Shown here in pieces: positions 1 through 39,403 of a stretch of 39,403 nucleotides of DNA. The notes under the pieces were generated by a model. It had not been told where the DNA came from. It worked only from the letters and a program-made list of their open reading frames with translations, and did no database searches. Source of the DNA: Gemmatimonadota bacterium (lineage in GTDB: Bacteria; Gemmatimonadota; Gemmatimonadetes; Gemmatimonadales; GWC2-71-9); contig QHVC01000050.1 of assembly GCA_003222205.1 (NCBI GenBank), positions 1-39,403 of the forward strand, written 5' to 3'. Numbering within the stretch: the first letter of the stretch is position 1; each line of letters opens with the position of its first letter. Position numbers and translations under genes: made by a program.

Positions 1-1745
1 TCGACTTCGACAACGTCACCATGGGGATCCGCTCGGATCTCCAGACCGAGCTGAAGCGCCTGCTGCAATCCGACATCATCCGCGGCAAAGTAGCCGTCCA
101 GCGCGCCTACGCCGATTGGCGTCGCTACCCCCAGTATGTCGTGCCCCTCTCCGAGTCCTCGATCGACCTCATCTGGGCTCCCGCGTACGGCTCCAACAAG
201 AAAAACGCCACCGATATCCGCTTGGCGGTGGATGCCATGGAGCTCGTCTTCACCCGCCCGGAGATCGGCACGTTCATCCTGCTCTCAGGCGACAGCGACT
301 TCTCTTCGATGGTCCTGAAGCTCAAGGAGTACGGCAAGTATGTCATCGGCGTCGGGATCCGCGAGTCCTCCAGCGACCTCCTGATCCAGAACTGCGACGA
401 GTACTACTCCTACAGCGAGCTGGCGGGACTCACCAAGGAGAGCGACATCGTGCACCCGCGGCGCGATCCGTGGGAGCTGGTCGTGGAAGCCGTCAAGCAG
501 ATGACGGCCCACAACGACGTCATGCGCTCCGACCGGCTCAAGCAGGTGATGCAGGAGATCGACCCCACCTTTGATGAAAAGGACCACGGCTACTCGCGCT
601 TCAGCAAGTTCGTCGACGCGGCCGCGAGCCGCGGCCTGCTCGCCCTCACCAAACGCGACAACGGGCAGTACGAGATCGCCCTCGGTCCCGATGTCCCCGG
701 CGCGCGCGCGCAGCCCGAGGGCGGCGTAGTCGAGCGGCCCGCCGCGCGTGAGCGGGGCGAGCGCGGCCGGCGGGGACCGAGCCGGGGGGGGGACCGCCCG
801 GAGCCGCGTGCCGAACCGCGTACGGAGCCCCCCTCGGTCGAAGAGCCGGCGGCGCCGCGCCGCGGCGGATTCTCGCGGGGGTTCGGCCTGATCAAACAGG
901 CGCTGCAGAGCCTCGGCGGGTCCGACCACGCCGTCAGCGCCGATGAGGTGCGGGACGCTGTGGCGGAGATCAAGAGTGACGAGCCGGTGGCGCCCGCGCA
1001 GGTGAACAAGCTGCTGCGCCAGGCGCACGACCGCGAGCTGGTGGACCTGGCCAAGGAAGAAGACGGCGGGTACTCGGTGCGGCTGCGGAACGGGGCCGAG
1101 CCGTCCGCCACCACCGCAGATGAACCGGTCACCCCGGCCCACACTCCGGAGCCGTCCCCACCGGTCACGACAGGGGCAAGCCCGGCGGTATCGCGTGGAA
1201 GATTCCGGCGCGGCTCCCGCGGCGGGCCGCGCGCGGCGCCGCCTGAGATCCCGAAGGTCGGCGTCGTCGAGGTGGACCCGAACTACCGGCCGCGGTTCGA
1301 GCCCCCGCCTGCTCCGAAGGTCGAGGTGCTGAGCGCCGGACCGTCGCATGCTGATGCGCCGGTCGGTCACCCCGAGCGCAGCGCCGGTCACCCCGAGCGC
1401 AGCGAGGGGGGCGGTCGGCGTCGTGGCGGGCGCGGACGCGGCGGCCGGGGTCACGGCAGCGGGAGTGGAGAGCGGGGAGCGGCCGAAGGGCGGGAGCGCA
1501 GTGACCGCGGTGACCGCGGTGAGCGCAACGGTGAGGAAGGGCGCGGTCGCGGCCGGCGCGGCGGCCGGGGTCGTGGAGGCAGGGGCCGCTCACTCGACAG
1601 TAGGGAGGCGGGCGGGATGTCCGAGCCCGCCACGCGCGAGCCCGCGCCGCCCCCTCCGCCGCCGCCGGCCCCGAAGCCGGAGTCGCAAGACGACTCGGAG
1701 TCGTTCTGGTCCCGCGTGAAGCGGGGGCTCACCGGCGGGGCATGA
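1..1745 (+). CDS. NYN-domain ribonuclease-like protein with OST-HTH/LOTUS domain and RG-rich tail (5' partial)
   Basis: The reading frame is open from the first base. The codons before the ATG at 21 read DFDNVT, the first acidic motif of a NYN (PIN-like) nuclease, so the gene starts upstream of the window. Further acidic motifs are NATDIRLAVDAME and LLSGDSDF, which together form the usual metal-binding site. After the NYN part (about the first 135 residues) comes an OST-HTH/LOTUS-type winged helix (about residues 150-220, ending ALTKRDNGQYEI). A second, similar helical segment lies at about 285-350. The rest is a low-complexity tail rich in RG, RGG and proline. NYN plus OST-HTH proteins are known or presumed RNA-binding nucleases, and RG tails usually bind RNA. 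The tail contains a translated dispersed repeat at 1366-1410. The stop overlaps the start of mpg (ATGA). RNA processing is inferred; the substrate is unknown. Confidence 0.85.
   Translation, partial: DFDNVTMGIRSDLQTELKRLLQSDIIRGKVAVQRAYADWRRYPQYVVPLSESSIDLIWAPAYGSNKKNATDIRLAVDAMELVFTRPEIGTFILLSGDSDFSSMVLKLKEYGKYVIGVGIRESSSDLLIQNCDEYYSYSELAGLTKESDIVHPRRDPWELVVEAVKQMTAHNDVMRSDRLKQVMQEIDPTFDEKDHGYSRFSKFVDAAASRGLLALTKRDNGQYEIALGPDVPGARAQPEGGVVERPAARERGERGRRGPSRGGDRPEPRAEPRTEPPSVEEPAAPRRGGFSRGFGLIKQALQSLGGSDHAVSADEVRDAVAEIKSDEPVAPAQVNKLLRQAHDRELVDLAKEEDGGYSVRLRNGAEPSATTADEPVTPAHTPEPSPPVTTGASPAVSRGRFRRGSRGGPRAAPPEIPKVGVVEVDPNYRPRFEPPPAPKVEVLSAGPSHADAPVGHPERSAGHPERSEGGGRRRGGRGRGGRGHGSGSGERGAAEGRERSDRGDRGERNGEEGRGRGRRGGRGRGGRGRSLDSREAGGMSEPATREPAPPPPPPPAPKPESQDDSESFWSRVKRGLTGGA
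1366..1410 (+). repeat. Two tandem copies of the GCGNAGC-core palindromic repeat, inside the NYN gene
   Basis: Two direct copies of GGTCACCCCGAGCGCAGCG lie end to end in frame and are translated as GHPERSAGHPERSEGG. Each contains the heptamer GCGCAGC (1376-1382 and 1397-1403). The second copy continues into AGGGGG, giving the full imperfect palindrome CCCCGAGCGCAGCGAGGGG. In that palindrome the CCCC/GGGG arms enclose tandem G-A mismatches and a GCGNAGC core. Related copies occur in opposite orientation at 37970-38025. Confidence 0.8.
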
Positions 1746-2326
1746 TCGACCGGCCGCTCTCACCGCGGTTCTACGCGCGACCCACGTCTGAGGTCGCGCG
1801 TCGGCTTTTGGGGCGGGTCGTCGTAAGCCAGGTGGGCGGTCGCCGCACCGCGGGCCGCATCGTCGAAACGGAGGCCTACGTCGGTCCCCACGATCCCGCT
1901 TGCCACGCCTACGGCGCGCGGCGCACGCGGCGTACCGACGCCCTATACGGCCCGCCAGGCACCGCGTACGTGTACTTCACCTACGGCATGCACTGGTGCC
2001 TGAACGCCGTGACGGAGGCGGATGGATATCCGGCGGCCGTGCTGATCCGGGCTCTGGAGCCGCTGCAAGGCTTGCCGACGATGCGCCGCCGCCGCCGCGG
2101 CATCCCAGACGCCGGACTTTGTGCGGGACCCGCCCGCTTGTGCGCGGCGTTGGGGATCACCGGAAGCCTGAACGGCGCACCGTTGTGGCGGGGGCCTCTC
2201 AAGATCGTGGATGACGGGCGGCGCGCCCGACCTCGCGTGCGCGTCGGCCCGCGGGTCGGGGTCTCCCGCGCGACGGATTGGCCCCTGCGCTTTTTCCTCG
2301 AAGACTCGCCGTGGGTGTCCCGCTAG
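1742..2326 (+). CDS. mpg: DNA-3-methyladenine glycosylase (Mpg/AAG family)
   Basis: This 194-residue protein matches the alkyladenine DNA glycosylase family, which flips out and excises alkylated and deaminated purines in base excision repair. Visible family signatures are ARRLLGRVVV near the N terminus, GRIVETEAYVGPHDPACHA (with the catalytic Glu and DNA-intercalating region), GPPGTAYVYFTYGMHWCLN, and LCAGPARLCAALGI. The length is normal for bacterial members. The ATG overlaps the stop of the upstream NYN gene by 4 bp (ATGA), implying translational coupling. It ends 8 bp before the convergent barrel gene, with no terminator seen between them. Confidence 0.95.
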   Translation: MIDRPLSPRFYARPTSEVARRLLGRVVVSQVGGRRTAGRIVETEAYVGPHDPACHAYGARRTRRTDALYGPPGTAYVYFTYGMHWCLNAVTEADGYPAAVLIRALEPLQGLPTMRRRRRGIPDAGLCAGPARLCAALGITGSLNGAPLWRGPLKIVDDGRRARPRVRVGPRVGVSRATDWPLRFFLEDSPWVSR

Positions 2327-2334
2327 GCCCGTGC

Positions 2335-3501
2335 TCAGTGCTGCTCGGTGACCCCTTCCTTGGCCGTGCCCAGCGAGTAGCGAACCCCGCCTTGCAGGCT
2401 GTGGGTCGTGCCGTCGAGCAGGAACCCTCGGGCCGACGACGTCAGCACATACTGGCCGAAGACCGAGAGCTTGCCGTAGCTGATCTGCACGCCGCCCGAC
2501 AGCCAGAAAAACGCCTTGCTGGCGGCCTCCTCGGCGCGGTCCTGAGCCGCAATCTGATCCGACAACGTGGGACAGTCGGAGTTGGGGGTCGAGCCGCTGC
2601 AGTCGACGAGCGGATTGAGCACTTGCATCAGTGCGAAGCCGCCTCCGGCGAACGGCTCGACCACTTTCTGGGTCGGGAACGCCAGCACGCCGAACATCAA
2701 CCGCCGCATGTCGTGGAAGGTCACGTCCCGCAGGCCGGTGCTGGAGTTGGGATCCGTGATCACCGCCGGATCGTCGCCGAGGAACACCGCCTGCTCGTAC
2801 CCCACATAGAGCGCCGTGCGTCGCGCCGTGATCAGCCAGTGTCCGCCGATCATCGGATCGTAGGTCGTCCCCTGCACGTTGGTCTTGGAGAGGAAGATCC
2901 CGCCCTGGGCCCCCCAGTACCATTGGTAGTTGTTCGCGGCGGCGCGGCTGCCTTGTGAGGGAGGGATCAGGAAGTAGGACAGACCCGCCGACCCGATAAC
3001 CTGCCCGCCCCAGGTGCCGCCCGGATAATTCGTCTTGGGGGACCAGATGGCTCGCCCCTCTAAACGAAGGGCCCAGTGCTGGCCGAAGAACAGCCGGTCA
3101 CCGACGCCGCCGTGCAGCCCGTTGTCGGTGAAGCTGTAGGGCGGTGTGTTGGCGAACGCGAGGCGCGTGTACCCTCCCAGGATGTAGAACTCATTCGTCT
3201 TGCCATATGGGAAGTTCAGCACCAGGCTGGCGCTCGCCAGCGAGACGGTGGCCGTTTGCGTGCCGAACACGTTGATGGGGTTCTGGTAACCGCCTTCCAG
3301 CTCGATCCCCACGCGGTTGCTCGTGTAGTAGCCGATGCGGACGCCGCCCCCGACTTGGTTCTTGAGCAGGAAGGCGCGGTCATATCGGGTGTACGACCCG
3401 AACCCGCCGACCTCGATCTGCTCGGCGCGTTGCGCGAAGGCGGGGCTGCCCAGCAGACCCAGTAGCAGGACGCTCGTGAGGAAACGCGACACCGGCTTCA
3501 T
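2335..3501 (-). CDS. Predicted outer-membrane beta-barrel protein, tandem OmpA-like barrels
   Basis: The 388-residue product begins with a clear signal peptide (MKPVSRFLTSVLLLGLLGSP, then AFAQ as cleavage site). The rest is alternating aromatic/hydrophobic and polar strands rich in Gly and Tyr, typical of small outer-membrane barrels. Two similar halves can be seen: about 27-180 (starting IEVGGFGSYTRYD) and about 190-388 (starting YQWYWGAQGGIFLS), the latter ending in a strand with an internal SLQGGVRYSLG. A short Asp/Ala-rich helix-like segment (AAQDRAEEAASKAF) interrupts the second half. No named family or function is recognised. A GGGAGG Shine-Dalgarno precedes the ATG by about 7 nt, and a promoter is proposed at 3551-3579. 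Confidence 0.75.
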   Translation of the reverse strand: MKPVSRFLTSVLLLGLLGSPAFAQRAEQIEVGGFGSYTRYDRAFLLKNQVGGGVRIGYYTSNRVGIELEGGYQNPINVFGTQTATVSLASASLVLNFPYGKTNEFYILGGYTRLAFANTPPYSFTDNGLHGGVGDRLFFGQHWALRLEGRAIWSPKTNYPGGTWGGQVIGSAGLSYFLIPPSQGSRAAANNYQWYWGAQGGIFLSKTNVQGTTYDPMIGGHWLITARRTALYVGYEQAVFLGDDPAVITDPNSSTGLRDVTFHDMRRLMFGVLAFPTQKVVEPFAGGGFALMQVLNPLVDCSGSTPNSDCPTLSDQIAAQDRAEEAASKAFFWLSGGVQISYGKLSVFGQYVLTSSARGFLLDGTTHSLQGGVRYSLGTAKEGVTEQH

Positions 3502-3550
3502 CGGACATCCTCCCGCAGCCGCTCGAAAGGGCTGCCGCTTAGAGGCTCCG

Positions 3551-3579
3551 AAGATAAGATGCTAGCCTGTTGCGCACAA
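3551..3579 (-). promoter_or_regulatory. Predicted sigma-70-type promoter for the barrel gene
   Basis: On the minus strand, TTGTGC (3574-3579) is followed after 17 bp by TATCTT (3551-3556). Transcription would start near 3544, giving a leader of about 43 nt. The leader holds a 6-bp hairpin (GCAGCC/GGCTGC, 3515-3535) and then the Shine-Dalgarno. The match is moderate and is not tested. Confidence 0.4.
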
Positions 3580-3643
3580 GCATTTTAAGGCACTAGACCG
3601 CGAAACTACTTGAAGTCATCCCAGTGCAGGATTATCAACCCTC

Positions 3644-3668
3644 AACTGTCGCTATAGTGGTGACAGTT
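3644..3668 (-). terminator. Hairpin downstream of the M14 peptidase gene, possible weak terminator
   Basis: A perfect 7-bp inverted repeat, AACTGTC (3644-3650) and GACAGTT (3662-3668), with an 11-nt loop, lies 8 bp beyond the peptidase stop codon. There is no U-tract on the minus strand, so it would be a poor intrinsic terminator. It may equally be an operator or chance. The rest of 3502-3676 holds only the promoter above. Confidence 0.3.
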
Positions 3669-3676
3669 TGCCAAGA

Positions 3677-6157
3677 TTACGGACCACCAAGGAGCACCGC
3701 ATTGAAGAGCAGTTTGAACGTGCCTTGCGTTTGCCCACGGAACTGGGACCGGAAACCGAACAGGATCACTCGCCCACGGCCCACCGGCACCTCGACCAGC
3801 GCCGCCTTTCCCTCGATGCGCTCGGCGTGCTGCACGTACCCCGACCGCAGCGGATTGGCGGTGTACCGGGCGAGTACGCGCCCTGGGCTGCGAACCTCGA
3901 ACGCACCACCGTTCTGGAAGTACACGTAGAGTGAGTCGGGCAGGCCAAGCGTGACGGGGCTTGGACGACCCTCGAGTGTCACTGCGAACACCGAACCCGG
4001 CGCGTAGAACCGCGAGCTCTGGGGCCCGGATGCTTCACCGGCCAGTACGTTGGTCACGGGAAGGCTGAGCTGGGCAATCGCGAGATCGCTGGCGCCGTCC
4101 AGACACACCAACGTGCCGCCATCCCGAACAAATGCCGAAAGCCCTCCAGCTCCGGTGTCCCCCATCCCGCCGGCGTACTGCACGGGAATGCGAGTCGAGT
4201 CCAACCCATGCAGCAATCGCTCCGCCGACTCATCCGGGAGCACGATCACCTCGAATCGGTCGCGCAGCTTCCCGTTTCTCAGATCGCTGTCGTGAACGGT
4301 GGTGAACGCAATCCCATACTGCTCGAACAGCCACCGCGTCCACCCCTCGTCGATGGTCGCCGTCCACGGTTGATAGATCGCGATGCGCGGCAGGCTGCGC
4401 CGCGTAACGCCACCACCGCGCGGCGCCCGCGTCGCCCGTGCGGTAAATCCGCGACGGGTCGCAAGACCGCTCAGGATCGCGCGAGCACGCGGCCCGCGCA
4501 CCAACACGTTCTCGTCCGCTACCGTTACCTGCTGACCCGCGGCGAGGAGCGCCGCGATCGCGCTCGATTCGCCGTTGCTCCGGTTGTCCAGTTCGAATGC
4601 GTCGCCGGTTCCCACGATCCGGCCGGGGGGCACCACGACCGTGTCTACCCGGGCCAGACGTGCTGCGAACGGCGCGCGCACCGCCACCGCCGGCACATTC
4701 ATCGTGAACGGGAGCGTCCAGCCGGCCACGTCGTACGGCGGCTTGCCCTCGATCATCGGGTAGCGCTGGGGCTCGAGCAGGTCCTTGGCGTGCGCCCGGA
4801 ACGGTTGGGCCATCGGGACAACGAGGGTGCCGGCGGGATACCCTTGGCCGTCAGCGGTGAAGGCCGACTCGGCGCGCTGCACTTCGACGCCGGTTTGGAG
4901 CAGCACCGTGGCGAGCCGTGCGCGAGCCTCGGGATCGCGGGCGCCGGGCGGGAGGAGGTACGCGAAGGGATCGCCCTGCCGCCCCGCTTCGACCGCGCGC
5001 TGGCCCAGGGTGACGAAGCGGTCGAGGAACGCCTGCCGCTCCTGCGCGGCCAGACGCACCAGCGCCCTGGCGGCGACCAGCTCGTAGCGCGCGATGTCGC
5101 CGATACGCCACGTGCCGCCCGGCCAGGGAGCGGGATAGTTGACGCCCCGCGCAGGCTGCCGCAGGGCGTCTCCCGTCAGGGTGATGGGTGACGCCAGCCG
5201 GACGCTCGCGGCTTCCGACAGGATGCCGATCATGTTGTGCCGCGCCGGCACCGAGCGGAACCCGCCGTGCCACCACAGGTCGAAGGTGACCTGGTGCGCC
5301 ACCCCGGTGTAGCCCGAGTCGGATAGCGCGCTCGCCATCGTGGTTCCCACGAGGTTCGTCGCCTCGACCAGCATCGGGTCGAGATTCGGGTTCACCGGAT
5401 CGGCAAACGGCGGCAGGAACAGCCGCGGGCCGTTGCTCCCCATCTGGTGCACGTCGTACACGACCTCGGGGAACCAGTCATGGTAGAGCACCCGCGTCAC
5501 GAGCCGCGTTTCGACCTGCGTCACCATGAACCAGTCGCGGTTGTCGTCGTGGCCGACGTATGGGTGGTACAGCCACGGCAGCGGCCCGCCCTCGTACGGC
5601 GTGCCCTTGTACTTGCGGTACCAGGCCACGACCGTATCGAGCCCGTCGGGGTTCATCGACGGCACTATCAGCACCACGACCGAATCAAGGAGGCGGGTGA
5701 GCGCCGGGTCGGTCGCCAGCTGGTAGGCGAGTGTCAGGCCCATCAGGCTCGAGGCGATTTCCGTGGAGTGGATGTTGTTATCGATCAGCACCACGGCGGG
5801 CTGCGTGGCCCGCAGGGTATCGAGCGTCGCGAATCTCAGCCCGCGGGGGTCGGCGAGCACGCGCTGGCCGCGCTTCAACGCCTCCAGTCGGCGCTGGTTC
5901 GCGGGCGAGGTAATGGTGAGCAGCAGGAACGGCCGGCCCAGCGTCGTCCGGCCGAGCGTATCCAAACGCACGAGGGGGCTCGCCTCTGCCACCGAGGTCA
6001 GGTACGTCGTGATCTGGCCCCAGTCCGCCAGCATTGAATCCGCGCCGGGCTCGAAGCCCAGGCCGGCAAACGGTGAAGGGAGAGGCAGCTGCTGGGCGGT
6101 CAGGCCGTCGGGCGCTCGGGCGGTCAGCACCAACGCGAGTGCGAGTAGTCGTTTCAT
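3677..6157 (-). CDS. Secreted M14-family zinc metallocarboxypeptidase
   Basis: The 826-residue protein has an N-terminal signal peptide (MKRLLALALVLTARAPDGL, then TAQQ). The M14 catalytic domain spans about 45-400. Zinc ligands are H130 and E133 (NNIHSTEIASS) and H237 (YDVHQMG). NPDG at 169-172, NRDWF near 206-210 and the probable general base E315 (GILSEAAS) complete the site. The remaining 400 residues form an extra C-terminal region, including a segment like the glutamine-amidotransferase-like fold often attached to this M14 subgroup (VHDSDLRNGKLRDRFEVIVL). It probably cleaves peptides in the periplasm or outside the cell. The ATG overlaps the kbl stop by one base (TGATG), so it is cotranscribed with tdh-kbl; the functional link is unknown. 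Confidence 0.88.
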   Translation of the reverse strand: MKRLLALALVLTARAPDGLTAQQLPLPSPFAGLGFEPGADSMLADWGQITTYLTSVAEASPLVRLDTLGRTTLGRPFLLLTITSPANQRRLEALKRGQRVLADPRGLRFATLDTLRATQPAVVLIDNNIHSTEIASSLMGLTLAYQLATDPALTRLLDSVVVLIVPSMNPDGLDTVVAWYRKYKGTPYEGGPLPWLYHPYVGHDDNRDWFMVTQVETRLVTRVLYHDWFPEVVYDVHQMGSNGPRLFLPPFADPVNPNLDPMLVEATNLVGTTMASALSDSGYTGVAHQVTFDLWWHGGFRSVPARHNMIGILSEAASVRLASPITLTGDALRQPARGVNYPAPWPGGTWRIGDIARYELVAARALVRLAAQERQAFLDRFVTLGQRAVEAGRQGDPFAYLLPPGARDPEARARLATVLLQTGVEVQRAESAFTADGQGYPAGTLVVPMAQPFRAHAKDLLEPQRYPMIEGKPPYDVAGWTLPFTMNVPAVAVRAPFAARLARVDTVVVPPGRIVGTGDAFELDNRSNGESSAIAALLAAGQQVTVADENVLVRGPRARAILSGLATRRGFTARATRAPRGGGVTRRSLPRIAIYQPWTATIDEGWTRWLFEQYGIAFTTVHDSDLRNGKLRDRFEVIVLPDESAERLLHGLDSTRIPVQYAGGMGDTGAGGLSAFVRDGGTLVCLDGASDLAIAQLSLPVTNVLAGEASGPQSSRFYAPGSVFAVTLEGRPSPVTLGLPDSLYVYFQNGGAFEVRSPGRVLARYTANPLRSGYVQHAERIEGKAALVEVPVGRGRVILFGFRSQFRGQTQGTFKLLFNAVLLGGP

Positions 6158-7350
6158 CAGATCAACCCCAGTTTGGTGCCGACTTTCTTGAAGGCGCCGA
6201 GCGCGAAATCGAGATCGTCGCGCGAGTGGGCGGCAGAGATCTGGCAGCGCACGCGCGCGTGGCCCTGCGGCACGACCGGATAGCCGAAACCGGTCACGAA
6301 CACGCCCTCATCCAGCAGCATCTCGCTCATGCGGATCGCCTTGGCGGTCTCACCGAGAATCACGGGGATGATCGGCGTGGCGCCCGGGAGCGGGCGGAAG
6401 CCGAGGGCCGCGAGCTGCTCGCGGAAATAGGTCGCGCTGTCGCGCAGCCGGGTGACGAGCGCGGGGTGCGTCTCGAGGTGCCGCACGGCCGCCAAGGCGC
6501 TCGCCGCGACGGTGGGGGGCAGGGCGTTGCTGAACAGCTGGGGCCGGGAGCGCTGCGTGAGATAGTCGGTGAGCGCGGCGGGTCCGGCGGTGAAGCCGCC
6601 CGCGGCCCCGCCGAGCGCCTTGCCGAGCGTCGAGGTGATGATGGGCACCTCGCCCACGACGCCGTAGTGCTCAGCGGTGCCGCGCCCCGTCTTGCCGAGC
6701 ACGCCGGTCGCGTGCGAATCGTCGACAGCGACCACCGCGTCGTACTTGCGGCCCAGCTCCAAGAGGTCCGGCAGCCGCGCGATGTCGCCCTCCATCGAGA
6801 AGATGCCGTCGGTGAAGATCAGCTTGAGGCGACGATCCTTCGCGGCCTTGAGCTTGGTTTCGAGATCCGCCATGTCCGAATGCTGGTAGACGGCGGTCTG
6901 GCACTTGGTGATCGCCTTGGCGAGGCGGATGGCGTCGATGATGGACGCGTGGTTCAGCTGGTCGGAGATGACCAGGTCGTCCTCGCCGAGCAGCGTGGGG
7001 CACAGCCCCTCGTTGGCGTTCCAGCAGCTGACGTAGGTGAGGCTGCTCTCGCACCCTACGAGCCGGGCGAGGGCCGCTTCGAGCTCGCGGTGGACGGTGA
7101 ACGTGCCGCAGATGAACCGCACCGACCCCGTCCCGGCGCCGAAGCGGTCCAACGCCGCCTTTCCGGCGGCGACCACGTCCGGGGCGTTGCACAGCCCCAG
7201 GTAGTTGTTGGACGAGAGGATGACGACCTCACCGCGCCCTTCCATCACGGTGCGCGGGCCTTGCGGGGCGTCGAGGTAGTTGAGGCGCTTGTAGACGCCG
7301 TCGGTCTTGAACTGGGCGAGCTCGGTCTCGAGGCGGGCGGCGAAGCTCAT
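6157..7350 (-). CDS. kbl: Glycine C-acetyltransferase (2-amino-3-ketobutyrate CoA ligase)
   Basis: This PLP enzyme cleaves 2-amino-3-oxobutyrate with CoA to glycine and acetyl-CoA, the second step of threonine breakdown after Tdh. The 397-residue length equals that of the usual enzyme. K244 in TSTLGKALGG is the PLP Schiff-base lysine, at the same number as in E. coli. DDSHATG (210-216) holds the Asp and His that contact PLP, and NNYLGL and GSVRFICGT are typical of the alpha-oxoamine synthase family. The ATG overlaps the tdh stop by 4 bp (ATGA). In other settings a close paralog could be 8-amino-7-oxononanoate synthase, but the neighbouring tdh settles the call. Confidence 0.95.
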   Translation of the reverse strand: MSFAARLETELAQFKTDGVYKRLNYLDAPQGPRTVMEGRGEVVILSSNNYLGLCNAPDVVAAGKAALDRFGAGTGSVRFICGTFTVHRELEAALARLVGCESSLTYVSCWNANEGLCPTLLGEDDLVISDQLNHASIIDAIRLAKAITKCQTAVYQHSDMADLETKLKAAKDRRLKLIFTDGIFSMEGDIARLPDLLELGRKYDAVVAVDDSHATGVLGKTGRGTAEHYGVVGEVPIITSTLGKALGGAAGGFTAGPAALTDYLTQRSRPQLFSNALPPTVAASALAAVRHLETHPALVTRLRDSATYFREQLAALGFRPLPGATPIIPVILGETAKAIRMSEMLLDEGVFVTGFGYPVVPQGHARVRCQISAAHSRDDLDFALGAFKKVGTKLGLI

Positions 7351-8375
7351 GCGATCTCCAGGATGACCTTGCCGGCGTCGCCGGCGCGGATCGTCGCCAG
7401 CGCGTCGTCGATCCGGTTCAGCGGGAAGCGGTGCGTGATGACGGGCCGGGGGTCGAGGAGGCCCGCCGACAGGAAGCGGCGCATCTGATGCCAGGTCTCG
7501 TACATCTTGCGGCCGATCACGCCGTAGACGAGCAGGCCCTTGAAGATGATTTCGTTGGCGAAGTCCACGGGCACCGGCCCCGTGGGGAGGCCGAGCAGCT
7601 GCACGCGGCCGCCCAGGCGCACCGCGGCGAACGCTTGATGGACCGCGGCGGGGACGCCGGACATCTCACACACCACGTCGGCCCCTTCGTTGCCCGTCGC
7701 GGTCAGCACTGCGCGGACCACGTCCTCCTTGGCGGCGTTCACGGTGACGTGGGCGCCCATCTTGGCGGCCAGCGCCAGGCGCTTGGGGTTCACATCCGAG
7801 GCAATCACCCGCGAGGCCCCGGCGGCGCGCGCGATGCCGACGGCGAAGCAGCCGATCGGGCCGCACCCCGCGACGAACACAGTGCTGCCGGGGATTTCCG
7901 CGGTCAGCACCGTGTGGAAGGCGTTCCCCATCGGGTCCATGATCGCCCCGATCTCGGTGGGGATGCCGTCGAGTGCGAGGACGTTGGTGGCGGGCATCGC
8001 GATGAACTCGGCGAAGGCGCCGTCGCGGTCCACGCCGATGATGCGGGTGTTGCGGCAGATGTGGCCGTTCCCGGTGCGGCACTGGAGGCAGTGGCCGCAC
8101 ACGATGTGGCCCTCGGCGGTCACGAGCTGGCCGACCTTGAGCTCGGTGACCCCCTCGCCCAGGGTGACGATCTCGCCGGCGAACTCATGGCCGACGACGA
8201 CGGGCGGCCGCATGCGTCCCTGCGCCCAGGCGTTCCAGTCGGCGATGTGCAGGTCGGTGCCGCAGACGCCCGCGTGGCGCACGCGGATCAGCACCTCGCC
8301 GGGGCCGGGAGATGGTTTGGGAACCGTCGTGACGGTCAGACCGGGGGCCGGGCGTTGCTTGACGATTGCCTGCAT
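7347..8375 (-). CDS. tdh: L-threonine 3-dehydrogenase
   Basis: This zinc-dependent medium-chain dehydrogenase oxidises L-threonine to 2-amino-3-ketobutyrate with NAD+, feeding Kbl. From the ATG at 8375 the product is 342 residues, matching the E. coli enzyme. C38 (GVCGTD), H63 and E64 (VGHEFAG) form the catalytic zinc site. C93, C96, C99 and C107 form the structural zinc site, again with E. coli numbering. The nucleotide-binding loop is GCGPIG. The frame is open for 34 more codons upstream (to 8477), but that stretch has no family similarity, so 8375 is preferred although no good Shine-Dalgarno precedes it. First gene of the tdh-kbl-M14 operon. Confidence 0.95.
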   Translation of the reverse strand: MQAIVKQRPAPGLTVTTVPKPSPGPGEVLIRVRHAGVCGTDLHIADWNAWAQGRMRPPVVVGHEFAGEIVTLGEGVTELKVGQLVTAEGHIVCGHCLQCRTGNGHICRNTRIIGVDRDGAFAEFIAMPATNVLALDGIPTEIGAIMDPMGNAFHTVLTAEIPGSTVFVAGCGPIGCFAVGIARAAGASRVIASDVNPKRLALAAKMGAHVTVNAAKEDVVRAVLTATGNEGADVVCEMSGVPAAVHQAFAAVRLGGRVQLLGLPTGPVPVDFANEIIFKGLLVYGVIGRKMYETWHQMRRFLSAGLLDPRPVITHRFPLNRIDDALATIRAGDAGKVILEIA

Positions 8376-8457
8376 CGGGGCGTCGAACTCGGGGCGATGA
8401 GCGGCAAGGAATCTACCCGGGGCAGGGCGGCTGGGTGAGACCGCCAGGGCAGCCCGT

Positions 8458-8494
8458 GGGCGATCGCCCGGCTTCACGGCACGCCGCGTATCTT
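8458..8494. promoter_or_regulatory. Palindrome and possible -10 box in the tdh/methyltransferase divergent gap
   Basis: The 154-bp divergent gap (8376-8529) contains a perfect 12-bp palindrome GGGCGATCGCCC (8458-8469). On the plus strand TATCTT (8489-8494, followed by TAC) could be the -10 element of the methyltransferase gene, but I see no matching -35 box. The same TATCTTTAC string occurs in the proposed promoter at 23372. No convincing tdh promoter is visible. Confidence 0.25.
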
Positions 8495-8529
8495 TACAGC
8501 CCCGCCCCGCCGGCCTTCTCGAGGGACGC

Positions 8530-9273
8530 GTGGCTAACGAGCAAGCGACGATTCACGAGGCGACGACGAAGAATACGCATGCCACGGTGGCCGCGCTCCT
8601 CTCGACAGAGCCCAGCTGCCGCCGCGTGCTCGACATCCCGTGCGGGGAAGGCGCGTTCGTGAGCCGCCTTCGCGCCACCGGATACGAGGTTCAGGCCGTC
8701 GACGTGCAGCCGCTGCTCAAGGTGGCGGGCGTCCCATTCACGCGCGCGGACATGAACGCCCCTTTGCCGTTCGCGGACGACGGCTTCGACGCGGTGGCGT
8801 GCATCGACGGGATCGAGCATTTGGAGCGGCCCTTCGACTTCGTGCGCGAGTGCCGGCGCATCCTGCGGCCGGGCGGCGTGTTCCTCCTCTCGACGCCCAA
8901 CATCAGCGCGCTGCGGTCGCGCTGGCGCTGGTTGCTGACCGGGTTCCACAACAAGGGCAAGACGCCGCTCGATGAGACGGCGCCCAACCCCTGGCACCAT
9001 ATCGGCTTGGTGTCGTTCCCCGAGATCCGCTACCTGCTGCACAGCAACGGCTTCCGGATCACGGCCATCGCCGCGAACCGCGTGAAGGCCGTGAGTTGGC
9101 TGTACACGCCGCTGTGGCCTCTCGCGTGGCTCGTGACAGGCTTGGTGTTTCGGCGGTGGGAGAAGGATCAAGCGATGCGCCTGCGCTCCGCCGAAGTGCG
9201 CCGCCAGCTCTATTCGCTGCCGGTGGCGTTGGGGGAGACGCTGATCGTGAAGGCGGCCTGCGAGAAGTCCTGA
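8530..9273 (+). CDS. Class I SAM-dependent methyltransferase
   Basis: The 247-residue protein has the standard motifs of the small-molecule methyltransferase fold. VLDIPCGEGAF is motif I (SAM binding), QAVDVQP is motif II, DGFDAVACIDGIEHLERP is motif IV, and RILRPGGVFLLSTPN is motif V/VI. Around 195-225 a hydrophobic stretch (WLYTPLWPLAWLVTGLVF) may associate with the membrane, as in some methyltransferases acting on lipids, quinones or polyketide-like substrates. The substrate cannot be told. The GTG start has GAGGG 5 nt upstream. It ends 4 bp from the convergent formate dehydrogenase gene, with no terminator between. Confidence 0.85.
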   Translation: MANEQATIHEATTKNTHATVAALLSTEPSCRRVLDIPCGEGAFVSRLRATGYEVQAVDVQPLLKVAGVPFTRADMNAPLPFADDGFDAVACIDGIEHLERPFDFVRECRRILRPGGVFLLSTPNISALRSRWRWLLTGFHNKGKTPLDETAPNPWHHIGLVSFPEIRYLLHSNGFRITAIAANRVKAVSWLYTPLWPLAWLVTGLVFRRWEKDQAMRLRSAEVRRQLYSLPVALGETLIVKAACEKS

Positions 9274-9277
9274 GCGG

Positions 9278-12238
9278 TCAGTCGGCGGGAACCGGTGCGG
9301 AGGCGTGCACCGGCTCGACCTTCACGGCGCAAATCTTGAGCTCGGCCATTTTCGCGTAGGGGTCGAGCACCGGATTGGTCAGCAGATTCGCCGCTGCTTC
9401 GCGGAAGTGGAACGGCACGAACACCTGTCCCCGCGCCACCCGGTCGGAAATGCGGCACGCGGTCACCATCGAGTTGCGCCGCGAGGTGAGCCGCACCAGG
9501 TCGCCCTCGGTGACGCCGAGCGCCGCTGCGTCGGCCGGATGGATCTCCACAATGGCGGTGGGCTCGCGGGCATCGAGTCCGGTCGCCCGGCGCGTCATCG
9601 TGCCGGTGTGCCAGTGGTAGAGCTGGCGGCCGGTGTTCATCACGAACGGATAGGTCTCGTCGGGCAGCTCGACCGGATCGGTGTACTCCACCGGCACGAA
9701 CCGGGCCCGGCCGTCGGCGGTCGGGAAGCGTTCGGCGAACAGGAACGCCGTGCCGGGGTGGTCGGCGGTGGGGACGGGGTATTGGAGGCCCGCGCCTTCC
9801 AGGCGCGAATGCGTGACCCCTCGCCAGCTCGGCGTCACCTGGGCGATCTCTTGCATGACCTCGTCGGCCGATTGATGCGGCGTCGGGAGTCCCAACCGGT
9901 TGGACAGCTCGATGAGGATCTCGAGATCGCCACGGGCCTGCCCCGGCGGGTCCGCCGCGCGGTGCGACAGTTGGATGCGCCGCTCCGTGTTGACGAACGT
10001 GCCCGTCTTCTCCGCGAAGCTCGCGCCAGGGAACACGACATCGGCGTAGCGGGCGGTCTCGGTGAGGAAGAGGTCCTGAACGGCCAGGAACTCCAGCTCC
10101 TGAAACCAGTGCTCGGCGTGGGCGATGTCGGGATCCGAGATGATCGGGTTCTCTCCCATGATGTACATCCCGCGCACACCGCTTTCCGGCTTGACGACCT
10201 CGGTGACCATCAGCCCTTCCTTGAGGGACAGCGTCTCCGCTGGCACGCTCCAGGCGCGGGCGTACTCGGCACGGATGGCGGGGTCCTTCACCGAGCGGTA
10301 GTCGGTATACACGAAGGGGATCGCCCCGACGTCGGAGGCCCCCTGCACGTTGTTCTGGCCGCGCACCGGCAGCATGGCGGCGCCCCAGCGGCCGATCATG
10401 CCGCACGCCAGCATGAGATTCAGCAGCGACGTCACGATGTCGGTGCCGTTGGCGTGCTGCGTCAGCCCCATGGCCCACAGCGTGCTGGTGTTGGGGCCGC
10501 GGGCGTAGGTCTCCGCCGCGCGGCGGATCACGTCGGCCGGCACGCCGGTGATTTTCGCGGCGCGCTCGGGCGTGTAGGGCTGGACCGCGGCGCGGACTTT
10601 CTCAAAGTCGTGGGTGCGCTCGGCGAGGAATGCCCGGTTCTCGAGACTCTGGGCGAGGATGTGCTGCAGCATCGCCGAGTACAGCGCGACATCGGTGCCC
10701 GGCTGCATCTGGAGGTGGATGTCGGCGCGGCCGGCGAGCTCGGTGCGGCGGGGGTCGGCGACGATGAGCGTCGCCCCGCGCCCATGCGCCCGCTTGATGG
10801 CGGCGCCGAACACCGGGTGCGTCTCGGTGGTGTTCGCGCCGGCGATGAAAATGACGTCGCACGCGGCCTCGATCTCGCGCATCGACCCCGAGGCGGCCGA
10901 CGTGCTCAGGGCCCGTTGCATCGCGGCGACCGACGTCGAGTGGCAGAGTCGCGTGCAGTGATCGACGTTGTTCGTCCCCAGGCCGCCGCGGAACATGCGC
11001 ATGAGGAGATAGTTCTCCTCGTTGGAGCACTTCGCCGAGGAGAAGCAGGCCAGCGCGTCGCCGCCGCGGGCCTGCTTGATGCGCAACAGCTCCTGGGCGG
11101 TGAGCTCCATCGCCTCCTCCCAGGTGGCCTCGCGGAACGGCTCGTACCATGCCGGCGGTGTCGCGACGCGGTCGCGGATGTCCATATCGAGGCGCTCGAG
11201 CAGCGGCAGCTCGCGCACCGACTTGCCGGTGGCCCGAGGCGGCGTCCCCGGCTTCGACCGCTGGCCCTCGGCTTCGATGGTTTGCCATGGCCCGCCGCGG
11301 CGCTCCGCTCCCTGCCCGCCGTTCCACACCCAGCGCCCACCGTCCTTCACCCAGCCCTTGCGGATCAGGGGGCGGGTGAGCCGGTCCTGGTGTTGCGGGA
11401 AGTCGTAACCGAAGCGCCCCTTCACGCAGGTCGAGCCCTGGTTGGGCGTGTCGAGCTCGATGTCCGGGGAGGTGACCCGCGCGATCCGGCCTCCGGCCAC
11501 GTGCAGGTCGACTTGGCAACCGACGCCGCAGTAAGGGCAGACGGCGCGGACGACCCGCTCGGGGCTGCGGATCTGGGCGGGAGTGAAACGCTGCCGCGGC
11601 AGGGTCTCGAAGATGGCTCCGGTGGGGCATACGCGTACGCACTCGCCGCACCACGTACAGCCTGCCTTGTCGGGATCGCCGTCGGCGCCGACGACGATCT
11701 CGGCGTGCTCGCCCCGCCACGCCACGTCCAGAACGCCGACCACCTGGATGTCGGCGCACGCCCGGACGCACCGCGTACACAGGATGCAGGTGGACATGTC
11801 GTGGCGGATCATCGGGTCGCCGGGCCGCTCGTCGCCGCTGCGCAGCGGGAGGTCGCGGCCGGCGAGCGGCGTGGGGTCGACGCCGTACCGCGCCACGTAC
11901 TGCTCGAACTCGTTCCGCGGCCGCGCCCGGCCGCCGTTGCGCAAATGCTCGGCGGGATAGCGCTCGAGCAGCAGCCGCAGCACACCGCGGCGGTTCTCCA
12001 CCGCGGCGTGCGACTCGGTCGTTACCACCATGCCGTCGGCCACTTTTGTCGCGCACGCCGGCAGCAGCTTGGGCTGCCCGTCCACGGACACGAGACAGAT
12101 GCGACAGTTGCCCACGATGGGCAGCTTGGGATACCAGCACAGCGTGGGAATCTCGATGCCCGCCGCGCGGGCGGCGTCGAGGATCGTCGCGTCGGCGTTC
12201 GCGGTGAGGGTGCGGCCGTTGATGGCGAGGGTGGGCAT
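9278..12238 (-). CDS. fdhF: Formate dehydrogenase alpha subunit (Mo/W-bis-MGD, multi-cluster, Cys type)
   Basis: This 986-residue protein oxidises formate to CO2 or works in reverse. In order: a [2Fe-2S] domain (C34, C45, C48, C62); a His/Cys-type stretch; two [4Fe-4S] clusters (C151, C154, C157, C161 and C194, C197, C200, C204); the [4Fe-4S] of the catalytic domain (C234, C237, C241, C271); the molybdopterin oxidoreductase domain; and the C-terminal dinucleotide-binding domain (about 870-975). C432 in HCTRLCHS is the metal ligand, so this is the cysteine, not selenocysteine, form. SSAKCSNEENYL is typical of NAD-linked soluble enzymes. About 65 extra residues (about 296-362) separate LIRKG from the PFREATWEEAM motif. 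No beta/gamma (diaphorase) subunit, fdhD or Mo-cofactor gene lies nearby. There is no Shine-Dalgarno; the transcript appears leaderless. Confidence 0.93.
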   Translation of the reverse strand: MPTLAINGRTLTANADATILDAARAAGIEIPTLCWYPKLPIVGNCRICLVSVDGQPKLLPACATKVADGMVVTTESHAAVENRRGVLRLLLERYPAEHLRNGGRARPRNEFEQYVARYGVDPTPLAGRDLPLRSGDERPGDPMIRHDMSTCILCTRCVRACADIQVVGVLDVAWRGEHAEIVVGADGDPDKAGCTWCGECVRVCPTGAIFETLPRQRFTPAQIRSPERVVRAVCPYCGVGCQVDLHVAGGRIARVTSPDIELDTPNQGSTCVKGRFGYDFPQHQDRLTRPLIRKGWVKDGGRWVWNGGQGAERRGGPWQTIEAEGQRSKPGTPPRATGKSVRELPLLERLDMDIRDRVATPPAWYEPFREATWEEAMELTAQELLRIKQARGGDALACFSSAKCSNEENYLLMRMFRGGLGTNNVDHCTRLCHSTSVAAMQRALSTSAASGSMREIEAACDVIFIAGANTTETHPVFGAAIKRAHGRGATLIVADPRRTELAGRADIHLQMQPGTDVALYSAMLQHILAQSLENRAFLAERTHDFEKVRAAVQPYTPERAAKITGVPADVIRRAAETYARGPNTSTLWAMGLTQHANGTDIVTSLLNLMLACGMIGRWGAAMLPVRGQNNVQGASDVGAIPFVYTDYRSVKDPAIRAEYARAWSVPAETLSLKEGLMVTEVVKPESGVRGMYIMGENPIISDPDIAHAEHWFQELEFLAVQDLFLTETARYADVVFPGASFAEKTGTFVNTERRIQLSHRAADPPGQARGDLEILIELSNRLGLPTPHQSADEVMQEIAQVTPSWRGVTHSRLEGAGLQYPVPTADHPGTAFLFAERFPTADGRARFVPVEYTDPVELPDETYPFVMNTGRQLYHWHTGTMTRRATGLDAREPTAIVEIHPADAAALGVTEGDLVRLTSRRNSMVTACRISDRVARGQVFVPFHFREAAANLLTNPVLDPYAKMAELKICAVKVEPVHASAPVPAD

Positions 12239-12247
12239 CGTCCGGTA

Positions 12248-12276
12248 GATATAGAGGATTCGTCGGCAGGCGGCAA
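12248..12276 (-). promoter_or_regulatory. Promoter of the formate dehydrogenase gene, leaderless
   Basis: Minus strand TTGCCG (12271-12276), exact 17-bp spacer, TATATC (12248-12253). The start point would fall near 12241, about 3 nt before the fdhF ATG (12238). No Shine-Dalgarno could fit, so translation would be leaderless. The opposite gene (12312) has its own strong AAGGAGG at 12298-12304. Confidence 0.55.
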
Positions 12277-12311
12277 CCGGCGCATCACGTTGCGATCAAG
12301 GAGGTTGCGCC

Positions 12312-13034
12312 ATGCATAGCATGCTCGCTCTGGCCATCGGCCTGTTCGCGGCGGCGACGTCCCCGGACACGACGATCACCGTCCGCGGCATCCTTACGCT
12401 CCGGGGCGACTCGGCGGGCCGCCCGGCGGGAGCGGTCCTCGTCCTCCCGGAGCCCGTGACCCTGGTCGGGCATTCCGTGAACGTCCTGCTGCTCTCCGGG
12501 GACCCCGCGCGTTGGCGGCGCTACGACAGCCACTACGTCGAGGTGACGGGCGCCGCCGGCGCGGCGACGCCGGGCGGCGTCGAGTTTCAGCCTGCGCGCG
12601 TGCGCGAAGTGGAGCCCGAGGGAGCGGTGGGCAGGATGGTGTCGCTGAGCTTTTCCCAGCGGGCCCTGGTCTCGCTTTCCGTCCTGCCGCGACACTTCGC
12701 GTGGCAGGTGCAGGGCCGCCCCAGCGGGGCGACGCCGGTGGCGCTGTTCCGGATCGGCAATCACGGTGAGACGGAGCTGGACTTCGAGTTCGCGTCCAAC
12801 GAATTCGTGTGCGTGTCGGTCCGGGCCGAGGAGGAGTCAGAGCCGCACTGGCGGTACCAATGGCGCTACCCTCGTCCCGACTCCCGGCTCTCGGTGCGCG
12901 TGGGCACGGTGTTCTGGGCGATGATCCCGCTGCCCCGCGAGGCCCTCCCCGGTCCGGGTCGCTACACGGTGCGCGCTTCGTTGTGCGGCGTCCCCGACTA
13001 CCAGACGGAAGCCGCGGTCGAGGTGACCGGGTAA
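12312..13034 (+). CDS. Secreted hypothetical protein with possible BsuPI-like C-terminal domain
   Basis: The 240-residue product begins with a short signal sequence (MHSMLALAIGLFAAATS). Residues about 20-115 form a beta-rich, OB-like segment (ITVRGILTLRGDSAGRPAGA, later SHYVEVTGAAG). Residues about 135-240 read like an Ig-type or BsuPI proteinase-inhibitor-like fold: FRIGNHGETELDFEFAS, then GTVFWAMIPLPREALPGPG, then YTVRASLCG. That resemblance is by eye and is tentative. The start is firm: AAGGAGG lies 7 nt upstream of the ATG. It is divergent from fdhF, so it need not be functionally related. Its TAA lies just before the hairpin at 13041. Confidence 0.65.
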   Translation: MHSMLALAIGLFAAATSPDTTITVRGILTLRGDSAGRPAGAVLVLPEPVTLVGHSVNVLLLSGDPARWRRYDSHYVEVTGAAGAATPGGVEFQPARVREVEPEGAVGRMVSLSFSQRALVSLSVLPRHFAWQVQGRPSGATPVALFRIGNHGETELDFEFASNEFVCVSVRAEEESEPHWRYQWRYPRPDSRLSVRVGTVFWAMIPLPREALPGPGRYTVRASLCGVPDYQTEAAVEVTG

Positions 13035-13040
13035 TAAAAC

Positions 13041-13061
13041 GGGCCGGCAAAGCGCCGGCCC
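13041..13061 (-). terminator. Strong intrinsic terminator (best on the minus strand)
   Basis: A perfect 8-bp GC stem GGGCCGGC/GCCGGCCC encloses a 5-nt loop. On the minus strand it is followed by GTTTTATTA, a true U-tract; on the plus strand the tail is only TCTCGTTC. It therefore mainly ends minus-strand transcription, that is, the short ORF at 13086-13253 or read-through from 13371. It may also stop the plus-strand gene ending at 13034. Confidence 0.8.
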
Positions 13062-13085
13062 TCTCGTTCACCAACCGCTTGTTCT

Positions 13086-13253
13086 CTAGAGCGTCGGATC
13101 CACGGGCAGATGCCGGTGAGTGTGATCGCCGTTTTCGCCCTCATCAGCGAACCAGCAATAGGCCCAGATCTTCGCCGGGCGCAGGGCCAGTTGGCCAGCC
13201 CGGAGAATGATGCCGAGGGGTTCGTCGTCGAGTACAAGAGGCAGGCTGGTCAT
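13086..13253 (-). CDS. Small hypothetical protein, 55 residues
   Basis: From the ATG at 13253 the frame encodes MTSLPLVLDDEPLGIILRAG and continues to HLPVDPTL. Its composition (balanced charges, Trp, Tyr and Phe, an acidic ADEGENGD patch and the pair HTHRH) looks protein-like, not like a shadow frame. A strong minus-strand terminator lies 25 bp past its stop. No Shine-Dalgarno is visible, and the upstream side is the inverted repeat at 13262-13346. The frame remains open to 13301, but that part is repeat sequence. No family is recognised. Confidence 0.45.
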   Translation of the reverse strand: MTSLPLVLDDEPLGIILRAGQLALRPAKIWAYCWFADEGENGDHTHRHLPVDPTL

Positions 13254-13261
13254 TGAACACC

Positions 13262-13346
13262 GTTGCACGTTACAGGACGGCAAATTGCAGGAGCAATTCA
13301 CCTGCCACGGGCATTTGTTTGCAACCTGCCGTCCTGCAACGTGTTA
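13262..13346. repeat. Long imperfect inverted repeat, stop-proximal
   Basis: Arms are 13262-13289 and 13319-13346; by hand alignment 23 of 28 positions pair. Three of the five mismatches become G-U wobbles in minus-strand RNA, the sense of the gene ending 25 bp away at 13371. Each arm contains near-tandem pieces (CGTTGCA, CGTTACAGG, TTGCAGG). There is no U-tract. Apart from this repeat, the terminator and the small ORF, I see nothing in 13035-13370. Confidence 0.75.
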
Positions 13347-13370
13347 CTGGGCGGGGTGGGAGCGGGGTGG

Positions 13371-14192
13371 CTACTCCGACACGTTCGCCCGCGTGTCCGC
13401 CTGACGCGGCTTCAGGGCTGTGAACCCTCCCCCTTTGCCGCGCCGGTGGCGCTGCAGCTGCCAGCCGTCGTATTCGCCCTGGAGGCCCTTCAACGCCAGC
13501 GGGATGACGGCCTCGCCCCTGGGGCCGGAAAGGATGATGTGCACCCCGCCGGGCCGGGTTCGGGCCTGGAGGTCGGCGAGGAAGCTGCGGCGATCCTTGG
13601 CGCGCGCGGACGCGAGTGCGCCGGGGTCGATGACCACGAGTGCCGGAAGGACGTCGGGGAGCCAGCTGCCGAAGTGGACGACGAGCGACTCGAAGCGCGT
13701 CGCCAGCTGTTCGGTGACCGCGCGGCTCTCGGCGCCTTCCACTGCCGCGAGCTCCTGATCGAGGAGCAGCACCGCTACGTCGTGGGCGGCGATGAGCAGG
13801 GCCGCCGGGAGCGCCGAGGCGCCGATCACGAGCGCCAGGTCTCCCGGCTCTAGCCGCGGCGTCCACGACACGACCGGATGCTCGGCGTCGAGCCCCCAGT
13901 GCGTGGGCTGGCGCTGCGCATCGCGCAGCGCGCGGTGCTTCTGCTTCCAGCGCTGGAACGAAGGCAGGCGCAGCCGGCGGGCGATGAGCCGGTCCACGTG
14001 CTCGAGCAGCAGCACTTCGGTGAGCAAGTACTGGTCCTGGGCGTTCGCCTCCAGCTCGCGCACGGCCTCGTCGCCGATGCGCAGCAGTTCCTCACGGGAT
14101 ACGGTGTTCTTGTACTCCTCGATGCGCTCGAGCAGAAACTCCTGATACTCCTGCTTGGGCGAGGGGAGCGGGCGCCGCAGTGGGGTCAGCAC
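13371..14192 (-). CDS. Hypothetical protein with degenerate methyltransferase-like (Rossmann) domain
   Basis: From the GTG at 14192 the product is 273 residues. An N-terminal helical part (about 10-85; YQEFLLERIEEYKNTVSREE, then VLLLEHVDRLIARRL) precedes a Rossmann-like part. That part resembles a class I methyltransferase: DLALVIGASALPAALLIA at the motif I site, LVVIDPGAL near motif IV, and TRPGGVHIILSG near motif V. The glycine-rich SAM loop is poor, so it may not bind SAM. The start overlaps the CDF gene stop by 7 bp, implying coupling. The frame is open upstream to 14519 but overlaps the CDF gene, which is clearly real. The C terminus is basic (RHRRGKGGGFTALKPRQ). Confidence 0.6.
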   Translation of the reverse strand: MLTPLRRPLPSPKQEYQEFLLERIEEYKNTVSREELLRIGDEAVRELEANAQDQYLLTEVLLLEHVDRLIARRLRLPSFQRWKQKHRALRDAQRQPTHWGLDAEHPVVSWTPRLEPGDLALVIGASALPAALLIAAHDVAVLLLDQELAAVEGAESRAVTEQLATRFESLVVHFGSWLPDVLPALVVIDPGALASARAKDRRSFLADLQARTRPGGVHIILSGPRGEAVIPLALKGLQGEYDGWQLQRHRRGKGGGFTALKPRQADTRANVSE

Positions 14193-15064
14193 GGCTCGAC
14201 GTGCACCGTGACTTCGTCGAGCTGCAGATCGCGCTTGAGTCGCTCCTCGACCTCGTCCGCGATGGCGTGCGCGGCCGCGACGTTCGCATCCTTGTCCACG
14301 GCGATGGTCACCTCGGCGTATCGCGCCGCGGCGCCGTCCCGGGAGCGGATGCCATACGCCCCCTTGACCCCGTCGACGGCTTCCGCCGCCCGCTGGATGT
14401 CCCCGGCGAAGATCGCGCGCTGGTCGACGAGCACGGGGACGGCGCTGCTGAGGATCTGGTAGGCGACGCGCACGATGAGCACGGCGATCACGAACGTGAG
14501 GACGGGGTCGACCCACCACCAGCCGCGCCGGCCGAACAGCATCCCAATGACCACCCCGATCGTGATCAGCACGTCGGTGCGGGTGTGGGCGGCGTCGGCG
14601 ATCAGCAGCTGGCTCCCCAGCTGGCGGCCGCGGCGCTGCTCGTAACGCGTCACCAGCACGTTGATTGCCAGCGTCGCGAGCAGGATGGCGAACTGCGCCT
14701 CCGAGAGCAGCGGCGCGCGGTGGTCGCCGGAGAAGCGGTACACCGCCTGGCGCACCAGCTCGAAACAGGTGATCGACAGGAAGCCGACGATCGCGAGGGC
14801 GCCGAGGGTCTCGAACTTGCCATGCCCGTACGGGTGGTCCTCATCCGGGGCCTTCGTGGCGACGCGCATGACGACGAGCGCGAGCACGTTGTTCAAGGCG
14901 TCGACGCCGGAGTGCAAGGCGTCGCCGAGGACCGCGAGGGAGTGGGCCACGAGGCCGACGCCGACCTTCGCGGCGACGACGACAAGGTTGGCGAACAGCA
15001 GGCCGAACAACACGCGCCGGATGCGGCCGGTCCGGTCGGAAGTTGTGGGCTGCTGATGCGGCAT
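14186..15064 (-). CDS. Cation diffusion facilitator (CDF) family transporter, Zn-type
   Basis: The protein (292 residues from the ATG at 15064) is an inner-membrane proton/metal antiporter with six predicted helices and a cytoplasmic C-terminal domain. Metal-site residues are HSGVD in the second helix and HTRTD in the fifth, the HD-HD pattern typical of zinc exporters. The loop DEDHPYGHGKFE is a family signature. The C-terminal half (about 205-292) is the dimerising ferredoxin-like domain ending EVTVHVEPC. A TTG start at 15112 would add 16 residues and abut the SdpR-type operator. The promoter region is shared with the divergent ArsR-family gene, so joint control is possible. It is followed by the overlapping 13371-14192 gene. 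Confidence 0.9.
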   Translation of the reverse strand: MPHQQPTTSDRTGRIRRVLFGLLFANLVVVAAKVGVGLVAHSLAVLGDALHSGVDALNNVLALVVMRVATKAPDEDHPYGHGKFETLGALAIVGFLSITCFELVRQAVYRFSGDHRAPLLSEAQFAILLATLAINVLVTRYEQRRGRQLGSQLLIADAAHTRTDVLITIGVVIGMLFGRRGWWWVDPVLTFVIAVLIVRVAYQILSSAVPVLVDQRAIFAGDIQRAAEAVDGVKGAYGIRSRDGAAARYAEVTIAVDKDANVAAAHAIADEVEERLKRDLQLDEVTVHVEPC

Positions 15065-15105
15065 GGGGTGCAAGCTTGTAAAAGGAAGCGAAGGAGTCAA
15101 CGGAC

Positions 15106-15134
15106 TTGACAATATTTAGACATGCGTCTAATTA
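15106..15134 (+). promoter_or_regulatory. Promoter of the sdpR/sdpI-like operon, leaderless
   Basis: TTGACA (15106-15111), 17-bp spacer, TAATTA (15129-15134): the best sigma-70 match in the window. Expected start of transcription is about 15141, 1-2 nt before the ATG at 15143, with no room for a Shine-Dalgarno. The spacer contains the perfect palindrome listed next. Confidence 0.75.
15116..15131. promoter_or_regulatory. Predicted autoregulatory operator of the ArsR/SdpR-type repressor
   Basis: Perfect inverted repeat TTAGAC-ATGC-GTCTAA lying between the -35 and -10 boxes. Bound repressor would block RNA polymerase. ArsR-family dimers bind such AT-rich palindromes. The centre contains an ATG (15122), in frame with the repressor, which should not be taken as the gene start. 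Confidence 0.7.
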
Positions 15135-15142
15135 TCGGCGCT

Positions 15143-15415
15143 ATGCGTGACGCCCTGTTCCGAGCCCTGGCGGATCCGACCCGCCGCCGAATCCTCGAGC
15201 TGCTGGCGGAGCGGGACCGTACCGCGGGTGAGATCGCCGAGCATTTCCCGATCGCGTTCGCGTCGGTGTCGCACCATCTCGGTGTGCTGAAGGGCGCCGG
15301 GCTGGTCGCCGCAGAGCGTGAGGGCCAGCACATCCGCTACCGGTTGAATTCGACCGTCTTTCAGGACGTGGTCCGCTATCTGATGTCCAAGTTCGCGGGG
15401 GGGTCCGATGCGTAA
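15143..15415 (+). CDS. ArsR-family transcriptional repressor, SdpR-like
   Basis: The 90-residue protein is one winged-helix domain: MRDALFRALADPTRRRILEL at the N terminus, AGEIAEHFPIAFASVSHHLG as helix-turn-helix with recognition helix, and EREGQHIRYRLN as the wing. No metal-binding Cys pair is present, so it is not a metal sensor. It is coupled to the SdpI-family gene by an 8-bp overlap, the same arrangement as B. subtilis sdpR-sdpI, where the membrane protein sequesters the repressor. The start at 15143 is chosen because the ATG at 15122 lies in the operator and upstream of the expected transcription start. Confidence 0.9.
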   Translation: MRDALFRALADPTRRRILELLAERDRTAGEIAEHFPIAFASVSHHLGVLKGAGLVAAEREGQHIRYRLNSTVFQDVVRYLMSKFAGGSDA

Positions 15416-16052
15416 TCGCTGGCTCGGGTTCGTGGTGGCCGCTGTCGCGCTGGCGCTCGGCGTGTGGGCCTGGCCGCGGTTGCCGGCCCGCGTGCCCACC
15501 CATTGGAACATCCACGGCGTCCCGGACGGCTATTCGTCGCGGTTGGTCGCGGTGCTCCTCATGCCGGGCATCGTACTCGCGCTGAACGGTCTGTTCCGGA
15601 TCCTGCCCCTTCTCGACCCGCGGCGGGTGAACTACGAGAAGTTCCAGGACACCTACTGGCTGATCGCCAACGCGCTGGTGCTGTTCCTGCTCGGCGTGCA
15701 CGCGCTGGTGATCGCCAACGGGCTCGGCTATCCCGTCGCCATGGCGCGCCTCATGCCGGTGGGCATCGGGCTGTTGTTCATCGTGCTCGGCAACTCGCTC
15801 GCGCGCGTGCAACCGACGTGGTTCGTCGGCATCCGCACACCGTGGACGCTGTCGAGCGACACGGTGTGGCGGAAGACGCATCGCACCGGCGGGTTCACGT
15901 TCGTGATCGCCGGGGGGGTAATGATCACGGCGGCGTTCGTGTCGGGCGCGCTGGTGTGGGTCCTGCTCGCCGCGGCCGCGGTCCTGGCCGTCGCGGTGCC
16001 GGTCGTACAGTCCTACGTCCTGTGGCGGAGGGAGCAGCATGAGAAGCCCTGA
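15408..16052 (+). CDS. sdpI: SdpI-family membrane protein (DUF1648 plus SdpI domain)
   Basis: The 214-residue integral membrane protein has about six hydrophobic segments. The N-terminal DUF1648 region shows VPTHWNIHGVPDGY. The C-terminal SdpI signature is PTWFVGIRTPWTLSSDTVW followed by RKTHRTGG. In B. subtilis SdpI gives immunity to the SdpC toxin and captures SdpR at the membrane when toxin is present. No sdpC-like toxin gene is seen here, so the signal is unknown; many SdpI homologs occur without SdpC. It overlaps the repressor upstream (8 bp) and the hydrolase downstream (14 bp). Confidence 0.88.
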   Translation: MRNRWLGFVVAAVALALGVWAWPRLPARVPTHWNIHGVPDGYSSRLVAVLLMPGIVLALNGLFRILPLLDPRRVNYEKFQDTYWLIANALVLFLLGVHALVIANGLGYPVAMARLMPVGIGLLFIVLGNSLARVQPTWFVGIRTPWTLSSDTVWRKTHRTGGFTFVIAGGVMITAAFVSGALVWVLLAAAAVLAVAVPVVQSYVLWRREQHEKP

Positions 16053-17037
16053 GCTGGTGGCGTTGGCGCTCGTTGTCTTCGCACCGCAGGCGCGCGGCCA
16101 GGACATGACGCGGGCCGACACCGTCCCGCCTGCGGCCGCGATGGAATCGCCGTACACGATTCACAGCGGCCATCTGGGCCTCGGCGCGACGCTCACGGTG
16201 CCACGAGGGGCGAGAGGGACGGTGCCGATCGCCGTCATCATCGCCGGCTCGGGCCCCACCGACCGCAACGGCAACTCCGTCATGGGCATCCGGCCGAATT
16301 CCTACGCGCAGTTGGCGTGGCGGCTCGCAGAGCGGGGGATTGCCACGCTGCGCTACGACAAGCGCGGCATGCCGGCCACGCAGGGTACGTTCGATATCAC
16401 CACGATGACTGTGGAGGATTTCGCGGCCGACGCCCGCGCGGCGGCGGAGTCACTCGCGCGCGACGCGCGGTTCTCGCGTGTCGTGCTGGTGGGCCACAGC
16501 GAGGGAGCGTCGCTGGCGCTGATCGCCGCTCGCCAGGGCGCCCCGGTCGCCGGCGTGATCAGTGTTTCCGGTCTGGGCCGCCCTCTCGCAGAGGTGATGC
16601 GCGACCAGCTCAGCCGGCAGTTCGACAGCGCGACGTTGGTCCGCTACGACACCGCGATGAACCACTACCTGCGGGGCGAGCAGCCCGGGGACGTGCCTCC
16701 ACAGGTCGCCACGCTCTTTCTCCCGGTGAACCAGACCTTCATGCGGTCCTGGGCGGCGTTCGATCCGCCGGCGGCGATCCGCGCCGTGCGCCAGCCGGTG
16801 CTCATCGTGCAGGGGGAGACCGATCTGCAGGCGTCCCTCGCCGACGCCGAGCGGCTGCACGCCGCCCGGCCCGACGCGCGGCTCGTCTTGGTACCGGGGG
16901 CGAACCACGTGCTGAAGCACGCCACGGACCGGACCTTGGCCGGGCAGATGCCGACGTACACCGACCCATCGATCCCGATCGTGCCCGAGGCGGTGGCGGC
17001 GATCGCGGATTGGATCCTGGCGCTGCGCGGCCGCTAG
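16039..17037 (+). CDS. Secreted alpha/beta hydrolase
   Basis: The 332-residue product has a signal peptide (MRSPELVALALVVFAPQARG, cleaved about Q21). The alpha/beta hydrolase signatures are S154 in VGHSEGAS (nucleophile elbow), an oxyanion-hole region IAGSGPTDRNGNS, an acid in VQGETDLQ, and the final His in PGANHVLKH. The sequence type is the serine aminopeptidase/esterase group often found in envelope operons; the substrate is unknown. GGAGGGAG lies just upstream of the ATG, inside sdpI. It is the last gene of the sdpR/sdpI-like operon, suggesting regulated expression. Its TAG shares the palindrome CTAG with the stop of convergent rlmI. Confidence 0.85.
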   Translation: MRSPELVALALVVFAPQARGQDMTRADTVPPAAAMESPYTIHSGHLGLGATLTVPRGARGTVPIAVIIAGSGPTDRNGNSVMGIRPNSYAQLAWRLAERGIATLRYDKRGMPATQGTFDITTMTVEDFAADARAAAESLARDARFSRVVLVGHSEGASLALIAARQGAPVAGVISVSGLGRPLAEVMRDQLSRQFDSATLVRYDTAMNHYLRGEQPGDVPPQVATLFLPVNQTFMRSWAAFDPPAAIRAVRQPVLIVQGETDLQASLADAERLHAARPDARLVLVPGANHVLKHATDRTLAGQMPTYTDPSIPIVPEAVAAIADWILALRGR

Positions 17038-18197
17038 TCGATGGCCTGGAGCAGCGCGCCCTTGAGGTAGCCCGTCTCCGGGGCCGTGACGAGCTCGGGG
17101 TGATCGCGGCCGGCGCCGACCCAGGCGAGGACTTGGAGGCGCCGGCCGCTGTCCTGGGCGGCTGCTCCCAGCATTTCGGCGAAGACGCCGCGGTTCACGT
17201 GATAGGAGCAGCTGCACGTGAGCAGCACGCCCCCCGGGGCGAGGATGGACATCGCGCGCAGGTTGATCTCCTTGTAGCCGGCGAGCGCGCGCGGCACGCT
17301 GTCCTTTGTCTTGGCGAACGCCGGTGGGTCGAGCACGATGGTGTCGAACTGCTCCTCGCGCCGCTCCAGGTCGCGGAGATAATCGAAGGCGTTTGCTTCC
17401 CGCCACACGATGTTGGTGAGACTGTTCAGCGCCGCGTTCTCGCGCCCGCGCGCCAGCGCGTCGCCGCTCGAGTCGACGGCCGTGACCTCCGCGGCGCGGC
17501 GCGCCAGGTGCAAGGCGAATGAGCCGTGATACGTGAAGAGATCGAGGCCGCGGCCGCCGGGCCGGGTGTGCGCGCCCGCCAGCGCCCGGTTCTCGCGCTG
17601 GTCGAGGAACGCTCCGGTCTTCTGGCCGCGGTGCGGCGCGGCGAGATAGTGGATACCGTCCTCCTCCACCTCGACCGTCTCGGGCACGGTTCCGCGGGCC
17701 GGGGTCACCTCGAGGGGCAGGCCCTCATGGCGGCGGATGGTGGCGTCGTTGCGCAGCAGGATGCCCTCCGGCGCGAGGGCCGCCTCGATGCCGGCGACGA
17801 CCGCGTCGCGGACCCGCTCGAGTCCCGCCGAGAGCAGCTGGGCGACGACGAACGGTCCGTAGCGGTCCACGACCAGCGCCGGCAGGCCGTCGCCCTCGGC
17901 GTGCACGACGCGGTAGGCGCTCGCGGCCACGGTGCCGCGGCGCGCCAGCGCGGCGCCGATGCGCCGGCCCCACCACGCGGCGTCGATCGGCGTGTCGTCG
18001 CGCGACAGCAGCCGCAGCCGGATCTCGGATCGCGGGGAGTACAGCGCTTGGCCGAGGAACTTGCCGCGCCGGTCCGCGACTCGGACGACGCCGGGGTCGG
18101 GGGGCGCCTCGACGACGTCGCTCCGATAGATCCAGGGATGGCCGAGCTTCCAGCGCTCGGCTCCTTTGGCCTTGACCGTGACGAGCATCTCGCTCAT
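17034..18197 (-). CDS. rlmI: 23S rRNA (cytosine-C5) methyltransferase, RlmI type
   Basis: From the ATG at 18197 the product is 387 residues, close to E. coli RlmI. An N-terminal PUA domain (about 1-75; GHPWIYRSDVV, GKFLGQALYSP) binds RNA. A central RlmI-like region (SAYRVVHAEGDGLPALVVDR) follows. The SAM domain has GQKTGAFLDQRENR, GLDLFTYHGSFALHLA (motif I), DTIVLDPPAFAKTK (motif IV) and LLTCSCSYHV, with the catalytic Cys expected in the last motif. The long open frame upstream is shadow sequence of aroH. The ATG overlaps the aroH stop (ATGA). Confidence 0.9.
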   Translation of the reverse strand: MSEMLVTVKAKGAERWKLGHPWIYRSDVVEAPPDPGVVRVADRRGKFLGQALYSPRSEIRLRLLSRDDTPIDAAWWGRRIGAALARRGTVAASAYRVVHAEGDGLPALVVDRYGPFVVAQLLSAGLERVRDAVVAGIEAALAPEGILLRNDATIRRHEGLPLEVTPARGTVPETVEVEEDGIHYLAAPHRGQKTGAFLDQRENRALAGAHTRPGGRGLDLFTYHGSFALHLARRAAEVTAVDSSGDALARGRENAALNSLTNIVWREANAFDYLRDLERREEQFDTIVLDPPAFAKTKDSVPRALAGYKEINLRAMSILAPGGVLLTCSCSYHVNRGVFAEMLGAAAQDSGRRLQVLAWVGAGRDHPELVTAPETGYLKGALLQAID

Positions 18198-18571
18198 CCG
18201 TCCGCCGGGGACCGGTCCGGCCGCAGCTTGGCGGCCTCGCGCAGGTACATATGTTTCAGCTCGCGCTGCGCCTGCGTCGTGTAGAAATGCAGGAGCACGC
18301 GGATGCAGCGGGGCAGGCCGTCGGGGACGGCGACCTCGCTCGCGCCCAGCAGCGGAACGCCGGTCCAGCCGAGCAGCCGCGCGGCCCGCGCCGGATACTC
18401 CGCGGTCAGGTCCGGCGATGACGTGAAGATGGCGCTCTCGACCTCGTCGGGCCGGAAGCCGTTCGCGTCCTGGAGCGCGCGCAACAGCTCCGCGGTCGCT
18501 GCCAGGATCGCCTCGCTCGTGTTCGCGGCCGCCGTGGTGGCGCCGCGCAGTCCCCGCAGGATCTTGGCCAT
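18194..18571 (-). CDS. aroH: Chorismate mutase, AroH (Bacillus) type
   Basis: The 125-residue enzyme rearranges chorismate to prephenate for Phe and Tyr synthesis. It aligns end to end with the monofunctional AroH trimer family: LRGLRGATTAAANT at the N terminus (active-site Arg), SPDLTAEYPARAAR, GASEVAVPDGLPRCIRVLL (the Glu and Arg matching B. subtilis E78 and R90) and HMYLREAAKLRPD (the Tyr matching Y108). Its ATG (18571-18569) overlaps the thiE ATG on the other strand inside CCATGG, and its stop overlaps rlmI by 4 bp. Confidence 0.93.
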   Translation of the reverse strand: MAKILRGLRGATTAAANTSEAILAATAELLRALQDANGFRPDEVESAIFTSSPDLTAEYPARAARLLGWTGVPLLGASEVAVPDGLPRCIRVLLHFYTTQAQRELKHMYLREAAKLRPDRSPADG

Positions 18572-19229
18572 GGCTCTGCTCGAATCGTTGCGCTTGATGG
18601 TGTTGACCGACGCGGCGTTGCTCAAGGGCCGCGACGCCGTGGACGTGTGCCGCCGCGCCGTCAGCGGCGGCGCGACCATGATCCAGGCCCGCCTCAAGAG
18701 CGCTCCCGCCCGGGAACTCGCCGCGCTCGCCCGGGCTCTGGTGAGCGCGCTTCCCGTCCCGGTGCTGGTCAACGACCGCGTGGACGTCGCCCTCGCCGTC
18801 GGCGCCGCGGGCGCGCACCTCGGTCAGGACGACCCTCCGCTCGATGCCCTGCGCCCTCGCCTCCCCCCGGGGTTCATTCTGGGCCTTTCGGTCGGCTCCC
18901 GCGAGGAAGCCGACCGGGTGGCGGCGTGGCCCGCCGACTACTGGAGCGTGGGCCCGTGTTTCCCCACGGCGACGAAGCCCGACGCCGGCGCGCCGCTCGG
19001 CACGGCGGGGTTCGCGGCGCTCGCACGCCGCGCGCCACCCGGGGTCCCCGTCATCGCCATCGGCGGCATCACCGCGGAGCGTGCCGCGGCCCTTGCGGCG
19101 GCCGACGCGGCGGGAGTCGCGGTGACAGCCGCGGTCTTCGGCGCTAGCGACCCGGCGGCCGCTGCGCGCGCGCTGCGCGCTGCATTCGATGGACCGCTTG
19201 AATCGCCGCCAGGTGCTCGCGGTAGGTGA
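18570..19229 (+). CDS. thiE: Thiamine-phosphate synthase
   Basis: The 219-residue TIM-barrel enzyme joins HMP-PP and thiazole phosphate to thiamine phosphate. Family motifs are MIQARLKS, LVNDRVDVALAVGAAGAHLG (pyrophosphate and metal site), GLSVGSREEA, YWSVGPCFPTATKPDAG and VPVIAIGGIT (phosphate-binding loop). No other thiamine gene is nearby. The start at 18570 overlaps the aroH start codon on the other strand; the ATG at 18597 (MVLTD) is an alternative that avoids this. The 3' end overlaps the convergent mltG by 86 bp. Confidence 0.9.
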   Translation: MALLESLRLMVLTDAALLKGRDAVDVCRRAVSGGATMIQARLKSAPARELAALARALVSALPVPVLVNDRVDVALAVGAAGAHLGQDDPPLDALRPRLPPGFILGLSVGSREEADRVAAWPADYWSVGPCFPTATKPDAGAPLGTAGFAALARRAPPGVPVIAIGGITAERAAALAAADAAGVAVTAAVFGASDPAAAARALRAAFDGPLESPPGARGR

Positions 19230-20226
19230 CCGAGAAGATGTGCTTGCCGTCGGGCTGCGCCACGAAGAACAGGAACGGCGTGCGCGCCGGGTACAGGGCG
19301 GCCGCGAGGCTGGCGCTGTCCGGCTGGCTGATCGGCCCCGGCGGGAGGCCCGGGACGAGGTAGGTGTTGTACGGCGAGCGGATCCGCAGATTCTTCTCCC
19401 AGACTCGGGTGAGGCGACGACCGTACGCGTAGATCACCGTGGGATCCGCCTCGAGCTTCATCCCCTTGCGCAGGCGGTTGTGGTACACCGCCGACACGTA
19501 TTCGCGGTCGGGCGCGTAGCGCACCTCCGCCTGGATGATGGACGCGAGCGTGACCAGCTGGTGGCGCGTCATCCGCAGCGAGTCGAGACGCGGCTGCCAC
19601 TCCTCTTGCCAATGCGCTTGGAACTGATCGGTCATGAGCCGCACGAGCTCGCCGGGGCCGACCCGCACGCGCACCGTGTACGTGGTGGGGTAGAGGTAGC
19701 CTTCGGCCGTGCCGGCGAGACCCGCGACGCCGAGCTGGCGTAGCAGCGTGGGATTCGACGCGGCGGCGAGGAGGGAATCGTGCGGCACCCCGAGTTGGCT
19801 TTGGGCGAGGTCGGCGATTTCCCGGAGCGTGAGGCCTTCCGGCACGGTCCAGCGCAGCAACGCACCGCGGCCGCGCTTCAGGGCGTCCACGAGCTCGCTC
19901 CAGCCCTCGTCGGCGTGAAAACCGTAGGTGCCGCTCTTCAGGCTGCCCGGGAGGCCATGCAGGCGCGCGTACCAGTGGAACGTCGTGGGATGCGTGACGA
20001 TGCCGTGGGCGACGAGCGAATCCACGGCGGCGTCGAACGTCGCGCCGCGGGGGATAGTGACGATCCGGCACTGCGCCGCCGGCTCGCAGGGCGTGGGGGT
20101 CGGGCTGCTACACGCGCTCAGGCTCGCCAGCAGGCCAATGCGGAATGCGGAGTGCGGAATGCGGAATCGCAATGCGAGCGTCGACGTGACACTCCGCATT
20201 CCGCATTTCCCATTCCGCATTCTCAT
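19144..20226 (-). CDS. mltG: Endolytic murein transglycosylase MltG, predicted lipoprotein
   Basis: The 360-residue protein cuts nascent glycan strands and so ends peptidoglycan polymerisation. Family motifs are VPEGLTLREIADLAQ (LysM-like region), AEGYLYPTTYTV, LASIIQAEV, VYHNRLRKGMKLEADPTVIY and SPYNTYLVPGLPPGPISQP. In the catalytic motif the first Glu of the E. coli form (ASIVEKET) is Gln; the second Glu is kept. Most MltG proteins have a transmembrane anchor; here LLASLSACSS is a plausible lipobox, so the anchor may be lipid. The ATG at 20226 overlaps the ruvX stop by 4 bp (ATGA). About 30 of the first residues are encoded by the repeat at 20137-20221. Confidence 0.9.
   Translation of the reverse strand: MRMRNGKCGMRSVTSTLALRFRIPHSAFRIGLLASLSACSSPTPTPCEPAAQCRIVTIPRGATFDAAVDSLVAHGIVTHPTTFHWYARLHGLPGSLKSGTYGFHADEGWSELVDALKRGRGALLRWTVPEGLTLREIADLAQSQLGVPHDSLLAAASNPTLLRQLGVAGLAGTAEGYLYPTTYTVRVRVGPGELVRLMTDQFQAHWQEEWQPRLDSLRMTRHQLVTLASIIQAEVRYAPDREYVSAVYHNRLRKGMKLEADPTVIYAYGRRLTRVWEKNLRIRSPYNTYLVPGLPPGPISQPDSASLAAALYPARTPFLFFVAQPDGKHIFSVTYREHLAAIQAVHRMQRAARAQRPPGR
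20137..20221. repeat. Inverted repeat with arms of tandem AATGCGG heptamers, inside mltG 5' end
   Basis: The left arm (20137-20167) is four tandem 7-mers related to AATGCGG plus AAT. The right arm (20191-20221) is the inverse, and by hand 27 of 31 positions pair. It begins 2 bp from the ruvX stop codon (20223-20225). It is translated as the MltG n-region (RNGKCGMRS, then RFRIPHSAFRI). Confidence 0.85.
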
Positions 20227-20639
20227 GCCGCCGTTCCCCGCTTTGCATCGAGATAATGCTGCAGCACCAGCGTCGCCGCCCACGCGTCCACGTCCGCTTT
20301 GCGGCCACGCGTGGAGGCGCCCATGTCGCGCACCGCCCGCAGCACCCGGGCGGTGGAGAGCCGCTCGTCCCACAGCTCGACCGGCCGCCCGGTGCGCCGC
20401 GCGATATCGTCGGCCAGCGTGCGCGCCGCGGCGGCGGCCGGGCCCTCGGCGGCTGCCTCGTCCAGGGGCAGGCCGACCACGACTCCCACGACCGCGTTGG
20501 TGTCCAGGAGCGCGACGAGCTGTCGCATGGGGAAGCGTTTGCCGGCGCGGCGGGTCAGCGTGGTGAGCGGCTGCGCGAGAGTCTGAGTCTCGTCGGAGAG
20601 CGCCAGGCCGATGCGACGCTCGCCCCAATCCACCCCCAT
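20223..20639 (-). CDS. ruvX: Holliday junction resolvase-like protein RuvX (YqgF)
   Basis: The 138-residue RNase H-like protein belongs to the YqgF/RuvX family, linked in E. coli to 16S rRNA 5'-end maturation and in others to junction resolution. Motifs are MGVDWGERRIGLALSDE (first Asp), VVGLPLDEAA, ELWDERLSTARV and DVDAWAATLVLQHYLD (last Asp). The ATG at 20639 follows GGAGGGG with about 6 nt spacing; the frame remains open to 20711 but that part is only repeat DNA. It lies between rho and mltG, and ruvX-mltG neighbours are common in bacteria. Confidence 0.92.
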   Translation of the reverse strand: MGVDWGERRIGLALSDETQTLAQPLTTLTRRAGKRFPMRQLVALLDTNAVVGVVVGLPLDEAAAEGPAAAAARTLADDIARRTGRPVELWDERLSTARVLRAVRDMGASTRGRKADVDAWAATLVLQHYLDAKRGTAA

Positions 20640-20651
20640 CAACCTCCCCTC

Positions 20652-20744
20652 CGTCGGACGGTCGGACGGTCGGACGGTCGGACGGGAAGGCGGATGCTCG
20701 GACGTCATCACCGTCCGTCAGTCCGTCAGTCCGACGGTCCGACG
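20652..20744. repeat. Inverted repeat with arms of tandem GTCGGACG octamers, between rho and ruvX
   Basis: The left arm (20652-20684) is four tandem copies of the 8-mer GTCGGACG. The right arm (20712-20744) has the same 8-bp period in inverse sense with drift (CCGTCAGT, CCGACGGT). By hand 28 of 33 positions pair. It ends 2 bp from the rho stop (20747-20749) and reaches the ruvX Shine-Dalgarno. There is no U-tract. Confidence 0.85.
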
Positions 20745-20746
20745 TC

Positions 20747-22006
20747 TCATCCCTGCTGCATGGTCGCGAAGAACTCGTTGTTGTTCTTCGTCCGCTTCAT
20801 CCGCTCGAGGAGGAACTCGATCCCTTCCACCGGGGGCATGTCGGCGAGGAAATTGCGAAGCAGGTAGATCTTGTTCAGCTCCTCTTTGGAGAGCAGCAGC
20901 TCCTCTTTGCGGGTGCTGGTCTTCTGCACGTCGATGGCCGGGAACGTGCGCCGCTCGGCGATGCGCCGATCGAGCACGACCTCCGAGTTGCCCGTGCCCT
21001 TGAACTCCTCAAAGATGACCTCGTCCATGCGGGAGCCCGTGTCGATGAGGGCCGTCCCGACGATCGTGAGGGAGCCGCCGCCCTCGATCTTGCGCGCGGC
21101 GCCGAAAAAGCGCTTCGGCTTCTGGAGCGCGTTGGCGTCGACGCCGCCCGACAGGATCTTCCCCGAGTGCGGCACCACGACGTTGTGGGCCCGGCCCATG
21201 CGCGTGATCGAGTCGAGCAGGATCACCACGTCCTTGCCGTGCTCGACCAGACGCTTGGCTTTCTCGATCACCATGTCGGCCACCTGCACATGGCGGTCCG
21301 CCGGCTCGTCGAACGTGGATGAGATCACTTCCACGTTCTGCCCCTTGACGTTCTCCTCCATGTCCGTCACCTCCTCGGGCCGCTCGTCGATGAGCAGCAC
21401 GATGAGGTAGATCTCGGGGTGGTTCTCGATGATGGAATTGGCGAGCTTCTGGAGGAGGATCGTCTTCCCGGCCTTGGGCGGCGAGACGATCAGTGCGCGC
21501 TGGCCCTTGCCGATGGGGCTGAGCAGGTCCAGCACCCGCATCGAAATGTCGCCGTCCTTGCGCTCGAGCCGGATCTTCTCTTCGGGGTAGCGCGGGCGCA
21601 GGTTCTCGAACGCGACGCGATGCTTGGCCTTCTCCGGCTCTTCGCCGTTGACCGTCTCGACCTTGAGCAGGGCGAGGTAGCGCTCGCCCTCCTTGGGCGG
21701 CCGCACCTGGCCGAGGATGGTATCGCCGGTGCGGAGATCGAAGCGCTTGATCTGACTCGGCGAGACGTAGATGTCGTCGGGACCGTAGAGGTAGTTCCAG
21801 TCGGGACTGCGCAGGAACCCGTACCCCTCGGGAAGGATCTCCAGCACGCCCTCGCCGCGGAGCACGGTGTCCGTGTCGAGGAGCGACTGCTCGATGCGGA
21901 AGATCAGGTCTTGCTTGCGGAGCCCCGAATAGTTTTGAATGTTGAGGCTCTCGGCCATCGCGTGCAGCTCCGCGACGGATTTCCTCTTCAGCTCTGCGAT
22001 GTCCAC
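20747..22006 (-). CDS. rho: Transcription termination factor Rho
   Basis: The 419-residue protein, the same length as E. coli Rho, is the hexameric RNA helicase that ends transcription. The N-terminal helical domain (1-48) carries [18 protein letters not shown]. The cold-shock-like RNA-binding domain (50-118) shows [14 protein letters not shown] and [19 protein letters not shown]. The RecA-type motor has the P-loop SPPKAGKT (175-182), [11 protein letters not shown] (Walker B region and catalytic Glu), [13 protein letters not shown], and the Q-loop/secondary site [17 protein letters not shown]. The usual LARAYN after SITR is MGRAHN here. The start is GTG with GGAG 12 nt upstream. It has its own promoter and a C-rich leader. 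Confidence 0.97.
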
Positions 22007-22109
22007 GTGTGCTTCGGCTCCGTTGGGGCTAAGGCGGGAAAACCCCGGATCTGGGGGAATGACGCGTTGCTAGTGGGTGTCTGGGAAAGCGGCGACGGGT
22101 GCAGGAGTT

Positions 22110-22138
22110 ATCCTAGACCCCTCGCACGCCTCCGTCAA
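22110..22138 (-). promoter_or_regulatory. Promoter of rho and start of a C-rich leader
   Basis: Minus strand TTGACG (22133-22138), 17-bp spacer, TAGGAT (22110-22115). Transcription should start near 22103, giving a leader of about 97 nt to the GTG. By hand count that leader RNA has 42 C and 20 G, the C-over-G bias of a Rho loading (rut) site, fitting autoregulation by premature termination as known for E. coli rho. Confidence 0.6.
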
Positions 22139-22146
22139 GGTCGCGT

Positions 22147-23250
22147 GTGGACCTGACCCCGTTCCTGGTGGCCTGGCGGCACAGCGCGCTGCGCGACCGG
22201 GAAGTCATTGACGCGCTTGTACATCCGACCCATGCCCCGCCCTCGCCGCAGCTGGCCGCCGCCCTGGCCGAGTGGCCGGGGAGCTACTACTGGTCGGACG
22301 AGCCCGACGGCCGCCACCTGATCCTCACCCGCCCCACTCCCGGGCGGCGCCGCGAGCGCTGGGGACTGCACGGCGCCCTCTTCGCGCTGACGCTCCTCAC
22401 GACGACCGTCGCCGGCGCCATTCTCGCCGGGACGATTCCCTACGACCCGAATCCGATCCGGCTGCTTCGCGGGCTCCCCGCCGCCGGGCTCGGCGCATGG
22501 GCGTCGGGGCTGGCGTTCTCGCTGCCGCTGCTCGCGATCCTGCTCGCCCACGAGCTGGGGCACTACGTGACCGCGCGCCGCTACCAGCTCGACGTCTCGC
22601 CGCCGTACTTCATCCCGGTGCCGCTGTTCCCGTCGTTCGTCGGCACGATGGGCGCCTTCATTCGCCTGCGGACGGTGGTTTCCGACCGGCGCCAGCTCTT
22701 CGATGTCGGTGTCGCGGGACCGATCGCCGGGTTCGTCGTCGCGCTGCCGCTGCTCGTCGTCGGCCTCGTGCTCGGACGCCCGCTGGCGCCCGATCCGGCA
22801 GTTCCCGGGATGTTCCTGCGCATCGGCCAGGGCACTATCGCGCTCGGCGACTCGCCGCTGACATGGGTGTTGCGCCGACTGGTCGTGGGGCCGCTGCCGG
22901 GTGTGCCGCTCCATCCGCTCGCGTTCGCGGCCTGGGTCGGGATGTTCGTGACGATGCTGAATCTCCTGCCGCTCGCGCAGCTCGACGGCGGCCACCTCCT
23001 CTACGCGGTGTTCCCGGGCTGGCACGAGCGGGTGGCGCGGGCGTTCCTGCTGTTGACGGCGGTGATGGGGGCGTGGTGGTGGGGATGGTGGGTGTGGGTG
23101 TTGCTCGTGCTGGCGTTGTCGCGCGGTCGCCTGGGGCATCCGCCGGTCCTCAATTCGAACCGTCCCCTGCCGCCCTCGCGCCGGCGCCTCGCCTGGGGAG
23201 CCCTGCTGCTGTTCCTGGTCACGTTCACGCCGGTGCCGTTTCCGCTCTGA
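22147..23250 (+). CDS. Site-2 protease family intramembrane metalloprotease (M50)
   Basis: The 367-residue polytopic membrane protein has the zinc motif HELGH (H135, E136, H139) in a transmembrane segment and the second motif LNLLPLAQLDGGH with D280 as the third ligand. FIPVPLFPSFVGTMGAFIR and VGVAGPIAGFVVALPL match the subgroup of site-2 proteases without a PDZ domain (EGY-like). Such enzymes cleave membrane-bound regulators or lipid-anchored substrates. The N-terminal 70 residues are soluble. The GTG start has only a weak AAGG upstream. It is divergent from rho. An inverted repeat begins at the stop codon. Confidence 0.9.
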   Translation: MDLTPFLVAWRHSALRDREVIDALVHPTHAPPSPQLAAALAEWPGSYYWSDEPDGRHLILTRPTPGRRRERWGLHGALFALTLLTTTVAGAILAGTIPYDPNPIRLLRGLPAAGLGAWASGLAFSLPLLAILLAHELGHYVTARRYQLDVSPPYFIPVPLFPSFVGTMGAFIRLRTVVSDRRQLFDVGVAGPIAGFVVALPLLVVGLVLGRPLAPDPAVPGMFLRIGQGTIALGDSPLTWVLRRLVVGPLPGVPLHPLAFAAWVGMFVTMLNLLPLAQLDGGHLLYAVFPGWHERVARAFLLLTAVMGAWWWGWWVWVLLVLALSRGRLGHPPVLNSNRPLPPSRRRLAWGALLLFLVTFTPVPFPL

Positions 23251-23345
23251 GACGGAGACGGGCGGGGTCGGGCAGGGACGGACAGCGTCGGGCGCGGTTC
23301 GCCCGTCACCGTCCGACTCTGCCCGCCCCTGTCCGTCTCCGTTTC
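23249..23345. repeat. Long inverted repeat starting at the site-2 protease stop codon
   Basis: Arms 23249-23294 and 23300-23345 face each other across 5 nt. By hand 37 of 46 positions are Watson-Crick, and 4 of the 9 mismatches are G-U pairs in plus-strand RNA, the sense of the gene it follows. The arms consist of degenerate GACGG/GTCGGGC units. No U-tract follows. The remaining 57 bp to the next gene hold the promoter at 23350-23377. Confidence 0.85.
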
Positions 23346-23349
23346 ACCA

Positions 23350-23377
23350 TTGCGCAACTCTTCTTGCCTTATATCTT
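23350..23377 (+). promoter_or_regulatory. Predicted promoter for the two small genes
   Basis: TTGCGC (23350-23355), 16-bp spacer, TATCTT (23372-23377, followed by TAC). Transcription would start near 23384, about 19 nt before the ATG at 23403. Moderate match. Confidence 0.4.
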
Positions 23378-23402
23378 TACCCAAACCAGCCTACGGGTCG
23401 GC

Positions 23403-23687
23403 ATGCCCGCACAACCGGCGCGATCTGGCGTTTCGGAACCACGCGAAGCAGTCATTCACGACCTCCCCCCGATTCGGTTCGACGGACAACTCATCGCTGT
23501 ACGCCTCGCGGTCCGACGCTCGGAGGACGCCATCTGGCGCGGTCGGGTGCTTTTTGGCGCGCAGGACACCGAGCACGAGCGCGCCACGGCCGAGATCTTC
23601 TGCGCTACCTCGGAGCAGGAGCTGTGGCAGGCGGTGCGGGACCTGCGCGATCATCATCTCCGCGATCTCTACCGTTCCCTGCTGTAA
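23403..23687 (+). CDS. Small hypothetical protein, 94 residues
   Basis: Frame from ATG 23403 to TAA 23687. After a polar N terminus (MPAQPARSGVSEPREA) the rest looks like a compact alpha/beta domain. It contains strands around PPIRFDGQLIAVRLAVRRSE and GRVLFGAQDT, then helices TSEQELWQAVRDLRDHHLRD and LYRSLL. No family is recognised. No strong Shine-Dalgarno is present. Its stop overlaps the start of the next gene (TAATG), so the two are translationally coupled and probably work together. It follows a long inverted repeat that separates it from the protease gene. Confidence 0.6.
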   Translation: MPAQPARSGVSEPREAVIHDLPPIRFDGQLIAVRLAVRRSEDAIWRGRVLFGAQDTEHERATAEIFCATSEQELWQAVRDLRDHHLRDLYRSLL

Positions 23688-23869
23688 TGCCGGGCGATCC
23701 GCTCTCCAAGCTGCGGCACGACCTGTCGAACCCCCTCTCGGCGATCCTGGCGGAGACGCAGCTGCTGCTGCTCAATGAGGAGCGCTACGACACCGAGACG
23801 GTGCAGGGCTTGAAGCAGATCGAGGCCATGGCGCGCAAGATGCGCCAGATGATCCACCCCGACATGTGA
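23687..23869 (+). CDS. Stand-alone histidine-kinase DHp (HisKA) domain, 60 residues
   Basis: The whole protein is one helical hairpin: LRHDLSNPLSAILAETQLLL as helix 1 and TVQGLKQIEAMARKMRQMI as helix 2. RHDLSNPLSAIL is a full H-box, with H11 as the phosphoacceptor, Asp and Asn-Pro as in HisKA kinases. No ATP-binding (HATPase) domain follows; the frame stops at 23869 and none is encoded elsewhere in the window. It could be a phosphotransfer protein, a dimerisation decoy for a kinase, or a remnant. The clean TAATG coupling to the previous gene argues against simple decay. Confidence 0.7.
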   Translation: MPGDPLSKLRHDLSNPLSAILAETQLLLLNEERYDTETVQGLKQIEAMARKMRQMIHPDM

Positions 23870-23890
23870 GTCGGCCACACCGTCCGCGGT

Positions 23891-25786
23891 TCACGTCGAC
23901 GGCGCGCTGGTGGAGCCCCGCGCGGTTGCTGTTGCGGCGCCGGGAGTGGGGGCGCTGGCCGCCGAGCCGCTGGCGGCGCCGGTGGTGGTAGCGACCCGCC
24001 AGCCGTTGGTGAGATAAAGAACCAGCAGCACCGCCGAGGCTGCGCTGACCCCGAGCTTCCAGACGGCGGGCGCGTCGCTGGTTGACAGCAACCCTTCGAT
24101 GGTCCCGGCCAGGGCCAGGAGGCAGACCACCGCGCCGATCATGCGCACCGCCACGGCCCCCTCGACCACCAAGGCGTCCCGTCGCAGCCGATCGCCTGGG
24201 GCGATCAGCGCTCCGGCGAGTCGCAGACCCGCCCCGCCCGAGATGAAAATCGCGGTCAACTCCAGCACGCCGTGGCCGGCGACGAAGGTGGCGAGGTACT
24301 CCGCCGCGTGGTAGTTCGCGAACACGCCGAACGCCAACCCCAGCATCAGCCCGTTGAAGACGAGGGAGTACACCGTCAACAGCCCGGCCAGCAGGCCGCC
24401 GGCGAACGCCGCGAAGCACACCCAGATGTTGTTCGAGATGATCCACGCCGCGATCGGGGGGCGGCTCTCAGGGTCAGCCTGGGCGTACGTCTGCCCGCGC
24501 GCTTCCCGATCCGCCGCCTGCTGCGCGCGGCTCACCATTCCGGGCATGACCTCCTCGGCAAGCTCGGGCCGCGTGCGAGCCACGCCGTAACCGACGACTG
24601 CCGGCGCCGCGAACAGCAGGAAGGCCACGAGCACGTACCGCCACGAAGTCACGACGGCGGCGGGGAAATCGGCGACGACGTAGCGCCACAGCGGCGGCCG
24701 CCGCCGGCCGCGGCTGCGGTACAGGGCATTGTGCCCCGCGCTCACCAGGCGCTCGAGGTACTCCACGACGCGCGGGTCCACGCCGTAGGTGCGGGCGCGG
24801 GCCAGGTCGGCGGCGACCTCGCGATAGCGTGCCGCGAAGGACGGGATCTCCCCGGGCGGCAGCGCGCCGACCCCCGTGCGCTCGACGCGGGTCGCCACCG
24901 TGTGGAACGCCTCCCACGTCTCCCGCTTGCGGGCCACGAACCGCTCGGCGGGCAGGGAGGTCCGCCCCGCGGGGCCCCCTCCCGTGCGCGCGCGCGCGGC
25001 GAACCGCCCGCGGCGCTTGCGCTGTTCGTCGGCGAAGAGCTCGAGCAGGTACTGCTCGGCGTCCCCCGCGCGCCGCGGCACCTTTGCCTCGAAGCGGTGG
25101 GCCATCTCCTGCGCCAGCCGCAGCTGCACTTCGGGCGCGAGGTCGCCCAGGCGCGCCAGGAACCGGTCGAGGAGGCGGAACTCGTCCTCGGTCAGCTCGG
25201 GGGGCCCGGCCTCGACGGGCTCTTCTGCCGGGGCGGCCGCGGTGAGGGCGGCGAGAGCGTTGTCGATGGGCCGATCCCGCACCACGATCGTGCCGGCGGC
25301 CATGTCGCCCAGCCGCTTGTGACTCTTGGTCAACAGGACCAGCAGGATCCCAGGGGCAAAAAACAGGAAGGGCAGCATGAAATCGACAATGCGCAGCACG
25401 TTGCGCACGACGACCGCGCTCATCGTCGCGGCGCGGCCGGTGTCCATGACGACGCGGATGCCGAGCGCGCGCTTGCCGATCGTGCGACCGCCCCAGAAGC
25501 CCTCCAGCAGGACGTAATAAAGGATTAGCGCGAAGCCGTAAAACAGGGTGAGGAGGGCGGTGGCCCAGCCCGCGGCGACGCTGTCGAGCTGGGACAGGAA
25601 GCCGCCGACGATCTGAATGAGGATCAGCAGCGCTGTGATGAGCAGCCCGTCGAGCGCGGCGGCGGCCGTGCGGGAGCCGACGCCCGCCAGCTCCAGTCGC
25701 AGCTCGACGTGTTCCGGAGTCTCGACCTCGTGCCGTTGCCGCAGCCATTCCACCGGCGCCAGCGGCCCTCGCGCGGGAGCGCTCAC
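23891..25786 (-). CDS. RDD-SpoIIM fusion membrane protein
   Basis: The 631-residue protein fuses two membrane domains. RDD domain, about 33-172: SRTAAAALDGLL (the Arg and Asp of the name), GGRTIGKRALGIRVV and HKRLGDMAAGTIVVRD. A soluble linker (about 175-375) follows, including the helical stretch ELTEDEFRLLDRFLARLGDL, then a SpoIIM/DUF95 domain to about 590 with several helices (VYSLVFNGLMLGLAFGVF). The C-terminal 35 residues are Ala/Ser/Thr-rich. In many genomes RDD and SpoIIM are separate neighbours of DUF4129, MoxR and DUF58 genes, exactly the genes divergent from this one. The GTG start is chosen from GAGGA just upstream. Confidence 0.85.
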   Translation of the reverse strand: MSAPARGPLAPVEWLRQRHEVETPEHVELRLELAGVGSRTAAAALDGLLITALLILIQIVGGFLSQLDSVAAGWATALLTLFYGFALILYYVLLEGFWGGRTIGKRALGIRVVMDTGRAATMSAVVVRNVLRIVDFMLPFLFFAPGILLVLLTKSHKRLGDMAAGTIVVRDRPIDNALAALTAAAPAEEPVEAGPPELTEDEFRLLDRFLARLGDLAPEVQLRLAQEMAHRFEAKVPRRAGDAEQYLLELFADEQRKRRGRFAARARTGGGPAGRTSLPAERFVARKRETWEAFHTVATRVERTGVGALPPGEIPSFAARYREVAADLARARTYGVDPRVVEYLERLVSAGHNALYRSRGRRRPPLWRYVVADFPAAVVTSWRYVLVAFLLFAAPAVVGYGVARTRPELAEEVMPGMVSRAQQAADREARGQTYAQADPESRPPIAAWIISNNIWVCFAAFAGGLLAGLLTVYSLVFNGLMLGLAFGVFANYHAAEYLATFVAGHGVLELTAIFISGGAGLRLAGALIAPGDRLRRDALVVEGAVAVRMIGAVVCLLALAGTIEGLLSTSDAPAVWKLGVSAASAVLLVLYLTNGWRVATTTGAASGSAASAPTPGAATATARGSTSAPST

Positions 25787-25828
25787 ATCCTCATCTTACC
25801 GCCGACCCGGAGAGGGAGCGAGTGGCGG

Positions 25829-26710
25829 ATGAGCGATTTACGGCCGATGGAGTTCGGCGAGGTCCTGGACGGTGCGTTCACGATGTACCGCCGCAACTTC
25901 GGGCTGTTCTTCAGGCTCAGCGTGGCGATCTCCGCCGTCCCGGCGGCGCTCTTCCTTTATCTGCAGTTCCGCTTCAGCGGCACGACCCCCGACCAGTCGA
26001 TGGCCGTGTTTCAGACCCACTTAGGGGAGTTGATCGGGCTGGGACTGCTGTGGGCCGTGCTCGCGATGTGCGCCAAGGTGATGCTCACCGCAGGAGCGAT
26101 TCACGTGATCTCCGCGTCGTATCTCGGCCGCCCGGCGACGCTGGGGGAGGCGCTGCGGCTGGGGGCCTCGAAAATCGTGCCGCTGATCCTGGTGGGGCTG
26201 GGGAAGTGGCTGCTGGTGTTCATCATCTACCTCGTGGGCGTCGTGATCTGGGCCCTGCTCGTGGGCGTGAGCGGCGTGGGCGGGCCGGTCTTCGTGGTCG
26301 TCGTGGCGGTGGGGGGCGGCATCGCGCTGTTGTGGTTTCTGGCCTTCGTGCTCAGCGGCTACGCGCTGACGACCCCCGCGGTGGTGCTCGAGGAGTTGAG
26401 CAGCTCGTTCGACGCGTTCGGCCGGTCGTGGGACCTGACGCGCTCGCACAAGCTCAAGGTGTTCTTCCTGTGGCTGGTCGGCTGGCTCCTCACCTGGTTC
26501 GTGCCGTTCCTGTTCTTCTTCGGTCTCGGGGTGCTCGTGAGCCTGCGCGCGCCGTCCCTGCAACTGCCCCTGGTGGTCGTGAACACCGTCGTCAGCATCG
26601 CCCTCGCCGCGGCACTCCCGTGCGTGTACACCCTGATGTACTACGATCTGCGTATGCGCCGAGAGGGCTTCGACCTTCAGCTCCTCGGACAGCAGCTGGG
26701 GATCGGCTGA
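25829..26710 (+). CDS. Polytopic membrane protein of the GPDPase-membrane/DUF975-like type
   Basis: The 293-residue product opens with MSDLRPMEFGEVLDGAFTMYRRNFGLFFRL trimmed to the typical motif GEVLDGAFTMYRRNF, seen in membrane proteins of the glycerophosphodiester phosphodiesterase membrane-domain type. About six hydrophobic segments follow, with the conserved TTPAVVLEELSSSFDAFGRS motif between the fourth and fifth. No catalytic domain is present. GAGGGAG lies upstream of the ATG. It is the first gene of the operon 25829-30830; its role is probably structural or transport, but unknown. Confidence 0.7.
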   Translation: MSDLRPMEFGEVLDGAFTMYRRNFGLFFRLSVAISAVPAALFLYLQFRFSGTTPDQSMAVFQTHLGELIGLGLLWAVLAMCAKVMLTAGAIHVISASYLGRPATLGEALRLGASKIVPLILVGLGKWLLVFIIYLVGVVIWALLVGVSGVGGPVFVVVVAVGGGIALLWFLAFVLSGYALTTPAVVLEELSSSFDAFGRSWDLTRSHKLKVFFLWLVGWLLTWFVPFLFFFGLGVLVSLRAPSLQLPLVVVNTVVSIALAAALPCVYTLMYYDLRMRREGFDLQLLGQQLGIG

Positions 26711-26715
26711 CGCAG

Positions 26716-27342
26716 GTGTTCGCGGGGTGGCAGGCTGTGCCGGTGGACTCGGTCCGCCGCGCCGTCACCGACGTCTTCGCGCGGCCCGAGTTCCGGTGGG
26801 AGCCCCCGCGCCATACCCTGCAATGGCTGGAGGACGGGTGGCGCCGCTTCGTGGCGTGGGTGAACGGATTCGGCGACCGCCATCCCCTGCTCGGCGACAT
26901 CCTGTTATGGGCGTCCATCGTCGCCCTCACCGCGATCGTGGTGCACGCCGGGTACGTGACGTGGCGGATCTACCGCGCCACGGTGCGCGTGGCCGCCGCG
27001 GGCACGGCGTCCGGCGTGCCGGTGCTCCTCGACCCGGCGGCGCACCGGCGCCTTGCGGAGGCGCTGGCGCTGGAGGGGCGTTTCGCCGAAGCGCTGGCGC
27101 ACCGCTTCATCGCGGTGGTGCTCGAGCTCGAGCGGGCGCGCGCCCTTCGCTACCACCCGTCCAAGACGCCCGCCGAGTACGTCGGCGAAGCGCGGCTCGA
27201 TCAGACGGGCCGCGCCACGTTGGCCGGACTCGTCGGCCGGCTGTACCGCCACGTGTTCGGCGCCGTGCCGTGCGACGAGCCCGGCTATCTCGAGTTCGGC
27301 GCCGCGGCCGATGGCCTCCGGGAGCATGTCGTACAAGACTGA
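26716..27342 (+). CDS. DUF4129 domain membrane protein
   Basis: The 208-residue product (GTG start at 26716; GTG codons at 26737 and 26743 are alternatives) has a short N-terminal region (RAVTDVFARPEFRWEPPRHT). One transmembrane segment follows (ILLWASIVALTAIVVHAGYV), then a C-terminal DUF4129-like domain: EALALEGRFAEALAHRFIAV, LRYHPSKTPAEYV and GLVGRLYRHVFG. DUF4129 proteins sit beside MoxR and DUF58 genes and transglutaminase-like proteins. It begins 6 bp after the previous stop and overlaps the next gene by 17 bp. Confidence 0.75.
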   Translation: MFAGWQAVPVDSVRRAVTDVFARPEFRWEPPRHTLQWLEDGWRRFVAWVNGFGDRHPLLGDILLWASIVALTAIVVHAGYVTWRIYRATVRVAAAGTASGVPVLLDPAAHRRLAEALALEGRFAEALAHRFIAVVLELERARALRYHPSKTPAEYVGEARLDQTGRATLAGLVGRLYRHVFGAVPCDEPGYLEFGAAADGLREHVVQD

Positions 27343-28603
27343 GATCGGGCTCGCGCTGTTCTTGGCGGTCGCCATCACGGTGGCGATCGTCGCGGGTCGC
27401 AGCGCGCCCAAGCCGGTGTCCGAGGACCAGCCGCCCTCGACCTTGCTCACCGGCCCCGGCGGCACCAAGGCGGCGTACGAGGTGTTGGCGCGGCTGGGGG
27501 TGGCCGAGGAGCGCCTGCGGCGGCCGCTGTTCGACCTCATGCGCGACGCGCGGCACCGGCCGGCGCTGCTGGTCGTCGTGGCGCCGCCGCTGGGATTGGA
27601 GCCGGCGGAGTTGGACCAGGTGGTAGACTTCGTGCGCGGCGGCGGCGAGGTCGTCGCCGCCAGCCGCGGCGGTGGCCTCACGCTCTGCTTCGGGTGGGAG
27701 GCGACCCGCAATTTCGTCCGTTTCGAAGCCGAGAGTCTGCGGGTGCTGCCGCCGCGGCCCGGACTGGCGTTACCGCGCGTGTTGACGTACCTGCGGCCTG
27801 TGCGAGACAGCGCCGCGGGCGACAGCGCCGCGCCGCGGGCTCGTTCCCGGTCCCCGATCGAGCGGCTGCAGACCTTGCGCAAGGAGACGCGCTGCGGCGG
27901 CCTGAGCCCCGCCACGACCGATACGCTGCTCACCACGCGCGACGGACGCCCGGTGATCCTGCAGCTGCGTTACGTCGGCGGGGGAGGGCTGACGCTCGTC
28001 GCCGACGCGGGGTACTTCCGCAACCGCGCCTGGCGGGAGAGCGACGTGCCGCAGCTGCTGGTGCCGCTGCTCACGCCGCGACGGCGCGGGCGCGTGAGTT
28101 GGGACGAGTACCACCACGGCAACGGCGAAGACGTCTCGCTCACCGCGGCCGTGATCCGCTGGCTGCGGGGGACGCCGCTGGGGTGGGCGCTGCTGCAGCT
28201 CGCGGCGCTCGCGCTGGTCGGGCTCGCGACGCTCGCCGTGCGCTTCGGTCCCGCCCGGGGGGTGATCGAGCGCCGCCGGCGCTCGCCGCTCGAGCACCTC
28301 GAGGCGCTGGCCGCGGGGCTGGAGAGCGCGGTCGGTGGCGGGGTGGATACGGCCGTCGCGCTGACGGTCGGCGGGCTGCGCCGCCGGCTCAGCCGCGCGG
28401 GATACGTGCCGCGCGGCGAGATCGGGCCCTGGTTGGCGACGCTGGAGCTGGCGCTGCCGACGGTCCGGGGCCGCCGCGCGGTGCGGCGGCTTCAGGAAGT
28501 CATCACTCAACCCGGCGGCGCCGAGCGTGTGCTCGCCGCCGCGCAAGCTGTGGAGGACGTGTGGGAGGATCTTCGCCCGCCGGCGACGCGCGCCGCCTCG
28601 TAG
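27326..28603 (+). CDS. DUF4350 domain membrane protein
   Basis: The 425-residue product has an N-terminal transmembrane helix (GLALFLAVAITVAIVAG). A DUF4350-like (GATase-like) domain follows: STLLTGPGGTKAAYEVLARL, ALLVVVAPPLGLEPAELDQV, VDFVRGGGEVVAAS. A domain with VSWDEYHHGNG leads to a second transmembrane helix (QLAALALVGLATLAVRFG). The cytoplasmic C-terminal part has SPLEHLEALAAGLESA. This matches the usual partner of MoxR/DUF58 operons. The start at 27326 has only a cramped GGGAG; the in-frame ATG at 27311 is possible. It overlaps moxR by 43 bp. Confidence 0.75.
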   Translation: MSYKTEIGLALFLAVAITVAIVAGRSAPKPVSEDQPPSTLLTGPGGTKAAYEVLARLGVAEERLRRPLFDLMRDARHRPALLVVVAPPLGLEPAELDQVVDFVRGGGEVVAASRGGGLTLCFGWEATRNFVRFEAESLRVLPPRPGLALPRVLTYLRPVRDSAAGDSAAPRARSRSPIERLQTLRKETRCGGLSPATTDTLLTTRDGRPVILQLRYVGGGGLTLVADAGYFRNRAWRESDVPQLLVPLLTPRRRGRVSWDEYHHGNGEDVSLTAAVIRWLRGTPLGWALLQLAALALVGLATLAVRFGPARGVIERRRRSPLEHLEALAAGLESAVGGGVDTAVALTVGGLRRRLSRAGYVPRGEIGPWLATLELALPTVRGRRAVRRLQEVITQPGGAERVLAAAQAVEDVWEDLRPPATRAAS

Positions 28604-29517
28604 CGGCGCTCCGCCAGGTCGTGCTGGGACAGGAGGCGCCGACGCGCGACGTCGTCGTGTGCCTGCTCGCGCGGGGGCACGCGCTCCTCGAGGGCGTGCC
28701 CGGCACCGCCAAGACGCTGCTCGTCCGCACGCTGGCGCTCGCGCTCAACGTCAAGTTCCAACGCATCCAGTTCACGCCCGACCTGATGCCGGCGGATATC
28801 ACCGGCATTTCGATGCTGACCGGCACGCAGGAGTTCCGGTTCCGGCCGGGGCCGATCTTCGCCGATCTGGTGCTCGCCGACGAGATCAACCGCGCCCCGG
28901 CCAAGACCCAGGCGGCGCTGCTCGAGGCGATGCAGGAGCGCACGGTCACCGCCGACGGCGTGTCGCATCCGCTCTCGGCGACGTTCACCGTGTTCGCGAC
29001 GCAGAACCCGATCGAGTTCGAGGGCACCTACCCGCTCCCCGAGGCGGAGCTCGATCGCTTCATGATCAAGGCCCTGTTCGGCTATCCGCCCGCCGCGGTG
29101 GAGCAGGGGATCCTCACCCGCTATGTCGAGGGCTTCGAGGCGGACCGGCCGGCGACGTACGGCGTCTCCCCCGTGACCGACGCGGCGGGGCTCGAGGAGC
29201 TGCGGCGCGCGGTCGAGGCGGTGCGGGTCGAGCCGAAGATCACGGCGTACATCACGGCGATCGTGCGGGCGACGCGCGACGCGGCGTCGCTGACCCTGGG
29301 GGCGAGCCCGCGCGCCGGCGTGTCGCTGCTCAAGGCGGCGCGCGCGACGGCGCTGCTGGAGGAGCGTGACTTCGTGATCCCCGACGACGTGAAGGGTCTC
29401 GCCCCCGCCGTGCTGCGGCATCGGGTGAGCGTCGCGCCGGAGCTCGAGCTCGAGGGCGTCACCCCCGACGCGGCCTTGAAAGCGATCCTCGACCGCACCG
29501 AGGTGCCGACGGCGTGA
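28561..29517 (+). CDS. MoxR-family AAA+ ATPase
   Basis: The 318-residue ATPase has Walker A GVPGTAKT (45-52), Walker B LVLADEINRAPAKTQ (103-117), sensor 1 in FATQNPIEFEGTYPLPEAEL and sensor 2 in LGASPRAGVSLL. Intact motifs imply activity. MoxR proteins act as chaperone-like remodelers with von Willebrand A-domain partners, here probably the DUF58 protein next door. The GTG start at 28561 has GGAGG 4-5 nt upstream, inside the previous gene. The stop overlaps the DUF58 start (GTGA). Confidence 0.93.
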   Translation: MGGSSPAGDARRLVAALRQVVLGQEAPTRDVVVCLLARGHALLEGVPGTAKTLLVRTLALALNVKFQRIQFTPDLMPADITGISMLTGTQEFRFRPGPIFADLVLADEINRAPAKTQAALLEAMQERTVTADGVSHPLSATFTVFATQNPIEFEGTYPLPEAELDRFMIKALFGYPPAAVEQGILTRYVEGFEADRPATYGVSPVTDAAGLEELRRAVEAVRVEPKITAYITAIVRATRDAASLTLGASPRAGVSLLKAARATALLEERDFVIPDDVKGLAPAVLRHRVSVAPELELEGVTPDAALKAILDRTEVPTA

Positions 29518-30830
29518 TTCTCCCAACGCGGCGGGCCTTCCTGCTCGGCGTGCTGCTCTCCCTTCTGGCTGTTGCCGGTTACCGGTGGCCGGTAGTGCTG
29601 GACGTCATGCTGCTCGCGGACGTCGCCCTGCTCGCGGTGGTGTGGATCGACGCGGCGCTGGCGCCGCGGGTGGGCGCGGCGGTGGTCGTCGAGCGGGACG
29701 TGCCGCCGGCGTTCTCTGTGGGGCATGCCGGTGAAGTCGTCTATCGCTGGCGCAACTCCTCGCCCCGCGCGGCCCGGCTGCGCGTGCGCGAGGTGCGCCC
29801 CGACCTCCTCGGCGGAACGCAACCGCCCCGCGACCTCCGCCTCGCCGTCCGTGGGGCGCGGCGCGAGCAGCTCCCCGTCGCGCCGGTGCGGCGCGGGCGC
29901 GAGACGGCGGGCGCGTTCGTCGTGGACAGCACTGGGCCGCTGGGGCTGGGCCGGCGCCGCGCGTGGCTCGCACTCCCCTGGGCCGTGACGGTGTATCCGC
30001 CCCTCGTCTCGATGCGGTTACGCGCCTCGGTGGCGCAGGCGCTCAAGCGCCGCGAGTTGGGGCGCCAGCCGTTCCGCCGCTTGGGGGAGGGGCGGCTGTT
30101 CGAGTCATTGCGCGAATGGGTTCCCGGGGACGACCTGCGGCACATCGACTGGAAGGCGACGGCGCGGCGGCGCAAGGTGATCACCCGCCAGTACGAGGCG
30201 GAGCGGCGCCAGCACGTGCTGCTGGTGCTCGACGCGGGCCGCCTGATGACGGCCGACGTCGCCGGGGTGGCGCGGCTCGAGTACGTGGTGCAGGCGGCGC
30301 TGGAGTTGGCGCACGCGGCCGTGCAGCACGATGACAACGTGGGCGTGATGGTGTTCGCCGATGGCGTCGAGCACTTCGTCGCCCCGCAGCGCGGGCGACG
30401 CGGGCTGCGCCAGGTGCTCGACGTGCTGGCGGTCGCGACCGCGAAGCTCGTTGAGCCCGATTATCCCGGCGCGTTCCGCTATCTCGCGGCGCGCAATCGC
30501 AAACGGGCGCTCACGGTCGTCTTCACGGACGTGATCGACCGCCTTGCGAGCGAGGCGCTGGTCGCGAACATCGCCACGCTCAGGCCACGGCACCTGCCGC
30601 TCGCCGTCACGCTGCGCAACCCCGAGCTCGACGCGGTCGCGGCGTTGCGTCCGCCGGACGCGCGCGACGCGTTTCGCAAGGCCGCCGCCGAGGAGTTGCT
30701 GCGCGCTCGGGAGGAGGCGGTGGGGCACATGCGGAGAGCCGGCGTGCTGGTGCTCGACGTGCCGCCGCAGCGGGCGGCGCGCGCCGTGGTCGATCAGTAC
30801 CTCGAGCTGAAACGGCGCGGCCGTTTGTGA
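29514..30830 (+). CDS. DUF58 domain protein (vWA-like MoxR partner)
   Basis: The 438-residue protein has two N-terminal transmembrane helices (FLLGVLLSLLAVAGY, then LDVMLLADVALLAVVWI). A beta-rich middle domain leads to the DUF58 signature LREWVPGDDLRHIDWKATAR (199-218) and a von Willebrand A-like domain. The metal site in typical vWA domains is DxSxS; here it is DAGRLM starting at D240, so a standard MIDAS is lacking. It is the last gene of the MoxR operon and overlaps moxR by 4 bp. The role with MoxR (assembly or remodeling of envelope proteins) is inferred from family context. Confidence 0.9.
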   Translation: MILPTRRAFLLGVLLSLLAVAGYRWPVVLDVMLLADVALLAVVWIDAALAPRVGAAVVVERDVPPAFSVGHAGEVVYRWRNSSPRAARLRVREVRPDLLGGTQPPRDLRLAVRGARREQLPVAPVRRGRETAGAFVVDSTGPLGLGRRRAWLALPWAVTVYPPLVSMRLRASVAQALKRRELGRQPFRRLGEGRLFESLREWVPGDDLRHIDWKATARRRKVITRQYEAERRQHVLLVLDAGRLMTADVAGVARLEYVVQAALELAHAAVQHDDNVGVMVFADGVEHFVAPQRGRRGLRQVLDVLAVATAKLVEPDYPGAFRYLAARNRKRALTVVFTDVIDRLASEALVANIATLRPRHLPLAVTLRNPELDAVAALRPPDARDAFRKAAAEELLRAREEAVGHMRRAGVLVLDVPPQRAARAVVDQYLELKRRGRL

Positions 30831-30896
30831 CCTCGCTCCTAGCGTCGGAACCTGTTGCGCGGTAGGTTGATAGCTCGCTCGACCACGAGCCCATCG

Positions 30897-32618
30897 ATGC
30901 GCGTTTCGGTTCGCCTGTCCTGGCTGGCGGTGCTGGGTGTTGCCGCCGTGCCGCTCATGTGCTCCTTCCCCACCGACAAGAGCGACGAGGTGTTCGTCGT
31001 GGTGGTCCCCTCGGACTCCCTGGCGGCTCACGGGGTTCTCGACCGCGGGGGGCGCGACCAGGTGTTCGCCCGGGCCTACCACCGGCTCACCAACGGCGAC
31101 TCGGTGCAGCTGACCAACATCGCGTTCGCGTGGTTCAGCTCCGACAAGAACGTCGCGACGGTGGAGGGTGGGTCCGAGGGCTCCGCCGAGGTCACGGGGG
31201 TGAACCCGGGCTTCGTGCAGATTTCTGCACAGGCGGTGCCGTTCGACAAGGCGAAGGACGGCGCGGCGACGGTGCGGGTGGCGGACCGGTTCATCATTGA
31301 CTCGATCCGGCCGCTGCAGATCCACTATGGCGACAAGTTGCGGTTCTACGGCGTACGAATCCAACAGCTGTTCGGGGTGGATCAGGGCTTTGGAAGCTTG
31401 ATCCCGGACATCTTCTCCTACACGGGGAATCTCGAGGGGCTGGGGCGGGTCGATTACTGGGTGCCGTTCCCGTCCACGTCCGCGAAACCGTTCTACATCG
31501 GGCCGGGCTTCTTCGGCGTAGCCAACGATTCTATCGCGGTCGATTCCACGGACCTTTACGAGCCGAACTACGCCCTTCCGGCGCTGATCGATATCAACGG
31601 CAACGGGGGCCCCCGGACGTTCGCCGGCTTCCTGACGCTGTTCTTCAACCCCGCCCTGTACTACGAGCCCTATAATCCGGCGACCGACGGACCGTTCGCC
31701 GTGGACTGGTACCGCTTTGCACGGACCGACACCACGCAGGCAGTCACCTACATCCTGAACTCCGAGGTCTTCGACGATACAGCCTTCGCCTACTTCGCCG
31801 ACAGCGTCCACTTCGCGGGGACCTATTACAGCGCCGACGGGTGGCTCAACTCACCCGGCAACGGGACATACTTCTGCTACGGCCAGAACTTCTTTCCCCT
31901 CCGGGAAAGGCGGACCTCCTCCTCGATCGTGGCGCTGAGGACGCAGACCGGCCCGGCGATGCACATCCTGTCGAACTACGGTAAGGCCGGCCCCTACTCC
32001 CTCATCGTGGTGCGCGGATACCTCACGGTGGACCGGCGGTTCCCGCCCGACAAGTACGAGGAGAACGACAACTGGTGCCGCTACGCGGACGCGAACTTTG
32101 CGGACTCGGTGGGGCCGAACGCCAAGCAGATCAAGGTCGGCCTCCTCACACCGTTCAGAGACTCAACCCTCACGATCGACAATCCTAACGACATCGACTG
32201 GTATCGGTTCCGGGCGGTCTGGTCGGGGATTGCCGGCGACACGATGCTCACCATCCATGCCAAGTCGCGGCCGTTCGCAGCGACTGACGCGTCGGACATC
32301 GACCTGTACCTGATGACGACGGCGACCTTCACGCAGCTCGCGTCCTCGACGAACGTCGGGTCCGCGGAGTCCCTCACCGTCCGCTACCAGCCCAATGCGG
32401 AGTACTACCTCGGCGTGGTGGATGCGGCGTCCGAGCCCACGCGCTATTCAGTCTGCATCCAGCACGGCGGCCCGGGGATCTCGTGCGCTCCGCCCGGCGC
32501 GGCGCTGATGGCCTCGATGGCGCCGTCGGTGCTGCGGCTGCCGCCTCCCGACCGCCGTGCTGTCACGACGCCCCCCGCCCGCCTCATGGGCCGCTTGCCG
32601 ATTCTCCGCCGCCCGTGA
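30897..32618 (+). CDS. Secreted protein with Ig-like (Big2) and PPC-like domains
   Basis: From the ATG at 30897 the product is 573 residues with a signal peptide (MRVSVRLSWLAVLGVAAVPL, then MCS; the Cys lacks a proper lipobox). A Big2-like domain follows at about 30-130 (AFAWFSSDKNVATVEGG, AEVTGVNPGFVQISAQA). Two regions resemble bacterial pre-peptidase C-terminal (PPC) domains: around LYEPNYALPALIDINGNGG to FAVDWYRF, and KYEENDNWCRYADAN to NPNDIDWYRFRA with a closing YYLGVVDA. No enzyme motif is seen. Probably an extracellular or surface binding protein. Its stop overlaps the kinase start (GTGA). The 66-bp gap upstream has no clear promoter. Confidence 0.75.
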   Translation: MRVSVRLSWLAVLGVAAVPLMCSFPTDKSDEVFVVVVPSDSLAAHGVLDRGGRDQVFARAYHRLTNGDSVQLTNIAFAWFSSDKNVATVEGGSEGSAEVTGVNPGFVQISAQAVPFDKAKDGAATVRVADRFIIDSIRPLQIHYGDKLRFYGVRIQQLFGVDQGFGSLIPDIFSYTGNLEGLGRVDYWVPFPSTSAKPFYIGPGFFGVANDSIAVDSTDLYEPNYALPALIDINGNGGPRTFAGFLTLFFNPALYYEPYNPATDGPFAVDWYRFARTDTTQAVTYILNSEVFDDTAFAYFADSVHFAGTYYSADGWLNSPGNGTYFCYGQNFFPLRERRTSSSIVALRTQTGPAMHILSNYGKAGPYSLIVVRGYLTVDRRFPPDKYEENDNWCRYADANFADSVGPNAKQIKVGLLTPFRDSTLTIDNPNDIDWYRFRAVWSGIAGDTMLTIHAKSRPFAATDASDIDLYLMTTATFTQLASSTNVGSAESLTVRYQPNAEYYLGVVDAASEPTRYSVCIQHGGPGISCAPPGAALMASMAPSVLRLPPPDRRAVTTPPARLMGRLPILRRP

Positions 32619-34168
32619 GCACGACGATCGACTGCGTCAAGTGCCACACGCCGCTGCCCGACAACAGCAAGTTCTGCTTCGCGTGCGGGGCGGATCAGAC
32701 GGGCGGGGGTGCGGATGCCGCGACCAGCGGGCAGGTCGAGAGCCTCATGACCCGCCTGCAGCGCATCGTCGAGGGCAAGTACAAGCTCGAGCGCCTGGTG
32801 GGCAAGGGCGGCATGGGCGCGGTGTTCCTCGCTCAAGACTTGACCCTGGACCGCGAGGTCGCGATCAAGGTCCTGCCGCCCGACATCTCGCAGGACCCGC
32901 ACGTCATCAAACGCTTCCAGCAGGAGGCGAAGACCGCCGCCAAGCTCGACCACACCAACATCATCCCCATCTACCGGGTCGAGAGCGAAGGCGGGCTCAA
33001 CTACTTCGTCATGAAGTACATCGCCGGCGTGTCCCTCGAGGACGTGCTCGAGCAGAAGAAAGCGCCCCTCACCGCCGATTACATCCAGCGAGTCGTGTGG
33101 GAGGCCGCCTGCGCTCTGGGCCACGCGCACTCGCGCGGCATCGTGCACCGCGACGTGAAGCCCGCCAACATCATGTTCGACCACGACGGCAAGGTGATGC
33201 TGACCGACTTCGGCATCTCCAAGGCCCTCCAGGCGGCGAGCGGCTTCACCGGCACCGGAATGATCATCGGCACGCCGCATTACATGGCCCCCGAGCAGGC
33301 GAAGGGCCAGGCGGTGGACGGCCGCGCCGACCAGTACTCGCTCGGCGTCGTGGCCTACCGCATGATCACCGGCCAGCTGCCGTTCAGCGGCGATTCCGTC
33401 CACACCATCCTCTACAAGCACATCTTCGAGGAGGTGCAGGCTCCGAAGACGCTGCGGGGCGACATCCCTGAGGCGATCTCGGCAGCCGTCAAGCGCGCCA
33501 TGGCGAAGGAGCCGGAGCAGCGGTTCCCGACGATGGAGGACCTGGCCACCGCCGTGTGGCCGGAGCAACCGGTCAGCGCGGCCAAGGGCGGCCGGCCCGC
33601 GACGCCGCCGCGACCGCGCGCCAAGCCGGTCGTGACGTCGGAAACGCCGACCGAGCACGTCTCCACCGTCGCGCCCACCACGCCGCTCCCGATGCCGAGG
33701 GCGGTCGCGAAGAAGTCGCGCGCGGGACTCATCGTCGGGGCGCTGGTCGTCGCCGTCCTGGGCGTCGGCGGCTACCTCGTGCTGGGCCGCGGCAAGACAC
33801 CCCAGAGCCCGCCGTCTCAGCCGCAGCAGGCAGCGGCGCCGGTCACTCCGCCGCCGCAGACGGGCGGCACCGATTCGGCCAAGGCTCCGCCGCGCCGCCA
33901 GACTCCACCGCCGCGGCGCACTGTGGCGACGCCGCCCGTGGCGCCGGCCGAGGAGTACGGGACCATCACGGTGAATGCCAACCCCTTCGGGACCGTGTTC
34001 ATCGACGGGGCCGAGGTGGGGACCACCCCGATCATCTTGTATCGCGTGAAGGCCGGCCGGCATACGATCCGGGTGGAGCGGGCGGGCTATAAAACGCAAA
34101 CGGAGACTGTGCAGGTGGACGCCAACAACCCGGTCCGACGGGGGTACACACTGATTCCCGAAGGATGA
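32615..34168 (+). CDS. Transmembrane Ser/Thr protein kinase with zinc ribbon and PEGA domain
   Basis: The 517-residue protein starts with a zinc ribbon (C7, C10, C21, C24). The Hanks-type kinase domain spans about 56-315: GKGGMG (63-68), K85, E104, HRD (178-180), DFG (198-200) and APE (225-227), all intact, so it should be active. A Pro/Thr-rich linker, one transmembrane helix (about 370-391), a Pro-rich spacer and an extracytoplasmic PEGA domain (about 449-505; ITVNANPFGTVFIDGAEVG) follow. It senses from outside by PEGA and phosphorylates inside; targets are unknown. The GTG start overlaps the previous stop by 4 bp. The genes after it encode envelope proteins. Confidence 0.95.
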   Translation: MSTTIDCVKCHTPLPDNSKFCFACGADQTGGGADAATSGQVESLMTRLQRIVEGKYKLERLVGKGGMGAVFLAQDLTLDREVAIKVLPPDISQDPHVIKRFQQEAKTAAKLDHTNIIPIYRVESEGGLNYFVMKYIAGVSLEDVLEQKKAPLTADYIQRVVWEAACALGHAHSRGIVHRDVKPANIMFDHDGKVMLTDFGISKALQAASGFTGTGMIIGTPHYMAPEQAKGQAVDGRADQYSLGVVAYRMITGQLPFSGDSVHTILYKHIFEEVQAPKTLRGDIPEAISAAVKRAMAKEPEQRFPTMEDLATAVWPEQPVSAAKGGRPATPPRPRAKPVVTSETPTEHVSTVAPTTPLPMPRAVAKKSRAGLIVGALVVAVLGVGGYLVLGRGKTPQSPPSQPQQAAAPVTPPPQTGGTDSAKAPPRRQTPPPRRTVATPPVAPAEEYGTITVNANPFGTVFIDGAEVGTTPIILYRVKAGRHTIRVERAGYKTQTETVQVDANNPVRRGYTLIPEG

Positions 34169-34188
34169 GCGCTATAAGGATGAAGCCA

Positions 34189-35226
34189 ATGTCACGGATC
34201 CGCTGGTTGCTGGTGCTGGGCGCGGTCGCCGCGTCGGCCCTGGGCGCGCAGAACGTCCAGAACGCCACGCTGCGCCAGGCGCTCGCGGCGTACGACAACC
34301 TCGACATCCCGCGGGCGATCTCGCTCGCGCGCCAGGCGCTGTCCCAGCGCTTAGGCGGCGACGAGCAGGCGCGCGCCTGGGAGCTGCTGGGGTTCGCCTA
34401 CAGCTCGTCCGACTCGCTGCTCAAGGCGGTCGACGCCTTCAAGCAGGCGATCCTGATCGACCCGGACCGCCAGCTCGATCCGGCGAAGATCTCGCCCAAG
34501 ATCACCAGCTCCTTCCTCCTGGCGCTCGCGCAGGTGCTGGTGGTGCGCCAGCTGCAGGTGGACAGCGCGGGATTTGTCGCAGGCGTGGGGCAGGGGGGCG
34601 TACCGATCCGCTTCACGGTGACGAGCCCCGCGCGCGTGCGCACGCGCGCGGTGAGCGGGGCGACCTCGGTGATCATTGACTCCAGCATCGCGACGGGACA
34701 GGTGAACCTGCGCTGGCCCGCGCGGCTCGCCAACGGCGATCCCATGCCGTCCGGGAATTACCTCATCATCGTCGACGCCGCGGCGGGACAGAACACCTTC
34801 TCCGCCTCGCAGCCGGTGCGCATCACCCAGGGGCAGGTGGACACGCTGCCCTGGCTCGACAAGATGCCCGGCTACGACTACCTGCCCGAGACGGAATACC
34901 CGCCGCAGAGCGGGCGGCCGCTCGCGCAGGCGCTGATGTACGGCGGCGCCGCGATCGGGGGCACGGTGGTGCTGCGCAACAACGACCTGGGCAGCGGCGG
35001 CACGGGCCCGGCGCTCGCCGTCAGCGCGGGCGCGCTGATCAGTGGCTTTCTCATGAGCCTCAAGAAACCGTCGGCGCAGCCGGCCCGCGCCAATATCCTG
35101 TACAACCGGCTGCTGCGTGACCAGCTGGCGCGGCGCAACGCCGACATCGCCCGGGAGAACCAGACGCGGCGCCAGCAGGTGCGCCTCACGGTGGTGCCGC
35201 TGCCCAAGACCGGGGGGACGCGATGA
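34189..35226 (+). CDS. Exported TPR-like protein with C-terminal membrane segment
   Basis: From the ATG at 34189 the product is 345 residues with a signal peptide (MSRIRWLLVLGAVAASALGA). A TPR-like helical region follows at about 25-100 (YDNLDIPRAISLARQAL, WELLGFAYSSSDSLLKAV). A beta-rich domain (GVPIRFTVTSPARVRTRAV, then PSGNYLIIVDAA) comes next, and then Gly/Ala-rich hydrophobic stretches around YGGAAIGGTVVL and ALISGFLMSLKKP. The ATG at 34165 overlaps the kinase stop (ATGA) and is in frame, but AAGGA is well spaced only for 34189. It is likely an accessory protein of the kinase; no family name. Confidence 0.7.
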   Translation: MSRIRWLLVLGAVAASALGAQNVQNATLRQALAAYDNLDIPRAISLARQALSQRLGGDEQARAWELLGFAYSSSDSLLKAVDAFKQAILIDPDRQLDPAKISPKITSSFLLALAQVLVVRQLQVDSAGFVAGVGQGGVPIRFTVTSPARVRTRAVSGATSVIIDSSIATGQVNLRWPARLANGDPMPSGNYLIIVDAAAGQNTFSASQPVRITQGQVDTLPWLDKMPGYDYLPETEYPPQSGRPLAQALMYGGAAIGGTVVLRNNDLGSGGTGPALAVSAGALISGFLMSLKKPSAQPARANILYNRLLRDQLARRNADIARENQTRRQQVRLTVVPLPKTGGTR

Positions 35227-35861
35227 GCCGCCTCGTCCGCAGCGCCGCCATCCTGCTCGTCGCGCTGGCCGGATCGGCGGCCGCCCAGCAGCGCTTCACC
35301 GTCGGCGTGCAGGGGGTCTATGCGGATTACCGCGAGACGTCGGCGTCCCTGAAGTTTACGGGCGGTGGCGTGGGGGCGAGTTTTGGGTTCGCGCTCCACA
35401 AGTTCGGTGCCGATGTGTCGTTCGCGTCCATCAAGCTCACGCCGGTGGACAGCACGGCGACTTCCGGCCAGGACTTCACCGCCAAGGTGTTCGACGCCAA
35501 TGTGCGGTGGCGGGTGCTCGGCCAGGTGAGCGGCGAGATCGGCGTCACCAGCCGCAAGATGGATCCCGAGTTCGCCGCGCAGGGCTTCGGCGCGGTGCGC
35601 ATCGGCGGCCGCGGCGTCGTCAACCTCGGCCCCGGCGCCGACCTCACCGTGCGCGCCCACTACCTCGCCGGTGCGAAGTTCTCGGGCGGCGGGACCGCGT
35701 CCTTCCCGATCGACCTGGGGCTCGCCTTTTCTCTGGGCCGCGCCGACGGGCGGCTGCGCGTGACCGGCGATTATGAGTTCCAGAGCATCAACCGCAAGAC
35801 CAGCGTGAAAGCCCCGGTGCAGCAGGCCCTGATGCGTGTGGGCGCGTCGCTGGGCTTCTGA
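35223..35861 (+). CDS. Small outer-membrane beta-barrel protein
   Basis: The 212-residue product has a signal peptide (MSRLVRSAAILLVALAGSAA, cleaved near AQQ). It continues as amphipathic strands ending in MRVGASLGF, whose final Phe is the usual outer-membrane assembly signal. Likely an eight-stranded barrel of the OmpA/OmpW size class; the function is unknown. Its ATG overlaps the stop of the TPR-like gene by 4 bp (ATGA), so it is cotranscribed with the kinase genes. Confidence 0.75.
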   Translation: MSRLVRSAAILLVALAGSAAAQQRFTVGVQGVYADYRETSASLKFTGGGVGASFGFALHKFGADVSFASIKLTPVDSTATSGQDFTAKVFDANVRWRVLGQVSGEIGVTSRKMDPEFAAQGFGAVRIGGRGVVNLGPGADLTVRAHYLAGAKFSGGGTASFPIDLGLAFSLGRADGRLRVTGDYEFQSINRKTSVKAPVQQALMRVGASLGF

Positions 35862-35880
35862 GAGTCGGAAAGGACGCCGC

Positions 35881-37968
35881 ATGAGACCCTCCATACGTTG
35901 GTTTATCGTCGCGTTCGTGGCGGCGGCCGCTTGCAAAGGCACCGAGCCGTTCGTCCCGGTGGCGACCACCGTGACCGTCACCCCAGGCACGATCAGCTTC
36001 ACCGCCGTCGGGGCTGCGCAAACGCTCGCGGCCACGGTCCTCGATCAGCGGGACAACGCCATGCCGAACGCGACCGTGACCTGGTCGACCAACAACCCCT
36101 CGGTGGCAACCGTCGGCGGCACCGGGATCGTGACGTCGACTGGCAACGGGTCAGCGCAGATCACCGCGACCTCCGGCCTCGCGACCGGGCACGCCAACGT
36201 GGACGTGGCCCAGGTGTCATCAGCTCTCCTCAAGTGGAACGGGGACGGGCAGACCGGCAGCGTCGGGACGGCGTTGCCCACCGCGCTCACCGCGAAGCTG
36301 ATCGACGGCTACGGCTCCCCCATAGCGGGCGTCGCGGTGACGTGGATGACGATCACCGGCTCGTTGAGCACTCCGGGGGGCACGATCACCGACGGCAACG
36401 GCTTCGTGAGCGCGAACTGGACACTGGGCACGACCTCCGGCTCGCAGCAGGCGACGGTGACCGGAGGGGGCGAGACGGCGGCGTTCACCGCCACCGCGAA
36501 CGCCGGGCCGCCGGCCTCCGTCGTCGTCCAGGCCGGGGACAGCCAGCGGGCGGCGCAAGGCACGCCCGTCCCGGTGCGGCCCGCCGTGCAGGTGCGGGAC
36601 CAGTACAGCAATCTCGTCGCGGGGGCGGCGGTGGCCTTCGCCGTCGACTCGGGCGGCGGCAGCGTGACGGGGGCCAACCCTACGACGAACGGCAGCGGCA
36701 TCGCGACCGTGGGCAGCTGGACCGTCGGCACCGGTAACAACACGCTGATCGCGACCGTGTCGGGGACCGGTCCGGTGAAGTTCCACGCCACGGGGGTCGT
36801 CCCCGGAGCGCCCAAGCAGCTCATCGTCACCGCGGGGAACGGCCAGACCGGGCTCATCGGGTACGCCTTGAACGTGCCGCCCGCGGTGGAAGTCGTGGAT
36901 TCCGAAGGCTTCCCGGTGCCCAACAAGCTCGTGACGTTCGCCGTGACAGGGGGCGGGGGGAGCGTCACGGGTGACACGATGACGACCGGCACGAGCGGCA
37001 TCGCCACCGTGGGGAGCTGGACCGTCCAGCTGGGCGCGAACACGCTGGGCGCGTCGATTCCCGACGCCGGCGTCACCAACAACCCGCTGTCCTTCACGGC
37101 CACGGGGGCCGCGCCCGACTACGACATCAGCATCCGGCCGCTCACGACTATGTCGCCGTCGCGGCGCGCGGTGTTCGACAGCGCGGCCGCGCACTGGGAG
37201 CGGCTCATTTATGGGGACGTGCCGGACATCCCCGTGAACATCCCGGGAGACACGCTGAAGAAGTACTGCACCGGCCGGACGACGCCGACGCTCAACGAGA
37301 CTATCGATGACATCGTGATCTACGCGATCCTCGATTCCATCGACGGTCCCGGAAAGGTCCTCGGCCGGGCCGGGCCGTGCTACATCCGCAGCTCCGGGTT
37401 CCAGCCGGTCATCGGCGTGATGTTCTTCGACACGGCAGACGTTGCGAGCTTCCCGTTCGACGTGGTCGTTACGCACGAAATGGGACACGTCATCGGCTTC
37501 GGGACGATCTGGGGCGGAAGATTCCTGAACCTCGTCGTCGGCCCTACGACCCAGGGCGGCACCGACCCGCACTTCGTCGGGCCGCAGGCGCTGGCCGCGT
37601 TCGATCGCATCGGCGGCACGGGGTACACCGCCGGGGCCAAGGTCCCGGTGGAGAACTGCTGCACGCCCGGCGGCGGCTCGAACGACGCCCACTGGCGCGA
37701 GGCGGTGTTCGGCGATGAGCTGATGACGTCGTTCCTCGGGGCAACCGGCGTACCGAAACCCCTCAGCGTGCTGACGGTCGCCTCGATGGGCGACGAGGGC
37801 TACCAGGTGAATTACGCCGGCGCCGACGCCTTCTCGCTCACCTTTGCCGCGCTGCGGGCGCAGGCCGGCGGCGGCCAGGCCGTACCACTCGTTGACGACA
37901 TTCTGCGGCTGCCGATCGGTGTCGTGGACGCGCGGGGGCGGTTCGTGCAGTGGGTGATGCCACGGTAG
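35881..37968 (+). CDS. Lipoprotein with Ig-like repeats and a leishmanolysin-like (M8) metalloprotease domain
   Basis: The 695-residue product is a lipoprotein: the signal peptide ends AFVAAAAC, with C18 lipidated. Domains in order: Big2-like (about 25-110), then three invasin-type Big1-like repeats (about 113-205, 210-305, 308-410). The repeats share motifs such as GIATVGSWTV. A metalloprotease domain follows: HEMGHVIGFG (H532, E533, H536), and H604 in DAHWREAVFGDELMT, 68 residues on, as the third zinc ligand. This is the leishmanolysin pattern. AAAGGA precedes the ATG. Probably surface-exposed and degrading external or envelope proteins. A close paralog follows directly. Confidence 0.85.
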   Translation: MRPSIRWFIVAFVAAAACKGTEPFVPVATTVTVTPGTISFTAVGAAQTLAATVLDQRDNAMPNATVTWSTNNPSVATVGGTGIVTSTGNGSAQITATSGLATGHANVDVAQVSSALLKWNGDGQTGSVGTALPTALTAKLIDGYGSPIAGVAVTWMTITGSLSTPGGTITDGNGFVSANWTLGTTSGSQQATVTGGGETAAFTATANAGPPASVVVQAGDSQRAAQGTPVPVRPAVQVRDQYSNLVAGAAVAFAVDSGGGSVTGANPTTNGSGIATVGSWTVGTGNNTLIATVSGTGPVKFHATGVVPGAPKQLIVTAGNGQTGLIGYALNVPPAVEVVDSEGFPVPNKLVTFAVTGGGGSVTGDTMTTGTSGIATVGSWTVQLGANTLGASIPDAGVTNNPLSFTATGAAPDYDISIRPLTTMSPSRRAVFDSAAAHWERLIYGDVPDIPVNIPGDTLKKYCTGRTTPTLNETIDDIVIYAILDSIDGPGKVLGRAGPCYIRSSGFQPVIGVMFFDTADVASFPFDVVVTHEMGHVIGFGTIWGGRFLNLVVGPTTQGGTDPHFVGPQALAAFDRIGGTGYTAGAKVPVENCCTPGGGSNDAHWREAVFGDELMTSFLGATGVPKPLSVLTVASMGDEGYQVNYAGADAFSLTFAALRAQAGGGQAVPLVDDILRLPIGVVDARGRFVQWVMPR

Positions 37969-39266
37969 GTCCCCTCGCTCCGCTCGGGGCAGGCTGGTCG
38001 GATCCTTGCTTCGCTCGGGGCAGGCTCGTTGCCCTCCTGATCGCCGCGGGGCTGGCGGTGTCGGGCTGCAAGGGGGGCGAGCTGCTCTTTCAGGCGTTCG
38101 GTCTCAACCTCCAGAAGGTCGCCGGCGACGGGCAGACCGGGCTCGCGACTTTCGCCGTGAACACCCCACCAGCCGTCGAGGTGACGGACACTGCCGGGCT
38201 TCCCGTTCCCAACGCGCAGGTGACGTTCGCGGTCACGAGCGGAGGCGGGAGCGTCACCGGCGGCTCGGCCACGACCGGCAGCGACGGTATCGCGACCGTG
38301 GGGAGCTGGACGGTGCAGTTGGGAGCGAACACGCTGCGCGCGACGGCTGCCGGCAGTAGCGGGTCCGTCAGCTTTGCCGCGACCGGAGTGGCTGCCACCT
38401 ATACCATCGACGTCCGCTTCCTCGGCCCCCCGATGTCGCCGGCCCGCCGGGCTGTGTTCACCGCGGCGGCGGCGCGCTGGGGCCAGCTTATCTACGGGGA
38501 CGTGCCGGATATCCCCGTTTCGATCCCTGGCGACACGCTGGCCAAGTACTGCACCGGCACCAAAAACACCCCGTCCACTCTCAACGAGACGATCGACGAC
38601 ATCGTGATCTTCGCGATCCTCGACTCGATCGACGGGTTTGGGAAGATTCTCGCCCGGTCCGGCCCGTGCTATATCCGGGCGCCGAGTTTCCATTACCAGC
38701 CCGTCATCGGCGTGATGTATTTCGACACGGCGGACGTGGTGAGCCTGGAGGGCACCGGCAAGTTCGACGAGGTGGTCACGCACGAGATGGGGCACGTACT
38801 CGGCTATGGCACGATCTGGGACCCGAGCCACGACAACCTGCTCGTGGGCCCCGCGGGATCGGGGGGGACCGATCCGCACTTCGTCGGGACCCAGGCCATC
38901 GCGGCGTTTGACCGCATCGGCGGGACCGGCTACACGGCGGGGGCCAAGGTGCCCGTCGAGGCCACCGGGGGGCCGGGGACCCAGGACTCCCATTGGCGCA
39001 AGACGGTGTTCGGACCGGAGCTGATGACCGGAATCCTGAGTTCGGGCGTGCCGAACCCGTTGAGCGTGGTGACGGTTGCGTCGATGGGCGATGAGTTCTA
39101 CCAGGTGAACTACGCGGGGGCCGACCCGTTCTCCCTCAGCTTCGCGGCGGCGATGCTGCAGGCGCTGGAGGGCGTTCCCCCAATCGAGCTCGGGGACGAC
39201 GTCCTGCGCCTGCCGCTGCGCGTTCTGGACCAGCGAGGACGGCTGGTGCGGGTGGTGCCGCAGTAG
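37950..39266 (+). CDS. Second leishmanolysin-like lipoprotein, paralog with one Ig-like repeat
   Basis: The 438-residue product resembles the C-terminal 380 residues of the previous gene. It has one Big1-like repeat (about 56-148), then the M8-like domain with HEMGHVLGYG (H278, E279, H282) and H348 in DSHWRKTVFGPELMT. The lipobox is LAVSGC (C40). The only usable start is the GTG at 37950, inside the previous gene. Residues about 7-25 (GPLAPLGAGWSDPCFARG) are encoded by two copies of a dispersed repeat, so the signal-peptide n-region is odd and long. It may be a tandem duplicate that gained or kept repeats at its 5' end. Translation initiation here is less certain than the rest. Confidence 0.8.
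   Translation: MGDATVGPLAPLGAGWSDPCFARGRLVALLIAAGLAVSGCKGGELLFQAFGLNLQKVAGDGQTGLATFAVNTPPAVEVTDTAGLPVPNAQVTFAVTSGGGSVTGGSATTGSDGIATVGSWTVQLGANTLRATAAGSSGSVSFAATGVAATYTIDVRFLGPPMSPARRAVFTAAAARWGQLIYGDVPDIPVSIPGDTLAKYCTGTKNTPSTLNETIDDIVIFAILDSIDGFGKILARSGPCYIRAPSFHYQPVIGVMYFDTADVVSLEGTGKFDEVVTHEMGHVLGYGTIWDPSHDNLLVGPAGSGGTDPHFVGTQAIAAFDRIGGTGYTAGAKVPVEATGGPGTQDSHWRKTVFGPELMTGILSSGVPNPLSVVTVASMGDEFYQVNYAGADPFSLSFAAAMLQALEGVPPIELGDDVLRLPLRVLDQRGRLVRVVPQ
37970..38025 (-). repeat. Two direct copies of the GCGNAGC-core repeat in the second protease gene
   Basis: Plus strand reads CCCCTCGCTCCGCTCGGGGC and, after GGTCGGAT, a second copy CTTGCTTCGCTCGGGGCAGG. On the minus strand the cores are GCGGAGC (37977-37983) and GCGAAGC (38008-38014). 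Together with 1366-1410 the window has four copies, with C, C, G and A at the variable position. Confidence 0.8.
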
Positions 39267-39269
39267 GAC

Positions 39270-39333
39270 AGTCGGACAGTCTGACTGTTAGGCGCTTAAC
39301 CGTCCGACGGTCCGACGGTCCGTCTGTCCGACT
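39270..39333. repeat. Inverted repeat between the second protease gene and tRNA-Arg
   Basis: Left arm 39270-39289, right arm 39314-39333, about 15 of 20 positions paired by hand. The right side contains tandem GACGGTCC octamers (39301-39320), related to the unit at 20652-20744. It starts 4 bp after the protease stop codon and ends 5 bp from the tRNA 3' end, so it lies downstream of both convergent genes. There is no clear U-tract. Confidence 0.65.
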
Positions 39334-39337
39334 ACGA

Positions 39338-39403
39338 TGCGCCAGGCGGGATTCGAACCCACGACCTTCGGCTCCGGAGGCCGACGCTCTATCCAACTGA
39401 GCT
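39338..39403 (-). tRNA. tRNA-Arg (anticodon CCG), 5' partial
   Basis: On the minus strand from the window edge: A9, D-arm GCTCAGTTGGATAGAGC, anticodon loop CTCCGGA (anticodon CCG) closed by TCGGC/GCCGA, T-arm GTGGGTTCGAATCCCGC, acceptor 3' strand CTGGCGC and discriminator A (39338). Positions 1-8 lie outside the window. The 3' CCA is not encoded (TCG follows). Confidence 0.93.

Follow-up and report, generated by a model that had tools for sequence, protein, structure and literature searches.

Stop-proximal foldback repeats with tandem-array arms in Gemmatimonadota, some of them open in frame as predicted protein leaders

Foldback repeats and genes of the window

The window analysed here, 39,403 nucleotides long, is one contig (QHVC01000050.1) of the 2.97-Mb draft genome of a Gemmatimonadota bacterium and carries five long foldback inverted repeats (IRs), all of which an independent inverted-repeat search recovered at the positions given by the first-pass annotation. 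Two of them lie on the minus strand at the junctions of three genes: rho (20747..22006, minus strand; Pfam PF07497, PF07498 and PF00006), which encodes the transcription terminator Rho, ruvX (20223..20711, minus strand; PF03652), a member of the YqgF/RuvX Holliday junction resolvase family, and yceG/mltG (19144..20226, minus strand; PF02618 on the overlapping ORF), which encodes a YceG-like lipoprotein and whose start overlaps the ruvX stop as ATGA at 20223-20226. The IR at 20652..20744 belongs to the GTCGGACN octamer family and begins 2 nt past the rho stop; its loop holds a GTG/ATG start for RuvX, which could thereby gain an N-terminal extension encoded in the 3' arm. The IR at 20137..20221, of the GGAATGC (AATGCGG) family, begins 1 nt past the ruvX stop and had been placed on the 3' side of that gene. 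It is no non-coding 3' region, however: the element sits in frame within the YceG ORF, enclosed by the leader, with the predicted reading MRMRNGKCGMRSVTSTLALRFRIPHSAFRIGLLASLSAC.

On the plus strand, the IR at 23248..23346 is built of 10-nt units (GWCGGGCRGR) and begins on the stop codon of an M50 family peptidase gene (22147..23250, plus strand; PF02163); the next 340 nt downstream contain no called start, and the element is taken as non-coding. The plus-strand IR at 39270..39333, again of the GTCGGACN octamer family with the core GTTAGGCGCTTAAC, begins 3 nt past a stop at 39266 and is flanked by a protein gene and, facing it, by a tRNA gene (39338..39403, minus strand; Rfam RF00005, 52.3 bits) that has lost its 5' end at the contig end and is the only Rfam family to reach the gathering score in the window. 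The remaining element (13266..13343, minus strand; given as 13262-13346 in the first-pass annotation) has 24-bp arms with a 15-nt period of GTTGCAGGACGGCAG-like units, which recur in similar form after the orthologous gene in two relatives (L166 and L189). Its true neighbour is the minus-strand gene that ends at 13371, at a distance of 27 nt; the stop codon at 13254-13256 closes no more than an open stretch of 72 codons, left uncalled by the coding model.

Intrinsic terminators likewise place a stable GC-rich hairpin just past the stop, but follow it with a U-tract. This class is excluded for the five window IRs, as a T run is absent 3' of each of them, in line with the earlier reading; moreover, the elements also occur within operons and within the next ORF.

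Placement at stop codons and families of units

Genome-wide checks covered 1.69 of 2.97 Mb (57%) of the own genome, in which genes were called with a simple purpose-made codon model and all stop flanks were then searched for IRs with a score of at least 15. The observation of a stop-proximal IR family is confirmed, including its enrichment over shuffled controls: IRs were found at 80/1435 stop flanks compared with 0/1435 shuffled ones and 2/1032 mid-coding segments. Many of the sampled contigs had been picked for octamer matches; among contigs selected independently of such matches, IRs were present at 11/468 stops, still far over the shuffle rate. The outer edge falls between -5 and +10 nt relative to the stop in 63 of the 80 cases, typically 1-7 nt past it. 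Per intergenic kb, IR density reaches 0.74 for neighbours in the same direction, 0.78 for convergent and 0.17 for divergent ones; counted per junction, the difference among gene orientations is small. Of the 13 elements that have room ahead of the following start, 12 lie no more than 13 nt from the stop (expected 3.7), a placement reached in none of 100,000 random-placement simulations, which indicates that stop proximity is more than a residue of selection. At occupied stops, neither a particular stop codon nor an NTGA context was enriched as a target motif.

The arms share one design. Tandem periodicity was detected in 86% of the 5' arms and in 10% of shuffled arms, and, counting by stop, 114 of 124 periodic IRs have a G-rich 5' arm; the number classed as periodic varies with the chosen thresholds. 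Since an IR is near-identical from either side, G-rich arrays head toward the loop on both strands. The proposal of a single design with stop-codon bias is borne out, with G-rich tandem arms. Unit length is mostly 7, 8 or 10 nt and spans 7-15 nt within one genome; GG occurs in 61/66 units, and GGG is absent in many, a composition that bears on the four G-tracts needed for a G-quadruplex.

The 66 periodic junction IRs group into recurring units, the biggest clusters comprising 18 IRs with GGAATGC (including the window element at 20137-20221), 17 with the GTCGGACN octamer and seven with GGTTGTC (GGTTNTC), followed by smaller groups; in the 57% of the genome sampled, several units turn up at one junction IR each. 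The octamer has 86 array loci overall and 202 matches in the own genome, compared with none for the reversed control. By eye, GTTAGGCGC..CTAAC emerges as a common core of the octamer elements and GCGTCGTG..CACGAC as one of many GGAATGC elements. The first-pass annotation had held that the units differ between loci. This statement is partly wrong, since two of the five window IRs (20652-20744 and 39270-39333) share the octamer, and it fails as well for the GGAATGC element, whose unit is found at 18 junction loci, and for the 10-mer at 23249, which recurs. A reading in which the IRs are not copies of repeat elements is not supported either: units with recurring cores make up dispersed families, and their copy number varies between related genomes. 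A single mobile repeat behind all loci is ruled out by the several unit families with differing cores.

Kept junctions, swapped units and predicted translated leaders

Relatives retrieved via RuvX are Gemmatimonadetes, chiefly soil metagenome assemblies and nearly all drafts. Across 61 genomes of the family, octamer matches range from 0 to 211 per genome and GGAATGC arrays from 0 to 70, and GGAACGC and GGCGGATG reach up to 35 and 55, respectively. At the rho>ruvX junction most genomes lack an IR, and rho overlaps or almost touches ruvX. Most of the occupied genomes have a unit of their own, the units including GTCGGACN, GGCGGACR, GGGCGGGAA, GACGGARAV, GGGAGTC, GGCGGATC, GGCGGATG and TGGAATGA. 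In one such genome (G033), the rho-junction unit GGCGGATG, the one unit tested in this way, has 55 matches, and none in the own genome. In one clean filled/empty pair (L124 filled, L127 empty), the rho C-terminal peptide is identical and a block break follows TGAGC, with no visible target-site duplication of the kind that MITEs would leave, alongside terminal repeats shared with a transposase-encoding element.

The ruvX>yceG junction bears an IR in 20/62 orthologous cases, almost all of them built of GGANNGC-type heptamers that fall into three main types. Species pairs with 94-97% rho identity have AACGCGG, AATGCGG or GATTGCG elements here, the two members of a pair differing in both unit and loop inside flanks that align well. 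On the rho tree, which holds few species related to one another, presence of the element requires 7 changes, compared with a shuffled mean of 14.3 (0/500 shuffles as low), whereas the two commonest unit types need 7 changes each for 7 rows, no fewer than shuffled data. Thus, presence at ruvX>yceG follows the rho tree and unit type does not. Loops track unit type and are occasionally inverted. An assembly artefact is judged unlikely to explain the swaps because the flanks match, the elements measure ~85 bp and no genome loses the frame. Mosaic arms in two relatives (L201 and L174) show that local mixing also happens, and three others (L159, L160 and L168) have a single direct heptamer array at the yceG leader. 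The swaps could reflect whole-cassette replacement or very rapid concerted evolution within a single element, two processes not fully separable here.

The same junction provides a case of a repeat open to translation. In 21/21 genomes, the window included, the YceG start overlaps the ruvX stop and the IR lies in frame within the lipoprotein leader, the frame being open through the entire IR to a lipoprotein-type signal sequence and preserved across species with different elements; these genomes are related, so that the 21 cases are not 21 independent events. In relatives with an empty junction, yceG mostly starts at the equal position and the leader is short. Of the periodic IRs of the own genome, 15 combine a junction start with an open frame, eight have a start in an arm or the loop, 18 have no readable start inside the IR, and the remaining ones are convergent or distant from the next gene. 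Octamer leaders read TVGRSDGRTVG, a hydrophobic stretch and SPTVRLS (for example, MTVGRSDGRTVGLFGVLAYLSVSPTV). From these frames we infer that IR leaders are made and cleaved. The earlier suggestion of 3'-end structures fails as a general rule: a sizeable part of the elements reads as an N-terminal leader belonging to the following gene.

Origin of the elements and known repeat systems

We consider it somewhat probable that each element is a copy of some lineage-specific, non-autonomous foldback repeat and that translation junctions are the sites where such repeats are both copied and exchanged. The observed basis consists of the dispersed families, their location mostly 1-7 nt past stops, the clean block absences and the cassette differences at kept junctions; dispersal, patchiness, clean presence or absence and cassette exchange together favour such repeats over purely local hairpins. 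An element measures ~50-120 bp and runs from a G-rich tandem array (the unit usually 7, 8 or 10 nt with GG) through a short loop into the same array inverted. Copies from the current pool of the genome would be moved or gene-converted into translation junctions by some activity, and slippage and inter-arm copying would keep the arms repetitive and complementary while the units drift. Where a start overlaps the stop (NTGA), the element would be translated and survive only if in frame, and it would then supply a signal peptide with its n-region, or with both its n- and c-regions. At other sites, it would form an untranslated intercistronic or 3' hairpin, with protection of mRNA ends as a possible secondary effect. 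Against this reading, searches found neither a transposase nor any other mover for the arrays, target-site duplications were not seen, several units are single-copy in the sample, and neither a stop codon nor an NTGA context marks a target. The first-pass idea of a scar left by an array-building mechanism may stand in changed form, as whole cassettes that differ at kept positions. In a bolder and doubtful version, some activity would install and exchange foldback arrays from a lineage-specific unit pool at stop sites, possibly via an RNA- or transcription-coupled step, with position, polarity and frame kept and the sequence swapped, and the signal-peptide leaders of cell-wall genes would thus be rewritten.

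It is possible, although we lean against it, that the elements are primarily functional RNA hairpins, their fold selected for 3'-end or intercistronic stability or for translational coupling and their sequence drifting by slippage and inter-arm copying. The tight stop spacing, the elements that span entire convergent gaps and the ruvX>yceG pattern, with presence clustered on the tree and sequence not, are compatible with this explanation, as are the strong folds, all five window IRs folding as RNA well below dinucleotide shuffles (z -4.2 to -9.3). G-U mismatches in the sense RNA exceed A-C mismatches by 124 to 79 (p=0.002); however, transcription-linked C-to-T asymmetry could yield this excess, and an octamer substitution control leaves selection and mutational asymmetry unseparated behind it. 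Within the window, the wobble pairs noted earlier in two IRs are indeed present, in 3/3 mismatches of 13266 (sense RNA of the gene ending at 13371) and 4/9 of 23248, but 20137 (0/3) and 20652 (0/5) have none. Selection for RNA structure is accordingly only hinted at by the mismatch pattern, and an RNA role of the hairpins is possible. Many relatives, however, lack a hairpin at the equivalent junction, and hairpin function alone would leave one unit at dozens of loci per genome unexplained.

Local de novo origin at each stop, in which replication/transcription conflict (an R-loop or slippage, then template switching) would turn nearby G-rich sequence into inverted tandem arrays, appears rather improbable. 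The differing units at rho>ruvX in most occupied genomes, the single direct arrays at the yceG leader, the G-rich 5' arms (114/124) and the inverted loops would all fit, but units that are common genome-wide and across genera, with recurring cores, would not.

REP elements and BIMEs, associated with RAYT, are many-copy, stop-proximal intercistronic palindromes whose arms are not tandem arrays. The stop-proximal, intercistronic, multi-copy palindromes described here resemble them, and the own genome contains Y1_Tnp genes, yet mobilisation as classical REPs by a RAYT (Y1/TnpA-REP) transposase is highly improbable, and RAYT is rejected as the mover: the RAYT-like gene of the own genome (C215:34799) is unlinked to these tandem-armed arrays and adjoins a separate REP family, the different, non-tandem palindrome CCCCGGGC..GCCCGGGG, and Y1/RAYT-type genes do not track array number, four genomes (G048, G051, G043 and G025) having arrays and no match.

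In agreement with the first-pass annotation, the literature searched holds no named family with this exact rule, and the searches returned neither Gemmatimonas palindromic or tandem intergenic repeats nor a report of translated repeat leaders. The nearest description is that of the GGGNATC heptamers of Xanthomonas and Nostoc (Rehm et al., 2015; PMC4692102). These form G-rich, mainly non-coding arrays that are scarcer between divergent genes and have the sense strand as their G-rich strand at 0-50 bp from the stop; Xanthomonas has 70-75 inverted pairs per genome, and position is mostly kept between two species (83%). Each genome there has a single unit type, and G-quadruplexes are emphasised. 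The elements analysed here share the G-rich sense-strand tandem array no more than 50 bp from the stop (63/80; 114/124), but no unit cluster is GGGNATC, many units coexist per genome, orthologous junctions and sister species differ in their unit, and elements read in frame as leaders. Also close are the Rickettsia palindromic elements, short dispersed palindromes of ~150 bp in several families, many of them in frame in unrelated metabolic protein genes and encoding a conserved peptide (described in a review of MITEs, PMC10969869). The in-frame location within an ORF is common to both (21/21 at ruvX>yceG; 15 elements in the own genome), whereas here the arms are tandem arrays of a varying unit at stop/start junctions and leaders, and there is no conserved element peptide in the bodies of unrelated genes. 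The long translated inverted repeats of Nematomorpha mitochondria encode conserved protein parts in both arms (PMC6649704), in contrast to the tolerant leader sequence encoded here.

Three features are new here: the many different units, the way units are exchanged while positions are kept, and the coding of leaders. For annotation, N-termini like MRNAECGMRN..FRIPHSAFRI or TVGRSDGRTVG..SPTVRLS should be recognised as probable translated repeats. A role of the hairpins in RNA would make them a U-tract-free 3' element of GC-rich bacteria. The inherited position and shape of the repeat, combined with a sequence that diverges even between species ~96% identical, make a mover or gene conversion directly testable in this family, in which palindromic repeats can read as signal-peptide leaders.

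Loop orientation and single arrays after ruvX

At the junction between ruvX and yceG in related Gemmatimonadetes, the inverted repeat that directly follows the ruvX stop codon and is read in frame as a YceG leader differs in the orientation of its loop relative to the flanks, which in L153 and L156 is opposite to that in L167 (TTGGAcgcacgcccTTCGA vs. TTCGAagggcgtacgTCCA), as expected of recombination or template switching between the arms. At three other loci (L159, L160, and L168), a single direct heptamer array (units GTGCGCC, GTCGTGC) lies within the YceG leader immediately 3′ of the ruvX stop, and its inverted partner is absent. These single arrays may be half-elements, precursors, or remnants.

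Dispersed unit families

At approximately 50 of the octamer array loci in the genome under study, no more than a single arm passes the applied threshold; those that are G-rich in the sense strand mostly lie directly after stop codons, whereas the C-rich ones are mostly much more distant. In the same genome, a GGAACGC element (C171:26332) codes for the segment immediately preceding a cleavage site like that of type IV pilins (..SALRVPRSALGFTLIEL). The pattern reversed as a control (unit TAGGCGGG) yields 38 and 21 matches of its own, respectively, in G006 and G060, two genomes of the same family; these matches point to one more dispersed unit family in both.

A contig-edge tRNA and a RAYT-like gene

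At the window edge, a tRNA gene truncated by the contig end (39338-39403, minus strand) was detected by Rfam and not by ARAGORN. Elsewhere in the genome, a RAYT-like Y1 transposase gene and an adjoining palindrome, CCCCGGGC..GCCCGGGG, occupy C215:34624-35134, and similar palindromes are present at C107:9772 and C133:2836; together, these palindromes are a separate REP-like family of their own.
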